A stretch of DNA of 64,000 bases. Source: Thalassotalea psychrophila (GTDB lineage Bacteria > Pseudomonadota > Gammaproteobacteria > Enterobacterales > Alteromonadaceae). The stretch spans positions 3,968,001-4,032,000 of the forward strand of contig NZ_CP134145.1 of assembly GCF_031583595.1 (NCBI RefSeq), read 5' to 3'. The position numbers and the translations under genes were made by a program. The notes under the pieces were generated by a model. That model worked only from the letters and a program-made list of their open reading frames with translations. It was not told the DNA's origin and ran no database searches. The first letter of the stretch is position 1. Every line of letters begins with the position of its first letter. This document shows positions 1 through 64,000 of the stretch, one piece after another.

Positions 1-1585
1 TGTCTTGATATAGTTTTGGAACACGAGTGCCGGCAACGTTGCCGCCTAAATACATATTATATTTGTCTGGGCCACGACCAACTAAGCCAACCTCAGCAAG
101 CATTGCTCGGCCACAACCATTAGGACAACCCGTTACCCGGAAAATAATGTGCTCATCAGCAATATTATGCTTTGCTAATAAACCTTCAATGTCTGTCACA
201 TAACTAGGTAAAAAGCGTTCTGCTTCTGCCATAGCCAATGGACAAGTAGGGAAAGCCACACATGCCATAGAATTTTGGCGTTGATTAGATTGTGTAACAT
301 CAATTAAACCATGCTCAACGGCGATACTTTCAATCACCGACTTTTGCTCTTGAGATACGCTAGCAACAATCAAGTTTTGATTCGCCGTCATACGGAAATC
401 ACCTTGATGAATTTCAGCAATGGCTTTTACACCACTTTTTAGTTTGGTCTCAATAGTGTCTTTTAAACGACCATTTTCAATAAATAGAGTTAAATGGTGC
501 TTATTATCGATACCTTCAACCCAACCAATTTTATCGCCACGATTAGTGAACTCGTAAGGACGAGACTCCCCAAATTTAGCACCCGCGCGCGTTTCAACTT
601 CATCTTTAAATGTATCAATACCGACTCTATCCAGAGTATATTTGGTTTTCGCATTTTTACGATTTACTCGATTCCCCCAATCACGCTGTGTAGTAATAAC
701 CGCTTCAGCAAATGCTAAGGTATCTTTAAGTTCGATAAAACCAAAGTCATCAGCCTTTCTTGGGTAAGTAGAGTCATCACCGAAGGTCATGGCTAAACCA
801 CCACCAACTAACACATTAAAACCAATTAGCTTTTTACCGTCGCTAATCGCCACAAAGTTTAAGTCATTAGCGTGCACGTCAATATCATTATCTGGCGGGA
901 TAACTACAGTAGTTTTAAATTTACGAGGTAAGTAAGTACTACCTAGAATAGGTTCAACTTCTTGCCCTGGTGTTTCTTCAATTTTTTCGCCGTCAAGCCA
1001 AATCTCAGCATACGCACGAGTCTTAGGAAGTAAATGTTCACTAATTTTGATAGCCCATTGGTACGCTTCTTGATGCAAAACAGACTCAACCGGGTTAGAG
1101 GTACATAATACGTTACGGTTAACATCACCAGCAGTCGCAATAGCATCTATACCTATTTTATTAAGCGTTTGATGCATCAATTTAATATTAGGTTTTAACA
1201 CCCCATGAAACTGAAACGTTTGGCGAGTTGTCAAACGAATACTGCCATAAGAGGTGTGCTCATCGGCAAATTTATCTATAGCTAACCATTGGCTAGGAGT
1301 AATGATGCCACCAGGCATTCTGGCTCTAAGCATTACATTATGCAGAGGTTCTAACTTTTGCTTGGCACGTTCTGCTCGAATATCACGATCATCTTGTTGG
1401 TACATGCCGTGGGTACGGATTAATTGAAAGTTATCTGCTGTGAAACCACCGGTAATTTCATCTTGTAAGTCTTCAATTATCGTGCCACGTAAATGATTAC
1501 TTTCAGCTTTAAGGCGCTCATTGTCGGCATGCTTACCTTGGACCACATTCGGGTTTTGTTCAATTTTTTCGGCTAAAATAGACAT
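1..1585 (-). CDS. cysI: Sulfite reductase (NADPH) hemoprotein beta-component, partial (C-terminus cut by window edge)
   Basis: I translated this frame from ATG at 1585 down to base 1: about 528 codons without a stop, of roughly 570 expected. It reduces sulfite to sulfide in assimilatory sulfur metabolism, as the siroheme/4Fe-4S partner of CysJ. Visible features are the N-terminal [12 protein letters not shown], the ferredoxin-like core [12 protein letters not shown], and near the left edge the cluster motif TGCPNGCGR that ligates siroheme and the iron-sulfur centre. The last Cys-containing part is mostly present; about 40 residues are missing. The start codon overlaps the cysJ stop by one base (TAATG), so the two are translationally coupled. 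Antisense frames across it are shadows. Confidence 0.96.
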
Positions 1586-3399
1586 TAATATACATCCTTC
1601 TGATAACGCTTATTAATGCGTAATTGCTTTAAATAATCTTCGGCTTGCTCTACAGTTTTATTACCGTGCTCACTAACAATTTCAACTAAGGTTTGATGAA
1701 CATCTTTAGCCATACGCGACATATCACCACAAATATAAAAGTGTGCGCCGTTTTCTAACCAACTAAATAACTCTTTACCATTGGCTTTTAACTTGTGTTG
1801 TACATAAACTTTTTCAGCTTGGTCCCTTGAAAAAGCCACGTCTAAACGAGATAACACGCCTGATTTAAGGTAGCTTTGCCACTCAACTTGATATAAAAAG
1901 TCTTGGGTAAAGGTCTGATCGCCAAACACTAACCAGTTATCACCATTTGCTTCTTGTGCTTCACGTTGCTGCAAGAAAGCTCTAAATGGCGCTACGCCAG
2001 TACCAGGGCCAACCATAATAATTGGTGTATCGGTATTTTCAGGTAAACGGAAGTTGTTATTGTGCTCAATAAATACCTTTACTTGGTCGTCTTCTTGCAA
2101 GCGTTCAATTAAAAACCCTGAAGCACTGCCTAAGCGACGTACAACGCCTTCGGTTGTTTGTTCAACGTAGTCAACCAAGCCAACAGTTAAGTGAACTTCT
2201 TCTTCTACTTCTTCCTGGCTTGATGCTATTGAATATAAACGCGGCGTTAAGGAGGCTAGACTATCAACCAATGTCTGCGCAGATAAAGTCGCAGGATAAG
2301 TAGTAATTAAATCGATAAGCTGTTTGTTATTGATGAAGTCGCGTAAGTTATCAGCATCAGTCAATAAATCCGTAAGAGTTTGGTTGTTAGCCAGTTCTGC
2401 CCATTTAGTAATGACTACTTTACTTAAACCGGTTACTTCAAGCTTCTCTTGTAAAGCTAACTGCAAGCTTACTTCTTCACTATTTACAGTGACAAATTCA
2501 GTTAAATCTAAGTTAAGCGCATTAGTAATTGCTGCAAGCAAAGGTTGATCATTAACAGGCCAGATACCTAAAGCATCGCCTGGTTGATAGGTAATTCCCG
2601 AACCTTCTAGATCAATTTCAATGTGCTGTACAACTTTATTCGAATCTCGACCAGTAATTTTCTGATTAGCAACAATAGTGGCTAAAAAAGGATTCTCTTT
2701 GCTATAAGTGCTTGCGCCTTCAGCTATAGCAACATTTCCCAGAGGTAAGTGCACTACCTCAGCAGTGCTAGAAACTAAAGTTTCGGCAACGTGCTTTAAA
2801 TTTTCTTCTTGCCAAGCTTTAGCTTGAGCAATGTAATCTACATCACAATCTATACGTTCACTGATACGTTTAGCGCCAAGCTTAGCTAATCTTTCATCAA
2901 AGTCTTTACCTGTTTGACAAAAATATTCGTAGCTTGAATCACCCAGTGCTAATACTGAGTACTGTAATGAATCTAATTTAGGGGCTCTTTTTGAAGCTAA
3001 AAACTCATGTAAAGCCATAGCATCATCCGGTGCTTCACCTTCACCATTAGTGCTAGCAACAATTAAGATGTGCGTTTCCGATTTTAATGATTTAGGTTTG
3101 TAATCTGCCATATTTACTAAGCTGGCATTAATGCCTTGGCTAACAGCCTCAGCATGAACCTGCTGGGCAACAGCTTTTGCATTACCTGTTTGCGAGCCGA
3201 ACAGAATAGTTAGTTTACCAGCGGGACTGACACTAGCTTGCGGCATCACTTCGCTTGCTGGGCTTTCGCTTTTAGCCGCCAAATAGCCACTTGCCCAAGC
3301 AAGTTGCAATGGCGAATATTGATGAATGACTTGCTGCAATTGTAGTAGTTGATCACTACCTAAACTTGCTTGTATATCATTATTGGCTTTTACCAACAT
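1585..3399 (-). CDS. cysJ: Sulfite reductase (NADPH) flavoprotein alpha-component
   Basis: 604 aa, normal for CysJ. It passes electrons from NADPH via FAD and FMN to the CysI hemoprotein. An N-terminal flavodoxin domain (about residues 60-205) carries the FMN loop [13 protein letters not shown] ferredoxin-reductase module follows, with the FAD motif RLYSIASS, the NADPH-binding [17 protein letters not shown] and the C-terminal KRYQKDVY. It is the first gene of a cysJI operon, with cysI overlapping by one base. The intergenic region upstream is AT-rich and holds a LysR-type dyad that could bind CysB. CysH, the usual third gene, would lie beyond the left edge. Confidence 0.97.
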
Positions 3400-3486
3400 G
3401 GCGTTTATCCCAAATTACATTAATTTTACAATGGGTAAAGGATATACAGGCTTAAGAGAAACATAAAAGAATAGATAACGATTTTT

Positions 3487-3503
3487 TATTCCAAAATAGA
3501 ATA
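3487..3503. promoter_or_regulatory. Possible LysR-type (CysB-like) operator upstream of cysJ
   Basis: The sequence TATTC-N7-GAATA is an interrupted dyad with the spacing typical of LysR-family sites. It sits about 90 bp upstream of the cysJ start. CysB control of cysJIH is established in enterobacteria; assigning this dyad to CysB is inference. AT-rich DNA makes chance dyads likely. Confidence 0.3.
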
Positions 3504-3571
3504 TCGGTTCGTTAGGTTGAATCGTTATAAGATAGAGCAGTAATTTTATTTCAAAGAAAAATTAAAAAAAG

Positions 3572-3602
3572 AAATCCTGAACAGTTCTGCTGTTCAGGAT
3601 TT
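3572..3602 (-). terminator. Rho-independent terminator after the TIGR04219-type outer-membrane gene
   Basis: A perfect 13-bp stem (AAATCCTGAACAG paired with CTGTTCAGGATTT) encloses a 5-nt loop. On the minus strand it is followed by CTTTTTTT. It lies 29 bp beyond the stop of the 3631-4359 gene and separates that gene from cysJ. A short T run also follows on the plus strand. Confidence 0.85.
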
Positions 3603-3630
3603 TTAATTATAAAGGTGCCAAGAAAATTTA

Positions 3631-4359
3631 TTAGAAATGAACTTCTACACCAGCAAAGGCACCATCAAACTCTAGATCAGCATAAACATCATCTAGGTCA
3701 TCTAACTCAAGATCTACTACGCGATAACCAGCTTGAAGATTTACATCTACCAGCATATTATCAAGTAGCGCGTAAGAAACGCCTAATTGGTAATCAGCTA
3801 AAGTATGATCATCGATACTTAAAAAATTCCCCTCTGCAAAAACACTTAAACCAGTGCCTGGAAAGGCAACTTGAGCAGAAGCGTAAAGCATAGGAATGAT
3901 TTCTTCTACAGAATCTTCATCTAAACCCATAGTATCACTGGTAAGTAGTTCACCTTCGAAGTCTTTGGCAGTTAAACCAAAATCAAAAGAAAACAAACCA
4001 TTATCAAATAGTTCGTAATATAAGGTGTAATCTGTGTAAGTAAAATCAACCTCTGAACCTTCAACCACTAGGTTTGCAAATTCGTTGTTTGTATCAACTT
4101 CTAAACCTTTAGTCATTAATTCTGAATGAGCAATTTTAATGTTCGGAATAAATGGAACAGGATGTTCAAAAGCAATATAAAATCTACCTTGTGATTCATC
4201 TTTAAAGTTATATTCGATTAAATCGTTGTTATCACCATGGCTACCTTCTGCAGCCATATCCCACCCCTGAGCACCAACATAAACACCGATAGCATCGGCG
4301 GCAGCTGTAGTACTGGTTAACAACATTAGCGAGCTAATTAACGCAGCTGTTTTTTTCAT
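3631..4359 (-). CDS. Outer-membrane beta-barrel protein, TIGR04219-like
   Basis: 242 aa with a clear signal peptide (MKKTAALISSLMLLTSTTAAA, cleavage near residue 22). The mature protein alternates short amphipathic strands rich in Tyr, Phe, Asp and Glu and ends in EVHF, a terminal aromatic as expected for a barrel inserted by BamA. The opening GVYVGAQGWDM resembles the TIGR04219 family of gammaproteobacterial outer-membrane proteins; I base this on memory of the family, not a search. Function is unknown. It has its own terminator and lies downstream of the DUF2333 gene in the same direction, 64 bp away. Confidence 0.75.
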   Translation of the reverse strand: MKKTAALISSLMLLTSTTAAADAIGVYVGAQGWDMAAEGSHGDNNDLIEYNFKDESQGRFYIAFEHPVPFIPNIKIAHSELMTKGLEVDTNNEFANLVVEGSEVDFTYTDYTLYYELFDNGLFSFDFGLTAKDFEGELLTSDTMGLDEDSVEEIIPMLYASAQVAFPGTGLSVFAEGNFLSIDDHTLADYQLGVSYALLDNMLVDVNLQAGYRVVDLELDDLDDVYADLEFDGAFAGVEVHF

Positions 4360-4423
4360 TTTTTTACCCTGTTTTATTATTAATAATTATATGTTTTTAT
4401 TATTACTTATCTTAGGGGGGTGA

Positions 4424-5416
4424 TTACCCCTGGCTTAACAATTCTCTTAAGTCGATCAAAGCAGCATTCGCTCTGGAAATATAATTTGCCATAACTAAAG
4501 AATGATTAGCACCAATTCCGAAGCCGCTACCATTTAAAATCAAAGGACTCCAAACAGTATCCTGAGTAGCTTCTAATTCTCTTATTATTTGGCTCACACT
4601 TACGGTGGCGTTTTTATTTTCTAGTACATCAGCAAAATCAACTTCAATAGCTTGTAGCATATGCAACAATGCCCAACAAGCACCACGTGATTCATAGAAT
4701 ACGTCATCAATTTTCCACCAACTGGTTTTAACGATAACCGCAGATGCTGAAAATGTAGACTGCACGGCATTTTTGTCACCAGCTAAATCAGTATTCAGTT
4801 GGTTACGGCCAACACTGGCACTTAAGCGTTGTGAATAACTACCTAAACGTTTTTCTATTTCACGTAAATAGTCACGAAGATTATCTGCGCGCGCATAAAA
4901 CTGTGCATCTTGAACTAATGGATCAGCTAGATCTTGACGATATGCATATAAGTCTTCAATTGCTGAACTGTATTCACCTTCTGCACTTGGGATAGCCCAA
5001 GTATTCGCATCAATATTAAATTTTGGCTGTGCACCTTTTAAGTGTTTATTCTCGAGAGATTGAGATTGTGAACGGCTAAATGACTGACGCATTACTAAAG
5101 ACATATCGCGTACCATTTCTAGCACGCCAAACTCCCATGCAGGAATGTTATCTAAAAATAGAGATGGTGGAATTTTGTCATTCGATAAATATCCGCCGGG
5201 TTTATCCTGTAATTTTTCTGCAACTCTAATTAAAGTAGTTGTTGTCGTGTACCCTACCACAGGTTTTACATTAGCAACTTTAGCGTCGTTAACGGCCTGT
5301 TCACGAACATCAAAAGAGCCCGGTTCGAAGCTCCAAAATACACCCAAAATATAGAACAGAAACACCACAATGATTGACATTATGGAGATAGATTTAAACG
5401 AGAAATTAAAAGTCAT
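4424..5416 (-). CDS. DUF2333 family inner-membrane protein
   Basis: 330 aa with one N-terminal membrane segment (about residues 8-29, SIMSIIVVFLFYILGVFW) followed by a long soluble part, presumably periplasmic. The pattern EPGSFDVREQA, then VGYTTTTTLIRVAEKL, GGYLSNDKIPPSLFLDNIP and WEFGVLEMVRDM matches my recollection of the DUF2333 family, which is conserved in gammaproteobacteria without a known function. Its start is 36 bp downstream of the copper-chaperone stop, so co-transcription is likely. Confidence 0.85.
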   Translation of the reverse strand: MTFNFSFKSISIMSIIVVFLFYILGVFWSFEPGSFDVREQAVNDAKVANVKPVVGYTTTTTLIRVAEKLQDKPGGYLSNDKIPPSLFLDNIPAWEFGVLEMVRDMSLVMRQSFSRSQSQSLENKHLKGAQPKFNIDANTWAIPSAEGEYSSAIEDLYAYRQDLADPLVQDAQFYARADNLRDYLREIEKRLGSYSQRLSASVGRNQLNTDLAGDKNAVQSTFSASAVIVKTSWWKIDDVFYESRGACWALLHMLQAIEVDFADVLENKNATVSVSQIIRELEATQDTVWSPLILNGSGFGIGANHSLVMANYISRANAALIDLRELLSQG

Positions 5417-5451
5417 AATTTTTCCTTTAGTGATGACGTTTTTTTGTTTTG

Positions 5452-5880
5452 TTACTTAAGCCCTTGTACAGGCACTTCAATGATAACATTTTCTTTATTA
5501 TCAAAATGTAAAGTCATAGTAATTGTTGTTTCAGCTTGTAATGGTTGCTGCACATTAAACACCATAATGTGATATCCGTGTGGTTGTAATACTACTTTGT
5601 CATTGGCATTTATCACAATAGAATCAACCTGCTGCATTTTCATCATTTCTGCTGTCATGATGTGCTCATGCATTTCAATTCTCTGACTGATATCTGACGT
5701 GATAGACGTTAAAGTAACGGACTTTTTCGATTGGTTTGTTAACGTCATATAAGCAGAACTGATTGTTGTACCAGGAATGCTTTCTCTAACGTATTGCTCA
5801 CTCACGCTAATGTCTGCTGCCAATAAATTGAATGAGAGTAATAAAGATAAGGTGGCTGTAATGGAGAAGCTTAATTTCAT
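5452..5880 (-). CDS. Periplasmic copper chaperone, PCu(A)C family
   Basis: 142 aa with a signal peptide ending near LLAADIS. PCu(A)C proteins bind Cu(I) in the periplasm and help load the CuA site of cytochrome oxidase. The family motif H-M-X10-M-X21-H-X-M is recognisable: MHEHIMTAEMM supplies the first ligands and HGYHIMVF the last. The cupredoxin-like fold is implied by VSEQYVRESIPGT at the mature N-terminus. No Sco/SenC gene is adjacent, although the two often sit together. It probably shares a transcript with the DUF2333 gene downstream. Confidence 0.9.
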   Translation of the reverse strand: MKLSFSITATLSLLLSFNLLAADISVSEQYVRESIPGTTISSAYMTLTNQSKKSVTLTSITSDISQRIEMHEHIMTAEMMKMQQVDSIVINANDKVVLQPHGYHIMVFNVQQPLQAETTITMTLHFDNKENVIIEVPVQGLK

Positions 5881-6004
5881 ACTAATGAACCAATAAGGTG
5901 TAATTAGCTGAATAATCGCCTATTTCAACAGTTTCGACAATAACAATCTGTTAATTAAATTAAATAAATGTTAATTCAGCACTATCATTACCGAAATTGA
6001 CAAG

Positions 6005-6340
6005 TTAATCGGTTATCGCTTTTTGTCTTGTGCATGCCCAAATAACGACAGCGATCAAAATTATTGGCCAAAAAACGCCAACTCCAACCATTAATACGCC
6101 ACCACAGACTAACAATACAGCAAAAATAATTGTACCGAATACACTTAACACTATTGCTAATGCTGCGATGACTAATAACACAGCAACAATTGCAGATAAA
6201 CTTATTACCTTTAACGGCTCAACCTCGTGTTGATCCATATAAAAGCTGATATTAAACAACTCAATTAAACTGATGCCAAAAACATAAGTTAGTATCAATG
6301 TTGCAAAAACAGCTAATAATAACGATTTAAAAAATGTCAT
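6005..6340 (-). CDS. Small polytopic membrane protein of the psp locus, unknown function
   Basis: 111 aa, almost entirely hydrophobic. I see an N-terminal segment (residues 5-28) and two or three further segments between about 43 and 104, ending in the basic tail TRQKAITD. I do not recognise a named family. It starts 39 bp after the pspC stop on the same strand and is likely the last gene of the psp unit. A membrane location beside PspA/PspC fits an envelope-stress role, but that rests on context only. Confidence 0.65.
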   Translation of the reverse strand: MTFFKSLLLAVFATLILTYVFGISLIELFNISFYMDQHEVEPLKVISLSAIVAVLLVIAALAIVLSVFGTIIFAVLLVCGGVLMVGVGVFWPIILIAVVIWACTRQKAITD

Positions 6341-6379
6341 ATTTATTCCTTAGCTAACACAGTTCAATTTAAACTATTA

Positions 6380-6589
6380 CTAGTAACGACTTGGCATTAG
6401 TAAAGCGGCAACAAAATAAGCAACGATAGTTGCTAATGGCATCATAAAGCCAACTATTACAACAGCGGCTCTTACGCCAAATCTAGGTAATTCAAAATGA
6501 CGTGCAAGACCAGCACAAACACCACAGATTTTTTTATTAACAGAATCTTTGCTTAATGGGCGTTCAACATGGTATTTATTGGTATTCAT
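6380..6589 (-). CDS. pspC: Phage shock protein C domain protein (short form)
   Basis: 69 aa. It matches the PspC domain: basic start RPLSKDSVNKKICGVCAGLARHF, then a membrane segment (about residues 38-65, VRAAVVIVGFMMPLATIVAYFV) and ALLMPSRY. PspC is the inner-membrane sensor that recruits PspA when the membrane is stressed. E. coli PspC is about 119 aa with a longer cytoplasmic/leucine-zipper tail; this one is only the core domain. It lies downstream of pspA and a 33-aa membrane ORF on the same strand. Confidence 0.9.
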   Translation of the reverse strand: MNTNKYHVERPLSKDSVNKKICGVCAGLARHFELPRFGVRAAVVIVGFMMPLATIVAYFVAALLMPSRY

Positions 6590-6632
6590 AACTTACTCCT
6601 AACAAGTAAACTTTATTTGTATTTAATTTCGT

Positions 6633-6734
6633 TTAAGCTTGTACGTATCTTGCGATACTAAACACGCCAGCACCAATAAAAAAGGTTGCTACTGGTACAA
6701 GCCACAATGTAAAAATTATTGAAAATGGAAACAT
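6633..6734 (-). CDS. 33-aa single-pass membrane protein between pspA and pspC
   Basis: I translated 34 codons from ATG at 6734: MFPFSIIFTLWLVPVATFFI for the first 20 residues, then GAGVFSIARYVQA and TAA. It is one hydrophobic segment with a short basic tail. A good Shine-Dalgarno (AGGAAT, 8 nt upstream) supports translation. It occupies the pspB position (between pspA and pspC) but is much shorter than PspB (about 74 aa) and I see no PspB signature. The gene is inferred from ribosome-binding site, hydrophobicity and context. Confidence 0.55.
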   Translation of the reverse strand: MFPFSIIFTLWLVPVATFFIGAGVFSIARYVQA

Positions 6735-6786
6735 AATTTATTCCTACTTTCCCTTTCCTGCTAATGGTTTATGGAAGTTAATAGCC

Positions 6787-7449
6787 TTAGCCATTAACTA
6801 CTTTTTTCTTCATTTGTTGTAATTGCTCTTCAATCAAATCTTGATTTTCAAGCTCTGCAAACTGGCTTTCTAAACTTTGGTTTTTGCCAAGGTCATAGGC
6901 TTCTACTTGAGCTTCAACTTCATCAACTTTTTGCTGGTAACGTTCAAATTTTGCAATCGCATTATCAATGTTGCCGGTGTTAATTGTTTGACGAGCTTTC
7001 AATCTAACTTCTGCAGATTTTTGACGCAGCGTAAATGACTCTTGGCGACGTTTAGCCTCAGCTAACTTTTCTTGTAAACGGCCGCAATCATCCTGCACAC
7101 CAGCTAGCATTTCATCAATGCTGATCATCTCTTGTTGAAGAGACTCTAGTTCTTGTTCACATTTTTGTTTTTCAACTAATGCACTGCGCGCTAGATCTTC
7201 ACGACCTTTGGTTAAAGCAAGCTCTGCTTTGTTATTCCAGTCAGTAACTTTAGTTTCTAAGCGACGTAATTTACGAGTTAGAGTTTTCTTTTCAGCAATG
7301 CTTTTAGCTGCTTGTGAACGAACTTCAACTAAAGTTTCTTCCATTTCCTGTATTATTAAACGAATTAATTTTTCAGGGTTCTCAGCTTTTTCTAATAAGC
7401 TATTAATATTGGCGTTAATGATATCGGTTAATCTTGAAAACATACCCAT
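6787..7449 (-). CDS. pspA: Phage shock protein A (PspA/IM30, ESCRT-III-like)
   Basis: 220 aa, typical length. PspA is a peripheral inner-membrane protein that oligomerises to protect a leaky membrane, and in enterobacteria it also inhibits the activator PspF. The amphipathic N-terminus GMFSRLTDIINANINSLLEKAENPEKL is diagnostic when read in two pieces (GMFSRLTDIINANINSLLE, then KAENPEKL), and most of the rest is coiled coil (residues about 25-185). It starts 11 bp after the upstream secreted-protein ORF, indicating one operon, with the sigma-54-type promoter located ahead of that ORF. Confidence 0.96.
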   Translation of the reverse strand: MGMFSRLTDIINANINSLLEKAENPEKLIRLIIQEMEETLVEVRSQAAKSIAEKKTLTRKLRRLETKVTDWNNKAELALTKGREDLARSALVEKQKCEQELESLQQEMISIDEMLAGVQDDCGRLQEKLAEAKRRQESFTLRQKSAEVRLKARQTINTGNIDNAIAKFERYQQKVDEVEAQVEAYDLGKNQSLESQFAELENQDLIEEQLQQMKKKVVNG

Positions 7450-7460
7450 GGTGTTGCTCC

Positions 7461-7757
7461 TTATTCTTCTGGTGAATCTTCTTCGTTTAGTTTTGTTGTT
7501 TCAGAAATACTTACAGTTGGTAAACCTTTTTCTGAAGCAAATAATGAATCTATTGTAAAGTTGCCAACTTCTTGTTCGATGCTATTGGCTACTTGTTGAG
7601 TTACTTGATAAAACACAGCTTTAGATTGTTGAGAAACGATCATTTCAATGGCGCTTTCAAGTGACACAAGTTCTTCCGCTTTAGCAGATGTTGCTGCCAT
7701 TGCACTTGCTGCCATTAATGCTGCGAATACTGATGCTTTAGTAGTTAACGTGTTCAT
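7461..7757 (-). CDS. Small secreted protein, first gene of the psp operon
   Basis: 98 aa with a signal peptide (MNTLTTKASVFAALMAASAM then AATSAKA, cleavage before EEL). The mature part of about 70 residues is acidic and Gln/Ser-rich, with the segment ESAIEMIVSQQSKAVFYQVT. I do not recognise a family. It stands between the sigma-54-type promoter and pspA with only 11 bp to pspA, so it should be induced by the same envelope stress. A periplasmic protein leading a psp operon is not part of the E. coli arrangement. Confidence 0.7.
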   Translation of the reverse strand: MNTLTTKASVFAALMAASAMAATSAKAEELVSLESAIEMIVSQQSKAVFYQVTQQVANSIEQEVGNFTIDSLFASEKGLPTVSISETTKLNEEDSPEE

Positions 7758-7839
7758 GTTTCAATCCTTAGTTTACTTATCTAACAACTAGGTAGTAGTT
7801 AGTATTTGTTGTAAATTTTGCTAATAATGATTTATACGT

Positions 7840-7856
7840 TACAAGTGTTGTGCCAA
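7840..7856 (-). promoter_or_regulatory. Sigma-54 (-24/-12) promoter of the psp operon
   Basis: Read on the minus strand the sequence is TTGGCACAACACTTGTA. The consensus is YTGGCACGNNNNTTGCW: the GG at -24 is intact, the spacing is exact, and -12 has GT instead of GC. It lies 83 bp upstream of the first ORF of the psp unit. Sigma-54/PspF control of pspA is established in enterobacteria, which supports the call. Confidence 0.75.
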
Positions 7857-8126
7857 CTTTTATTTATTTTTTAAACGGTTGTTTTCAAAGGGGTTTAAAC
7901 AAACTCTAATTCTCAATGGCAAATTTAACATTTAATTAACACATCACTGTTTAGTGTTTTTAACCACATAATTAGTTAATTTAACCATCTGTATTTAATT
8001 AATTTAAACACAGCAGAATTTAGAGAGTGATAACTAGCTGGAATATCAATACGCAAGCGTATAGACAGAGATTTTAGGGTGTAAAAAAGAAAGTAAGATT
8101 GGATCTAAAAGGAGAATAGATGGAAG

Positions 8127-8258
8127 TTAAATTCGCAGGAAATTTTCACTTTCGCTTGGTTGAATCGGCTCTTCAATTAAGCTAACCACTACAGAACAAC
8201 CGATTAAACATAATACCGGTAGTAAAAGCATTAAAAACATTGCAACTAAACTGAACAT
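8127..8258 (-). CDS. 43-aa membrane or lipoprotein-like small ORF
   Basis: Translated from ATG at 8258: MFSLVAMFLMLLLPVLCLIG, then CSVVVSLIEEPIQPSESENF and LRI. The N-terminal half is one hydrophobic segment and the C-terminal half is acidic. LCLIGC resembles a lipobox (I-G-C preceded by L) but the basic n-region is missing, so a plain membrane anchor is equally likely. GGGGA lies about 7 nt upstream of the ATG. It is monocistronic between the psp promoter and dusA. No family recognised. Confidence 0.4.
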   Translation of the reverse strand: MFSLVAMFLMLLLPVLCLIGCSVVVSLIEEPIQPSESENFLRI

Positions 8259-8409
8259 ATCATTTCCCCAAAATTATGACGTTATTAGTTAGTCGCAAGA
8301 AGTAAGGAAAAGGTTTAGTTTTTATAACATTTATTTTACAAATAAAATTATCCCCATTCACTAACGTAATAGAACAAATGAGGATTTGTTGAATATGAAC
8401 AAAACTGAT

Positions 8410-9396
8410 CTAAATGGAAATAGGAACGTTTTCCAGTTTACCCGTTAATGCAAAGGCTTCACGCAACACATTGGAACTTGCACCCTCGCGTCCGGCATTC
8501 TCGCTTAAATATCTACGATAACGTCTAGCTCCTGGTAATCCATTAGTTAGGCCCAACATATGGCGTACTACATGCCATACTCTCCCGCCATTTGCGACGT
8601 TACGATCAATATAATCACACATCGCATCAATAACTTCTTCACGAGTTATTATTGGTTTTTCATCTGTGAAAATAATCTGATCGGCCTGACTTAACATATA
8701 AGGGTTTTGATAAATTTCACGACCAATCATTACGCCATCAATATGTTCTAAATGCTCAACGCTTTCAGCCAACGTTTTAATGCCACCATTGATTGAAATA
8801 TCAAGATGGTTGAAATCCTGCTTTATTTGATAAACGCGAGAATAATCTAACGGCGGAACTTCACGATTTTGCTTTGGACTTAACCCACTTAACCATGCTT
8901 TACGGGCATGAACAATAAAATGCTCACAACCGGCTTTACCAACAACTTCAACAAAACTGTGTAAAAATTCGTAGCTGTCTAAATCGTCAATGCCGATCCT
9001 CGATTTAACCGTAATTGGAACTTTAACTGCATTTTTCATAGTTTGTACACACTCAGCGACAAGTTCAGGCTCTGCCATTAAGCATGCGCCAAAGCGACCA
9101 TTTTGAACCCTGTCTGAAGGACACCCAACATTAATGTTAATAGCATCATAGCCGTGCTGCTCGGCCATTTTCGCGCACTCGGTAAGTGCTTTAGGATCAC
9201 TACCGCCAAGTTGCAGCACCAATGGATGCTCCTCGGTGTTGTAAGATAAATAATCACCTTTACCAAATAAAATAGCCCCGGTAGTAACCATTTCGGTATA
9301 CATCACCGTGTGGCTAGATAATTGGCGTAAAAAATAGCGACAGTGCTTATCGGTCCAATCAAGCATTGGCGCGACTGAAAGTTTTTCTGAAAACAT
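8410..9396 (-). CDS. dusA: tRNA-dihydrouridine(20/20a) synthase
   Basis: 328 aa FMN-dependent Dus enzyme that reduces uridines 20 and 20a in the tRNA D-loop. Diagnostic stretches: SVAPMLDWTDKHCR at the N-terminus, the active-site segment NINVGCPSDRVQNGRFGACL (catalytic Cys in GACLM), SRIGIDD, HARKAWLSGLSPKQNR (typical of DusA) and NGGIKT for phosphate binding. It starts 179 bp from, and divergent to, zur; in E. coli dusA and zur are near neighbours too. Confidence 0.96.
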   Translation of the reverse strand: MFSEKLSVAPMLDWTDKHCRYFLRQLSSHTVMYTEMVTTGAILFGKGDYLSYNTEEHPLVLQLGGSDPKALTECAKMAEQHGYDAININVGCPSDRVQNGRFGACLMAEPELVAECVQTMKNAVKVPITVKSRIGIDDLDSYEFLHSFVEVVGKAGCEHFIVHARKAWLSGLSPKQNREVPPLDYSRVYQIKQDFNHLDISINGGIKTLAESVEHLEHIDGVMIGREIYQNPYMLSQADQIIFTDEKPIITREEVIDAMCDYIDRNVANGGRVWHVVRHMLGLTNGLPGARRYRRYLSENAGREGASSNVLREAFALTGKLENVPISI

Positions 9397-9608
9397 AGCG
9401 TTGAATAACTCTGAAAATTAACAATAAATATGATGATAAAAATTAGCGTGAATTATAAAGTAAAAACCGTTATTTAACAAAGCTACAGCCCTTTTCACGC
9501 TCAAAAATAATCTGCTACACCGCAGATATTAATATCTACTTTTATCGACTGCTTTACTGGCAGGACATTTTCGCTGTGGTACACTATAAAAAAATAACGA
9601 ATTATCGA

Positions 9609-10049
9609 ATGAAAATGAACGCTCAACAGCTTTTACAACAAGCCCGATTAACTTGTCAAAAATCAGGTGCTCGTTTAACAACAGCACGTGAACAGGTATT
9701 TCTGTTACTTGCCGAAAATGACGGCGCTATTGGTGCTTATGATTTATTAGAGAAGCTACAAACTGTCGAACCGGGTGCAAAACCTGCGACTGTTTACCGA
9801 GCTTTAGATTTTCTCGCGGCGCAAGGTTTTGTACATAAAATTGAATCTATTAATTCGTTTTTGTTATGTGATCACTTCAGTGAATGCAATCACCCGGTAC
9901 AATTATTAATTTGTGATAATTGTGGAAATGTTGAAGAAATTCAATCGAACAATCTCGATTTAGCGCTAAGGGCTATGGCAGATGCCAGTGGTTTTAGCAT
10001 TAATAAGCAGGTAGTTGAAGCACACGGCAAGTGTAAAACCTGTCAGTAA
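9609..10049 (+). CDS. zur: Zinc uptake regulator, Fur family
   Basis: A Zn-responsive repressor of zinc importer genes. The open frame extends to a GTG at 9576, but that overlaps a TATAAA-like promoter element, so I prefer ATG at 9609 (or 9615), giving about 146 aa. The N-terminal winged helix contains LTTAREQVFLLLAENDGAIG and KPATVYRALDFL. Metal ligands are in CDHFSECNHPVQLLICDNCG and the C-terminal HGKCKTC. The spacing CDHFSECNHPVQLL favours Zur over Fur. There is no strong Shine-Dalgarno at any candidate start. Confidence 0.92.
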   Translation: MKMNAQQLLQQARLTCQKSGARLTTAREQVFLLLAENDGAIGAYDLLEKLQTVEPGAKPATVYRALDFLAAQGFVHKIESINSFLLCDHFSECNHPVQLLICDNCGNVEEIQSNNLDLALRAMADASGFSINKQVVEAHGKCKTCQ

Positions 10050-10100
10050 ATAGATAATTTTATCTATGTGACAGTATCTAGGTAATTTAGCTCAAATTTT

Positions 10101-10316
10101 TTAAGAAAATATTGCTCTATCGCCAAGTGAATTACGAACTTGGCAATCACCATCTAACACCGCAATAATTATTTTATCATCCCGGTATGAGCTTGGAAAA
10201 ATCACTCTATCATCTGTTTGAACTTCTAAATTATTTAGTACATCTGAGCAAATAGACGTCATGTCATTTTGATCATAATACAACACAGTGACCGTACTGG
10301 TTTCGCTTCCCATCAC
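10101..10316 (-). CDS. TIGR02922-like small protein
   Basis: 71 aa. The pattern TVTVLYYD near the N-terminus, then DDRVIFPSSYRDDKIIIAVL and CQVRNSLGDRAI at the end resembles the TIGR02922 family, small proteins known mainly from Colwellia and Alteromonas relatives. This recollection supports the taxonomic guess. Function unknown; no signal peptide or membrane segment. It is convergent with zur (52 bp apart). The first two codons are both ATG; either may be used. Confidence 0.7.
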   Translation of the reverse strand: MMGSETSTVTVLYYDQNDMTSICSDVLNNLEVQTDDRVIFPSSYRDDKIIIAVLDGDCQVRNSLGDRAIFS

Positions 10317-10463
10317 ATTATCCCTTTGATTTCTAATAATTTAAAAACTTTAAGACGGTTACTGCCTGTTAACCGTTGTTTAAAGCCTTTCTAATAATAT
10401 AGTAGGGGAATGTCAGAGTGTCTATTTTGATCAAAGAGTTTTACTATGAACGACAATTCAAAG

Positions 10464-11891
10464 TTAATCTTCATCCATAATTCCACCAGGGCCGGCAAAA
10501 TTATCAAAACGTGAAAATTGGCCTTGGAAGGTTAACCGTACACGACCAATTGGACCATTACGTTGCTTACCTAGAATAATTTCAGCAGTACCTTTGTCAG
10601 GAGAATCGTCGTTGTAAACTTCATCACGATAAATAAACATGATCAAATCGGCATCTTGCTCAATTGAGCCTGACTCACGTAAATCTGAGTTTATCGGTCT
10701 TTTATCGGCACGTTGCTCAAGACCACGGTTCAACTGAGATAATGCAACAACAGGTACTTGTAATTCTTTTGCTAAGGCTTTTAATGAGCGTGATATTTCT
10801 GCAATTTCCAAGGTTCGGTTATCACTAAACTGAGGCACTCGCATAAGTTGTAGATAATCAATCATGATCATCGATATACCGCCGTTATCTCGGGCAACAC
10901 GTCTAGCGCGAGAGCGAACTTCAGTAGGTGTAAGGCCTGCTGCATCATCAACAAACATTTTACCTTTTTCCATCAACAATCCCATTGTCGATGAAAGGCG
11001 TGCCCAATCCTCGTCGCCCAGTTGACCAGTACGAATTTTGGTTTGGTCAATACGCCCAAGAGACGCAAGCATACGCATCATGATTTGATCGGAAGGCATC
11101 TCTAGTGAAAATATAAGCGCGGGTTTATCTTGCATCATTGCTGCATTTTCAGCTAGGTTCATCGCAAAAGTGGTTTTACCCATTGATGGTCTTGCTGCAA
11201 CAATAATCAAATCAGAAGGCTGCAAACCAGCGGTCATTTTATCAAGGTCAGAAAAGCCAGTAGAAACTCCAGTTACACCACCATGTGGTTGGCCGTAAAG
11301 TTTTTCTATTTTATCTACAGTTTTTTCCATTACTGAGTGAATGTTTTCAGGACCTTCTGATTTACTTGCACGCTGTTCAGCTATTTGGAAAACTTTTGAC
11401 TCGGCAAAATCAAGTAACTCACTACTAGGTCTACCTTGTGGATCATAACCAGCATCGGCAATTTCATGGGCAACTTTAATTAACTCGCGCGTAACAGCCC
11501 GCTCGCGTACGATATCTGCATAGGCGCAAATATTGGCAGCACTAGGTGTATTCTTCATCATTTCGGCAAGATATACAAAACCGCCAACATCATCAATTTG
11601 CTGCTGATTTTCTAAGCCTTCAGATAGTGTTATAAGGTCAACAGGGTTGCCTTTTTCAATCAGCTCACCAATGCTTTCAAAAATAATTCGATGCGCACGA
11701 GAGTAGAAGTCATTACTAACAACACGCTCAGCAACATTATCCCAAGAGTTATTATCTAGTAATAAACCGCCTAGCACAGATTGCTCAGCTTCTAATGAAT
11801 GAGGAGCAATTTTAAGCTGATCAACTTGTTTATCATTTGCGTTCTTAAAGTCTTTTTTAAAGTCTCTTTTGAATTCTTGCTTTTGCGCCAT
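10464..11891 (-). CDS. dnaB: Replicative DNA helicase
   Basis: About 475 aa. Hexameric 5'-3' helicase of the replication fork. N-terminal domain PHSLEAEQSVLGGLLLDN; RecA-like motor with Walker A ARPSMGKTTFAMN, Walker B-type MIMIDYLQLM, and the sensor region LSQLNRGLEQRADKRPINSD. The frame extends to an ATG at 11933, but the usual start for the family corresponds to MAQKQEF at 11891, so I chose that. A Lys/Asp-rich insert (KRDFKKDFKNANDKQ) precedes the conserved domain. No intein is visible. Confidence 0.96.
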   Translation of the reverse strand: MAQKQEFKRDFKKDFKNANDKQVDQLKIAPHSLEAEQSVLGGLLLDNNSWDNVAERVVSNDFYSRAHRIIFESIGELIEKGNPVDLITLSEGLENQQQIDDVGGFVYLAEMMKNTPSAANICAYADIVRERAVTRELIKVAHEIADAGYDPQGRPSSELLDFAESKVFQIAEQRASKSEGPENIHSVMEKTVDKIEKLYGQPHGGVTGVSTGFSDLDKMTAGLQPSDLIIVAARPSMGKTTFAMNLAENAAMMQDKPALIFSLEMPSDQIMMRMLASLGRIDQTKIRTGQLGDEDWARLSSTMGLLMEKGKMFVDDAAGLTPTEVRSRARRVARDNGGISMIMIDYLQLMRVPQFSDNRTLEIAEISRSLKALAKELQVPVVALSQLNRGLEQRADKRPINSDLRESGSIEQDADLIMFIYRDEVYNDDSPDKGTAEIILGKQRNGPIGRVRLTFQGQFSRFDNFAGPGGIMDED

Positions 11892-12063
11892 TAGTACTTG
11901 AGTTCCACATCGAAAATATAATTGGTTTATCATACAAAATACGATGCTTTTATATGAATGACTATTATCGCTAATTTAACTGTTCAATTTAAGCTATTAA
12001 TGAAGATAATTGAAGAAAAACTTGATTAGTTGTGAAAATTAACCAAATTGATATTGAAAGCGA

Positions 12064-13587
12064 TTAAGGTTCAAGCTCTTCAGGACAATGGCTTAATATT
12101 TGAGTGTACATTTCTTTGTCTTGGGTTACTAAATTAACATCAAACTGCCATAAGTAATGTAAATGCTTTATTACTTCGTCTTTAGTATCAGCTAAATTAA
12201 CATTATTTTGCGGAATATACTCCAACGTTAACGAACGATCGCCTTCAATGTCAGCGTTAATAATCTGAATGTTCGCTTCAATATGACTCAAATCATACTG
12301 CTTAGCCAATGCAGTGCGAATTTTTTGATAACCTTTATCATTATGTATCGATGTCACTTCTATGTGATTTTGTTTGTCATCATCAACGAGTTCAAAAAAT
12401 TTGAACTCGCGTATAAGGTGCGGTGAAAGGTACTGGCTAATAAAACTTTCATCCTTATAATTTTGCATCGCTGATTTCACTGCCTCAAGCCAATTGCTAC
12501 CGGTAAGTTGTGGAAACCACTCTTTATCTTCATCACTTGGGTGTTCACAAATACGGCGAATATCAGAATACATGCTAAACCCCAAGGCATATGGGTTTAT
12601 TCCTGTATATTGAGGCGAATTATATGCGGGTTGATTAATGACACTTGTGTGGTGATGTAAAAACTCCAGCATAAACTTGTTCGTTAATAAGCCTTCATCA
12701 AAAAGATGATTAATAATGGTGTAATGCCAAAAACAAGCCCATCCCTCATTCATTACTTGGGTTTGTTTTTGAGGATAAAAATATTGCGCAGTTTTACGCA
12801 CTATACGTACAATTTCTCTCTGCCATGGCGTAAGTAAAGGGGCATTTTTTTCAATGAAATATAATATATTTTCTTGTGGTGATTCAGGAAAAATACGTTC
12901 ATTGCTACTTTGTTTATCTCGTTCAGTATTATTGTTATCTAACTTTTGCCACAATTGATCCACTTGCGATTGCAAATACAGTTCTCGCTCTTGTTGTTGC
13001 TCCAGTTCTTTCGCCAGTGACATTTTTTGTGGTCTTTTATAACGGTCTACTCCGTGGCTCATTAACGCATGGCATGCATCCAAAGTGGCTTCTACTTCAT
13101 TTATGCCATATGTTTGTTCACATTGATGGATATAATTTTTAGCAAACAATAGATAATCAATAATAGAGTCCGCCTCGGTCCAGGTTTGAAATAAATAATT
13201 ACCTTTAAAAAATGAATTATGACCATAACTTGCATGCGCCATTACCAATGCCTGCATGGTTAAAGTATTTTCTTCCATCAAATAAGTAATACAAGGATTC
13301 GAGTTAATCACTATTTCGTAGGCTAAACCCATATGACCACGCATATAGTTTTGCTGTGTTTGCAAAAAGCGCTTACCAAAACTCCAATGATTATATCCAA
13401 TCGGCATACCTACACTGGCGTAAGCATCCATCATTTGCTCGGATGTAATCATTTCAAGCTGATTTGGGTAGGTATCTAGGCCATAAAATTTCGCCACCCG
13501 ATCGATTTGTTGTTTATACTTTTCCAAATAGTCAAAGGTCCACTCGGCACAATCAGGTAATTTATCAAAGCTAAAATCAACGGCCAT
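12064..13587 (-). CDS. SpoVR family protein (YcgB-like)
   Basis: 507 aa, family length. Conserved stretches include YNHWSFGKRF, LAYEIVINSNPCI, AHASYGHNSFFKGN and EGWACFWHYTI. The gene is the third of the conserved trio prkA-yeaH-spoVR, seen in many proteobacteria and linked to stationary-phase and stress adaptation under RpoS or nitrogen control. The biochemical activity of SpoVR is not settled. Its start overlaps the end of the yeaH gene by 11 bp, so the two are coupled. Confidence 0.93.
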   Translation of the reverse strand: MAVDFSFDKLPDCAEWTFDYLEKYKQQIDRVAKFYGLDTYPNQLEMITSEQMMDAYASVGMPIGYNHWSFGKRFLQTQQNYMRGHMGLAYEIVINSNPCITYLMEENTLTMQALVMAHASYGHNSFFKGNYLFQTWTEADSIIDYLLFAKNYIHQCEQTYGINEVEATLDACHALMSHGVDRYKRPQKMSLAKELEQQQERELYLQSQVDQLWQKLDNNNTERDKQSSNERIFPESPQENILYFIEKNAPLLTPWQREIVRIVRKTAQYFYPQKQTQVMNEGWACFWHYTIINHLFDEGLLTNKFMLEFLHHHTSVINQPAYNSPQYTGINPYALGFSMYSDIRRICEHPSDEDKEWFPQLTGSNWLEAVKSAMQNYKDESFISQYLSPHLIREFKFFELVDDDKQNHIEVTSIHNDKGYQKIRTALAKQYDLSHIEANIQIINADIEGDRSLTLEYIPQNNVNLADTKDEVIKHLHYLWQFDVNLVTQDKEMYTQILSHCPEELEP

Positions 13588-14875
13588 ATTGCCCCCAACC
13601 AGCGTTAATATTTGCTGTTTTTTTAAATAAATCTCTAAACACGGGATAAATATCTGCCACCTCAGTAATTTGCCTCATGGTAAAGTGTGGGTATTTATCA
13701 ATGAGTCTTTGATACTCCAACCATAACGATTTGGGCTCATTATTATTTATCTCTATGTAACTATAAAATCGAATTATCGGCAGTATCTTATTAGCCAATA
13801 GTTGATAGCATTTTGGCGTATCGTCCTGCCAATTATCCCCGTCAGAAGCCTGTGCTACATAAATATTCCAGTCTTTCGAGTTATAGCGTTTTTTGATGAT
13901 TTGATAGAGTAATTTAAGTGCGCTGGAAATGATGGTACCGCCAGTTTCTTTTGAATAGAAAAAATTTTGTTCATCAACTTCTTTAGCCTGGGTATGGTGG
14001 ATGATATACACCACATTAATAGTTTTATAATTTCGCGTTAAAAATAAATACAGTAAAATATAAAAACGTTTCGCCATATCTTTCGTCGCTTGTACCATCG
14101 AGCCAGATACATCCATTAAACAAAACATGACCGCTTTTGAGGAAGGAATAGTTTGTTTATCGTAGTTTCTATAGCGTAAATCGAAGGTATCAATAAACGG
14201 TACTTTCGCTATTTTATCTTTCAGTATTGCTATTTTTTCGGTTAACTGTATTTTTGCTGCTGATTGGTCTTCATTTTTTTGCTCAAGTAGTACAAGCTGT
14301 TGCTGACAATGTTTAAGCTGTTTACGTTTATCACTCGTCATTACCATGCGTCTTGCGATAGAGCCTTGTAATGACTTTACAATATCAATATTGGCAATAG
14401 CGCCCTCATTGCAATAACCAGCGCGTACAGTTTTGTAGTCGATAAGTTTATCAACTTGATTGAATTGCAAATTGGGTAGTTCTAAATCGTCAAACAGTAA
14501 ATTTAAATACTCGTCTGCCGAGATAGAAAAAATAAAATCATCTTCTCCTACACCACTATCACTTGCGCCACTTTCACCAGTCCCTGTGCCTTGAGAAGTC
14601 TTTGGCCTTGGTATTTTATCGCCTTCACTAAACTGGTCATTACCTGGATAGATTCGCTGCTTAATACCCCCCTCACCTTGTTTAAATGTAGGCTCCGATA
14701 AATCTTTTTTAGAAATACTGACATCCTCATCAGACTGATGGTCAGTTACTTTACGACGATTAATAGATTCAGCTAATGAGTGTTTAATTTGACTTTTATA
14801 ACGACGCACGAATCTTTGGCGATTGGCCATAGATTTGTTTTTTGCATTTAAACGTTTGTCGATAAAAACAGCCAT
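13577..14875 (-). CDS. yeaH: YeaH/YhbH family protein (DUF444, VWA-like)
   Basis: 432 aa. The N-terminal basic region FIDKRLNAKNKSMANRQRFV is characteristic. A low-complexity Gly/Ser linker (around residues 85-115) leads to a C-terminal domain with VMFCLMDVSGSMVQATKDMA, a MIDAS-like DVSGS motif as in von Willebrand A domains. It lies between prkA (17 bp upstream) and spoVR (11-bp overlap). In E. coli, YeaG and YeaH act together during sustained nitrogen starvation; a similar role here is inferred. Confidence 0.94.
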   Translation of the reverse strand: MAVFIDKRLNAKNKSMANRQRFVRRYKSQIKHSLAESINRRKVTDHQSDEDVSISKKDLSEPTFKQGEGGIKQRIYPGNDQFSEGDKIPRPKTSQGTGTGESGASDSGVGEDDFIFSISADEYLNLLFDDLELPNLQFNQVDKLIDYKTVRAGYCNEGAIANIDIVKSLQGSIARRMVMTSDKRKQLKHCQQQLVLLEQKNEDQSAAKIQLTEKIAILKDKIAKVPFIDTFDLRYRNYDKQTIPSSKAVMFCLMDVSGSMVQATKDMAKRFYILLYLFLTRNYKTINVVYIIHHTQAKEVDEQNFFYSKETGGTIISSALKLLYQIIKKRYNSKDWNIYVAQASDGDNWQDDTPKCYQLLANKILPIIRFYSYIEINNNEPKSLWLEYQRLIDKYPHFTMRQITEVADIYPVFRDLFKKTANINAGWGQYGR

Positions 14876-14892
14876 TTAAAACTCCCCTTACA

Positions 14893-16827
14893 TTAAGATG
14901 ATTTCCTAACTCGTAAGTACCATTCTGACAATAACCGTACTTGTTTGGCGGTGTAGCCTTTGGTGATCATTCTTTGCACAAATTCATCGTGTTTTTGTTG
15001 GTCTTGTGAAGATGACTTGGTGTTAAAAGAAATCACCGGTAACAAGTCTTCGGTATTGGAGAACATTTTTTTCTCTATCACAGTTCGAAGTTTTTCATAA
15101 CTGGTCCAAAGCGGATTTTTGCCGTTATTATTCGCCTTAGCTCTTAAAACAAAGTTGACAATTTCATTACGAAAATCTTTCGGGTTAGAAATACCTGCTG
15201 GCTTTTCAATTTTTTCCAATTCAGTGTTTAAGGTCGAACGGTTTAGTATTTGCCCTGTGTCGGTATCGCGATACTCTTGATCCTGAATCCAAAAATCGGC
15301 ATAGACGACATACCTATCAAAAATATTTTGCCCATACTCTGAGTAAGACTCAAGGTATGCTGTTTGGATCTCTTTTCCAATAAACTCGATGTATTCTGGG
15401 ATCAAATAATCTTTGATAAACTCTAAGTAGCTATCAGCTACTTCTTTCGCTAATTGCTCTCGCTCAATCTGCTGTTCAAGTACATAAAACAAATGTACTG
15501 GATTTGCTGCTATTTCAAGGTGATCAAAATTAAACACCCGAGCAAGAATTTTAAAAGCAAAGCGAGTAGACACACCCGACATTCCCTCATCAACACCAGC
15601 AAAATCTCGATACTCCTGGTATGATTTTGCTTTAGGATCAGTATCTTTTAATGATTCACCGTTATAGACCTTCATTTTAGAATAAATGCTTGAATTTTCT
15701 GGCGAGAATAAACGAGATAAAATAGAAAATTGCGCTAAAATACTTAACGTAGATGGAGCACATTGAGCATCACTTAATTCACTGTTATCAAGTAGTTTTT
15801 GATAAATTTTGACTTCTTCTGACATCCTTAAACAGTATGGAATTTTGACGATATAAACCCTATCGAGAAACGCTTCATTGTTTTTATTATTTTTAAAAGT
15901 TATCCACTCAGACTCGTTCGAATGAGCCAGCAACACGCCAGAAAATGGCAATGCAGAAAGTCCTTCGGTTGAATTGTAATTACCTTCTTGGGTTGCCGTT
16001 AACAATGGATGTAATACCTTAATTGGTGCTTTAAACATTTCAACGAATTCCATTAGCCCTTGGTTGGCCCTACATAGCGCACCTGAATAGCTGTATGCAT
16101 CAGCATCGTTTTGAGCAAAATGCTCTAGTTGTCTAATATCTACTTTACCGACAAGTGATGATATATCTTGGTTGTTATCATCGCCGGGCTCTGTTTTTGC
16201 GATGGCAATTTGATCGATAATAGAGGGGTGTAATTTCACCACCTTAAACTTTGAAATATCACCATTAAACTCATGCAACCGCTTAACTATCCAAGGTGAC
16301 ATAATTGTATTCAAATACCTTGACGGGATGTTGTAATCTTCAGTGAGAATTTTTCCATCAGCCTCAGGATCAAATAAACAGAAGGGGTGATCATTTACCG
16401 GACTACGTTTCCCATTAGCACTCAGTACATAGATTGGTAATTGTTGCATTAGCTCTTTAAGCTTTTCTGCTAATGAAGATTTACCTCCGCCTACGGGCCC
16501 TAACAAGTACAAGACTTGTTTCTTTTCTTCTAGGCCTTGCGATGCATGAGTGAGATAAGACACTATTTGCTCAATGGCTTCTTCCATACCAAAAAATTCA
16601 GCAAAAGCAGGATAGCGAGTGATCACCCGATTAGAAAAGAGCCGACTTAATACTAGATTTTGCGAAGTATCAATTAATTCTGGTTCACCTATTGCAGCTA
16701 ATAACCGCTCTGCTGCATTGGCATAGGTTAATTTGTCATTACGACAAAGCTCAAGGAATTCAGTTAACGTTAGCTCCTCTTCTTTAGCTAAGTCGTAGCG
16801 GCTCTGATAATGTTTAAAAATACTCAT
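14893..16827 (-). CDS. PrkA family serine protein kinase (YeaG-like)
   Basis: 644 aa, standard for PrkA. It has an AAA-type N-terminal domain with Walker A GPVGGGKSSLAEKL (near residue 110) and a C-terminal PrkA kinase region. Other landmarks are ANQGLMEFVEMFKAPIKVLH and LLTATQEGNY. First gene of the prkA-yeaH-spoVR operon. A substrate is not predictable from sequence. The 219-bp region upstream probably holds the promoter; I did not find a clear sigma-54 or sigma-S element by eye. Confidence 0.95.
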   Translation of the reverse strand: MSIFKHYQSRYDLAKEEELTLTEFLELCRNDKLTYANAAERLLAAIGEPELIDTSQNLVLSRLFSNRVITRYPAFAEFFGMEEAIEQIVSYLTHASQGLEEKKQVLYLLGPVGGGKSSLAEKLKELMQQLPIYVLSANGKRSPVNDHPFCLFDPEADGKILTEDYNIPSRYLNTIMSPWIVKRLHEFNGDISKFKVVKLHPSIIDQIAIAKTEPGDDNNQDISSLVGKVDIRQLEHFAQNDADAYSYSGALCRANQGLMEFVEMFKAPIKVLHPLLTATQEGNYNSTEGLSALPFSGVLLAHSNESEWITFKNNKNNEAFLDRVYIVKIPYCLRMSEEVKIYQKLLDNSELSDAQCAPSTLSILAQFSILSRLFSPENSSIYSKMKVYNGESLKDTDPKAKSYQEYRDFAGVDEGMSGVSTRFAFKILARVFNFDHLEIAANPVHLFYVLEQQIEREQLAKEVADSYLEFIKDYLIPEYIEFIGKEIQTAYLESYSEYGQNIFDRYVVYADFWIQDQEYRDTDTGQILNRSTLNTELEKIEKPAGISNPKDFRNEIVNFVLRAKANNNGKNPLWTSYEKLRTVIEKKMFSNTEDLLPVISFNTKSSSQDQQKHDEFVQRMITKGYTAKQVRLLSEWYLRVRKSS

Positions 16828-16954
16828 ATTCGCCCCCGCAATTTATTGTCTTCTTAGTGTTAGACCGGAAAAAGGACGATTTTATAGCGCAAAAAGTAAA
16901 TTATTTTGTAAACATTTGATTTTTAGGGGTGGGATAAGTTCATAGAAATAAAAT

Positions 16955-17010
16955 AATATAGTTTGAAATTAGTAACTTAATTAAGACTCAAGTCTTTTTC
17001 AAACTATATT
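16955..17010. repeat. Nested inverted repeat downstream of the DUF4097 gene
   Basis: An outer perfect 14-bp repeat (AATATAGTTTGAAA and TTTCAAACTATATT) encloses a second hairpin, AAGACT-CA-AGTCTT (16983-16996). It lies 37 bp past the stop of the DUF4097 gene and upstream of prkA. A T5 run follows the inner hairpin on the plus strand only. It may be a terminator, a processing signal, or a target of prkA regulation. Confidence 0.5.
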
Positions 17011-17046
17011 CATTCATTTCTATTTGGCAGGTTTATTTTCTAATGG

Positions 17047-18033
17047 CTAATAGTGAAGTTTTACGTTACCAGATACAGTTGACATTTTAACTGATGCGCT
17101 GCCACTTCCAGCTTGAGTTGATAATTTAGAATGCGGCCCATATTTGGCCTTTTCCACTTTATCATCAGTTAATTTATTAGTTATGCGACCGCCTGCATGC
17201 GAATCAACTTTAACAGATGCATTAACATTTTCTTGTAAAACTAGGTCTAAATTACCACTTACAGAAGACATTTCTAATAAGCCATCATCATTAAGTTCAA
17301 GTTTAGCAACTACATTACCACTTACGCTTGAAAGCTCTGCATCAATAACATTGTTTAGTCTAATCTCTAAGTCACCAGAAATTACATTGGCAACAACTTC
17401 TTCGGCAGTACTGTTTACGTCTATATCGCCACTAACCGCATAATATTCTAATCGGCCGGCAGAGCCATCATCTTTGATATCACCACTAACGGCAGACAAA
17501 CTTATACGGCCATTAATAGATTTAGTGTCAATATCACCACTAACCGTTTCAATATCTACTCGATTACCGTTTAGCTGCTTCAGAATAACATCACCACTGA
17601 CCGTTTTAGCTCTTACATCATTATTAACATTGCTTATTTTGATATCACTTGAGACACCTTGGAAGCTTATTTTAGCCCCTTTAGGCACTTCAATAACGAT
17701 ATCGGTTTCTTGCTCGTCATGATCCCAAAAACTATTATTCATATGTGCAGGCATTTTAACTTGCACAATAACATTGTCACCATCGGCTTTTAGAATAAAA
17801 TCAGTAGCTTTATCATCTAACTTTCCTGTCACCCAAACTTGGTTAGTAGCTGTTCCTTTAATTACAACTTTTCCACGTAAATTATCAATACTAATGTTTG
17901 CGTTTTCACTAACAGCTAACTTTTGATCAACGTCTTTCGCTAAAGCAGGTATTGCTAACGCCAGTAAAAAAATAGCTCCGCTGATCTTTAATGTCGCTAA
18001 GGTGTTCTTTAGGGTATTTCGATAAAACTTCAT
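17047..18033 (-). CDS. Secreted DUF4097 beta-helix protein
   Basis: 328 aa with a signal peptide (hydrophobic residues about 15-32, cleavage after ALA). The mature part is a parallel beta-solenoid of the DUF4097 (adhesin-like) type, shown by regularly spaced S-G-D/N turns: KTVSGDVIL, ETVSGDIDT, SAVSGDIKD, YAVSGDIDV, NVISGDLEI, SSVSGNVVA, SSVSGNLDL, STVSGNVKL. Located in the periplasm or surface; role unknown. It is the third gene of an ECF sigma operon, 77 bp after the transmembrane partner, a context common for DUF4097 genes. Confidence 0.85.
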   Translation of the reverse strand: MKFYRNTLKNTLATLKISGAIFLLALAIPALAKDVDQKLAVSENANISIDNLRGKVVIKGTATNQVWVTGKLDDKATDFILKADGDNVIVQVKMPAHMNNSFWDHDEQETDIVIEVPKGAKISFQGVSSDIKISNVNNDVRAKTVSGDVILKQLNGNRVDIETVSGDIDTKSINGRISLSAVSGDIKDDGSAGRLEYYAVSGDIDVNSTAEEVVANVISGDLEIRLNNVIDAELSSVSGNVVAKLELNDDGLLEMSSVSGNLDLVLQENVNASVKVDSHAGGRITNKLTDDKVEKAKYGPHSKLSTQAGSGSASVKMSTVSGNVKLHY

Positions 18034-18110
18034 AAATTTCTCGGTATCATTACTGATTTAAATTATTTATATTTCTTTAGCTATTTTGTCTGCAACTAAA
18101 TTGTTTGCCG

Positions 18111-18611
18111 CTAAATTGTTTGCCATTGAGGACTATACAGTTGCTCAATTAAATTCAGCTCTTGTTGCTGCGTCCATTTCAATAGATTTAGTAAGTCGGC
18201 ATTATTCGGATCATCTGCTAGAGCATTTATTAATGACTTTCTAGCTGAATCTAATTCATTAAATTGTGATTGAATTTCTACTGGTAATTCTTTTAAGTCT
18301 GGCTCGCCAAAAGTAACTAACATACTATTTTTTTCTTGACTGTATTGTTGTTGAATAACATCTATAGCACTTACTTCTGCGACTTGTACTGATGTATTGG
18401 TATTAATATTCCAAGTAAGGAGTACAGCTAAAGCTACTGAAGCGGCCCAAGCATAAGGAGCAAAATGGGGCTTTTTAGGAGCACTAACTTGTTGAGAGTT
18501 ATGCTCAATAGCATGTTCAATTCCTGCCCACAAATCACGCTCAGGCTTAATATCTTTAGCAAGATTATCTATTTGTGTTTGTAATTGTTGATCTGATATT
18601 GGCTTGTTCAT
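18111..18611 (-). CDS. Putative anti-sigma-type transmembrane protein
   Basis: About 166 aa from ATG at 18611 (a GTG four codons upstream is possible and would overlap the sigma gene). A soluble N-terminus (about 50 aa) is followed by one membrane segment (YAWAASVALAVLLTWNI) and a periplasmic Gln/Glu-rich domain with helical character. No zinc-binding HXXXCXXC motif is visible, so it is not a classic ZAS protein. Gene order directly after an ECF sigma factor, 3 bp apart, suggests it binds and restrains that sigma. This is inference. Confidence 0.65.
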   Translation of the reverse strand: MNKPISDQQLQTQIDNLAKDIKPERDLWAGIEHAIEHNSQQVSAPKKPHFAPYAWAASVALAVLLTWNINTNTSVQVAEVSAIDVIQQQYSQEKNSMLVTFGEPDLKELPVEIQSQFNELDSARKSLINALADDPNNADLLNLLKWTQQQELNLIEQLYSPQWQTI

Positions 18612-18613
18612 AG

Positions 18614-19171
18614 TTACAACCACTCTTTTAATAAAGTTCTAGCTCGGTGGAAATGAGATTTACTCGAACCCACCGCCATATTTAACATTGTTGCAATTTC
18701 TTCATGTCTGTAGCCTTCGACGGCAAATAATACAAACACAATTCTAGCTCTTTCAGGTAAACGTAAAATCATTTTGTCTAAGTCAGATAAGTCTTCAATT
18801 TCATTACCTGCTTGCTCAGCCTGAGGGTTATCTTCAATACTGAAAACTTTTTGTACCCAACTTTTTTGTTTACGCATATGGGTTAACACGGTGTTAGTTG
18901 CCACCGAATGTAACCAGGTAGAAAATTTGGCATCACCACGAAAATTCTCTATTTTTAACCATACCTGCACGAATACTTCTTGCGCTACATCATCGGCTTG
19001 GTCACGACTAGACAACATACGTAAACACAACGCATAAACTCGACCAACATGTAACTTATACAAATGGTTAAATGCGCTCCGATCGCCGGCCTTGGCGTTT
19101 GTTATCCATTCATGCTCTTGTTTTTGTGCAAAAACATCTTCGGCATTTATCACTGTGCTTGGTGCAGACAA
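18614..19171 (-). CDS. ECF-type RNA polymerase sigma factor (sigma-70 family)
   Basis: 185 aa with the two ECF domains. Region 2: NHLYKLHVGRVYALCLRML, then SRDQADDVAQEVFVQVWLKI and STWLHSVATNTVLTHMRK. Region 4: LPERARIVFVLFAVEGYRHE followed by EIATMLNMAVGSSKSHFHRA. It should direct RNA polymerase to its own operon and a few envelope or stress genes. It is followed immediately by a membrane partner and a DUF4097 protein. I found no obvious autoregulated -35/-10 pair by eye in the upstream 140 bp. Confidence 0.95.
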   Translation of the reverse strand: MSAPSTVINAEDVFAQKQEHEWITNAKAGDRSAFNHLYKLHVGRVYALCLRMLSSRDQADDVAQEVFVQVWLKIENFRGDAKFSTWLHSVATNTVLTHMRKQKSWVQKVFSIEDNPQAEQAGNEIEDLSDLDKMILRLPERARIVFVLFAVEGYRHEEIATMLNMAVGSSKSHFHRARTLLKEWL

Positions 19172-19312
19172 ATTATTTAAATCCTAAAGGGCTATATTGT
19201 TTTTCATTAAGTAAGATGCAGTATCTATTAAAAAGGTTTAGATCATATCTAAATATATTTTTTATTATTAACATATCTAATAATAACGACACTTAGAATA
19301 GGAAGTGAAGGA

Positions 19313-19687
19313 TTATTTTTGCTTTTGAGGACAGGTTTTAATACTAAGGACAACGAATAAACCAATGGCTAATAATGCAGTAGTTGCTAACTTTCCATAG
19401 ATATTTGGTACTGCTAATAGCACCGAGAAGCTACCAAAAATAAGAATTGAAAACACCGCAACTAATTTAGCTTTTTTAGGGATACAGCGATTTTTTTGCC
19501 AGTTATTGATAATTGGGCCAAACAATTTATTGTCAATTAACCATTTGTGGCAACGCTTTGATGATTTAGCAAAACATGCTGCTGCCACTAATAAAAACGG
19601 TGTGGTTGGTAATACAGGTAAGGCTATTCCAATAATAGCTAAGACAACAAATCCAAATCCGACGGCTAAATAAAGAAATCGTTTCAT
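19313..19687 (-). CDS. ybaN: YbaN family (DUF454) inner-membrane protein
   Basis: About 124 aa from MKRFLYLAVGFGFV (ATG at 19687), chosen because AAGGT lies 9-10 nt upstream; an in-frame ATG 18 bp further up lacks one. The signature LPVLPTTPFLLVAAACFAKSSKR and the following WLIDNKLFGPIINNW are typical of DUF454 (the first is read as LPVLPTTPFLLVAAACFAKS then SKR). Three membrane segments. Function unknown; in E. coli ybaN lies near priC, which is not the case here. Confidence 0.88.
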   Translation of the reverse strand: MKRFLYLAVGFGFVVLAIIGIALPVLPTTPFLLVAAACFAKSSKRCHKWLIDNKLFGPIINNWQKNRCIPKKAKLVAVFSILIFGSFSVLLAVPNIYGKLATTALLAIGLFVVLSIKTCPQKQK

Positions 19688-19752
19688 TGATGTTACCTTA
19701 AACATGTAATTATCTACGCCCGTAAAGATGCGGCATGCTGTGGGAAATAAAC

Positions 19753-19798
19753 TAGGGTCAGAGTCAAGGTTTGTTGTTAAAACTTGACTCTGACCCTA
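19753..19798. repeat. Long hairpin with GGGTCAGAGTC arms
   Basis: Perfect 16-bp arms: TAGGGTCAGAGTCAAG (19753-19768) and its complement at 19783-19798, with a 14-nt loop. A T5 run follows on the plus strand. It lies between ybaN and yehS, both on the minus strand. Palindromes with this GGGTCAGAGTC core recur in Alteromonadales genomes as far as I recall, possibly REP-like elements; only one copy is seen in this window. Confidence 0.6.
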
Positions 19799-19807
19799 CT
19801 TTTTAAT

Positions 19808-20281
19808 TTATACGTATGGGTTACTTTCGCGGTACTTAATTTGCATACCTTGTAAAAAGTTGCGCATCACTTGGTCTTTACATTCACGATAATGCTTATG
19901 GCCTACCTTTCTGAAAAAGGCACTAAGCTCAGACTTACCAATGCGTAAATCAGCTAACGCTAGAATAGCCAGCATATCTTCATCATTAAGGTTTAAGGCG
20001 ATTTTAAGTTTACGTAAAATAATATTATTATTTAACTTACTTTCAGCTTTTGGCTGTGGGCCGTCTCGTTTTCCACGGTTTTTATTGATTAAACCATTTA
20101 AAAATGTAGCTAATTGGGTATCAGTTAAATTGATATATTTATCATCATCTTCTTTACGTAGCCAATGATGGTATTTTTCAATATCTACTTTCAATTCAGC
20201 TTGCGCGAATATAGATAACATAGTGCTATCATCGTAATTAAATACAAAACGAATGCGGCGTAAAATATCGTTGTTAGTCAT
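19808..20281 (-). CDS. yehS: YehS family protein (DUF1456)
   Basis: 157 aa with two copies of the DUF1456 unit: NNDILRRIRFVFNYDDSTML at the N-terminus and NNIILRKLKIALNLNDEDML in the second half, each followed by a short helix and a basic segment. Cytoplasmic, function unknown. It is the last minus-strand gene of the cluster starting with hslV and is followed by a long hairpin. Confidence 0.92.
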   Translation of the reverse strand: MTNNDILRRIRFVFNYDDSTMLSIFAQAELKVDIEKYHHWLRKEDDDKYINLTDTQLATFLNGLINKNRGKRDGPQPKAESKLNNNIILRKLKIALNLNDEDMLAILALADLRIGKSELSAFFRKVGHKHYRECKDQVMRNFLQGMQIKYRESNPYV

Positions 20282-20319
20282 TTTTTCTCACTGTTAACAG
20301 TTTAACTTACTGAACTAAA

Positions 20320-20688
20320 TTATTGAATTTGGGTAATGTCGATCATTGCTTCTCGGCTATGACCAGTATGTGCTAACGCATCAATATACTCTTGCCAAAG
20401 GCGAGCTTTATTATGAGCATACTCTTGCAGTAGCTGAGCGCTGTATATGGCACTGTGTTGATCATCAAAGTTCATCCGAAAACCATGTTTAGCCAATGGT
20501 TCTATGGCTAATAATTTAACCATTTTTTTATGACTAACCGGTGCTTTGGCTTGACCCTTTTGGGGCGTTTGTTCATTAGGAGAGTATACACGCATAAATT
20601 CATAACTTAGGCTTTGGCTAAAATTATCAGCAAAACTTAAGGTAAGAAAATTTGTCTTTTCATTTAAGACCAACTGAGTAACTTGCAT
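20320..20688 (-). CDS. DUF971 domain protein downstream of hslU
   Basis: 122 aa, a single DUF971 domain (the N-terminal domain of gamma-butyrobetaine hydroxylase-like proteins). Recognisable segments: LTLSFADNFSQSLSYEFMRV, VKLLAIEPLAKHGFRMNFDD and ARLWQEYIDAL. It starts 28 bp after hslU, a neighbourhood conserved in several gammaproteobacteria, so it is probably part of the hslVU transcript. The molecular function is unknown; DUF971 proteins have been connected with Fe-S protein maturation (ApbC/Mrp fusions). Confidence 0.9.
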   Translation of the reverse strand: MQVTQLVLNEKTNFLTLSFADNFSQSLSYEFMRVYSPNEQTPQKGQAKAPVSHKKMVKLLAIEPLAKHGFRMNFDDQHSAIYSAQLLQEYAHNKARLWQEYIDALAHTGHSREAMIDITQIQ

Positions 20689-20716
20689 GTACTCTCCTTT
20701 TTAACAAATAAGGTGA

Positions 20717-22045
20717 TTATAGAATAAAGCGACTTAAATCTTCATCTTTAACAAGAATATCAAGTTTACCTTCAACATAAGCTTTATCAATAACAATTGT
20801 TTCACCTGATTTAGCATCTGCTTGAAAAGATAACTCTTCAATTAAGCGTTCCATCACAGTATGAAGCCTGCGGGCACCAATGTTTTCAGTAGTTTCGTTT
20901 ACCTGCCATGCGGCTTTGGCTATTGCTTGGATACCGTCTTCAGTAAATTCAACTCTTACACCTTCAGTAGCCAACAACGCAATATATTGCTCAGTTAATG
21001 ACGCATTAGGCTCAGTTAAAATACGAACAAAATCTTCAACAGTTAACGCTCGAAGCTCAACACGAATTGGCAAACGACCTTGTAATTCAGGTATCAAATC
21101 ACTTGGTTTAGCCATTTGAAAAGCACCAGAGGCAATAAATAAAATGTGATCCGTTTTTACCATACCGTGCTTTGTGCTCACTGTAGAGCCTTCAACTAAT
21201 GGTAGTAAGTCACGTTGTACACCTTCACGAGAAACGTCTGGTCCTGAGGTATCGCCACGCTTACAGATTTTATCGATTTCATCAATAAATACTATGCCAT
21301 TTTGCTCTACTGCATAAATCGCTTTCTCTTTTAACTCATCCGGATTAACCATTTTACTGGCTTCTTCTTCTTGCAGAGCTTTAAACGCATCTTTAATTTT
21401 TAATTTACGTTTTTTGGTTTTATCTTGCGACATATTTTGAAACATACTTTGCAACTGATTAGTCATGTCTTCCATACCTGGAGGAGCCATGATTTCCATG
21501 CCTACTTGCTGTTGTGCCACATCAATTTCAATTTCTTTGTCGTCTAACTTACCTTCACGTAATTTTTTACGGAATACTTGACGTGTTGATGAATTGTCAG
21601 ATGCTTCATCTTCACCAAACGAATTTTTCGGATTAGGAATAAGTACATCTAAAATGCGTTCTTCTGCTGCTTCTTCAGCTAGATGTTTAACACGAGTCAT
21701 TTCTAACTCTTTTGTTAATTTAACTGACATATCGGCTAGATCGCGGATTATAGTTTCAACTTCTTTACCAACATAACCCACTTCAGTGAACTTTGTTGCT
21801 TCCACCTTAATGAATGGGGCATTGGCAAGTTTAGCTAAACGACGGGCAATTTCAGTTTTACCAACACCTGTTGGGCCAATCATTAATATATTTTTTGGTG
21901 TAACTTCGGTGCGCAACTCTTCATTAAGTTGCATACGACGCCAGCGATTACGAAGAGCAATTGCTACCGCTTTTTTAGCGTCATTTTGGCCAATGATATG
22001 GCAATCTAATTCGTGAACAATTTCACGAGGAGTCATATTAGACAT
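20717..22045 (-). CDS. hslU: ATP-dependent protease ATPase subunit HslU (ClpY)
   Basis: 442 aa. AAA+ unfoldase that feeds substrates to the HslV peptidase. Features: [20 protein letters not shown], Walker [17 protein letters not shown], pore motif [10 protein letters not shown], Walker [12 protein letters not shown], sensor 2 region [14 protein letters not shown] and the conserved C-terminus LSRFIL that docks into HslV. It follows hslV by 63 bp. Confidence 0.97.
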
Positions 22046-22108
22046 GGAAAAGTCCTCTTTGATACAGGCTATTACAGTGAGTAAAAGCCAATATCATTGG
22101 TAATAAGT

Positions 22109-22627
22109 TTAAATTTCGTCGATGGTTTGATTTAAGTTGGTAAATACACAGATATTACCGGCGATTGTTAAAGATTTTTCAACAATCTCACGCGCTGACA
22201 ATTCAGTATTTTCCAATAAAGCTAACGCTGCAGCTTGAGCATAGTTTCCACCTGAACCAATAGCAATTAAGTCATCTTCAGGTTGTACAACATCACCATT
22301 ACCCGTAATGATTAATGATGCCGTTTCATCGGCTACTACAAGCATAGCTTCTAGTTTTCTTAAGGCACGATCACTGCGCCAATCTTTTGCTAATTCGACA
22401 GCAGATTTAGTAAGGTGGCCTTGGTGCATTTCAAGTTTACTTTCAAAACGCTCAAATAAGGTGAAGGCATCGGCAGTACCACCAGCAAAACCGGCTAGTA
22501 CTTTTTCATTATATAAACGGCGTACTTTTTTAGCATTGCCTTTCATTACTGTGTTGCCCAACGATACTTGACCATCGCCGCCAATACATACTTTACCGTT
22601 GCGTCTTACAGATACGATAGTAGTCAC
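22109..22627 (-). CDS. hslV: ATP-dependent protease peptidase subunit HslV (ClpQ)
   Basis: 172 aa, proteasome beta-type threonine peptidase. The start [20 protein letters not shown] exposes the catalytic Thr after removal of Met. Further landmarks: [20 protein letters not shown] and [17 protein letters not shown]. Partner of HslU immediately downstream. Only 24 bp separate its start from the upstream terminator, and I see no sigma-32 promoter there, so its promoter may lie in or before the terminator or inside ftsN. Confidence 0.97.
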
Positions 22628-22650
22628 ATTAAACCTCTATAAATAAAAAC

Positions 22651-22688
22651 GAGGTGTCTTCTGCAAATAATTACAGAACAGACACCTC
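22651..22688 (-). terminator. Terminator after ftsN
   Basis: GAGGTGTC...GACACCTC with inner TTCTG/CAGAA pairing forms a long imperfect stem. On the minus strand it is followed by GTTTTTATTT. It sits between ftsN (stop at 22731) and the hslV start, so hslVU probably has its own promoter. Confidence 0.75.
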
Positions 22689-22730
22689 GGAAAGAATCTT
22701 AAACTATAGATGGGTTCAGAAATTAGTTTT

Positions 22731-23297
22731 TCAAGTCCAAAGCCATATTTGACAGTAATTGATTTTGTTACGCTTTAACTTATGTTTGGCACTTTCAGCC
22801 ATGCGCTTACGCTCAAATGGTCCGAGCACGACTTTATACCAAACACCATTTTTACCATTGGTTTTGCGGATGTTCGATCCTAAACCGGCAAAGGCAATAT
22901 TGGCCTTCAACTCTTCTGCTTGTTGTTGCTTTCTAAATGAGCCACATTGCATTTGATAAGGGCCCTTTTCTTTAACTTCATAATCACCTACTTCAACCTC
23001 TTTATTTTTAAGGCCATCCATATAGGTCCATTTTTCAGTGGGAATTTCTGGCAAAATATCTTCAATGACAGCTGTTTTTTGATCTGACATTTTAATTTCA
23101 GCGACCTCAACATCAGGAGCATTGTCACTCATGAAGTTTAAACTAAACACAAACCCTGATACTAATACCACAATAATGGCGAGGATTATCAAAGGTTTCA
23201 TCGATGGTTTTTGCGCCTGCTTTTTAGCCTTAGGCTTGTAAGGATTTTTCTTTTTTTTGGTTGCGCGGGGGCGAGCAACATAATCTTGGTGAGCCAT
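22731..23297 (-). CDS. ftsN: Cell division protein FtsN (SPOR domain)
   Basis: 188 aa. Basic cytoplasmic N-terminus (ATKKKKNPYKPKAKKQAQ), one membrane segment (about residues 34-55), a linker containing LPEIPTEKWTYMDGLKNKEV, which resembles the essential helix of FtsN, and a C-terminal SPOR domain (residues about 110-188, GPYQMQCGSFRKQQQAEELK) for binding denuded septal peptidoglycan. Shorter than E. coli FtsN (319 aa), with a reduced linker. The order priA-ftsN-hslV-hslU matches E. coli synteny. Confidence 0.85.
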   Translation of the reverse strand: MAHQDYVARPRATKKKKNPYKPKAKKQAQKPSMKPLIILAIIVVLVSGFVFSLNFMSDNAPDVEVAEIKMSDQKTAVIEDILPEIPTEKWTYMDGLKNKEVEVGDYEVKEKGPYQMQCGSFRKQQQAEELKANIAFAGLGSNIRKTNGKNGVWYKVVLGPFERKRMAESAKHKLKRNKINYCQIWLWT

Positions 23298-23407
23298 AGC
23301 ACTCTACAATTTTTATAATTTAGGAAAGTATGTTTCTTATAGCTACCATTTTTAACGAACCAGACACCAATGTACAGCGTTTGTTTTACCTAAATAATTC
23401 TAACTAA

Positions 23408-25630
23408 TTACCAACTCAATTCTTGTGGATCAATATCAATACTCCAACGCACCTTTGTGTTTAACTCATGGGTCGATATATTGGCGAGTATTTGCTGTAC
23501 AGCACGATGTAAATCTTTGCGTTCTTTAGCTTGTAACAACAGATGAAATCGATATTTACCCGCTTTCTTTTCTTGTGCTGCCGCTATAGGTCCACTCACC
23601 ATACAGCCGCTAAAGTCTTGCTGGCTTACGTCTCTAAGCAAAGTTTGTGGAGTGCTTGGATAATTTGCTTCGGCCCTAAATAATGCCTGAAAAGCAAATG
23701 GTGGGATCATCGCTTGCTCGCGTTCAATTAATGCGTATTTGGCAAAGTGCTCATAACCGTTTTGTACTAAGTCTTGTAATAACGGATGTTCTGGGTATTG
23801 AGTTTGCACCATAACTTTACCGGGTTTACTTTCTCTTCCTGCACGGCCAGAAACTTGCACTAACAGTTGTGCCATATGTTCTGGCGCTCTAAAATCATAA
23901 CTAAATAGCGCACCATCAACATCTAACACAGCAACTAAGGTTACATCGGGAAAATGATGACCCTTAGCGAGCATTTGGGTACCCACTAGTATTTGGTGCT
24001 CTTTATCACTTACCTGTTGTAATAATTTGGCAAGCTCTCCTTTGCGACGAGTACTGTCCCTATCAATTCTTACTGAAGAGTAATCCGGGAACAATTCAAC
24101 CAAACGTTGTTCAAGTTGCTCAGTACCTTGTCCTAAAGGTTTAATGCGCACGCTACCACAACTATCACACTGTCTGACAATGCGTTTTTGACTGCCACAA
24201 TGATGACAGACCAATAAGCTTTGGCCCTGATGCAAAGTATATGGTTTATTACATCGTTGGCACTCACAAATCCAATTACATTCCTGACAAGAAATGGCAG
24301 GCGCAAAACCACGTCGATTTAAAAATATAAGTACTTGTTCGCCGCGCTTTAGCGTGTCTGCAATGGCTTTTTTCAGTGTACCCGACAGGCCGAACTCAAC
24401 TTGCTCTCTGGCCATATCAATTAGTGAAATACTTGCCTTGTTACTTTTACCTGCACGTTTAGTTAGTTGATGATATTGATACTTACCGGTAAGAGCATTT
24501 TGTAATGTTTCCAACGAAGGTGTAGCGGTTCCCAATACAATCGGAATATTTAATTGTCGAGCTCTAAGGATGGCAATATCCCTTGCATGATAACGAAAGC
24601 CTTCTTGTTGTTTTAGCGAGCCATCATGTTCTTCATCTATAATGATGATGCCGGGCTTCACCATTGGCGTAAATACACCAGAGCGGGTTGCAATAATAAT
24701 TGCCGCTCTACCTTGCTTAGTTTGATGCCAAGTTTGTAAACGCTCGTTATCGTTTAAACCGGAATGGTGCAACACTACAGGCACGCGAAAACGCTTTTCA
24801 AAACGAGATAATGTTTGTGGGGTTAAGCCTATCTCAGGTACCAGCACTAGCACTTGTTTATTTTTCAGTAATACTTGCTCAATTATTTGCAGGTACACTT
24901 CAGTTTTACCACTACCGGTAATACCATCAATTAAATGACATGAAAATCCATCAAGCTGTTGGTTTATACTGCTCACAATTAGAGATTGTTCAACGGAGAG
25001 TTGTGGCTTATCACTATGATTTACCGAATTATCTTTGCAAACAAAAGGCTCTTGCTTAACCGCTTGTTCAACAATAAGCTCTTTGCCAAGTAAGGCATTT
25101 AATTGCGCTTTGCTATAACCGGCCATTCTTATTTCAGGCCAAGTAAGCTCATCATGCTCACAAATAAACTCAAGTAATGCTTTTTGTTTTGCAGCAGATT
25201 TTTTAAAGCCTTTAACAACGAGTTCAAACTCATCATCAGTTAAACTTGAATTTTTCAACCAACAAGCAGGAGGGCTTAAATCTACGGGTTTAATTTGTCT
25301 TAACAATACCGGTAATGCTTGAGTGACTACATCGCCAATGGGATGGTGATAATAGCGAGCACACAGACTTAAAAAATCAACTTGTTGGCTAGATAATCGT
25401 GACTCATCACTTAAACGCTCACTGATAGGTTTAAGCTTTTTACTATCAACATCACATTCATGGCTTACCGCAAGTACTACACCAATCAAATTACGATGGC
25501 CAAACGGTACCAAAACTCGATCGCCTTTTTTAAAGTTCACCTGTATTAATGCTGGAGGCACTGAATAGGTAAAACTTTGGCGCATAGGTATTGGTAATGC
25601 GATTTGTAAGTAAGTTAACTGATTATCCAA
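23408..25630 (-). CDS. priA: Primosomal protein N' (replication restart helicase PriA)
   Basis: 740 aa superfamily 2 DNA helicase that reloads DnaB at stalled forks. N-terminal DNA-binding domain (ALPIPMRQSFTYSVP, VLVPFGHRNLIGVV), Walker A DGITGSGKTEVYLQI, DEEH box IIIDEEHDGSLKQQ, a zinc-binding insert with eight cysteines (SCQECNWICECQRCNKPYT and CHHCGSQKRIVRQCDSCG), and motif VI QVSGRAGRESKPGKV. Divergent from rpmE as in enterobacteria. Confidence 0.97.
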   Translation of the reverse strand: MDNQLTYLQIALPIPMRQSFTYSVPPALIQVNFKKGDRVLVPFGHRNLIGVVLAVSHECDVDSKKLKPISERLSDESRLSSQQVDFLSLCARYYHHPIGDVVTQALPVLLRQIKPVDLSPPACWLKNSSLTDDEFELVVKGFKKSAAKQKALLEFICEHDELTWPEIRMAGYSKAQLNALLGKELIVEQAVKQEPFVCKDNSVNHSDKPQLSVEQSLIVSSINQQLDGFSCHLIDGITGSGKTEVYLQIIEQVLLKNKQVLVLVPEIGLTPQTLSRFEKRFRVPVVLHHSGLNDNERLQTWHQTKQGRAAIIIATRSGVFTPMVKPGIIIIDEEHDGSLKQQEGFRYHARDIAILRARQLNIPIVLGTATPSLETLQNALTGKYQYHQLTKRAGKSNKASISLIDMAREQVEFGLSGTLKKAIADTLKRGEQVLIFLNRRGFAPAISCQECNWICECQRCNKPYTLHQGQSLLVCHHCGSQKRIVRQCDSCGSVRIKPLGQGTEQLEQRLVELFPDYSSVRIDRDSTRRKGELAKLLQQVSDKEHQILVGTQMLAKGHHFPDVTLVAVLDVDGALFSYDFRAPEHMAQLLVQVSGRAGRESKPGKVMVQTQYPEHPLLQDLVQNGYEHFAKYALIEREQAMIPPFAFQALFRAEANYPSTPQTLLRDVSQQDFSGCMVSGPIAAAQEKKAGKYRFHLLLQAKERKDLHRAVQQILANISTHELNTKVRWSIDIDPQELSW

Positions 25631-25783
25631 GGTGTTGGTCTAACTAATATTATTTTAATTTATTCTGACGAGTTAAAGGCATTTTGCCAAGCTAATTTAT
25701 AATTATTATTTGACTGATATTTAGAGGTAATTTCGAATATACTGAGACAAGGTAATAAATTGGTTGTTTTTTAACTATTTTAG

Positions 25784-25812
25784 TTGAATATCCGTTCTTG
25801 ATCCCGTATGAT
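25784..25812 (+). promoter_or_regulatory. Sigma-70 promoter of rpmE
   Basis: TTGAAT (25784-25789), a 17-bp spacer and TATGAT (25807-25812) give a good match to the sigma-70 consensus. A start near 25819 would leave a leader of about 74 nt before rpmE. Confidence 0.65.
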
Positions 25813-25833
25813 CCGCCAACTTAAATTGTAACT

Positions 25834-25869
25834 CGTATGGTACTTGGCAATTGATCAAGCGGCGATACG
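25834..25869 (+). promoter_or_regulatory. Possible L31 autoregulatory leader hairpin
   Basis: In the rpmE leader, CGTAT (25834-25838) can pair with ATACG (25865-25869), and inside it CTTG pairs with CAAG (25843-25846 with 25856-25859). L31 leader elements of this size are known in gammaproteobacteria. I could not check a covariance model. Confidence 0.35.
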
Positions 25870-25892
25870 GCCTTAAAAAATAGAGGTTTTCC

Positions 25893-26105
25893 ATGAAAGA
25901 AAATATCCACCCAAATTACACAAGCATGAAAGCAACTTGTTCATGTGGTAACGTTATTGAAACTGAATCAACTCGCGGTAAAGACATTTACTTAGACGTA
26001 TGTTCTGCATGTCACCCGTTCTACACTGGTAAGCAAAAAGCTGCTGAGACTGGTGGTCGTGTTGATAAATTCAACAAACGTTTCGGTGCTCTTAAGACTA
26101 AGTAA
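25893..26105 (+). CDS. rpmE: 50S ribosomal protein L31 (zinc-binding, C+ type)
   Basis: 70 aa. [20 protein letters not shown] and [20 protein letters not shown] carry the four metal-ligand cysteines of the C+ form. AGAGGT lies upstream of the ATG. It has its own promoter, leader hairpin and terminator. In many species a zinc-free paralogue (rpmE2) is Zur-regulated; none is seen here although zur is in the window. Confidence 0.97.
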
Positions 26106-26127
26106 TAGCCTTAAAACCCGAACAAAG

Positions 26128-26149
26128 AAGCACCTTCGGGTGCTTTTTT
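26128..26149 (+). terminator. Terminator of rpmE
   Basis: AAGCACC-TTCG-GGTGCTT, a stable UUCG tetraloop stem followed by TTTTT, 24 bp after the rpmE stop. Confidence 0.92.
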
Positions 26150-26267
26150 ATTGCCTAAAATTTAATTACTCCGTAACAACTTAAAATCTTTCCTTGTTCC
26201 TTCATCACTAAGCGTTATACTAGAATTAATTCAATTACTTAACCCACCGGTTAAGATGGAGTAAATC

Positions 26268-26753
26268 ATGGAATATAACACCTCAGAACTATGTAATTTA
26301 TATGCTGACTCAATAGATGTCTTAGAGCCTATGTTAAGTAATTATGGCGGGCGCAGTTCTTTTGGTGGCACTGTGGTGACCATTAAATGTTTTGAATCTA
26401 ACGGCATAATTAATGAAACCGTAGAACAAGATGGTACCGGCAAAGTATTAGTCATTGATGGTGGCGGTTCTACTAGACGAGCTTTAATCGATTCTTATAT
26501 CGCTGAATCTGCCGCTAAAAATGGTTGGGAAGGTATCATTTGTTATGGCAGTGTACGGGAAGTAGATTTACTCGAAGAAATAGAACTTGGCATTCAAGCT
26601 ATGGTTTCTATCCCTGTAGGTAGCGATGATACTAATATAGGTGAAAGCGATTTAGCAGTAAACTTTGCTGGTGTGACTATTCTTCCGGATGATCATATTT
26701 ACGCAGACAATACTGGTATTATCTTATCGCAAGATGCTCTCGATATTGATTAA
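26268..26753 (+). CDS. rraA: Regulator of ribonuclease E activity A
   Basis: 161 aa trimeric protein that binds and inhibits RNase E. Segments typical of Rra[41 protein letters not shown] and [19 protein letters not shown] lies 8-9 nt before the ATG. In E. coli rraA belongs to the hslVU-menA neighbourhood, so the gene is still close to its ancestral partners although on the opposite strand here. Confidence 0.96.
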
Positions 26754-26760
26754 TAAAGAT

Positions 26761-26790
26761 GCCATGGCATTATTTTGCCATGGCTCTTTT
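26761..26790 (+). terminator. Terminator of rraA
   Basis: GCCATGGCA-N6-TGCCATGGC, a perfect 9-bp stem followed by TCTTTT, 8 bp after the rraA stop. Confidence 0.85.
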
Positions 26791-26806
26791 GATGTAAAAG
26801 ATAATG

Positions 26807-27019
26807 TTATTTTTGACTTCGATAATCAGGGTCCATCCAACAACGGGGTAACTCCTCGCCCGAAAGAAAAAGCAAGTCGGCTTTATTAAACTCTTCTGGA
26901 TCTTGTAACTCTTCACCTGCCTGATATCTACCTAAAACGTGTTGATGAAATAAATTTGTTAGATCACTAATATCGCTAACATCAACCATATCGCCATTAT
27001 TTCTGTTTTTTAAAAACAT
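26807..27019 (-). CDS. Conserved small hypothetical protein
   Basis: 70 aa, acidic, with the segment HVLGRYQAGEELQDPEEFNK and the Trp/Cys-containing end LSGEELPRCWMDPDYR. I recall similar short proteins in Shewanella and Alteromonas but no function. AGAGGTG sits just upstream of the ATG. Cytoplasmic; convergent with rraA. Confidence 0.7.
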   Translation of the reverse strand: MFLKNRNNGDMVDVSDISDLTNLFHQHVLGRYQAGEELQDPEEFNKADLLFLSGEELPRCWMDPDYRSQK

Positions 27020-27096
27020 AAGTCACCTCTGTAATTAAAAATTAGCCACTAATACCAAGTCCATTAATAATAGTATAGTAATCAAACGTGAATTTT

Positions 27097-27519
27097 TCAC
27101 TCGTCATAGCAATTGCGCTCTTTCGGTATATCAGTTAAATACTCAACAAATTCGACTTCGTAGCCACTAGGATCAACAAAATATACATTGTTACGATGGA
27201 CTGAATCAGCGCCATCTTTTGCTATTTCAAAACCAGCTTTTGCTAATCTTTCGATCAAAGTACTAAGATTACTCGTTACAAAGGCAAAATGAGCAAGTCC
27301 AACTTGATGACCACTAAGATCTCGATTTGCGCCAACACCATCATCATTAAATGTTAGGTACTGATACTCATCACCAAAGTGCAGCCAGTTTCTTGGTTTA
27401 CCATACCATAGCGCCTCACCGCCTCCTCGCACCTGCCAATGTGGAAAAGCAGCTTGATAAAAATTTAACGTGCTTGGAATATCTTGTACGACTAGATTTA
27501 GGTGTTCTAAATACAACAT
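27097..27519 (-). CDS. VOC (glyoxalase/bleomycin-resistance) superfamily protein
   Basis: 140 aa single VOC domain with paired beta-alpha-beta-beta-beta units. N-terminal metal ligand candidate in LEHLNLVVQDIPSTLNFYQ, middle HQVGLAHFAFV, and C-terminal VYFVDPSGYEVEFVEYL, where His and Glu are the usual ligands. The substrate is unknown. Its ATG has AGAAGGA upstream. It is the second ORF downstream of a SoxR-type promoter, so redox-cycling stress is the likely inducer. Confidence 0.88.
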   Translation of the reverse strand: MLYLEHLNLVVQDIPSTLNFYQAAFPHWQVRGGGEALWYGKPRNWLHFGDEYQYLTFNDDGVGANRDLSGHQVGLAHFAFVTSNLSTLIERLAKAGFEIAKDGADSVHRNNVYFVDPSGYEVEFVEYLTDIPKERNCYDE

Positions 27520-27580
27520 AGGTTGTCCTTCTTGTTCTGTTATTGTTCTACTCTTGCTCTTGAGAACTTTAAATAATGAA

Positions 27581-27694
27581 TTACTTGTTGTGCATTGTTT
27601 GAATAAATAAATGGCAAAATGCGCTGATGTAGGGATGTGTCTTGTCCTTATTATTTAACGTTAGGTTTCTTGCTTGGGCTTTAATAGTAGTCAT
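27581..27694 (-). CDS. 37-aa small ORF, first gene downstream of the SoxR-type promoter
   Basis: Translated from ATG at 27694: MTTIKAQARNLTLNNKDKTH, then PYISAFCHLFIQTMHNK. AAGGAG is placed 7 nt upstream, a strong ribosome-binding site. It lies about 23 nt after the predicted transcription start and 61 bp before the VOC gene. Basic, no clear membrane segment. It could be a small protein or a leader peptide. No relatives known to me. Confidence 0.5.
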   Translation of the reverse strand: MTTIKAQARNLTLNNKDKTHPYISAFCHLFIQTMHNK

Positions 27695-27723
27695 AATGTT
27701 GCTCCTTTTTAATAATTGCGCCC

Positions 27724-27754
27724 ATCATAAAACCTCAACCAAACTTGAGGTAAA
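27724..27754 (-). promoter_or_regulatory. SoxR box within a 19-bp-spaced promoter
   Basis: On the minus strand TTTACC (-35, 27749-27754) and TATGAT (-10, 27724-27729) are separated by 19 bp, the over-long spacer typical of MerR-family targets. The spacer carries the dyad CCTCAA-N6-TTGAGG (27733-27750), identical in its arms to the E. coli soxS operator. It points at the 37-aa ORF and the VOC gene, and lies 48 bp from the divergent soxR start. Confidence 0.88.
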
Positions 27755-27797
27755 GTGTTTTTTTCATTATTATGAAAAAAACTTTTTGGTATTAATT

Positions 27798-28241
27798 ATG
27801 TTAGAAGAAGCGAATCTTGCTGTAGGTACTGTTGCCAAACGATGTGGCGTTAAAGTTTCAACCTTACATTTTTATGAAGAAAAAGGGTTGATCCGAAGTT
27901 GGCGAAATCAAGGTAATCAAAGAAGGTACAAAAGAGATGTTTTAAGGCGCATATCAGTTATTAAAGCCGCGCAAAAAATGGGCGTGAGCTTAGACGAGAT
28001 AAAAACTGTGTTTGCGACATTACCTGATAAACGCACGCCGAATAAAGATGATTGGGCCAAACTGTCTAAAAGTTGGCAACAACAACTGAATCAACGTATT
28101 GCTTATATGGAAAAATTAAGAGATTCATTAACAGGTTGCATCGGTTGCGGTTGCTTATCGATGACAAAATGTCCAATTTATAATCCTGAGGATATACTTG
28201 GTGAAAACGGCATTGGGCCGTTAATTTTAGACAAAAATTAA
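27798..28241 (+). CDS. soxR: Redox-sensitive transcriptional activator SoxR
   Basis: 147 aa MerR-family regulator with a 2Fe-2S cluster. I start it at MLEEANLAVGTVAKRCGVKV; the frame continues upstream but that part overlaps the sox box and is not protein-like. Helix-turn-helix VSTLHFYEEKGLI, then RRYKRDVLRRISVIKAAQKM. The cluster cysteines are in CIGCGCLSMTKC (C-x2-C-x-C-x5-C), diagnostic of SoxR. No soxS gene is present; SoxR outside enterics usually acts directly on targets. Confidence 0.96.
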   Translation: MLEEANLAVGTVAKRCGVKVSTLHFYEEKGLIRSWRNQGNQRRYKRDVLRRISVIKAAQKMGVSLDEIKTVFATLPDKRTPNKDDWAKLSKSWQQQLNQRIAYMEKLRDSLTGCIGCGCLSMTKCPIYNPEDILGENGIGPLILDKN

Positions 28242-28273
28242 TGAGGCCAGAAGCAAACACTTCTAGCCTCATT
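28240..28273. terminator. Bidirectional terminator between soxR and the OmpA-like lipoprotein
   Basis: AATGAGGC (28240-28247) pairs with GCCTCATT (28266-28273), with an inner AGAAG/CTTCT stem. The convergent genes on both sides suggest use in both directions. T runs are weak. Confidence 0.65.
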
Positions 28274-28291
28274 GAAATGATATAATTTTAT

Positions 28292-28927
28292 CTATGCTTC
28301 ATTAGGCATAATTTTCACTTCAACGCGGCGGTTTAACGCTCTGTTGGCCGCGGTATCGTTACTCACAATAGAACGAGATTCGCCAAAACCTTTAGTACGT
28401 AAACGACTCGCTAAAATATCTTGGTGCATTAAATACACTTTAACACTTTCAGCACGTTGCTCAGATAGCTTTTGGTTGAAGCTTTCACTGCCGCTACTGT
28501 CGGTATGACCTTCAATTTTTAATAGTGTTTTATCGTATTTACCTAGCACTTTAGCAACATCATTTAGCGTAGTATGAAAGCTCGAAGTGATATTTGACTG
28601 GCTAGAGGCAAAAGTAATGTTGGCTGGCATGATCAAGCGTAAGTTATCACCTTCACGTACTACCTTTATACCTGAACCCGCAAGTTCTTGACGAAACTCT
28701 TCTTCTTGCTTGTCCATATAATCACCAACAGCAGCACCGGCAAGTGCGCCAATGGCTGCGCCCCATACCGCGCGTTTATTTTTATGGTTACTGGTCGATT
28801 TACCTATTATTGCGCCGGTAATTGCGCCTATTGCAGCGCCTTTTCCTGCATTTGAAGAAGTAGATGCACAACCAGAAAAGATTAATGAAAGTGCTAAAAG
28901 CGGAAAGATATAATTTTTCGTTGACAT
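28292..28927 (-). CDS. OmpA-family lipoprotein with glycine zipper (YiaD-like)
   Basis: About 211 aa from ATG at 28927; the frame extends 30 codons upstream but the signal peptide begins here (MSTKNYIFPLLALSLIFSGC, lipobox F-S-G-C). A glycine-rich zipper follows (GKGAAIGAITGAIIGKSTSN and AAIGALAGAAVGDYMDK). The C-terminal OmpA domain (about residues 105-208) has IEGHTDSSGSESFN and RTKGFGESRSIVSND for peptidoglycan binding. Anchored in the outer membrane, linking it to the wall; YiaD-like by architecture. Confidence 0.9.
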   Translation of the reverse strand: MSTKNYIFPLLALSLIFSGCASTSSNAGKGAAIGAITGAIIGKSTSNHKNKRAVWGAAIGALAGAAVGDYMDKQEEEFRQELAGSGIKVVREGDNLRLIMPANITFASSQSNITSSFHTTLNDVAKVLGKYDKTLLKIEGHTDSSGSESFNQKLSEQRAESVKVYLMHQDILASRLRTKGFGESRSIVSNDTAANRALNRRVEVKIMPNEA

Positions 28928-29088
28928 AAAAGAGCCTAAGTTTTTAATAATTATGAATTGTCGACATAGTAACAAACAAAGCTGAACATGAGATGAACGA
29001 GTTGGTATATTTTTCAAAATAAATGTAAAAAAACATTAATTTATCGAGGATTTCAAGAATGAATAAGTGTTTGACTAATTTTTGAACA

Positions 29089-29127
29089 AAAAAGCGCATA
29101 ACTATTTTTCACAGCTATGCGCTTTCA
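29089..29127 (-). terminator. Terminator of hutI
   Basis: AAAGCGCATA and TATGCGCTTT form a 10-bp stem; on the minus strand GCGC is followed by TTTTTT. It lies 20 bp past the hutI stop. Confidence 0.8.
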
Positions 29128-29146
29128 ACAATTTATGATTTTAAAC

Positions 29147-30382
29147 TTAAATAACTCGCTTACCTAGCTTGTATAAAGCCGCTAATGGATTAACTCCATA
29201 CTGATAACAAAGCTCTGCGGGTTGCTCAATATCCCACATGGCAATATCGGCGTTCATGCCTACGGCTAATTCACCAACTTTATCATCAATACCTAACGCC
29301 CTTGCGGCATTACACGTAACACCAGCTAATGCTTCTGTAGGGGTTAACCTAAATAATGTACAGGCCATATTTAACATTAGCTGAATCGAGTTAATTGGCG
29401 ATGAGCCAGGATTTGCATCACTGGCTATAGCTATTCGTACGTTGTTTGCCCGCAACATTTCAATTGGTGGTAACTTTGTTTCTCTTAAGAAATAAAATGC
29501 CCCAGGTAATAATACGGCGACCATACCACTTGCTTGCATAGCTTTAACACCAGCATCAGATAAATACTCGAGGTGATCACTTGATAAGGCATTATATTTT
29601 GCAGCAAGTTCGGTGCCGCCAAGATCAGATAATTGCTCAGCATGTACTTTCACTCTAATGTTATGTGCTTTTGCCGCACTAAAAACAGCTTCAGTTTGCG
29701 CTAGAGAAAATCCAATACCTTCACAAAACACATCAACTGCATCGGCTAAGTTTTGCTTGGCAACTGCGGGGATCATTTGCTCACAAACAAGCTTGATATA
29801 CGCGTCGGCATCATCTTTATATTCAACGGGTAATGCGTGCGCCCCTAAGAATGTTTTTTGCACTGTAACCGGCAAACTTTCACTTAATCGGTTTGCTACT
29901 TTCAACATTTTTACTTCGGTATCTAAATCCAAGCCATAGCCAGATTTAATCTCTAAACTTGTTACACCTTCATTATGTAAAGCATTAAGGCGTTTGTAAG
30001 CACTTGCAAACAACTCATCTTCGCTTGCTGTACGGGTAGCTTTTACGGTTGAAACTATTCCACCACCACTTTGTGCAATTTCTTCGTAACTCGCGCCTTG
30101 TAAGCGCAGTTCAAATTCATTTGCACGGTGTGAGCCATAAACAATATGAGTATGACAATCGATTAGACCTGGGCTTAACCATTGACCTTTACCGTCAATG
30201 ACTTCAACTTGGCTTTCATCATATTCAGGAAGTTGTTGTTTATTGCCTAGCCAAACAATTTTGCCGTCGCTAATTGCTAATGCGCCGTCTTCAATAGCAG
30301 CATAAGAAGTACCGGCTTGAGTCATGGTGGCAATATTTACATTGATAAAAAGTAGTTGCCAGTTGGCACTTGGTAAGGTCAT
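29147..30382 (-). CDS. hutI: Imidazolonepropionase
   Basis: 411 aa, metal-dependent amidohydrolase that opens imidazolone-propionate to formiminoglutamate in histidine degradation. Metal site [20 protein letters not shown], substrate segment [26 protein letters not shown], and SDANPGSSP near the C-terminus. Cytoplasmic. No hutU, hutH, hutG or hutC is beside it, so the pathway must be completed elsewhere. It has its own terminator and appears monocistronic. Confidence 0.96.
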
Positions 30383-30486
30383 TTTAAATTCCAGTTACAG
30401 CAATAATAAGCGGAATGTAGCGTAAAAAGCCTCTGCATGCAAGGCTTGTATATACAAGTATGCTATTTGGGTTTCTTGTTAAACAT

Positions 30487-31320
30487 TTACATGTCAGTTA
30501 AGAAGCTCTTAATAACATCTCGGTAATTGCGACTTACTTTTACTTGATCATACTCACCAAGTTTAAGAAAAAATTCCCCTTTAGTGTGGGGTATGACTTT
30601 TTGAATAAAATTAAGGTTTACTATGGTAGAGCGATGAACACGCTTGAATATATTCGGATCAAGTTCTTTTAACAGGCTTTTTAACGTACTGCGCTTTATA
30701 TGGGTGACGCCATCGGCATGTAAACAAACATAATCGCCAGCAGCATCTATCCACTCAATCTCAGATTGCTTTAATAAAGTAATGTCATCTCGATCTTTGA
30801 TCACGACTTTCCGCTCTACAATGCCTGAGGTCGAACTTGTTTGGCTATCGGCTACTTCAGGATCAAGAGGAAATCTAATATCAACATTTTCTCGCTCGTT
30901 AATACTATCTATGGCACCGATAATCCGATTTTTATTATCGGTATTATCGCCACTATTAAATCTAATTAAGGCACGTTCAACCGCTCTTTTGATATGATCT
31001 TCGTCTATTGGTTTTAAAATATAATCAACGGCATGAACATCAAAAGCGTCTAACGCATATTGCTCAAACGCAGTAGTAAATACCACCATCGGCACAACAT
31101 CAGTTTGTAGTTTTTTAATCACTCCGAAGCCATCAATGCCCGGCATTTGAATGTCTAAAAAGATAATATCAGGCGCTAAATCCATCGTCGCTTGAATTGC
31201 TTCCCGGCCATTTTTGCATTCGGCAATTATTTCCAGCTCAGAAAACTTATTCAGTTTTGAACGCAGAAGTTTAAGTGCTAACGGCTCATCATCTACTATT
31301 ATCGCTTTTAGTGTATTCAT
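30487..31320 (-). CDS. LytTR-family response regulator
   Basis: 277 aa. Receiver domain (residues 1-120) with the acidic pair VDDEP, phospho-acceptor Asp56 in FLDIQMPGIDGFG and KPIDEDH. The C-terminal LytTR DNA-binding domain (about 172-277) includes IEWIDAAGDYVCLHAD and FKRVHRSTIVNLNFI. It is downstream of its sensor kinase by 33 bp and downstream of the glucan-degradation unit, all on the minus strand. It is my candidate regulator for the 21-bp-spaced direct repeats upstream of the glucan genes. Confidence 0.94.
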   Translation of the reverse strand: MNTLKAIIVDDEPLALKLLRSKLNKFSELEIIAECKNGREAIQATMDLAPDIIFLDIQMPGIDGFGVIKKLQTDVVPMVVFTTAFEQYALDAFDVHAVDYILKPIDEDHIKRAVERALIRFNSGDNTDNKNRIIGAIDSINERENVDIRFPLDPEVADSQTSSTSGIVERKVVIKDRDDITLLKQSEIEWIDAAGDYVCLHADGVTHIKRSTLKSLLKELDPNIFKRVHRSTIVNLNFIQKVIPHTKGEFFLKLGEYDQVKVSRNYRDVIKSFLTDM

Positions 31321-31353
31321 AAGTTTTTTAATATATTAATTTAAATATTATAT

Positions 31354-32469
31354 CTATGAGTCTGCTTGTGGCTCATAAGGTATTTTTATCGTTGTTTTTA
31401 GGCCACCGGCTGCCGAGATATTCAATTCGAAAGAGTAGTTATGTTGATAAAGCACTTTTAAGCGTTCATCAATATTGCGTAAACCGACACCACGACCTTG
31501 AGATATTTGCAATTTACTTCGACCCATTTTAATCCCTGAGCCAGTATCACATATTTCAAGGTTTAGTTGATTATCAACAACCTTCGCTTTTAGGCTAATG
31601 GTACCGCCGTCTTCGTTTTGAGCAATCACATGTTTCATTGAATTTTCAATTACGGGTTGTAATAACAAACTTGGAATTTTGGCCAGCTGAGCATTTTCAT
31701 CTATTTGAAAATCAAGTTTTAATCGCTCGCCAAACCGAGTTTTTTCAATGTCTAAATATAAGTTTAGTGCATTGATTTCATTTTTTAAGGCAATTTTATT
31801 GTCTGGATTATGATCTAAAGAATACCGCAAAAATTTACTTAACTTAACCGTCATACTTTGTGCAATAGTAGATTCTTCCATTTCAATTAACGAATTAATT
31901 GCATTTAGGGTATTACATAAGAAGTGAGGGTTTAGCTGATAACGCAACATTTTAATTTGTGCATCTCTTGCTTCAGTTTGTGCTGAAATCCTTTTCAACA
32001 ATTCGGCTTTTGCTTCGGCTTCGGCGTTAAGCATTATACTATGTTCCAGTTGCAATAACTGATAGTACTTAACTCCATGTACTAACGCAGCCCAACTCAG
32101 ATAAACCAAAATACTGCCAAAATACCAACCACCAAAATCAACCCAAATATCATACTCAGGGGTCATCATGATAAATGCTTGCATGCGAGCAATAGTCCAG
32201 GCAAATGATGTTATCAATACCCCTAGAATTAATACACTTAACCTTCTTCTTACTGAATGTTCCCAATATTTCATATACACAAAATACAACGGTATAGAAA
32301 GTAATAAACCAAGCGCTGATTGTAATAGTGTATGAGCAACATTTTCCCAATTAAGCTGGGCGTACCAAAGTGTTAATGTGGATAGACTAATTAAACAGAT
32401 AAACAGCCAGTAGCCAAGCTGTAGAAACCAAAATTGATAGGTGGGATTATTGGTAATTTTATTGTGCAT
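31354..32469 (-). CDS. LytS/YehU-type membrane sensor histidine kinase
   Basis: 371 aa. Four membrane segments in the first 135 residues (about 15-36, 46-66, 77-97, 113-134) and no large periplasmic domain, so the signal is probably sensed within or at the membrane. A coiled region (140-172) leads to the His_kinase domain with phospho-acceptor His182 in RYQLNPHFLCNTLNAINSLI. The ATP-binding part has LLLQPVIENSMKHVIAQ (N box) and CDTGSGIKMG. Pairs with the LytTR regulator 33 bp downstream. Confidence 0.93.
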   Translation of the reverse strand: MHNKITNNPTYQFWFLQLGYWLFICLISLSTLTLWYAQLNWENVAHTLLQSALGLLLSIPLYFVYMKYWEHSVRRRLSVLILGVLITSFAWTIARMQAFIMMTPEYDIWVDFGGWYFGSILVYLSWAALVHGVKYYQLLQLEHSIMLNAEAEAKAELLKRISAQTEARDAQIKMLRYQLNPHFLCNTLNAINSLIEMEESTIAQSMTVKLSKFLRYSLDHNPDNKIALKNEINALNLYLDIEKTRFGERLKLDFQIDENAQLAKIPSLLLQPVIENSMKHVIAQNEDGGTISLKAKVVDNQLNLEICDTGSGIKMGRSKLQISQGRGVGLRNIDERLKVLYQHNYSFELNISAAGGLKTTIKIPYEPQADS

Positions 32470-32549
32470 TTACTGTTTTGCTCTTAATGGTTATTTAAAC
32501 CATTTATCAATTTATTATTATTTTGTTTTATTGATAAATTAATCCTACT

Positions 32550-32589
32550 TAAGTTGATGATTTAAAGCTAGCTGTAAATCATCAACTTA
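32550..32589. repeat. 15-bp stem-loop between the GH17 gene and the two-component genes
   Basis: TAAGTTGATGATTTA (32550-32564) pairs perfectly with 32575-32589; the loop contains the palindrome AGCTAGCT. No T run follows on the minus strand, so termination would be incomplete at best. It could attenuate or stabilise a transcript running from the glucan unit into the kinase gene. Confidence 0.6.
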
Positions 32590-32602
32590 TGAAACTATTT
32601 CA

Positions 32603-33592
32603 CTAGCAAGTTTCAGCTAATTCAATAACAGCAGGCTTTACTGCATAGAGATTTTCCATCACCAACTTAGGTTTACGATCAACCGTAAACAGTCCCCAAT
32701 GCTTTTCCGGCTCTTGCGGATGTGGAGAGCCTTTCCAAGGCTCATCAAATGCTTCGAACACAAAGGTAAGGATCATTTCTTCATTAGCCCATGCAAGCAG
32801 TTGCTCGTAATAATTTGCTTGTAGTTCCTGTGATGCATTCCAGGATTCAATACCTCTACCATTTGACTGTGTTGTCCAGCCTGCTTCAGTAATAACCACA
32901 GGTTTGTCAGGATAATGATGAGCCACTGAATGATAATTTTGTTTGGTGTACTCTAACGCGTCATCTAAAGTTCGATACTCCCACGCAGGGTAGGTATGAA
33001 TAGAAATGAAATCTAACACTGCCACTAAAGGCGCTAACTTGTCGGTCCAAGGGACGTAATTTTCACAAAAAGTGACCGGCTGCGAAATAGAGCTTTTTAT
33101 TCTAATAACGTAATTCACCAAACTGTCTACTGACACCATATGATCAGTCCAGTCGACACTGGCTTCATTACCAACAGACACCGAAAAGACGATATCAGTA
33201 TAACGTTTAGACAACTCAATTAATTTTTCAACCTGACGACAATTCGCATAACGGTTTTCAATCAACGTTTCAGCACTAAAGTTAGCTCCCCAAGGGCAAT
33301 TTGGATTAGTCATTTCTGCAGCCATATCTACACCTAACATGACTTTAAAGTCGAGTGCTTCCGCTTCGATAACATTCAATACAATTTCTGCATGAGGTCC
33401 ACAGTCATACAACCTGAGATATTTCCAATTTTGCGATAAAATTAATAAATCTTCTTTAACTTGTGCATGACTTGGATAAATACCTTCTCTTGGGTTTTGT
33501 CCTTCTCGGTAGCCTGAATAACAAATAGCATTGTCGTGAACTATATCCAGTGAATTAATACTTTCTGTTTTTTTATCATTAGTGTTAAACAT
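32603..33592 (-). CDS. Glycoside hydrolase family 17 (beta-1,3-glucanase-like), second copy, no signal peptide
   Basis: 329 aa from ATG at 33592; the frame is open further up but those codons belong to the preceding gene. TIM-barrel GH17 features: acid/base Glu143 in SVSVGNEASVDW, nucleophile Glu236 in VVITEAGWT, and YLRLYDCG and FISIHTYPAWE around the substrate cleft. No signal peptide, so probably cytoplasmic. It overlaps the upstream GH17 gene by 8 bp. Likely acts on imported laminarin oligosaccharides, as hydrolase or transglycosylase; I cannot tell which. Confidence 0.87.
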   Translation of the reverse strand: MFNTNDKKTESINSLDIVHDNAICYSGYREGQNPREGIYPSHAQVKEDLLILSQNWKYLRLYDCGPHAEIVLNVIEAEALDFKVMLGVDMAAEMTNPNCPWGANFSAETLIENRYANCRQVEKLIELSKRYTDIVFSVSVGNEASVDWTDHMVSVDSLVNYVIRIKSSISQPVTFCENYVPWTDKLAPLVAVLDFISIHTYPAWEYRTLDDALEYTKQNYHSVAHHYPDKPVVITEAGWTTQSNGRGIESWNASQELQANYYEQLLAWANEEMILTFVFEAFDEPWKGSPHPQEPEKHWGLFTVDRKPKLVMENLYAVKPAVIELAETC

Positions 33593-34472
33593 ATTTAAGC
33601 TTTCCATCTTTATCCCACAAGCCCCAATAGGCACCAACATCACCTTCATCTGCAACTTTCCATGTTTCATCAAACGATGAAAAATAAAAAATTTCAATAT
33701 CTTCTTCTGCAGCCCAAAGGTAAGTATTAATAAAATATTTAATCGCATTTTCTGTAGACGGTATAGCTCCGCGCTCTGCTGTGCCTACATTTGGCCAACC
33801 TGTTTCGGTAATGATCACTCGCTTACCATTACCCGCTTTCACAGCGCGGCGATACATGTCTTTCATGTAAAGTAATGAATACTCAGCAGGACACCCTTCC
33901 CAAAATGGATAGCAATTAGCTAAAATCACATCGCAAACTTCGGTAACTTGCGGATGATCTTCAAACTCAAAATAAGCATCAACATAACCTACTTCGATAT
34001 CAGGTAAAGCCTGTTTAGCACGAGTAATATAATCAATAAGTTGTGCTTCAGTTAAATCACCTCTGAGTAATACTTCATTACCTACAGCCAATATATTTAC
34101 GTGCCCAGATTTGGCAACTTCTATTGCATTAGCAAGCTCCAATTCGTTATTAGCAAGGTCGTCGTCTAACCAAACACCTACCATAGTATTTAGGCCACTT
34201 TCTTGTGCTATTTTGGGTATTTGTTCATTACCTTCGGTACATGAAAAAGAACGAACCCAATTAATGTTTGGCTGAATTATTTGTAAACGTTGACGAATTT
34301 GTTGCTCACTAATTTGTGTGCCTGGGCCCTGCCCTTCAACATAAGGACTGAATGAAATACCATGGATTTTCTCCTCTAATATTTCACTAGCAATAACACG
34401 TAACTCAGCAGTAGTTAAATTTGTAAAACTAATGCCAGCTAAAGACATGTAGTTATAAGGTTTCTTTGACAC
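33585..34472 (-). CDS. Glycoside hydrolase family 17, first copy, no signal peptide
   Basis: 295 aa, a compact GH17 barrel. ISFSPYVEGQGPGTQIS at strand 1, acid/base Glu133 in LAVGNEVLLRGDL, NCYPFWEGCP, and nucleophile Glu223 in VIITETGWPNVG. No signal peptide or lipobox, so cytoplasmic by inference. It follows the phosphorylase gene by 53 bp and overlaps the next GH17 gene by 8 bp. The two GH17 proteins are clearly divergent in sequence, so distinct specificities (chain length or branch position) are plausible. Confidence 0.92.
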   Translation of the reverse strand: MSKKPYNYMSLAGISFTNLTTAELRVIASEILEEKIHGISFSPYVEGQGPGTQISEQQIRQRLQIIQPNINWVRSFSCTEGNEQIPKIAQESGLNTMVGVWLDDDLANNELELANAIEVAKSGHVNILAVGNEVLLRGDLTEAQLIDYITRAKQALPDIEVGYVDAYFEFEDHPQVTEVCDVILANCYPFWEGCPAEYSLLYMKDMYRRAVKAGNGKRVIITETGWPNVGTAERGAIPSTENAIKYFINTYLWAAEEDIEIFYFSSFDETWKVADEGDVGAYWGLWDKDGKLKYV

Positions 34473-34525
34473 CTTAATCTCCAGATTATTTTTTAATATA
34501 AGTCAAAATTGTTGGTAAACAGTAG

Positions 34526-37500
34526 TTAATCAAGTAACTGTTTACTATTCATCACTAGTGTTAATTGTTGTATACAGCCATTTTTGGCAAACAACTCAGA
34601 ACTTAAGTTTTCTGGCAACATCAACTCTTTAATAACTTGCTGGGTACCATCTTGAAAAGTAATAGTTAACGACTCTTCGCAGCTATCATCAAGTTGATAA
34701 ACAATTGGTACCTGACACCAAGTAAACGCTAAGCTTTGTTTAGCTAAAGCAATTTCTTGCCAGTTGCTGTTTATATCTAAATAACGGAACTGCTCTGCAT
34801 TGGAAATGAACTCACATTGACGTAGTAAATTAGGCAAAAATTGCACCGAGCCACCATTTACTCTAATTCCAAACTCACCGAAGCGAGCCAAAATTTCTTC
34901 TTTAACTTGCCCTGTCATACCAGGTTGTTGAGCACCAGCATGCTTAGGTGTGTGTGAGTATGGATCCGTTGGAAAGGCACCATATTCTTGTGGTGTTTTA
35001 TTAAAGCCAATACCCTCACGTACTTTGTAATATAAACTTGCTAATTTATGACAAACCTGTGCATCTTCACCTCGCTCAACGGCATTGAAAAAGTTTTCTT
35101 CAACCGCTAATAAAAGCTTAGAAACCATGTGCCAGTAGATGCAGCCTAAACCTTCAAAGCCAAACATTCCGCCAGAGCGACCGGTGAATTCTTGATGATT
35201 AAATACTGTTTCATACAATTCCTGCATGGCGCATTGACTGCTAATGAGTGCATCACCGTATTGGCTGGATAATTGTTCTATTTGTGTGTTTAAATCACTT
35301 ACATTGTTAAAGTCAGCATTAAAACGATATACCCCATCTTCATCTTTTTCGATAATACGAGTATCTTTTAGCGCCAGCATTTCTCCTAAAATAGGCAGCG
35401 CAGAAACCTGCTCTTCAGAAACAGTATTTTTTTCTAAAAAGCTTGGTAAATCACGATCGGGATAGAGCATGAAAGTCTGTTGATCTTGTCTATAGACAGA
35501 ACTCTCAAACAGGGTTTCCACAACATTAATGACTTGCTCAGAGTTAAGAGTACCAGCACTAAGAGCCGCAACCTGACCTTCGAGCATAGGGTATAAGGTA
35601 TCAATACTTACTGACTCTTGCCCTAACGCAAGTAGGTTGTAAGCATTATATAAGCCGTCTTCGCGTTTATTTGCCGTAATAGTGTGATCTATTGCCATTA
35701 ATGCATCTGCAAGCATAGTGCTAATGGCCGAGATTGGTTGTTCAACTTGTCCAGAAAAAGACTCTTGTTTATAAACCTGTTGACGGTATTGGCTGGCAGC
35801 ATTTCCAAGCTCTTCTAAACTTTCGTAACGCTGTTGGGCAGTGAGTGATTTTTCGCCCAACAATGGCTGCATTTTATCAAGTGCCCCCGCAGTATCAGCG
35901 AACCACTGACTCACTTCTGTCGAAATAGCCACGGTCCCTGTTTCATCTGCGAGCAGTTTTTGTAAGAAGCAAATGTAGCGACGTAAGTAAGACAAAGTCA
36001 CCATAGATAAGCCTTGACCAACTAATGCGTTGTTAGCGTCATTCCATTCAGGTCTTTGGGTATTTAGCCAAATGCCACCATCAACAACAAAGTTGCCTAA
36101 TTTACTCAGTAATGTAACCAGTAACTTCTCTAATAAGCTAACCAGGTAAACATTGCCACTTTCATCAAGTAGTAACTTTCCATCAGCACCGATGCTCTCA
36201 ACTCTTTGTTCAATTTTATTTGCTAAATCGTCATCATAGGTGACGGTATCTTTTGCATTTTCGACTAAGTCGGCAAATGGCTTAATTCGATAAGGAACAT
36301 TGGCATAACTAAAAATTGGTTTTCTTAAAAGCTCAGCCAAACGTTGTGGATGAAATTGATTGGAAAGCTCAAGCATTTTCTGCAAATAAATGATCTGATG
36401 ATCGCCCCAATAACCAATATAACTCCATGGATCACTAGCATCTTCCACTTCCCAGTCTATGCCTTCTTTGGTAATGCGATATGGGTTATAGCCATCAATT
36501 GTTGATGCATTAACAAATTTTGCTATTACATTTTCAATAAACTCAGGATAACTAAAGGTTAATGCTTCCCAGTTTTGGAAAATATCTCGCCAGTTGCCCT
36601 GATAGGTAAGCAGTTTGTTGTTATCTTCATCAACAAGTTTAATTGCAAACTGATTCCAAGGACGGCTTGGGTCGCCATGGCGGCGTCCAAATGAAATAGG
36701 TAGGTATTCATAACAAAGACGTTCGAACTGTGGATCATCTAGCTGTTTGATAGTAGCTAACAAAGCTGAAAATTCTTGTTTTTCTGGTAAGGCTAATAAT
36801 AGCGACTCATGTCGTGAATACACATCGCGATTGAATAAGCTAACAGTTGCTGAAAAGTCCTTAGTGGTAATTGCATACTGATCATCAAAGGCACCGCCGC
36901 GCAATAGGTTAAACTGCACATTAGCATAGTGATGTATAGAGACATGTTCTTCACCAGTTAGCTGAAATGCATCACCAGAGGCCATTATTCTTGCAAGGTC
37001 ATCACTGCCTGCATCAATCGACTGTTCTATATTCTGTGCGATTTCATCTTGGCGGTAAAGTTGCTTCCGTAGTGCTACAGTTTGAGTTTGGCTTTGTTCA
37101 ACATTTGCAACCATTTGCCACTTCTGCTCACTACCCGCTGCAATTTCTAACTGAGTATTAACCAAATAGGCGCCGCGAATACCACGTTTGTGCGGTTCTG
37201 CAGCCAATATTTTACCAGACCGAAATGCATCAATTTGCTCTGTTGATAACAACACCTTCGCATTAGTTAGCCCTAAACAGAAAACGGTATTAGCTTTTAA
37301 TGACTCACAAGGTTCAGCTCTGTCAGTAATACCTGAAAACAGAGTAAAAAATGCCAGACCAGTTTTTGGGTCTACTTCTGTCCACTTGTAGGCATCGACT
37401 AAATTACTTGAGTTAGTTTGAGTAAAACGTGGCGTACCTGCTGGCAAAATATTTTGTAAACCATCAATTAAGTCAACGGTTACATCTTTAACACCATCAT

Positions 37501-37972
37501 TTAATAATTCACATTGACGAACAAAACCAAATTGGTCGCTCACCTGCCAGGTATAACGAAACGTTAAATGCAAGTCATGATTAATCTCTTCAAAGCAAAG
37601 CTTATTACCCAATACATTTTTATAAAGGTTACGCGTAAGGTCAAAGCGTTCATCATGTTCTTTATTAAACGGTTCCCAATTAGCTTTCGAACCTTTCTTT
37701 ATTACTTTTAGTATGGTTTTACTGCCGGTATGAAGGTTACTTTCGTGTATTTTATCTACCGTAGTATAAGGAAAAAGTGCAGTATCGGGTGATACCCTTC
37801 CTGCAGTAAGACCACCTGTAGATGAAATAAATAACCAATGGTCACTATTGGATATAAGGCTGATAAAAAACGGATCCATTTGATCCATATTTTCAATGGC
37901 ATAAAACCTTTCGTTTGCTAGGGTGACAAATTCACCGCGAATCGCTTTATAATTTGTGTCGTTCATAATCAT
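34526..37972 (-). CDS. Beta-1,3-glucan phosphorylase-type enzyme (GH94-related; GH149 or GH161 size class)
   Basis: 1148 aa, too long for a classical GH94 cellobiose phosphorylase (about 800 aa) and in the range of GH149/GH161 beta-1,3-oligoglucan phosphorylases. N-terminal beta-sandwich (SNSDHWLFISSTGGLTAGRV), helical (alpha/alpha)6 barrel with YQGNWRDIFQNWEAL and the candidate catalytic Asp645 in TQRPEWNDANNALVGQG, matching the WND motif of the clan. HTPKHAGAQQPGMTGQ near the C-terminus is a likely phosphate/substrate loop. No signal peptide: it would release glucose 1-phosphate in the cytoplasm. Confidence 0.85.
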   Translation of the reverse strand: MIMNDTNYKAIRGEFVTLANERFYAIENMDQMDPFFISLISNSDHWLFISSTGGLTAGRVSPDTALFPYTTVDKIHESNLHTGSKTILKVIKKGSKANWEPFNKEHDERFDLTRNLYKNVLGNKLCFEEINHDLHLTFRYTWQVSDQFGFVRQCELLNDGVKDVTVDLIDGLQNILPAGTPRFTQTNSSNLVDAYKWTEVDPKTGLAFFTLFSGITDRAEPCESLKANTVFCLGLTNAKVLLSTEQIDAFRSGKILAAEPHKRGIRGAYLVNTQLEIAAGSEQKWQMVANVEQSQTQTVALRKQLYRQDEIAQNIEQSIDAGSDDLARIMASGDAFQLTGEEHVSIHHYANVQFNLLRGGAFDDQYAITTKDFSATVSLFNRDVYSRHESLLLALPEKQEFSALLATIKQLDDPQFERLCYEYLPISFGRRHGDPSRPWNQFAIKLVDEDNNKLLTYQGNWRDIFQNWEALTFSYPEFIENVIAKFVNASTIDGYNPYRITKEGIDWEVEDASDPWSYIGYWGDHQIIYLQKMLELSNQFHPQRLAELLRKPIFSYANVPYRIKPFADLVENAKDTVTYDDDLANKIEQRVESIGADGKLLLDESGNVYLVSLLEKLLVTLLSKLGNFVVDGGIWLNTQRPEWNDANNALVGQGLSMVTLSYLRRYICFLQKLLADETGTVAISTEVSQWFADTAGALDKMQPLLGEKSLTAQQRYESLEELGNAASQYRQQVYKQESFSGQVEQPISAISTMLADALMAIDHTITANKREDGLYNAYNLLALGQESVSIDTLYPMLEGQVAALSAGTLNSEQVINVVETLFESSVYRQDQQTFMLYPDRDLPSFLEKNTVSEEQVSALPILGEMLALKDTRIIEKDEDGVYRFNADFNNVSDLNTQIEQLSSQYGDALISSQCAMQELYETVFNHQEFTGRSGGMFGFEGLGCIYWHMVSKLLLAVEENFFNAVERGEDAQVCHKLASLYYKVREGIGFNKTPQEYGAFPTDPYSHTPKHAGAQQPGMTGQVKEEILARFGEFGIRVNGGSVQFLPNLLRQCEFISNAEQFRYLDINSNWQEIALAKQSLAFTWCQVPIVYQLDDSCEESLTITFQDGTQQVIKELMLPENLSSELFAKNGCIQQLTLVMNSKQLLD

Positions 37973-38055
37973 GTTCTTTCCCGCCTGAATATTTAGGCAT
38001 GTTAATATTGATAAATGTAAATTCAGAACTGTTGCTGCAACACTTGCTGCTTGTT

Positions 38056-39477
38056 CTATATTTTCTCAATGTTATTTTTATTTTGTTTTTTAAACACTCG
38101 AACGTAGTCAATTTCCATTTGTAATGGAAAAACACTATCGTCAATTGGTCCACCAGCTCGTCCCCACATGCCACCAATGGCTAGGTTCAAGATAAGGTGA
38201 TAAGGGTGATCATAAGGCCAGGATTTCCAGTCTGTCTCTTCATTAGAGTAGAAAAAATATGGTGTTTCATCGAAGAAAATGGTGATGGTTTTTGGAGTCC
38301 ACTCAAGTGCATAGGTATGAAATTCAGTGTCAATATTTTGGCCTTCAACACTTGATTTTCTTTGTTCCCAATTTAACCAATAATACGCTTTATTATGTAC
38401 CGTACCGTGAACATTTTGCATGTCGTAGCCAACATGTTCCATGATATCGATTTCACCAGAGTTAGGCCATGCATCACAATTGGGATTGCCTTGCCAATCT
38501 TCATTTTTAGCGCATTTTGTTGCATATTTGTATGGGTCGCTTGGTAACATCCAAATTGCAGACCACGAGCCTCGACCTGCTGGTATTTTGGCTCGTACTT
38601 CGGCGCGACCATAGAGAAAATCACCTTTGCCTTGAGAGTGTAATCTAGCAGATGTATATTCGGCGTTGTTATAGCTTTCTTTATGCGCCTCGATGATGAG
38701 CTTGCCATCTTTTACTCGTACATTTTTCGCACGAGCGGTATACGCTTGATCTTCGTCATTAACTTTTCTTGCCGGCCAAACATCAAAATTCCATTTGCTT
38801 TGATCCGGCGTGCCATCAACGTCAAACTCATCCTGCCAAACCAATTGCCAATCTCTAGATTTAATATGCTTTTTTTGAACTACAATGGCATTTAACACTG
38901 GTTCGCCTTTAATAGCGTCAAAGTGGATATCCAACATTCCATTTGTAACCTGTACTCCAGTTACCGTTCGAACTAAAGCTGAGTGGTGTTTACCATCGCG
39001 GGCAAGCCTAATATCAAGGGTATCGATAACTTTTTTACTTTGCGCAAATACATTAAAAACTCGACTACCTACTGCAATATCAGCTGGCTCAGCAAATTTA
39101 AACAAAATGTCATACACACCATTTTCAAGCGCCTTGCTCAGTTGTATATCGCCTTCACGATAGCTATGGTAAATATGGCTATCTTGAGCACCTTTTATTT
39201 GTTCAATTACGCCTGTTTCAGCCTTCAAGGGCAAATCATCTCTCTGATAGCTGATACCATCATTGCCAAGGTATGCTTTACCGCCAAAGTTAACTGCCCA
39301 AGCAACAGAATTATCCGAACCTTTCATACTGGCTTTATCCATAATACTCGCAGCTTCTTGTTTTGCCGACTTATTAGCAGCAACTTGCTCTTCGCTTTTA
39401 GAACAGCTCGTAGTAACGCCCAAATTAAGCAGAACAAAAAATATTAAACGTAGCGTTGTTTTTGTTGTATTTAACAT
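38056..39477 (-). CDS. GH16 endo-beta-glucanase (laminarinase-like) with N-terminal malectin-like domain, lipoprotein
   Basis: 473 aa. Signal peptide with a weak lipobox at Cys25 (VTTSC). Residues about 55-200 form a malectin-like carbohydrate-binding domain (AWAVNFGGKAYLGNDGISYQ). The GH16 domain (about 208-468) has WQLVWQDEFD, WSAIWMLPSD and the catalytic NSGEIDIMEHVG (Glu342 nucleophile, Asp344, Glu347 acid/base). First gene of the minus-strand glucan unit; its upstream region is shared with the divergent GH16 gene and contains candidate direct-repeat operators facing both ways. Confidence 0.92.
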   Translation of the reverse strand: MLNTTKTTLRLIFFVLLNLGVTTSCSKSEEQVAANKSAKQEAASIMDKASMKGSDNSVAWAVNFGGKAYLGNDGISYQRDDLPLKAETGVIEQIKGAQDSHIYHSYREGDIQLSKALENGVYDILFKFAEPADIAVGSRVFNVFAQSKKVIDTLDIRLARDGKHHSALVRTVTGVQVTNGMLDIHFDAIKGEPVLNAIVVQKKHIKSRDWQLVWQDEFDVDGTPDQSKWNFDVWPARKVNDEDQAYTARAKNVRVKDGKLIIEAHKESYNNAEYTSARLHSQGKGDFLYGRAEVRAKIPAGRGSWSAIWMLPSDPYKYATKCAKNEDWQGNPNCDAWPNSGEIDIMEHVGYDMQNVHGTVHNKAYYWLNWEQRKSSVEGQNIDTEFHTYALEWTPKTITIFFDETPYFFYSNEETDWKSWPYDHPYHLILNLAIGGMWGRAGGPIDDSVFPLQMEIDYVRVFKKQNKNNIEKI

Positions 39478-39551
39478 ATCAATACTGGCCCCAGAATCTT
39501 AGCGTTTGCCTATTACAAGCATTCTTATATAAATCCGACAATAATCTATGC

Positions 39552-39588
39552 AATATGTAACGCAATACAAACAAGTTAAAACGGACTT
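39552..39588 (-). promoter_or_regulatory. Direct-repeat operator facing the minus-strand glucan unit
   Basis: Minus strand: AAGTCCGTTTTAAC (39588-39575) is followed 21 bp later by the weaker TTGCGTTACATA. The core TCCGTTTTAAC matches the sites at 39697, 54764 and 62675. It ends about 75 bp from the start of the malectin-GH16 gene. Confidence 0.5.
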
Positions 39589-39696
39589 GGCTTGCGACCA
39601 GAAGTACTAGCCCTAATTTGAATTCGCTTAGAAAGCCAATAATAAGCGACATTTCATAGGCTTAATCATCGCTATAAACAGAGTAAATTTAACCAT

Positions 39697-39732
39697 TTAG
39701 TCCGCTTCAACTTTTCACTAATCCGCTTTACC
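39697..39732 (+). promoter_or_regulatory. Direct-repeat operator facing the GH16 laminarinase gene
   Basis: TTAGTCCGCTTCAAC (39697-39711) and CTAATCCGCTTTACC (39718-39732): the TCCGCTT cores are exactly 21 bp apart in the same orientation. The second site ends 170 bp before the ATG at 39902. The 424-bp divergent region 39478-39901 holds no gene; besides these sites I see only AT-rich DNA. Confidence 0.65.
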
Positions 39733-39901
39733 GTATTTCAATACAATTTAAATTTTTACTGTGCTAACACTAGGCTAAGACATTAATAAATTGTTAATGG
39801 CCGTATTTAGAATATTTAACATTTAAGATGGTTAAAACATAATAATTACCATTTAAATCGTTATTTAAATATGTGGATTTCAACATCTCTGGGGAGAGAA
39901 C

Positions 39902-42634
39902 ATGACTACAATAGGCAGCGCTAAACGTAAGTCACGCGCAATTGCATCTTTAATTGGTATATCAGTAACATTAGGCCTTGCAGGCTGTGATGAAACAAAT
40001 ACCGATACAGATTTTAAATCGATTGATACCAGTGCACCAGTAAGTGATTGGCAAATGGTATGGAGTGATGACTTTGACGGTGATTCGATAGATTCAAGTA
40101 AGTGGTTTCATGAAGTAAATTGTACTGGCGGCGGCAACCAAGAAAAGCAATGTTACACCGACAGTGCTGAAAACTCGTTTGTCGCTGATGGTATGTTAAA
40201 TATTATTGCTAAACCAGCTGAAGAAGATTCACCGCAGCCTTATACCTCAGCAAGATTAAGCACCAAAGGCTTAGGCGACTTTAAATACGGTCGTTTTGAA
40301 ATGCGCGCTAAACTACCATTTGGACAAGGCTCTCACCCAGCATTTTGGATGCTACCTACTGATGACGTTTATGGCGGTTGGCCAAATTCAGGTGAAATTG
40401 ACATTTTAGAAGCAGTTAATTTAAAAACTATTGATGATGAAGGCGTTACTGAGTCAAAGGTAATTGGTACTTTGCACTATGGTAAAGATGCTCCTAATAA
40501 CTCTAAATCGGGTAAAGAATATTTAATGCCAGATGGTGCTAACCCTGCCGATGACTTCCATACCTATGCGATAGAATGGCAAGAAGGTGAAATGCGTTGG
40601 TATGTTGATGGTTATTTATATCAAACACAAATGGCATCACAAGTTCGTTACAACTCTAAAGATCAAGCGGTTGGTTTAACTCATCGCGGTTGGTTTACTG
40701 AATATTTTGATATTATCAGTGGTGACCTAGAAACTCACTGGGATGCATCTCCTTACGATCAAGAATTCCACATGTTACTTAATTTAGCCGTAGGCGGTAC
40801 TTGGGCCGAAAATGTTAATGACGGTGGTATTGATCCAGCAGCGTTTGTTAATGGTCAAACTTATGCAATTGATTATGTTCGTGTATACGAGTGTTCTGTC
40901 GATGTTGAAACAGGCAAAGGTTGTGACACTATTCGCTCTGGTTATAAATCTGAAGAAGATGCATTAGTACTCGGCGCCGCGCCGCTACCTAAGCCACCTT
41001 CAACGGGCATACCTGTAAACTTAACGATTTTTTCAGATACTGAAAATCCTAGCTGGCCAATTTGGGGAGACAATGGTGATATTGATCCAACAATCCAAAC
41101 TGAAGAAGATGAACATGGCGCCGTAGTTGAATTCTCAATTGGCGCAACACCCACTGTAATGGGCTTTAACGTATATGAGTCGGAGTCACCTCTTGGCTTT
41201 GACGCCTCACCCATGGTGAGTGCTGGTAACGTTAGCTTTGACATGAAAGTTGTTTCGCCACCATCTGATGCAAGCGCAACTTGGCACTTTAAAATCGAAT
41301 CTAATGGACAAGGTGGTGAAGAAGCAGAATTTGAATTAAGTGAAGGCAATGAAGGCATAGCTCCTGTAGTTGGCGAATGGCAAACTTATACATTCAGCTT
41401 GCAATCGTTATCTGATGCGGGCCTTGATCTGTCAAATATTGACGTATTAATGATTTTCCCTTCTTGGGGTGCTAGTGCCGGTGCAGTGTATCGCGTTGAT
41501 AACGTGACAATAGCTCAGGAAGGCGGTCCTGGTTTACCTGAATTAGTATTGTTTGAAAATGGTCCACATGCTGAATGGCTACCATCGAATTGTTGTGCTG
41601 GTGATGTACCAAGCGAAGAAACTGATGATGATGAACATGGTAATACCATTGAATTTGTTATTGGTGATACAGATACAGTAGTGGGATTTACACCTAGTGA
41701 TTTAGAAAAGTCGTTTGATGCAACAGCGATAATGTCTGATGGTGTAGTGCAATTTGAGATGAAAATAATTTCTGCGCCAACGGATACAGACGCTGCTTGG
41801 TTTATGAGTATTGAAAGTACTGGTGGTATCGAAAACGGTAACATTGGCGAGAAGGTTGAAATCGCTTTAAATTTGAGTCAAGAAGCTGCCGTTCCAGTTG
41901 TTGGCGAGTGGCAGACCTACACGTATACACTGTCTGAGCTAGTTGCTATTAACCCTGACTTCCTTGTCGATGACATCACAACAGTATGGATATTCCCTAC
42001 ATGGGGAAAAGGAAATGGCGCAGTGTTCCGCATTGATAACGCAAAAATTTACTCTCCAGGTGGAGCAAGTGAGCCAAATGGAGATGATAACTCTTCAACA
42101 CCTGGCTTAACCCTATTTGAAGACGCTACTGCATCAGGTTGGGCGAAGTGGGATTGTTGTAGTGATACCACTCCATCAATTGAGCTTGATGATGACGCGC
42201 ATGGCAATACGGTAGAATTTTCTATGACTGGTAGCACCGCTGAAACTGTTATGGGATTTAATTCTCGTACAAGTGATGGCGGGGCTGGCATTTCTTTTGA
42301 TGCTTCCACTCTAGTAGGCAACGGCGTCATACAATTTGAGATGAAATTGATAACACCAGCAGATGATGGTGACGTAGCTTGGAAATTGAAACTTGAATCT
42401 AATGGTGGCGAGCAAGGTAATCCCGAAAAAGAAAAAGAGTTCGACTTTACCGAAAGCAACGAAGGCGAAGCGCCAGCCCTTGGTGAATGGAAAACATACA
42501 CCTTTAATTTAGCTGATTTATATGCTGAAGGTTTTGATGTAAGCGCCATTGACGTAGTCATGATATTCCCAGCATGGGGTACCGGTGCGGGTGCAGTTTA
42601 TAGAATCGACAACCTAAAAATTGCTAATCCATAG
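39902..42634 (+). CDS. GH16 laminarinase lipoprotein with three C-terminal carbohydrate-binding-like domains
   Basis: 910 aa. Lipobox LGLAGC (Cys29). GH16 domain at about residues 45-335: WQMVWSDDFDGDS, SHPAFWMLP and WPNSGEIDILEAV (Glu165, Asp167, Glu170). A Pro-rich hinge precedes three beta-sandwich repeats of about 170 aa: residues 373-538, 547-724 and 734-910. Each ends in a segment like VLMIFPSWGASAGAVYRVDN; repeats 2 and 3 carry adjacent cysteines (NCC, WDCC). The same domain occurs twice in the protein at 55029. GGGGAGAG precedes the ATG. Likely cuts laminarin at the cell surface. Confidence 0.93.
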   Translation: MTTIGSAKRKSRAIASLIGISVTLGLAGCDETNTDTDFKSIDTSAPVSDWQMVWSDDFDGDSIDSSKWFHEVNCTGGGNQEKQCYTDSAENSFVADGMLNIIAKPAEEDSPQPYTSARLSTKGLGDFKYGRFEMRAKLPFGQGSHPAFWMLPTDDVYGGWPNSGEIDILEAVNLKTIDDEGVTESKVIGTLHYGKDAPNNSKSGKEYLMPDGANPADDFHTYAIEWQEGEMRWYVDGYLYQTQMASQVRYNSKDQAVGLTHRGWFTEYFDIISGDLETHWDASPYDQEFHMLLNLAVGGTWAENVNDGGIDPAAFVNGQTYAIDYVRVYECSVDVETGKGCDTIRSGYKSEEDALVLGAAPLPKPPSTGIPVNLTIFSDTENPSWPIWGDNGDIDPTIQTEEDEHGAVVEFSIGATPTVMGFNVYESESPLGFDASPMVSAGNVSFDMKVVSPPSDASATWHFKIESNGQGGEEAEFELSEGNEGIAPVVGEWQTYTFSLQSLSDAGLDLSNIDVLMIFPSWGASAGAVYRVDNVTIAQEGGPGLPELVLFENGPHAEWLPSNCCAGDVPSEETDDDEHGNTIEFVIGDTDTVVGFTPSDLEKSFDATAIMSDGVVQFEMKIISAPTDTDAAWFMSIESTGGIENGNIGEKVEIALNLSQEAAVPVVGEWQTYTYTLSELVAINPDFLVDDITTVWIFPTWGKGNGAVFRIDNAKIYSPGGASEPNGDDNSSTPGLTLFEDATASGWAKWDCCSDTTPSIELDDDAHGNTVEFSMTGSTAETVMGFNSRTSDGGAGISFDASTLVGNGVIQFEMKLITPADDGDVAWKLKLESNGGEQGNPEKEKEFDFTESNEGEAPALGEWKTYTFNLADLYAEGFDVSAIDVVMIFPAWGTGAGAVYRIDNLKIANP

Positions 42635-42770
42635 CAGCTCAGCTGCCAAGTAAATTAAAAGAATATTAATGTGCAACGTATGACTGACAAACAAAAACGC
42701 CAAATACAAAACAGCTCATACGTTAGCAACACATTGAAAATAAATACTTAAAAAAATAAGTAGGAAAATT

Positions 42771-45746
42771 ATGAAACAAGTTAACTTTAGTAAAAAACGA
42801 CTTGCAGTCGCAATATCTATGTTACTAGGTACAGGTGTAGTAACACCAAGTTATGCTGCAGAAGAAGAAACAACTGCAGCAATTGTTGAAGACGTTCAAG
42901 AACAAGAAATCGAAGTTATTGAAGTATCAGGTATTCGCGGTGCTTTAGTACGATCTATGGACTTAAAACGTGATAGTTCTGGTGTGGTAGATATCATTTC
43001 AGCAGAAGATATGGGTAAGTTCCCAGATACTAACCTTGCAGAATCTCTACAGCGTATTACCGGTGTATCGGTAAGTCGAACAAACGGTGAAGGTAGCCAA
43101 ATAACCGTGCGTGGTTTTGGTCCTCAGTTTAACCTTATCACTTTAAATGGTCGTCAAATGCCAGGGACAGGTAACACTCGTTCTTACAGTTTAGAAAACC
43201 TATCGTCAGATGGTATAACTGAACTTGCCGTTATTAAAACAGCAAGAGCGGAAAACCCTAGTGGTGGCATAGGTGCAATTGTTAATATATCAACAATAAA
43301 GCCATTAAATAGCCCAGGAGAAAAATATACTCTTTCGGCTAAAGCCATGCATGATACATCAAATGAAGAAGGTGATGATGTAACACCTGAATTAAGTGCG
43401 GTGTACAGCAATACGTTTAATGATGAAATGTTTGGTTTCGCTTTATCTGTTAACCATCATCAAAGAGATTTTCAGCAACAATCTGCAAACATTCAAGGCT
43501 GGCAAGCAAACGTAGCTTTACCCGATTTAAATGCTGAAGATGTAGTTGATGCCAGACCTGTCGATATGGCAGGTAACCCTATCGGGCCTCATTTTTTTCC
43601 TCGCGACATGAATTACGGCTTTGCTGATACAGAGCGTGAAAGAACTAACGGCTACGTTACCTTTCAATATGCACCTACAGATGATTTGGTTTTAACATTT
43701 GATTATACCGCCACAAAAGCGATTACGGCCACTAACTCACTTGGTTGGGGCATGTGGAACGATTATGGCGGCAACATTAATAGTTATGAGTTGGATGAGA
43801 ATGGTACCGCCATTTATGCCGATATTAGTGGTAACGATGCTTCTTTTACCTCATCAAGAGGTACAACCGAAGTAGAAGAAGAGTCTTTAGGCTTTAACTT
43901 AGAATGGCAAGCCACAGAAACATTACACTTCGAGCTGGATTATCACAACTCAAGCAATAAAATTGATAATGGCGCTGATGATGGTTTAGGTAGTGTGGGC
44001 TCGTTAGTACTAGGCTCAGATCAGCTTAATACTAAAATATATGATTACCGCACTGGTGAAATTCCTCATTCTCAAATTTTTTGGAAAAATGGTACAAACA
44101 CCTTAGATCCTAGTGAAATTGACTCTCACTTTAGCCAATTTGTGCATTCGCCTGGTGAATCAGAAGTAGATCAAATACAAATCCATGGTACATGGGAAAA
44201 TTATGAGTTTGATATTCCATTAGTCAATGTGAAGTTTGGTATTGCAAGAACTGAGCAAGAAATAGGTGGCTCGAATGCATGGAGTGGCTTGATTGGTGGC
44301 TTCGGGTTCAATCCAAATTACACAGCAATGTTGCCTGATGGTATGTTTAATTACCATACTACTGGTGGCTTCTTAGATCAGTTTAGTGGTGGCGGTAGTG
44401 ATATTGGTTATTACTATACGTTCGACTTTGACGAAGTTGCGGCTCGCTCTGCAGCATTTTTGACTAATGAAGAGCTCGGTGGCAATGATTATTTTGAAGC
44501 CACTGCCTACCACGATATGGGCACATATGGACAAGGTGCAGTTGAAGAAGAGACCAATAGTGCTTACGTGCAATCGCAATGGGAATTTGAACTGTATGAA
44601 ATTCCTGTGCAGGTAAACGTTGGTGTTCGATATGAAGAAACTGAAGTTACCAGTATCGTATTGCAAGATGTACCAACTTCCGTTTGGTGGAAAGGTGGTA
44701 GTGAGTGGCATACACAATACCTTGATGGTGATAGCAACTTATACAAAGATACGGGTGAACACGATGTGTTTTTACCTATGCTAGATATTAAAGTAGATAT
44801 CACCGATGAACTTGTTGGACGTGTTTCCTGGGGTCAAACAATAGCTAGAGCACCTCTTGGTAGCCTTGCTGGGGGTTTAACTTTATCTGGCAGTCCAAAA
44901 GTTGGCTCTCGTAACGGTGGTTCAGGTAATACCAATTTACAACCATATGAATCGACAAACTTGGATTTAAGCATTGAATATTATTACGCTGAAGGTAGTT
45001 ATGCACAAATAGGATACTTTAAAAAAGAAGTTGAAAATTTCATTGGTAACCAAATTAACTCGCAAACAATCGATGGTTTCAATGATATTTATCAAGGGCC
45101 TCGCTGGCAACAAGCGGAAGCTGATTTAGTTGCCAATGGTATACAACCAACCAATGACGCTATTTTTCAGCAAATTCAAGACAATGGTTCGGCTTTAAAT
45201 GAGCAAGGTTATCTTGTACCAAATGCAGATGATCCGTTAATACTTTGGGATATTTCACAACCATTTAATAATTCAGAAGAAAAAGAAGTCGACGGTTTTG
45301 AACTTGCCGTTCAACACTTATTTGGTGAAACCGGATTTGGTGTTGGCGCAAATGCTACCTTCGTTGATGGTGATGTAGAATTTGATATTGATAGCCTAGA
45401 TCAGCAATCGCCTCTTGCAGGTTTAAGTGACTCAGCTAACTTTCAAGTATTTTATGAAAAATATGGCTTGTCGGTAAAATTTACCTATGCATGGCGTGAT
45501 GAGTATCTTATTGGTGTTGGGCAATCTCAAGGTTCTTCTGATAACCCACCACAATTTGCTAAAGAATTTGGCCAATTGGATATGAGCATTAACTATGACA
45601 TCAATGAACGCTTTACGGTGTTCTTTGATGGCCTTAACTTAAATGATGAAACTGAGCAATCTTTTGGTCGTTACGAAGAGCAATTCTTAAGTGCTCGTCA
45701 ATATGGTCCTAGATACACTTTAGGTGCTCGTTATAGCTTTAAATAA
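42771..45746 (+). CDS. TonB-dependent receptor (outer-membrane glycan transporter, TIGR01782-like)
   Basis: 991 aa. Signal peptide to about residue 30 (cleavage near SYAAEE). A short acidic linker with EVIEVSGIRGAL (TonB box-like), plug domain (MGKFPDTNLAESLQRITGVS, ITVRGFGPQFNLITLNGRQM), then a 22-strand barrel ending YGPRYTLGARYSFK with a terminal aromatic. Strong Asn/Gly/aromatic loops fit oligosaccharide uptake. It follows the GH16 laminarinase by 136 bp with only a weak hairpin between, so co-transcription is likely. Role by context: import of laminarin oligosaccharides. Confidence 0.93.
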   Translation: MKQVNFSKKRLAVAISMLLGTGVVTPSYAAEEETTAAIVEDVQEQEIEVIEVSGIRGALVRSMDLKRDSSGVVDIISAEDMGKFPDTNLAESLQRITGVSVSRTNGEGSQITVRGFGPQFNLITLNGRQMPGTGNTRSYSLENLSSDGITELAVIKTARAENPSGGIGAIVNISTIKPLNSPGEKYTLSAKAMHDTSNEEGDDVTPELSAVYSNTFNDEMFGFALSVNHHQRDFQQQSANIQGWQANVALPDLNAEDVVDARPVDMAGNPIGPHFFPRDMNYGFADTERERTNGYVTFQYAPTDDLVLTFDYTATKAITATNSLGWGMWNDYGGNINSYELDENGTAIYADISGNDASFTSSRGTTEVEEESLGFNLEWQATETLHFELDYHNSSNKIDNGADDGLGSVGSLVLGSDQLNTKIYDYRTGEIPHSQIFWKNGTNTLDPSEIDSHFSQFVHSPGESEVDQIQIHGTWENYEFDIPLVNVKFGIARTEQEIGGSNAWSGLIGGFGFNPNYTAMLPDGMFNYHTTGGFLDQFSGGGSDIGYYYTFDFDEVAARSAAFLTNEELGGNDYFEATAYHDMGTYGQGAVEEETNSAYVQSQWEFELYEIPVQVNVGVRYEETEVTSIVLQDVPTSVWWKGGSEWHTQYLDGDSNLYKDTGEHDVFLPMLDIKVDITDELVGRVSWGQTIARAPLGSLAGGLTLSGSPKVGSRNGGSGNTNLQPYESTNLDLSIEYYYAEGSYAQIGYFKKEVENFIGNQINSQTIDGFNDIYQGPRWQQAEADLVANGIQPTNDAIFQQIQDNGSALNEQGYLVPNADDPLILWDISQPFNNSEEKEVDGFELAVQHLFGETGFGVGANATFVDGDVEFDIDSLDQQSPLAGLSDSANFQVFYEKYGLSVKFTYAWRDEYLIGVGQSQGSSDNPPQFAKEFGQLDMSINYDINERFTVFFDGLNLNDETEQSFGRYEEQFLSARQYGPRYTLGARYSFK

Positions 45747-45785
45747 CAGTACTTTAAAAAGCTAAGCAGTTTTAGTTTGTACCAT

Positions 45786-45826
45786 TAAATAGGCCTATAT
45801 TGCTTTTTGCGATATAGGCCTATGAT
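45786..45826 (+). terminator. Stem-loop after the TonB-dependent receptor gene
   Basis: ATAGGCCTATAT (45789-45800) pairs with ATATAGGCCTAT (45812-45823), extended by TGC/GCG, around a TTTTT loop. No T run follows, so it may be a weak or Rho-assisted terminator or a 3'-protective hairpin. Confidence 0.55.
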
Positions 45827-45946
45827 GCATATAGGGTTTATCTCCCAGTATCCTTATATGCATCACCCTTCACATTCAGTTTTAGCACCTATACAAAACC
45901 GGTAAAACCCAACTGAATGGTTAAGCTAACCAGAGGTAAATGAGTA

Positions 45947-47262
<1,316 letters not shown>

Positions 47263-47266
<4 letters not shown>

Positions 47267-49482
47267 AAAATGGAATCACGTTTGCATTGAGTGTTGATGT
47301 TCAATGCTCTGACAAACCAAAACAATAGCGTTAAAAACAATAGATATATACCGTAAATACCACCACCAGATGATTTATTCTCAGTAGTACGGGGAATATA
47401 ATCGTTATCTATGATCTCAACTTTAGCACTGTCCGTGTTGTGTTTACTAACTAGTTTAATGTTAAAGCTTTCAATACTTTCAGCTTCTTCATCATCAATA
47501 ACTTTCAATTCAAGAAAATTGCTACTTTCTCCATGCTCAAACGAGAGGCTTTGTTGACTAATAACATAATCGGCATCTCGGTTGGTAGTTTGGTCTTCAA
47601 CTTCTATTGATGCAGTTAATGTATTTACATTACCTTGCACTCGTTCAATTTTAATTTGTATGGTGCCCGTGTGTTCATCAAAGCGGTAAACGTTTTGGCT
47701 AAACTGTAATTTGCCGACACCATTACTGTTTAGAGTAGGATTTTCATTATTATCAAGTTCGTCCAGGTTATTTACACCATCATAGTCATAGTCATTTAAA
47801 TCATCACTTCCATCACATTGCGTTGGTGGACTCCAATCATATACCGTTTCAAATAGTTCAAAATAACGCAGTTGCCAGCAGTAAATTGGGTTATTTAATA
47901 AATTCAAATAGTCCCACTCATTTAAGTGAAAAAGTGAGGATATATCATGTACATTATTTGCATTAATATTTAACCATCTTAGTCTTGTTAAATTTGCTAA
48001 CGGCGATAAATCTGTCAAAAAATTATAATATAAATTTAACGTGTGTACATTTTCAAATGCTGAAAGTCCAACAAGTGAATCTATACTTTTTATCCTGCAA
48101 TCAAGATCATTAATCATTCCTGTATATGGATAAATATCCTCAGGATAAAGATCATTAATGCAAGCTTGCAAAGCCTGATCATGTAAAGTTAGTAAGGTGT
48201 TCTGTGTTAACGTTAATTTGGGGCTGTCTTGATATAAGTTCTCAGCTTGAAATCGAACTAAATTAAGCGCGTAACTTGCATCGGCGCTTTCCAAAGTATT
48301 GCCTTTAGCTATACCACAAGGTAAAAATTCACACTCCTGATCGGGATTAGAAAACTGATATATTTTATTAGTTGTTGAGAATACGCTTTGGTATGCCATA
48401 ACTGTAACAAATTGATTATCAACGCCATAACCTAGAGCAAAGTCAAAGGTAACACCTTTATGTGGATCTTGCTGACGGGAGTGATGTAAGCCTAAGTTAT
48501 GTCCCAATTCATGGGCCGCTACATAGTCAGATTTATCCAAGGAAATCGCACTATACATTTTATCTGCAAACCGTACGACACTCCCGTTCTCGCCGTTAGC
48601 CCATGCATAGCCGGAATTTGATGAATTAGATGAAACACTTAAAAACATCACCATATCAGCGGCTGTTTCATAACGAAGTTTTCTAATTTCTGAAAATATA
48701 GGTGAGCTCGCTTTTGTTATATCTTTTAGTGCCGTAAATAAACTTCCATCACTGGAGTAGTCAACCTCTAAGGTTGCTGCTAATTGTATATTTATATATA
48801 CGCCACTATTGAAAAATATCTGATTGGTAACGTCAATAATATGGTGGATCCTAGTTATTGGCTCATTATTAAATTTAGCTCTAACATCTTGACTGTAAAC
48901 AAACAGAATATTGATATTTGCTATATTTGCGATAACCTCTGCTTTATCGTGTTTTGATGATGTTACATTGCTGGTCGTTTTTGCTTTCTCCCTGAAGCCA
49001 ACTGATGGGGCTTCAGTCCTTGAGATTGGGATAATAAAATCTTCATTCGTTGAGTTGATGTTTTGACGCTCTTCAGTAATTGTTCCTGTATTATCAACAC
49101 CCTCTAATAAATAGGTTTTTTCATCTGTAGCAATAAATCCATAAAATGAATTCTTTCCTATCGTTAAGATCAGTGGGTATAGCTTATTTCTCAATGTAAT
49201 CTCACCTATATAGGCATTACTACCATTAGCATTGGGCTTAATGCGTTTAATTGTAGCTAAGTAGCTAAGTGAGTTATTAATAGGGAGAGTGATAGTCGCA
49301 GTAGGGGATAACTTTGATAACTGAATTCGATTAAGCGTTATTCGCTTCGAAAGGGAAAAACCATCTTCATTTTTTGGATAATATTCTATTCCTTCTTCAT
49401 CCCACTCAACTATCTGCCATAAATTGTCAGCATAGCCGGGAATAGATACTAATAATAAAATTAAAAATAAGTGAATTTTCAA
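47263..49482 (-). CDS. Secreted zinc metalloprotease (M12-like) with leucine-rich repeats, Calx-beta domain and GlyGly-CTERM-like anchor
   Basis: 739 aa. Signal peptide (cleavage after YADN region). The reprolysin-type zinc site HELGHNLGLHH starts at residue 324, with a Met-turn candidate VMAY. Downstream are a short leucine-rich-repeat segment (about 465-540, LNLYYNFLTDLSPLANLTRL), an Asp-rich YDYDGVNNLDEL, a Calx-beta-like domain (about 600-690) and the tail KSSGGGIYGIYLLFLTLLFW ending in basic residues, like GlyGly-CTERM sorting signals cut by rhombosortase. Probably surface-exposed and released. No obvious tie to glucan use. Confidence 0.85.
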
Positions 49483-49789
49483 CAGATGAGTTCTTTCATT
49501 GTTATCACTTATTATTGTTATTTTGGTGTGGTTATTTCAGATTCGTTTGTGCCCTTGGTAACTTCACTAAATTATAGTACAACAATTGGATTTTTAAACT
49601 TATTTCGATTCACATAATGATGGAGGTACACGATATGAGAATCGAAAGTAGAGCACTGTATTGAACAACTGCCGAGAGCAACGCATCAAGTAGTTACCTA
49701 AATAGGAATAACCAAAGAGCCATTTATTTAATTGAGTTTAAAGTGATTTATGCCCCTTAAAAACTTTACTTACCATCTCATTATTATCA
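49483..49789. other. 307-bp gap upstream of the metalloprotease
   Basis: AT-rich intergenic DNA holding the protease promoter region. A 9-codon frame (ATG 49635 to TGA 49664, MRIESRALY) follows a strong GGAGG but is too short to call. No terminator for the LysR gene is evident. Confidence 0.4.
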
Positions 49790-50704
49790 TTAGCGATTTA
49801 CCTTTAGATCGGAAAATGACTCTAGTAACTTAGGCACCAACCAGTCTTCGAATAATTTCACTTTATTCCACGAAAACTGTTGTTCCGGCGCGACAAGATA
49901 AAGTGAATAAGGGCTTTTACTAGAGTAATTGAGTAACTTAACCAATACGCCAGCACGTAAGTGTTCCATTACTAGACTACTATTTACTAACAAAAAACCG
50001 CGACCTTGAACGGCACTATCAATCAAAGGCAATGCGTCATTAGCTTGAATTACAGGCACTAAGGTTTCATATTTAATATTTATGCTTTTGCAATAATCTT
50101 GAAATTTCTCCTGTATTCCAGCACTCATATCCTCTATCCATGGTAAACGAAATACTTGTTCAGGATCTTCTCTATTAATGTCAGCTAACAGCTTTGGGCT
50201 TGCAACAAAGATAAGATTATCATCATAGATTTTCTTCTGTATTAAATCAGAATAGCCACCTCTTCCCATACGAATTGCCAAATCAATACCTGATTGCTTA
50301 AAATCAACAAGTTCACTGGATGGCGCAAGTTGTACCATGATTTCAGGATGTAACTTCTGAAACTCCTGAAGCCTGGGAATTAACCAAAGCGAGCTAAATG
50401 AATGTACTGTAGATATACGTAATACTTGTGGGTTTTGGTCACCAGTAACACTTTGTATACCGGAGGAAAACTCTTCAAATGCTCTTTGGATGAAAGGCAA
50501 TAATGTTCGGCCTTTCTCGGTAAGCATTGTTTGTTTATTAGAACGTTCAAATAATTTCGATTGTAAGTTCTCCTCCAACAATCGTATTTGTTGACTGACT
50601 GCCGCTTGCGTCACATTAAGTTGTTCGGCAGCTTGCTTAAAGTTTTTAGATTGCCCAGCTGCCAGAAAAAATTGTAGAGATTTTAATGGAGGTAAATATT
50701 TCAT
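49790..50704 (-). CDS. LysR-family transcriptional regulator (GcvA-like)
   Basis: 304 aa. Winged helix at residues about 5-65 (SLQFFLAAGQSKNFKQAAEQ, LNVTQAAVSQQIRLLEENL), then a periplasmic-binding-like effector domain with RISTVHSFSSLWLIPRLQEF and DLAIRMGRGGYSD. The RISTVHSF-SSLWLIPRL pattern is typical of the GcvA/AmpR branch. Divergent from the 50807 gene with 102 bp between, so it may regulate that gene and the VOC gene. Effector unknown. Confidence 0.92.
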   Translation of the reverse strand: MKYLPPLKSLQFFLAAGQSKNFKQAAEQLNVTQAAVSQQIRLLEENLQSKLFERSNKQTMLTEKGRTLLPFIQRAFEEFSSGIQSVTGDQNPQVLRISTVHSFSSLWLIPRLQEFQKLHPEIMVQLAPSSELVDFKQSGIDLAIRMGRGGYSDLIQKKIYDDNLIFVASPKLLADINREDPEQVFRLPWIEDMSAGIQEKFQDYCKSINIKYETLVPVIQANDALPLIDSAVQGRGFLLVNSSLVMEHLRAGVLVKLLNYSSKSPYSLYLVAPEQQFSWNKVKLFEDWLVPKLLESFSDLKVNR

Positions 50705-50806
50705 ACTTAAGATTTTATTAATCGCACTTAATTTTATATCGTTTGTTTTTCAAGCTTATCATATCTAATCTGTTACCTAAACCTAAGAGATGAAACGAGA
50801 AGAAAC

Positions 50807-51151
50807 ATGAAAAACATATTAACAAAATCATTTAAAAACATAGCATTAATTAGTATTTATTTATTTTGCAACCTAGCGATCGCAGAACAAATCACTATAG
50901 ATGCAGCGAACAACTATCCTTATAAAGATCTAATTAACCGAACAAGTGATGTTAAAATTATCTACATCACCAACAATGAAAGCTTTAGCTGCAAAGTTGA
51001 GGTAGTTTTAGACAAGATGAAGTGGGTGTCTACGGAAAAGAAAATTAGCAAAGAATTTTTTAATAATGATCCTTTATCTAATTGTCTATCGTCAGAAAAA
51101 GCAAAACAAATACTTTTTCAAACGTTTCTTGAGTTTGGACAAGGGTTATAA
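50807..51151 (+). CDS. Small secreted hypothetical protein
   Basis: 114 aa with a signal peptide (MKNILTKSFKNIALISIYLF, then CNLAIAEQ; cleavage after AIA). The mature domain has two cysteines (SCKVEVVL and SNCLSSEK) that could form a disulfide. No family recognised. It is 9 bp upstream of the VOC gene and divergent from the LysR gene. Confidence 0.65.
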   Translation: MKNILTKSFKNIALISIYLFCNLAIAEQITIDAANNYPYKDLINRTSDVKIIYITNNESFSCKVEVVLDKMKWVSTEKKISKEFFNNDPLSNCLSSEKAKQILFQTFLEFGQGL

Positions 51152-51160
51152 GAAGTTTCC

Positions 51161-51541
51161 ATGAACTTAAATCAAGTTACCTTACCGGTTAATGATATGG
51201 ATAAATCGACTGCGTTTTATCGTAATTTGGGGTTTACCCAAATAGTAGATACACCGCATTATGCTCGTTTCGAATGCCCTGAAGGCGACTCAACATTTTC
51301 ACTTTCATTGGAGAATTCTAAATTAGCATGTGGTGCTGTGATCTATTTTGAATATGAAAAACTAGATGAATGGGTTAAAGAATTACAGGCTAAAGATTTT
51401 ATCTTTACTCAACAACCAACGGACCAAAGGCATTTATGGCGAGAAGCTGTATTGCATGACCCATCAGGGAACAAAATAAAACTATACTGGGTAGGTGATA
51501 ATCGCATTAATCCACCTTGGCGGGTCGAAATGCGTAGCTAA
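51161..51541 (+). CDS. VOC (glyoxalase-like) family protein
   Basis: 126 aa. MNLNQVTLPVNDMDKSTAFY at the N-terminus, REAVLHDPSGNKIKLYWVGD at the C-terminus (metal-ligand Glu is replaced by Lys-Leu context, so catalysis is uncertain). Cytoplasmic. It follows the small secreted protein by 9 bp, so they share a transcript. Confidence 0.85.
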   Translation: MNLNQVTLPVNDMDKSTAFYRNLGFTQIVDTPHYARFECPEGDSTFSLSLENSKLACGAVIYFEYEKLDEWVKELQAKDFIFTQQPTDQRHLWREAVLHDPSGNKIKLYWVGDNRINPPWRVEMRS

Positions 51542-51618
51542 AAAAACCAACTTACATAAATAAAAATAAATCATTAATATAAGTTGGTACACGCTGGGAT
51601 TCTGTTATTTAAATGAGT

Positions 51619-54600
51619 TTATAGTGAGTTTAAAAAGCTCCGCAAAGCATCTTTCTCGGCTGTGCTAAGTTGTTGATATTTCACTTTAGAAGCTTGCGAT
51701 TCACCGCCATGCCAAAGAATTGCTTCCTCTATACTGCGAGCGCGACCGTCATGCAAATAGCTGTGCACCGGAGTACACTCTTCATTGCCTTGCCCGCCAA
51801 TGGGGTTAATTACTCCACCGGTAACACACGCAGATAAACCTATACCCCATAATGGAGTTGTGCGCCACTCAGCACCTGTTGCTAAGCCTTCGCCCAGGTT
51901 ATCGGCCAAGCCTTCGCCCATGTCATGTAATAACATGTCAGTGTAAGGATGAATTGTTTGCCCCACCAACTCAGTTAATGGATGATGTTCACTGGTTGTC
52001 ATTGTGTCAGTATGACAATCATTACAACCAATCGTTGTGAATAGTGCTTGTCCATTTTGCACTTGTGCATCATCCAAACCTCGTTGCGCTCTTACCCCTA
52101 ATAAAGAGATGTACTTAACTAGATTATCTAAATGTTGGTCAGCTAACTCAATAGTGTTTACGCCACACTCGCCTCTAGATTGCTGGTTTACTCCACAGTC
52201 TGGGTTAGAAAGAACACTGGTCATCACCCCCATATCGGTATTAAGCGCGCCGGCAGTTTGATGTTTAACGCTAGATGTTGCCGCTTTCCAGCCGAATCGC
52301 CCCAAACGAGTTTGTCCGGTTACTGGGTCTGTCACTTTTTGTGCTTTACCGGAAATACCAAACGGCGCAACTTCATCATTGACATCTGCAAGGGCCAAAA
52401 TTTGTTCTTCTGGTATTGCTTCTAACAGACCTAGGCCAACTAACTGCGGCGCAATACGAGCAGAAAACTTGGCTGGTGTACCGGTTGAAAATTGATAATT
52501 TGGTGAACGCAAACCATTTGATTCGGTCCAGGCTGCTAATGAGACCGTACCCTCGCCTTGCACACTCCCCGTATTAGTTGGTTGTAATACACTACCCCGT
52601 TCAGCATCTGGTTCACCATTGCTATCAGCAATTTTAAATACCCACTTATCAAGATTTACACCAATTTCAGCAGGTGCTGCGCGGCCGTTTCGTTCATGAC
52701 AATTCGAACAACTATCGTTAACAAAATGAGTGCCTGCTTTACCACTCAATTCAGCAAAGGTACCGTTAGCTGGGTCTTCATCATGTTGACCATCAACAAA
52801 TGAAGTATGTAAAACACGACGGCCGAGTACAAATGGTTGACCATTAACGCTAGATAAATTGGTGGCCATTTGCATAAAGTGATCGTTTGGCTCATTGGTG
52901 TATTGATAAGGTAAAGTCGTATTGCCACCTAACCAACCGCTTTGTTCAATAGGATGAGAGTTTTCACGTTCAGTCGATTTAATTGCAAAGTCACCCACGG
53001 CTTTCCAAGGAACCATGCCGCCTTTACCAACTTGATACAGATAAGTTGTGCCGTAATAGTTAGTTCGACCTTCAGGTACACCATCAAGAAATTGGCTTAC
53101 TTCAATTTCCATGTGTTGGCCTATGGCCAATGGCGAAACACTGCCATTTAAAGCTCTATAATCATTAATGGTGAGAGAGTATTTGTATTGGTCTCCTGAT
53201 GTACTGGTTTGCTCTAGATCATTGTCATAAGTACCATGGCCTTCGACCACTACTTCAGGTTCATAATTACCGTGGTATTCAGCAACGGTATTCATACCTG
53301 AATACCAAGCTCTAAATTCTAACGCTTGTAGTTTCCACTCTGACACCCACTCTACTTTAATACTTGAGCCGCCTTTGGCAACATAATCGGTAAATTTAAA
53401 ACGCGCGGTACGATGGGTCCAATAATGTGAAAGGTAATGATCATATTGTTGAAAATGATCTTCTTTGGCGTGACGATCTCGACCTCTATCGGCAAATTTA
53501 GTAATAATAGCTTCATTGGTCTCATAAATAATTGCCGGCTCTTGCTCGGTAGTGGCATTATATAAAGGTACGATATCGCCAAGAGATACATCGACGCCAT
53601 AAGGTTGAACATCCCAACCTTCTATATTACTGCCGTTGGTATCGCCAATGGCTGCATCATTAATAAAGTAATATAATGGTCTACCTTTGTATGCCGCTTG
53701 CAAAGTGCCATCATCACGTACAACTGTTGTTAAATTTATTACTCCATTAGCCACTTCATCGGTAACCAACAATGGTGGCCAATTAACCGCACAGCCTCCG
53801 TTACAAGTGCTTCCAGTCTGCTCCAAATCATTATCAAATACATAGAGTGTAAACCCTTGGTTTGGTGCATCTTTACCTGCAATTAAGATTTCATTAGCAA
53901 CATCAACTTCTATTAACTTACTAGGTTCTTCCACCACAATGGCACAACCAGTTGCATCAACCTCGACAGACGGTTCTGTATCTGGGCAAACATCTACAGT
54001 ATCTAATATCCCATCGTCATCAGTATCAACTGGATCACTATTAACGGGCTGTACATCCCAGCCATTCACCCGACTACCATTTGACTCACCAATAGCCGCA
54101 TCATTAATAAAGAAATATAGTGGTCTACCGTTATAAGCAACCTGAAAAGTACCGTCATTACGTGCCACGGAAGTTAAATTCTCTATCCCGGAAGCCAATT
54201 CATCTGTTACCAATAATGGTGGCCAGTTAACCGCACAGCCATCAATACAACTACTTCCTGATATATTTAAATCATTGTCAAACACGTATAAGGTAAAGCC
54301 AGGGTTTGCTGAATCTTTACCGGCAACTAAAATATCATTAGAAATATCAACTTCGGTTAATCCACTTGCGATTTCCACAATGATAGCGCAGCCTGTTTCA
54401 TCTACTTCGTCGCTTTCGTTTGAATCAAGGCAACTATCAACAGAATCAAAAACGCCATCATTATCTAAATCTAGTTCTTCAGTTTCAGTATTATCTTCTT
54501 CTGTAGAGTTATCTTGCTCATCTGTAGGTGTAGTATTTTCGACCGGAGGAGTATTCTCAATTTCAGCTTTATCACTGCCCCCACCTCCACATGCCGTTAA

Positions 54601-54684
54601 TAGGGAAAATAAAAATATGACAAAGCAATGCTTGAAGTTAAAACTTATGTTTTTAGGTAATTTATAAATTTGCAGTAAGTTCAA
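51619..54684 (-). CDS. Multidomain di-heme oxidoreductase lipoprotein (DHOR type) with two COG4315-like repeats
   Basis: 1021 aa. Lipobox LLTACGGG, an acidic Thr/Glu linker, then two copies of a COG4315/Lipoprotein_15-type repeat (GFTLYVFDNDL...CAVNWPPLLV...GRPLYFFINDAAIG), each preceded by a calcium-binding DxDxDG segment (DLDNDGVFDSVDSC, DTDDDGILDTVDVC). A middle domain of unknown type (about 370-560) leads to the DHOR catalytic part with heme motifs CSNCH (near 658) and CNDCH (near 886). Outer-membrane anchored electron-transfer or peroxidase-like protein. Its promoter region carries the clearest direct-repeat pair. Confidence 0.85.
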   Translation of the reverse strand: MNLLQIYKLPKNISFNFKHCFVIFLFSLLTACGGGGSDKAEIENTPPVENTTPTDEQDNSTEEDNTETEELDLDNDGVFDSVDSCLDSNESDEVDETGCAIIVEIASGLTEVDISNDILVAGKDSANPGFTLYVFDNDLNISGSSCIDGCAVNWPPLLVTDELASGIENLTSVARNDGTFQVAYNGRPLYFFINDAAIGESNGSRVNGWDVQPVNSDPVDTDDDGILDTVDVCPDTEPSVEVDATGCAIVVEEPSKLIEVDVANEILIAGKDAPNQGFTLYVFDNDLEQTGSTCNGGCAVNWPPLLVTDEVANGVINLTTVVRDDGTLQAAYKGRPLYYFINDAAIGDTNGSNIEGWDVQPYGVDVSLGDIVPLYNATTEQEPAIIYETNEAIITKFADRGRDRHAKEDHFQQYDHYLSHYWTHRTARFKFTDYVAKGGSSIKVEWVSEWKLQALEFRAWYSGMNTVAEYHGNYEPEVVVEGHGTYDNDLEQTSTSGDQYKYSLTINDYRALNGSVSPLAIGQHMEIEVSQFLDGVPEGRTNYYGTTYLYQVGKGGMVPWKAVGDFAIKSTERENSHPIEQSGWLGGNTTLPYQYTNEPNDHFMQMATNLSSVNGQPFVLGRRVLHTSFVDGQHDEDPANGTFAELSGKAGTHFVNDSCSNCHERNGRAAPAEIGVNLDKWVFKIADSNGEPDAERGSVLQPTNTGSVQGEGTVSLAAWTESNGLRSPNYQFSTGTPAKFSARIAPQLVGLGLLEAIPEEQILALADVNDEVAPFGISGKAQKVTDPVTGQTRLGRFGWKAATSSVKHQTAGALNTDMGVMTSVLSNPDCGVNQQSRGECGVNTIELADQHLDNLVKYISLLGVRAQRGLDDAQVQNGQALFTTIGCNDCHTDTMTTSEHHPLTELVGQTIHPYTDMLLHDMGEGLADNLGEGLATGAEWRTTPLWGIGLSACVTGGVINPIGGQGNEECTPVHSYLHDGRARSIEEAILWHGGESQASKVKYQQLSTAEKDALRSFLNSL

Positions 54685-54763
54685 AGCTGCTCTCCTAGCT
54701 CAATAATTGTAATTTTGTTTTACCTCACAATATTCCTGACTTTTATTTAAACAAGCTAAAAAA

Positions 54764-54799
54764 GGCAAAACGGACTACCAATGAGGTAAAACGGAAACC
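54764..54799 (-). promoter_or_regulatory. Direct-repeat operator facing the di-heme gene
   Basis: Minus strand: GGTTTCCGTTTTACC (54799-54785) and GGTAGTCCGTTTTGCC (54779-54764). The TCCGTTTT cores are exactly 21 bp apart. The pair ends 80 bp upstream of the ATG at 54684. The 344-bp divergent region 54685-55028 also has a weaker pair facing the other way and no gene. Confidence 0.65.
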
Positions 54800-54884
54800 T
54801 TGCAGTATTTCCCACACGCAGCCTAAGTACATAGCGCTATTTTTTGTAATTAAAATATTGATTTATACGACTAAAATCCCGTAA

Positions 54885-54921
54885 TTTTCCACTTCACCGT
54901 GCCTGCAATACCCCTTCATCG
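54885..54921 (+). promoter_or_regulatory. Weaker direct-repeat pair facing the 1635-aa lipoprotein gene
   Basis: TTTTCCACTTCACCG (54885-54899) and AATACCCCTTCATCG (54907-54921), 22 bp apart, match the same consensus with one or two substitutions each. It ends 107 bp before the ATG. Confidence 0.4.
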
Positions 54922-55028
54922 CTTTAGCATTGCCTCTTAAAAATGTTTGTTACATGGTCATATTGCATATTTTTATTCTTATAAATTAAACAAACAAAAC
55001 GTATATAAATAAATCGGTGGGGAAAGAA

Positions 55029-58000
55029 ATGACTTTAGTAACCAAGAAAGTCCATCTTAGAAAAACATTGCTGACGGCGAGCTTAGCTTTAGCCTTAACA
55101 GCGTGTGATGGAGATAGTTCGTCTAATGATGTAGAAGTATTAGATGACCTAACTGTAGCTACAAATAGCGCACCTACAATCCATAGTAGCGCTGCATTAA
55201 CAGTTGCAGCAGGCCAAATGTATACCTATGAATTTGTAGCAGACGATCCTGATGCAAGTGATACGGTTCATATCTCCGCCGAAACATTGCCAAGTTGGCT
55301 GAGTTTTGAAGCAGCTACTGGTTTGCTAACGGGTACACCTGGAAATTCTGACGCTGGCGAGCACACAATTGTTTTAGCAGTAAGCGATGGTACTGATGTA
55401 GTGAAACAAACATTCACTATAACCGTAACCATGCCTCCTATTGTTATTACCGGTAGTGTTATTACTAATGCTACCGCTGATATTGAATATAGCTACACCT
55501 TAGCTGCTACTCATGATGATGATGCAGCATTAACATTTTCTGCAACAGTATTACCTGTTTGGTTATCATTTGATGGCACTACAGGTATTTTATCTGGTAC
55601 GCCAACGGCAGAAGATGTAGGTGAGCATACGGTTACGTTAATGGTTAGTGATGGTGGTGCTGATATTGTTAAAACATTTACTATTACAGTCTCTCTAGTT
55701 CCGGTAGAACTTGCTCCTCCAGGTTATATTTTTTATTCAGACAATGATGACTCTTTCCCTATCCAATATTGGGGAGATACTTGGGGTTCAGACACCGTAT
55801 ATACTGACCAATCTACCGATACGACTTACCCTAAAACATTAGAAATTTCAAAAAGTACTGGCTGGGGAACTGTTGTGGCTTGGGGCAATGACCCTGAGAA
55901 TGCAATTGATATTTCAGCATATAGTAGTGCTAAATTTAAAGTTAAAACGGATACCTTTACTTCTGTTGAAGTTCTTGTTCAAAGTGTAACACTGCCAGAA
56001 TCTAAGGAAGTTTATAACCTTGCATCAGGAGTAGATTTAGGTAATGGCTGGGTGGAATTGGAGGTTACCTTACCTGGTTTTACTGACATGACATGGTTTG
56101 CTCTTAACTTTATTGGCGATTCAGGTACTACTGTTTTCTTAGCTGATGTGTATTTCGGTACATTAGATGCAGAGCCACCTGTTGACCCAGTTGACCCAGT
56201 TGATCCTGTTGACCCAGTTGATCCTGTTGGTCCTGTTGACCCAGTGGATCCAGTTGATCCTGTTGTTCCGGTTGAATCAGTGGTTAATGCTGGTTTTGAT
56301 GGTGGTGACACTGATTGGGTTATGCCGGCTTCTGGTTCTATTATCTCCGAAAGTGACAATAACGTTTTCCAAGCTATGGTTGACACAGCCGGTAATGTTT
56401 GGGACGTTAACTTAAGCCAAGTGATGACGCTTGTGGCAGGTCAACCTTATACGCTTACCTTTAAAGCAAAAGCAGATGTTGTTCGTACTATTGTTGCTGG
56501 TCTTGGTTTTAACCATGATCCTTGGACAGCGACTACCGAAGATGTAACATTAACAACAGATTGGGTTACTTACACTTATACCATTACGCCTGAAGTTGGT
56601 GATGATAATAGCCGAGTACTATTTGATATGGGCGGGGAAGCTGGAAATGTTTACCTCGACGATATCAGTGTAGTAGCAGTAGGTGAAGAACCACCTGTTG
56701 AACCGCCGGTTGAACCACCTGTTGAACCTCCTGTTGAACCTCGTACCCCTGGTGAATCAGGAGATGGTGCTACAACTACCACCACTCTGGGCGTTGATTT
56801 TGAAGGACCACAACTAACTTGGGGATCTTTTGATACTGCTAAGGTGCAATATGTTGCTAACCCAGATACCAACGGGATCAACACTTCAAATACCTCTGCT
56901 TTGTTCGATATTCATCAAGGTGACGGCGAGTGGATTGGCGCAAGAACCGAAGGTATCGATAATTTCGCTTTAGAGTTAGCAAATTGTGTTGTGAAGGTCG
57001 ATGTTTACAAAGACACCATTAGTGCCGTTGATGTGAAATTTGAAAAACAACATGGTGATGGCTGGGGCTCTCATGGCTCAATATCTGCTACCAATACAGT
57101 AGTGAACCAATGGGAGACATTAACGTTTGATTTCTGTCACATGATTGGTCTACCTGAAAATGACGATATTGGTGGTTTTGCTATCTTTCCAGATAGAACG
57201 AATGCTAGAAGCCAAAATACATTGAACTACGTTGATAACATTACTTTCACCGACGGTGTTTCTGAACCGCCAGTGGAGCCGCCGGTTGAACCGCCAGTTG
57301 AGCCTGGTGCTGAATTAGTGATTAATGCTGGTTTCGATGATGCCGCAAGTTGGGTTATGCCGGGTACAGGTGCGATTATCGCCGAAGGTGACAATAACGT
57401 TTTCCAAGCTACTGTTGATACAGCAGGTAATGTTTGGGACGTTAACTTAAGCCAAGTGATGACACTTGAAGCAGGGCAAGCTTATACGTTAACGTTTAAA
57501 GCTAAAGCAGATGTAGCTCGTACAATTGTTGCAGGCCTTGGTATTAACCATGATCCGTGGACGGCAACGACTGAGGTAGTAACATTAACAACCGATTGGG
57601 TTACTTACACTTATACCATCACGCCTGAAGCTGGTGATGATAATAGCCGAGTACTATTTGATATGGGTGGCGAAGCTGGTAATGTCTACCTGGACGATAT
57701 TAGTGTAGTAGCAGTAGGCGAAGAACCTCCTGTTGAACCACCAGTTGAGCCACCTGTTGAACCACCTGTGGCAGACTTAGTAATATTTGCCGATAATATT
57801 CTTGAAAGCTGGCCTGTATGGGATTGTTGTGGTGGCTCTACGCCAACGCTAGTTGATGCCGGCGGTACCAATGGTAATGCCGTAGAATTCAGCATAGGTG
57901 TAGCTCCTACTGTTATGGGCTTTATTTCCCGTGCAGTTGATGGCGCAATTAATCCAATGCAGTATGATGCAACATCGATTACGGAAACAGGTACGGTTTC

Positions 58001-59936
58001 ATTTGACTTAAAAATGACTGCATCTCCTGGTGATACAGCTTGGCAATTAAAACTTGAAAGTGATGGCGGCGCTACATTTGCACAAGTTCCTTTATCAAGT
58101 AGTAATGAAGCTCATGCAGCGCCATTATTAGACACTTGGCAAACCTATACGTTTAAAATTGCAGATCTTGCGACTGCGGGCTTAGACGTAACTAAAATTG
58201 ATGTACTTATGGTATTCCCTGATTGGGGTACTGGTGAAGGTGCCGTGTACTTAATCGATAATGTGCGTTTTTCAGCTAGCGAAGAACCGCCTGTTGAACC
58301 ACCAGTAGATTCACAAATTGATCACCCATTAAACTTTGAAGCTTTGGATGTTGATTACACCCTAACCGACTTTGGTGGTAATACCTCAACATTAGCTGCC
58401 GATCCGGCAGGAGTTCATGGCACTGTTACTATGTCAGTTAAATCTGATTCTGCAGAATTATGGGCTGGTACTACTATGGGAACTGATTCTGGATTTGCAA
58501 CAGCAATTTCAATTAATCCGTCTAACACCACGAATACCATGAAAGTTTGGGTATATTCTCCAGATGCAGGTATACCGGTACGTTTGAAAATTGAAGATCA
58601 TAACGATAATACTCATACCGTTGAAACTGAAACTGTAACAACAGTTGCCAACACATGGGAAGAGCTTACTTTTGATTTCAATACTGAAGCGCCAGGGACA
58701 GAGCCTTTAATTCATGCCGACTGGGTATTTGATAAAGCTTCTATCTTCTTTAATTTCGGTACTGACGGTGCAACCGCTGGTGAGAAAACTTACTACTGGG
58801 ATGAAGTTAGCGTAGTAACATCTGGTGAGCCACCAGTAGAGCCTCCAGTTGAACCGCCTGTTGAGCCACAACCTGATGAGATTGTTATCTTCGATGAAAC
58901 CAATCGTACTGACTGGTTAGCATGGGATTGTTGTACGGGTTCTACCCCTGCAATAGCTGTTGATGACGTTGACCACGCTAATACTATGGAATTTAGTATC
59001 GGTGGCGCTACGGTAATGGGCTTTAGTGCTCGAGCAGATCATGGTGCAGTTGGTGGCATGCCATTTAACGCCAGTCCAATTACTGCCGATGGCGTGCTTA
59101 GCTTTGATTTAAAAATGACTGCATCACCTGGTGATACTGCATGGATGCTTAAAGTAGAGAGTAATAATGGTGCGAGTTTTGCCGAAGTTAATTTATCAAC
59201 GAGTCAAGAAGGTCATTCAGCGCCTATATTAGACACGTGGCAAACCTATACCTTTAACCTTGCCGATTTAGCAACAGCTGGCCTTGACACAAGTGCTATC
59301 GATGTTGTTATGGTATTCCCAGCATGGGGAACTGGCACTGGTGCGGTATATCGTATTGATAACATGGCTATTTTAAATAGTGGCAATGACGCGACACCGC
59401 CACCACCGCCAGCTTCGGGAAGCCAAATTGATTATCCATTAAACTTTGAAGCTTTGGATGTTAATTACACCCTAACTGACTTTGGTGGTACTACCTCAAC
59501 ATTAGTAGCCGATCCTGCTGGTACTCATGGCACTGTTGCTATGTCTGTTAAATCTAATACTGCCGCATTATGGGCTGGTACTACGATGGGAACTGATTCT
59601 GGATTTGCAACGCTACTTCCAATCAATCCTTCTAACACCACCAATACCATGAAAGTTTGGGTTTATTCTCCAGATGCTGGTATAGCAGTTCGGTTGAAAA
59701 TTGAAGATAGTAACGATGTTACTCATACCGTTGAAACAGAAACGTTAACCACAGTTGCAAATACTTGGGAAGAATTAACCTTTAACTTCAACAATGAAGC
59801 AACAGGTACAGAGCCTTTAATTCATGCCGACTGGGTATTTAATAAAGCTTCTATATTCTTTAACTTCGGCACCGATGGTGCAACCGCTGGTGAGAAAACT
59901 TACTACTGGGATGAAGTGAGCGTAGTAGTAAACTAA
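55029..59936 (+). CDS. Giant non-catalytic lipoprotein with two Ig-like and seven carbohydrate-binding-like domains
   Basis: 1635 aa from ATG at 55029, chosen because GGGGAAAG precedes it (a GTG 12 bp up is possible). Lipobox LALTAC. Domains by nucleotide: two cadherin/He_PIG-like domains (55164-55440, 55450-55695); an ExoP-like sandwich (55720-56170, GWGTVVAWG); Val-Asp-Pro linker; CBM4/9-like (56278-56690); an unassigned sandwich (56780-57262); second CBM4/9-like (57310-57718); two WDCC domains (57772-58275, 58875-59382) alternating with two NFEALDV domains (58318-58822, 59424-59933). PPVEP linkers separate them. I see no catalytic residues of any glycosidase. Inferred surface glycan-binding role. 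Confidence 0.85.
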   Translation: MTLVTKKVHLRKTLLTASLALALTACDGDSSSNDVEVLDDLTVATNSAPTIHSSAALTVAAGQMYTYEFVADDPDASDTVHISAETLPSWLSFEAATGLLTGTPGNSDAGEHTIVLAVSDGTDVVKQTFTITVTMPPIVITGSVITNATADIEYSYTLAATHDDDAALTFSATVLPVWLSFDGTTGILSGTPTAEDVGEHTVTLMVSDGGADIVKTFTITVSLVPVELAPPGYIFYSDNDDSFPIQYWGDTWGSDTVYTDQSTDTTYPKTLEISKSTGWGTVVAWGNDPENAIDISAYSSAKFKVKTDTFTSVEVLVQSVTLPESKEVYNLASGVDLGNGWVELEVTLPGFTDMTWFALNFIGDSGTTVFLADVYFGTLDAEPPVDPVDPVDPVDPVDPVGPVDPVDPVDPVVPVESVVNAGFDGGDTDWVMPASGSIISESDNNVFQAMVDTAGNVWDVNLSQVMTLVAGQPYTLTFKAKADVVRTIVAGLGFNHDPWTATTEDVTLTTDWVTYTYTITPEVGDDNSRVLFDMGGEAGNVYLDDISVVAVGEEPPVEPPVEPPVEPPVEPRTPGESGDGATTTTTLGVDFEGPQLTWGSFDTAKVQYVANPDTNGINTSNTSALFDIHQGDGEWIGARTEGIDNFALELANCVVKVDVYKDTISAVDVKFEKQHGDGWGSHGSISATNTVVNQWETLTFDFCHMIGLPENDDIGGFAIFPDRTNARSQNTLNYVDNITFTDGVSEPPVEPPVEPPVEPGAELVINAGFDDAASWVMPGTGAIIAEGDNNVFQATVDTAGNVWDVNLSQVMTLEAGQAYTLTFKAKADVARTIVAGLGINHDPWTATTEVVTLTTDWVTYTYTITPEAGDDNSRVLFDMGGEAGNVYLDDISVVAVGEEPPVEPPVEPPVEPPVADLVIFADNILESWPVWDCCGGSTPTLVDAGGTNGNAVEFSIGVAPTVMGFISRAVDGAINPMQYDATSITETGTVSFDLKMTASPGDTAWQLKLESDGGATFAQVPLSSSNEAHAAPLLDTWQTYTFKIADLATAGLDVTKIDVLMVFPDWGTGEGAVYLIDNVRFSASEEPPVEPPVDSQIDHPLNFEALDVDYTLTDFGGNTSTLAADPAGVHGTVTMSVKSDSAELWAGTTMGTDSGFATAISINPSNTTNTMKVWVYSPDAGIPVRLKIEDHNDNTHTVETETVTTVANTWEELTFDFNTEAPGTEPLIHADWVFDKASIFFNFGTDGATAGEKTYYWDEVSVVTSGEPPVEPPVEPPVEPQPDEIVIFDETNRTDWLAWDCCTGSTPAIAVDDVDHANTMEFSIGGATVMGFSARADHGAVGGMPFNASPITADGVLSFDLKMTASPGDTAWMLKVESNNGASFAEVNLSTSQEGHSAPILDTWQTYTFNLADLATAGLDTSAIDVVMVFPAWGTGTGAVYRIDNMAILNSGNDATPPPPPASGSQIDYPLNFEALDVNYTLTDFGGTTSTLVADPAGTHGTVAMSVKSNTAALWAGTTMGTDSGFATLLPINPSNTTNTMKVWVYSPDAGIAVRLKIEDSNDVTHTVETETLTTVANTWEELTFNFNNEATGTEPLIHADWVFNKASIFFNFGTDGATAGEKTYYWDEVSVVVN
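56290..57717 (+). repeat. Duplicated CBM4/9-like module inside the giant lipoprotein
   Basis: The segments around 56290-56690 and 57316-57717 are nearly identical in protein and largely in DNA, e.g. both contain GTTTGGGACGTTAACTTAAG. The unassigned sandwich domain sits between them. Confidence 0.8.
57772..59935 (+). repeat. Duplicated WDCC-plus-NFEALDV two-domain unit
   Basis: The unit 57772-58822 recurs at 58875-59933. The second halves are close at DNA level, e.g. AACTTTGAAGCTTTGGATGT at both 58332 and 59441 regions, indicating a recent tandem duplication. Confidence 0.8.
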
Positions 59937-59967
59937 CCCTCAAACTTTAAAAGTTGAGTATAAATAG

Positions 59968-60000
59968 AAAGGCTTACAATGCATATTGTAAGCCTTTTTT
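59968..60000 (+). terminator. Terminator of the giant lipoprotein gene
   Basis: AAAGGCTTACAAT-GCAT-ATTGTAAGCCTTT, a perfect 13-bp stem followed by TTT, 31 bp after the stop codon. Confidence 0.9.
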
Positions 60001-60152
60001 ACATCAGGGAAGATGGAATGCAAATCGCCATGGATGGCACTAGATTTGTAACATCAGGGAAGATGGAATGCAAACCGCCATGGGCCGTTCATTCACATCC
60101 GTGTGTTCACGGAAAATACAACTTCCTTGTTGAAAACGGTACTAGATTTGTA
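60001..60152 (+). repeat. Intergenic repeat element, copy A (short unit plus full unit)
   Basis: A short unit (60001-60050) and a full unit (60051-60152) both start ACATCAGGGAAGATGGAATG and end TAGATTTGTA. The full unit has an internal region with CCGTTC...ACGG and ACTTCCTTGTTGAAAACGG. A related element lies at 62522-62672. The copy abuts the T run of the preceding terminator. The 405-bp gap 59937-60341 otherwise holds operators only. Confidence 0.8.
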
Positions 60153-60196
60153 ATACGTATAAAAAAACATTCTCCACAATCTACCAAAAAACGACA

Positions 60197-60233
60197 GTGT
60201 CCATTTTAACTCACACTACCCCCCTCCTTAACG
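60197..60233 (+). promoter_or_regulatory. Weak direct-repeat pair facing the 695-aa lipoprotein gene
   Basis: GTGTCCATTTTAACT (60197-60211) and CCCTCCTTAACG (60222-60233), 22 bp apart, resemble the consensus; the second is poor. It ends 108 bp before the ATG, similar to the other promoters. Confidence 0.3.
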
Positions 60234-60247
60234 CATTTCTATTGATT

Positions 60248-60269
60248 AACTTAACAATCAAGTTAAGTT
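60248..60269. promoter_or_regulatory. Inverted repeat upstream of the 695-aa lipoprotein gene
   Basis: AACTTAAC-N6-GTTAAGTT, a perfect 8-bp dyad 72 bp before the ATG. It could be an operator for a dimeric repressor; no T run follows. Confidence 0.4.
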
Positions 60270-60341
60270 GGTATAAGCGCTTTTATATGGCCATAACGAA
60301 TTCAACAATAACTAATTCAACAAAAAAGATGACATTTACTT

Positions 60342-62429
60342 ATGATGAATATTAATTTTAAATTATCACTGCTTTTAGCCAGTTTAACTCTGGCTGGTTG
60401 TGGTGCTGATACTCCGTATGGGGATGTAAAAAAAACACCGGCTGATAGTACGCCGGTTGATAATGCCCCCATTGATAATACTCCTGTTGATAATACGCCG
60501 ATCAATAATGCGCCGACAATTACGAGTACAGCCAATGAAAATATTTCAGTAGGCGGAGCTTACAGCTACACTGTAACAACAAGTGATTCTGAAAATGATT
60601 TGTTGGCTGTTAGTGCTACAACATTACCGGTTTGGTTAAGTTTTGATAATATTACAGGCTTACTTTCTGGTACCCCTACAATTGACGATTTGGGTGAGAG
60701 TAGTGTTGTTATTACGGTAAATGATGGTGAATTTGAAACGAGCCAGTCATTTACCATTACCGTCGTTGATGAAGTTGAGCCACCAGTAGAACCGCCGGTT
60801 GAACCACCAGTAGAGCCGCCAGTAGAACCGCCGGTAGAGCCGCCGGTTGAGCCACCGGTAGAGCCACCGGTTGAACCAACAGGTGATTCGTTTTACTTTA
60901 TCTCCAGTACAGAGACTAGCGATGTTAACTTTGATGAAACGTTGATCAATGAATGGAGTACCGGCTCTCAAATAGCTGGTGATATCATTTATAATGACAT
61001 CACAAGTTGGGAAATATCCTCAGGTAGCAACTCACCTGAGGCTGGAAACTGGGGAACTGTGTTAGCGTTTGACGGCGGTATTAATGGCGACCTTAGTCTA
61101 TTCACTACTTTGCAGCTTAACCTTGCCACAACCGGTGGCTATTCTAGCTATGAAGTTGCGATTGGTGCAAATGGTGTGGTTTCAAAAGTAATCGTACCTG
61201 TTGATGACAGCAACCCTGACTGGCAAAATGTTAGCGTTGACTTGTTCGATTTTGCTTTAAACCTTTCTGCCATTGACCAAATTGCTGTCTATGGTATCGG
61301 CGGCACACCTGCTGTATCTAAAATCTATATTGCAAATTTGGCCATCTACGCTGATAAAAGCATTAGTATCGATAGCGACCTTGAAAACGACTTCGTCTTT
61401 ATCTCTTCTAGCGAGAGCGTTGTCAGCGATTTAATTGTTGATGATGACAACAATAGTGCCGTGGGTAATGTTATTTTTGGTGAATGGAGCACAGGTACTC
61501 AGATAGGTAATACTACTTATGATAATTTAAATGCTGTTGAGCTTACCGCTGGTGGTAGCTGGGGTGCTGTTCTGGCACTGCAAGGCGATATATCTGATGG
61601 TACAAACATCGATAATTATGATGTTGATCTAGCAAAATATACCAACATTAAATTTAAAGTCGCTTCATCTGGTGCTTTTGACCGATATGCAGTATCTATT
61701 GTATCAACAATTGGCGGAGCAAACCCGGCACAGGAGGTTGGTTTTGGATTAGCTGAACAAGCAGAGTGGAATGATATTGATATTAATTTACAGCAGTATG
61801 GCGTGAACTTATCTAACGTTAGTCAAATTGCGGTATTTGGCGTATACACAGATGGAGTGTCGTCAAATCAAAAATTATATATTACTGATATGACCATGTA
61901 TGACAACGGCACTAATCCAGCGGCCAAACCAAGCACAGATGATAAATTCGTACTTCTTACTTCTTCTAATGAAGATGTAGACTTACGCGTTGATGATAAT
62001 AACTTGGTAAACGAAGGCAATATCACCTTTAGCGATTGGTCTACCGGCTCAACGCTTGCCGGGGACGTTCTTTATGACGGCCTAAATGCTTTTGAAGTAA
62101 CAAAAGGAGCTGGCTGGGGCACAGTATTGGCCTTAATGGGTGATATTTATGGTGGCGTGCAAACTTATGAAATTGACGTGGCTAAATATCAAACCATTAA
62201 CTTCAAAGTGGCTGCCACAGGTTCTATGAACGCATTTACAGTAGACTTCATTGTTGATGGCGCCGAGCATAAAGTACCGTTAACTGTTTCAAGTGCTTGG
62301 TCTGAAGTAAGCATAAACATCGCGGATATACCGTTGAACATGACTAAATTAACTCAAATAGCAATATTTGGAGAAGGCGGTAATGCTGGTGATAAATTGT
62401 ATGTTACTGATTTAAACATATCAAAATAG
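60342..62429 (+). CDS. Non-catalytic lipoprotein with one Ig-like domain and three ExoP-like carbohydrate-binding domains
   Basis: 695 aa. Lipobox LTLAGC (Cys20; either of the first two ATGs may be used). A short Asp-Asn-Thr-Pro-Val/Ile linker, a cadherin/He_PIG-like domain (about residues 50-148, LPVWLSFDNITGLLSGTPT), a PPVEP linker, and three sandwich repeats of about 165 aa (about 183-345, 348-520, 533-695). Each has a W-G-x-V-L-A core: NWGTVLAF, SWGAVLAL, GWGTVLAL. The same domain type occurs once in the 1635-aa protein. No catalytic motif seen. Likely a second surface glycan-binding protein. Confidence 0.85.
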   Translation: MMNINFKLSLLLASLTLAGCGADTPYGDVKKTPADSTPVDNAPIDNTPVDNTPINNAPTITSTANENISVGGAYSYTVTTSDSENDLLAVSATTLPVWLSFDNITGLLSGTPTIDDLGESSVVITVNDGEFETSQSFTITVVDEVEPPVEPPVEPPVEPPVEPPVEPPVEPPVEPPVEPTGDSFYFISSTETSDVNFDETLINEWSTGSQIAGDIIYNDITSWEISSGSNSPEAGNWGTVLAFDGGINGDLSLFTTLQLNLATTGGYSSYEVAIGANGVVSKVIVPVDDSNPDWQNVSVDLFDFALNLSAIDQIAVYGIGGTPAVSKIYIANLAIYADKSISIDSDLENDFVFISSSESVVSDLIVDDDNNSAVGNVIFGEWSTGTQIGNTTYDNLNAVELTAGGSWGAVLALQGDISDGTNIDNYDVDLAKYTNIKFKVASSGAFDRYAVSIVSTIGGANPAQEVGFGLAEQAEWNDIDINLQQYGVNLSNVSQIAVFGVYTDGVSSNQKLYITDMTMYDNGTNPAAKPSTDDKFVLLTSSNEDVDLRVDDNNLVNEGNITFSDWSTGSTLAGDVLYDGLNAFEVTKGAGWGTVLALMGDIYGGVQTYEIDVAKYQTINFKVAATGSMNAFTVDFIVDGAEHKVPLTVSSAWSEVSINIADIPLNMTKLTQIAIFGEGGNAGDKLYVTDLNISK

Positions 62430-62493
62430 CATTGCCACAAGTTTACTTAACTGTAATAAAGTTAATCGAATTTAGTTCAAAATAGCATTAATG

Positions 62494-62521
62494 AAAGTCC
62501 AGCTGCCGCTGGACTTTTTTT
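62494..62521 (+). terminator. Terminator of the 695-aa lipoprotein gene
   Basis: AAAGTCCAGC-TGCC-GCTGGACTTT followed by TTTT, 64 bp after the stop codon. Confidence 0.92.
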
Positions 62522-62672
62522 ACATCAAGGATGAGGGAATGCAAATCGCCATGGACCGTTCCTACGCATCCATGCGTTTACGGCATACACAACTTCCTTG
62601 TTGAAAACGGCAATAGATTTGTAAATTAAGGATGAAGGAATGCAAATTTCCAGGGAGGGCTTTAAATTTGTA
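62522..62672 (+). repeat. Intergenic repeat element, copy B (full unit plus short unit)
   Basis: Full unit 62522-62624 starts ACATCAAGGATGAGGGAATG and contains ACAACTTCCTTGTTGAAAAC as in copy A; a short unit follows (to about 62672). The hairpin ACGCAT-CC-ATGCGT here replaces CACA-N4-TGTG of copy A, so the fold rather than the bases is conserved. As in copy A it directly follows a terminator T run. The rest of the 381-bp gap to the GH30 gene holds only the operator pair. Confidence 0.8.
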
Positions 62673-62674
62673 AT

Positions 62675-62710
62675 TTATCCGCCTTACCGCTGCAAGAATC
62701 CACTTTAGCG
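62675..62710 (+). promoter_or_regulatory. Direct-repeat operator facing the GH30 gene
   Basis: TTATCCGCCTTACCG (62675-62689) and GAATCCACTTTAGCG (62696-62710), cores exactly 21 bp apart. It ends 100 bp before the ATG at 62811. The first site closely matches CTAATCCGCTTTACC upstream of the GH16 laminarinase. Confidence 0.6.
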
Positions 62711-62810
62711 CAATACCATTGTTTTGATTTCCTGATCACTAGATGATGATTATTCAATCATATTTTCGAAATAGAACTGTTATGTATTTTTGCGCAGGTT
62801 AAGTATTAAG

Positions 62811-64000
62811 ATGAAAAAATTTAAAAAAAATATCGTGTTTGCGACAATATCTTCCATTACCTTTATTGGCTGTATTGTGCAAAGCCTGGCAGCACATGAG
62901 CTAAAAGTTTCGTCTGATATTAATTATCAGCTGGCAACGACTGCAGAAATATTCCTCACCAGTGAAGCCGGTGATAAAATTGCCCCACAGCAAAATCTTG
63001 CATTTATCCAAGGTAAGCCAAGTGGCACTGTGCTTGAAGTAAGGCCTGACATTGTAAAACAAAAAATTATTGGAATTGGCACTTCTTTTACCGAATCTTC
63101 TGCTTATGTTCTCGCCCATCTAGAGCAGGACAAAAGAGCCGAAGTTATGGAGAATATATATGGTGAGACGGGTGCTAATTTTTCTTTAGCTCGTACCCAT
63201 ATTGGTGCCACTGACTTTGCTGTAAACGGCAAGTATTCGTATGCCGAAGTAGCAGGAGACGTCGAGTTAAAACACTTTAACATCAATGTTGATCAAGACG
63301 GTTTCAGCAAGAAACAACATTCAGGCATAAAAGATGAGAGCTATGATCTATTACCAATGATCAAGCAAGCCTATGCCATTAAAAATAAACAAGCAGACAA
63401 AGACCTAAGAATTGTTGCATCGGCATGGACAGCTCCGCCATGGATGAAAGATATTGAAGACTGGTACATCAAACCTACGGCTGAAAATAATCATCAGGGT
63501 AGCGGTGGTAAATTAAAACCACAATATGTTTCTACCTATGCTGATTACATTGTTAAATATTTGGATGCTTATCAACAACAAGGCATCGATATTTGGGCGC
63601 TTACACCTGTTAATGAACCTCATGGCAATAGTGGTCAATGGGAAAGCATGCATTTTACTCCGCAAACGCAAAATACCTTTATCAAGGAGCACTTGGGCCC
63701 AAAACTAAAAGCAAGTCCCCATGAAGATGTAAACCTACTTATTTACGATCAAAATCGTGATGGTATAGAGCATTGGACCGATGAAATTCTAGGCGATAAA
63801 GAAACAGCTCCCTATGTTTATGGTACGGCGGTGCATTGGTATGAAAGTAGTGTTGAAGTAAATGAAGATGTATTTGATCGAGTTCATGAAAAGTTCCCAG
63901 ACTTTTCAATTATTCATACCGAAGGTACTATTGATGATTTAGGCAAAGTTGCCCCCAATGGCATTTTAGATCCGGTTAACTTTACCGAAAAAAACTGGTT
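62811..64000 (+). CDS. GH30 family glycoside hydrolase, partial (C-terminus beyond window)
   Basis: I translated 396 codons from ATG at 62811 to the right edge. Signal peptide MKKFKKNIVFATISSITFIG, with a possible lipobox (FIGC, Cys21) or cleavage after SLAA. The GH30 barrel shows IIGIGTSFTESSAYVL, FSLARTHIGATDF, SAWTAPPWMK, acid/base Glu269 in LTPVNEPHGNS and nucleophile Glu371 in SIIHTEGTIDD. GH30 members include beta-1,6-glucanases and beta-glucosidases; in a laminarin region removal of beta-1,6 branches is the likely task. The last domain and stop are not in the window. Confidence 0.92.
   Translation, partial: MKKFKKNIVFATISSITFIGCIVQSLAAHELKVSSDINYQLATTAEIFLTSEAGDKIAPQQNLAFIQGKPSGTVLEVRPDIVKQKIIGIGTSFTESSAYVLAHLEQDKRAEVMENIYGETGANFSLARTHIGATDFAVNGKYSYAEVAGDVELKHFNINVDQDGFSKKQHSGIKDESYDLLPMIKQAYAIKNKQADKDLRIVASAWTAPPWMKDIEDWYIKPTAENNHQGSGGKLKPQYVSTYADYIVKYLDAYQQQGIDIWALTPVNEPHGNSGQWESMHFTPQTQNTFIKEHLGPKLKASPHEDVNLLIYDQNRDGIEHWTDEILGDKETAPYVYGTAVHWYESSVEVNEDVFDRVHEKFPDFSIIHTEGTIDDLGKVAPNGILDPVNFTEKNW

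Follow-up and report, generated by a model that had tools for sequence, protein, structure and literature searches.

Eight transcription units of Thalassotalea psychrophila carry, ahead of their promoters, two same-direction boxes near TCCRYTTTAMC, six of them within the 64,000-nucleotide stretch analysed here (the window) and two just beyond its end. These pairs are likely to be the operators of a single activator regulon for beta-1,3-glucan (laminarin-type) use, run by the LytS/LytTR pair encoded at 30487-32469. The pairs, their spacing, their lock to a promoter, their conservation, the gene content and the co-occurrence with the regulator are computed observations, and the features concerned are listed in Table 1.

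Table 1. Genes and proposed operator pairs of the glucan locus (window positions, unless a genome position is given).
Feature	Coordinates	Strand	Basis
LytTR response regulator, predicted binder	30487..31320	-	Pfam Response_reg 83.8 bits, LytTR 67.8 bits
LytS-type histidine kinase	31354..32469	-	Pfam His_kinase PF06580 and HATPase_c
Two GH17 ORFs (33585-34472 and 32603-33748)	32603..34472	-	Pfam Glyco_hydro_17
GH149 beta-1,3-glucan phosphorylase	34526..37972	-	NCBIfam GH149 1762.5 bits; PDB 6hq6 1133.8 bits
Malectin-GH16, first gene of leftward unit	38056..39477	-	Pfam
Operator pair, malectin-GH16 unit	39575..39606	-	29.2 bits, 21-bp period
Operator pair, GH16-TonB receptor unit	39701..39732	+	29.3 bits, 21-bp period, 1 mismatch
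GH16 laminarinase-like protein	39902..42634	+	Pfam Glyco_hydro_16
TonB-dependent receptor	42771..45746	+	Pfam; without its own pair, best score -18.2
Di-haem oxidoreductase-like lipoprotein	51619..54684	-	Pfam DHOR 228 bits, Lipoprotein_15 118.4 bits
Operator pair, di-haem lipoprotein	54764..54795	-	34.1 bits, 21-bp period
Operator pair, long lipoprotein	54888..54920	+	23.1 bits, 22-bp period; TTG at 54930-54932
Long lipoprotein	55017..59936	+	ORF, 1639 aa from GTG start
Operator pair, 695-aa lipoprotein	60200..60232	+	22.4 bits, 22-bp period; TTG at 60242-60244
695-aa lipoprotein	60342..62429	+	ORF; He_PIG Ig domain
Operator pair, GH30 gene	62678..62709	+	29.7 bits, 21-bp period; TTG at 62719-62721
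GH30-type glucanase gene, extends beyond window end	62790..64000	+	ORF
Operator pair, GPH-type transporter	G000:C1:4039402-4039434	-	16.0 bits, 22-bp period, past window
Operator pair, GH3-GH3-GH16	G000:C1:4039492-4039523	+	31.9 bits, 21-bp period, past window

The scoring matrix came from a motif search that was not seeded with the originally proposed motif, and it recovered the pair. Exactly six window sites scored at least 22 bits, and they confirm all six promoters for which same-direction pairs had been predicted. The rest of the window reaches 14.2 bits at best (other registers of two of the six sites), followed by 13.3 and 13.1 within genes and by 11.2 at 60007-60039, between genes. The predicted spacing of 21-22 bp holds in its values, but it consists of two fixed spacings rather than a loose range: in this genome (G000), the period is 21 bp at five promoters and 22 bp at three, i.e., gaps of 10 and 11 bp, respectively, between 11-bp boxes. 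The promoters of the orthologues of the long and the 695-aa lipoproteins in a relative (G224) also show 22 bp. For the malectin-GH16 unit, the pair had been placed at 39552-39588; it exists, but one box away from that register, as the presumed first box is the real box 2 and the presumed second one overlaps the -35 region. The register was set by relatives, with box 1 (TACTTCTGGTC) at 39596-39606. The proposed linkage of six units is supported, although eight were found. The absence of a pair before the TonB receptor, GH-A and phosphorylase genes was borne out, with best scores of 0.1 or less; the receptor and the phosphorylase are downstream genes in units that have a pair.

The joint presence of GH16, GH17, beta-1,3-glucan phosphorylase and TonB receptor genes marks a beta-1,3-glucan utilization locus, this substrate being a predicted one. 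GH17 is split into two ORFs, as in many relatives, and the true start of the second (32603-33748) is probably later than listed. The GH30-type gene scores 180.6 bits on an endo-1,6-beta-glucanase model, under its cut-off of 700, and the long lipoprotein has no NCBIfam match. The kinase contains three hydrophobic segments within its first 100 residues, according to hydropathy, and no sensor domain was recognised in it.

On genomic grounds, the LytS/LytTR pair is the best regulator candidate. The protein encoded at 30487 combines a receiver domain with a C-terminal LytTR domain, both above the Pfam cut-off, and D10, D11, D56, T83 and K103 are invariant among 14 aligned regulators, consistent with an intact phosphorylation site. 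Among 15 genomes of the genus, a near-full-length orthologue occurs in eight, which are the same eight that encode the GH149 phosphorylase. At the family level, the GH149 gene is missing from 39 of the 40 genomes sorted as regulator-less, and the fortieth turned out to have both genes. The locus of genome G009 encodes a 61% regulator orthologue together with the kinase. The 56-member regulator clade includes no paralogue from the genus, with a node support of only 0.23. Pattern matches were found in 25 of 55 regulator-bearing genomes versus 53 of 240 without the regulator (P 7e-4); the 55 include G225, whose 45% protein is placed by the tree outside the 56-member clade. A recurrent k-mer, which lies within an ORF in L149, the single case inspected, is contained in 34 of the 86 family matches. 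Once it is removed, 27 matches are left in regulator-bearing genomes, 22 of them no more than 40 kb away from the regulator gene. The family-wide scan is weak when taken alone, and its enrichment is partly circular, because the pattern was derived from regulator-bearing loci. Outside the query set, 11 of the 12 pair-bearing ORFs examined (out of 19) resemble either carbohydrate genes or a chemoreceptor. Together, these genomic data strengthen the case that the 30487 regulator would bind the pairs.

The same regulon could be served by another binder, for example, a BtsR-like LytTR paralogue (G000:C1:2453267) or an AraC-type activator, but we consider this improbable. The paralogue is present in 15/15 genus genomes and has most of the strongly conserved LytTR-domain residues in common with the 30487 regulator, so its target sequence could be alike. 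Nevertheless, 17 paralogue loci and the 20-kb stretches around two of them contain no site above 14.3 bits, and this lack of the motif disfavours the paralogue. Matches outside the recurrent k-mer are also commoner where the glucan regulator is encoded (22/55 versus 25/240 genomes, P 9e-7), even though they occur in regulator-less genomes too. AraC-type activators likewise use tandem sites about 21 bp apart, but the regulators found by Pfam among 17 scanned window ORFs are of the LytTR, LysR and MerR types, with no AraC. LacI-type regulators of glycan loci have the same kind of target genes, and they act through palindromic operators. Palindromes near TTGGRAGCGCTYCCAA are absent from the glucan region of G000 and, at one mismatch, from its whole genome, which rules out LacI-type control of the window genes in G000. 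By contrast, in the glucan locus of a relative, G294, palindromes of the LacI type occupy the promoter regions of the GH16, receptor and phosphorylase genes, and no pair of the LytTR type with the 21-bp period scores more than 17 bits on its contig; we count this relative against the regulon explanation.

A promoter is locked behind the boxes, in a geometry close to that of published LytTR activator sites. LytTR operators have been described as paired direct repeats, 9-11 nt long and separated by 11-13 bp (PMC4847170), located about 10 bp upstream of the -35 element (PMC6193735). Here, the 9-mer TCCRYTTTA recurs after 12 or 13 bp. It ends 11 bp before a TTG, at +20 counted from box 2, in 34/66 non-redundant and 12/31 unseen sites, and TAnnnT follows at +42 in 29/66 and 16/31, respectively. 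In the window, the malectin-GH16 pair is followed by TTG at 39565-39563 and TATTGT at 39543-39538, and the di-haem lipoprotein pair by TTG at 54754-54752 and TATTGT at 54732-54727. Against the regulon explanation, the exact TTG or TAnnnT is missing at about half of the sites, and GH16-receptor promoters are without TTG, including the one in the window, which has TGTGCTAACAC in the -10 area. The 21/22-bp rule and the fixed distance to the -35 element point to activation. It is quite unlikely that the LytTR regulator binds the pairs as a repressor, relieved by the signal: a LytTR repressor, CoxC, does exist, with an operator described as overlapping the -35 element (PMC11347149), but the 9-mer boxes found here end 11 bp before TTG, where those of the published LytTR activators lie.

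That the pairs would be a chance similarity or a spreading repeat element of no regulatory role can practically be dismissed, given their intergenic position, fixed spacing, promoter lock, absence from 400 kb elsewhere and recovery in unseen loci, even though backwards controls equal the forward genome matches for the 21-bp pattern and exceed them for the 22-bp pattern. With up to three mismatches, the 21-bp pattern has three window matches versus none in each of 100 shuffles. In the 4.81-Mb genome it has four, three of them window pairs and the fourth within an ORF, with a matrix score of at most 8.5 bits. The backwards control also gives four, so the mismatch count is no proof by itself. For the 22-bp pattern, the top three of nine genome matches (one mismatch) are the three 22-bp sites, against 12 control matches. 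Genome G000 was covered by pattern scans, a stricter one of which recovered only one of the five 21-bp sites, and by matrix scoring of 20 evenly spaced stretches (400 kb). The latter contain no site above 20 bits (maximum 18.3, within an ORF), contrary to the random placement named at the outset as a refutation. A large part of the motif evidence derives from loci chosen for encoding the LytTR regulator: over 46 stretches, 41 of which were used for training, 92 intergenic and no coding sites exceed 20 bits. The conservation sought in the promoters of relatives is present there, and it extends to 15 unseen loci, with 27 intergenic sites and one coding site above this threshold versus 0.1 in all for permuted matrices; this test largely contradicts an origin by chance or repeat spreading. 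A 21-bp spacing accounts for 119 intergenic sites and 22 bp for eight, and every other spacing from 16 to 27 bp for 0-3. Reverse-complement matches (68/197) do not constitute a negative control, because divergent promoters have a common region. Geometry, core, conservation, promoter placement and co-occurrence all fit the predicted LytTR-type operator linking glucan genes.

In the activator regulon proposed here, the membrane kinase would respond to a sign of glucan availability and phosphorylate the LytTR response regulator. Two regulator molecules would then occupy the two direct repeats, which lie two helical turns from each other on one face of the DNA, and may recruit RNA polymerase to activate transcription from the sigma-70-type promoter immediately downstream. 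Relative to the predicted transcript start, about 54 nt after the first position of box 2, the centre of box 2 falls near -49 and that of box 1 near -70. Induction would probably raise the regulator too, since its genes follow malectin-GH16, GH149 and GH17 on the same strand. In G000, the matrix places no pair directly ahead of either the kinase or the regulator gene, which counts against the explanation, and this feedback would depend on read-through; the intergenic 133 bp preceding the kinase gene contain no terminator-like site.

The protein and operator types are already known. BtsS/BtsR and YpdA/YpdB of Escherichia coli are likewise nutrient-sensing pairs of a LytS-type kinase and a LytTR regulator, and YpdB binds the two tandem repeats of the yhjX promoter successively, the targets being transport proteins (PMC4847170, PMC5552118). 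Pyruvate is what these systems sense, and the target described for them is a transporter gene, whereas the glucan set comprises eight units that encode glucan enzymes, the receptor and lipoproteins. The 30487 regulator is not a BtsR equivalogue (152.7 bits on NCBIfam NF008677, under the cut-off of 246). LytTR Regulatory Systems such as HdrRM and BrsRM of Streptococcus mutans show autoregulation and have direct repeats (for example, ACCACTTAT-12 bp-ACCGCTTAT) immediately ahead of the -35 element, but, as described, the partner of the regulator is a membrane inhibitor rather than a kinase, and bacteriocin and competence genes are under control (PMC6193735). AgrA of Staphylococcus aureus is a LytTR activator that acts on direct repeats placed right before its promoters, with the proximal ones centred near -60; it is described as serving quorum sensing at two promoters (PMC4227749), in contrast to nutrient use in a many-unit glycan regulon. 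A LytTR response regulator and a kinase also adjoin an arabinoxylan locus of Roseburia, where the available part of the source lists the regulator's presence only, with no operator or regulon (PMC5320581).

No report of this beta-glucan LytTR regulon was found in the open-licence literature searched, and no named regulator of laminarin use in these bacteria is among the matches listed from it. A wider reading, to which we give even chances, is that, throughout the family (probably Alteromonadaceae), LytS/LytTR would be the general master activator for the use of beta-1,3-glucans. It would follow a strict operator code of two spacings (mainly 21 bp, but 22 bp at the GPH-type transporter and at both large lipoproteins), include its own genes in the regulon and, in relatives, also a chemoreceptor, CBM9 proteins and a kinase-adjacent sugar transporter, LacI-type operators having partly taken over in one lineage.

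Laminarin ranks among the main carbon stores of marine algae. With a single predicted activator and an operator that can be read, genes can be listed, promoters mapped and a knock-out target named in many species at once. Through their promoters, and not just their proximity, a di-haem peroxidase-like protein and lipoproteins lacking annotation are tied to glucan use, and the control of beta-glucan use, a major ocean food supply, becomes directly testable.

The window (C1:3968001-4032000 of a 4.81-Mb single-contig genome) carries a beta-glucan locus that spans 30.5 to beyond 62.7 kb. Its candidate operator, hereafter the pair, consists of two same-direction boxes near TCCRYTTTAMC with a 21- or 22-bp period, and is scored in bits with a two-box matrix. 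Eight units bear a pair, rather than the six of the original prediction. The three clear pairs are present where they had been placed, with a 21-bp period, and the two lipoprotein pairs also exist, although their period, first put at 21-22 bp, is 22 bp and is kept in the orthologues of a relative (G224). The malectin-GH16 pair had been misplaced at 39552-39588; orthologous promoters fix its register at the position tabulated below.

Features of the beta-glucan locus and of related stretches (window positions unless a stretch is named)
Feature	Position	Remark
LytTR response regulator gene (glucan regulator)	30487..31320 (-)	leftward unit
LytS-type kinase gene	31354..32469 (-)	leftward unit
Two GH17 ORFs		leftward unit
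GH149 beta-1,3-glucan phosphorylase		leftward unit; NCBIfam 1762.5 bits, PDB 6hq6 1133.8 bits
Malectin-GH16		leftward unit
Pair of malectin-GH16 unit	39575-39606
GH16-TonB receptor unit		rightward
Di-haem oxidoreductase-like lipoprotein	51619-54684	locus member
Two large lipoproteins, GH30-type gene		locus members
Short intergenic repeat, GGATGAGGGAATGCAAATCGCCATGGA-like	60007-60089, about 62520-62660	near two operators
GPH-type transporter, then GH3-GH3-GH16	beyond window end	GH3 and GH16 named by eye from translations
LacI-type palindromes	L085 (G294:C278) near 2030, 2131, 11743, 16780, 16822, 17103, 17167
C-terminal remnant of glucan regulator	L086 (G237:C53) about 10124-10471	81-83% identity
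Methyl-accepting chemoreceptor gene	L044:3157-5067	near kinase region; pair, 20.1 bits
Phosphatase-like gene	L088 (G224) 4558-5070(-)	pair upstream

The di-haem lipoprotein, a cytochrome-like protein, has the same operator as the glucan genes. The two copies of the short repeat are similar to each other.

With up to three mismatches, the 21-bp pattern matches the whole genome four times: three matches are the clear pairs, and the remaining one falls within an ORF, with 8.5 bits as its highest score. Since the backwards control also yields four matches, the mismatch count alone is no proof of pairs. For the 22-bp pattern, the genome's three 22-bp sites are the best three of 9 matches (control: 12).

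An unseeded motif search (zero-or-one-site model, started from 250 random 33-mers) was run on 185 upstream regions of glucan-labelled genes, drawn from the window's locus and 40 stretches of relatives. All six refined runs converged on a single motif, seen in different frames: TCC.ttTtA.Cgca.....AGTCCgttTTA.CttaTTT..aTTG. Among 360 upstream regions, the 12-bit mark is passed by 77 of the 197 labelled and 19 of the 163 unlabelled ones; in reversed sequence the figures are 6 and 3. Across 46 stretches (911 kb), 41 of which had served in matrix training, sites above 20 bits number 92 in 146 kb of intergenic and none in 765 kb of coding DNA, where twenty column-permuted matrices give means of 0.0 and 0.1. 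At 15 loci outside training, the frozen matrix finds 27 intergenic sites and one coding site (permuted matrices: 0.1 in all), and 14 of these loci contain an intergenic site scoring more than 17 bits; the fifteenth, from G225, reaches 15.3 bits, and the 45% protein that it encodes falls outside the regulator clade. Twenty spaced stretches of the T. psychrophila genome (400 kb) contain no site above 20 bits and four above 13 bits, all within ORFs (top, 18.3). A comparison of spacings of 16-27 bp over 61 stretches places 119 intergenic sites above 20 bits at 21 bp, 8 at 22 bp and 0-3 at each other spacing.

The pairs are also locked to a putative promoter. Counted downstream from the first base of box 2, TTG begins at exactly +20 in 34 of 66 non-redundant sites, and TAnnnT at exactly +42 in 29. 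Adjoining offsets give 0 and 2 for TTG and 0 and 5 for TAnnnT, and the runners-up between +12 and +64 give 13 each (at +15 and +16, respectively). In 31 unseen sites, near-copies kept, the counts are 12 and 16, with runners-up of 8 and 7. As the scoring matrix ends at +11, these bases had no role in site selection. TTG and TAnnnT are the predicted -35 and -10 elements, with a 16-bp spacer. GH16-receptor promoters constitute a second type, lacking TTG and showing, by eye, TGTGyTA.A in the -10 area.

Published accounts describe LytTR sites as two 9-11 nt repeats with 11-13 bp between them (PMC4847170), LytTR Regulatory Systems repeats (e.g., ACCACTTAT-12 bp-ACCGCTTAT) as strongly biased to 10 bp before -35 (PMC6193735), and the majority of LytTR regulators as binding upstream of -35 and activating (PMC11347149). 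By comparison, the pairs repeat the 9-mer TCCRYTTTA after 12 or 13 bp, and this 9-mer ends 11 bp before the TTG.

A near-full-length regulator orthologue occurs in 8 of 15 genus genomes, and a GH149 gene in the same eight; a BtsR-like paralogue occurs in all 15. In G237 the regulator is reduced to a C-terminal piece (142 matched residues), and GH149 is absent. Next to this remnant stands the amidohydrolase gene known from the window, in a 20-kb stretch without glucan genes, an apparent loss of the glucan locus. At family level, 241 genomes were sorted as lacking an orthologue; GH149 is absent from 39 of the 40 checked, and the fortieth (G009) had been sorted wrongly and carries the regulator and kinase genes, a GH149 gene and pairs. 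No site above 14.3 bits occurs at seventeen LytTR paralogue loci or in the 20-kb stretches that surround two of these loci. More distant LytS/LytTR genes adjoin GH16/TonB-receptor genes in a Gammaproteobacteria MAG (L165, 42% identity) and, in a SAR92 MAG (L159, 52%), TonB-receptor/GH3 genes; neither has a listed pair above 17 bits with composition-adjusted scoring, and L159 has one with fixed scoring.

Nineteen pair-bearing upstream regions had genes outside the query set. The 12 of these genes looked up encode Sugar_tr transporters (5), CBM9 proteins (3), weakly GH-like TIM-barrel proteins (2), a chemoreceptor and a phosphatase; four additional ORFs examined alongside have no pair. The chemoreceptor pair suggests that chemotaxis belongs to the regulon in some relatives. 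The phosphatase-like gene of G224 has a promoter near-identical to the window's GH30 promoter, and no GH30 gene was found in that stretch; GH30 was perhaps lost and its promoter retained.

One relative, G294 (78% complete), is an exception. Its regulator is a 57% match, the kinase gene is not beside the regulator gene, and LacI-type palindromes (near TTGGAAGCGCTTCCAA) occupy the promoter regions of GH16, TonB-receptor and phosphorylase. Such palindromes occur at 6 places on one G294 contig and at 1 place in one other of the 15 genus genomes, and none was found in the T. psychrophila genome. LytTR-type pairs are retained at the GPH-type transporter (17.9 bits) and the unit with GH30 (27.3 bits). 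The pattern resembles a regulator swap that is only partial, or else a mixed assembly.

A LytTR regulator is among the listed genes of a Roseburia arabinoxylan locus (PMC5320581), and the mere proximity of a LytTR gene to a polysaccharide locus therefore has a precedent. Among the best matches in open-licence literature for LytTR, laminarin, GH149, beta-glucan, glycoside hydrolase, TonB-dependent and regulation, no such LytTR glucan regulon was found.

The kinase has three hydrophobic segments close to the N-terminus and lacks any recognised sensor domain. It would signal to the glucan regulator, two molecules of which would bind one DNA face and touch polymerase at -35; the position of the sites suggests activation. 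The genes of the leftward unit, up to and including the regulator genes, lie on the same strand 33-133 bp apart, and the gap that precedes the kinase gene contains no terminator-like site. This suggests read-through into the regulator genes, which would yield positive feedback. In several relatives, a sugar transporter gene is divergent from the kinase gene, from which it may be speculated that the signal is transport-linked or an intracellular sugar.
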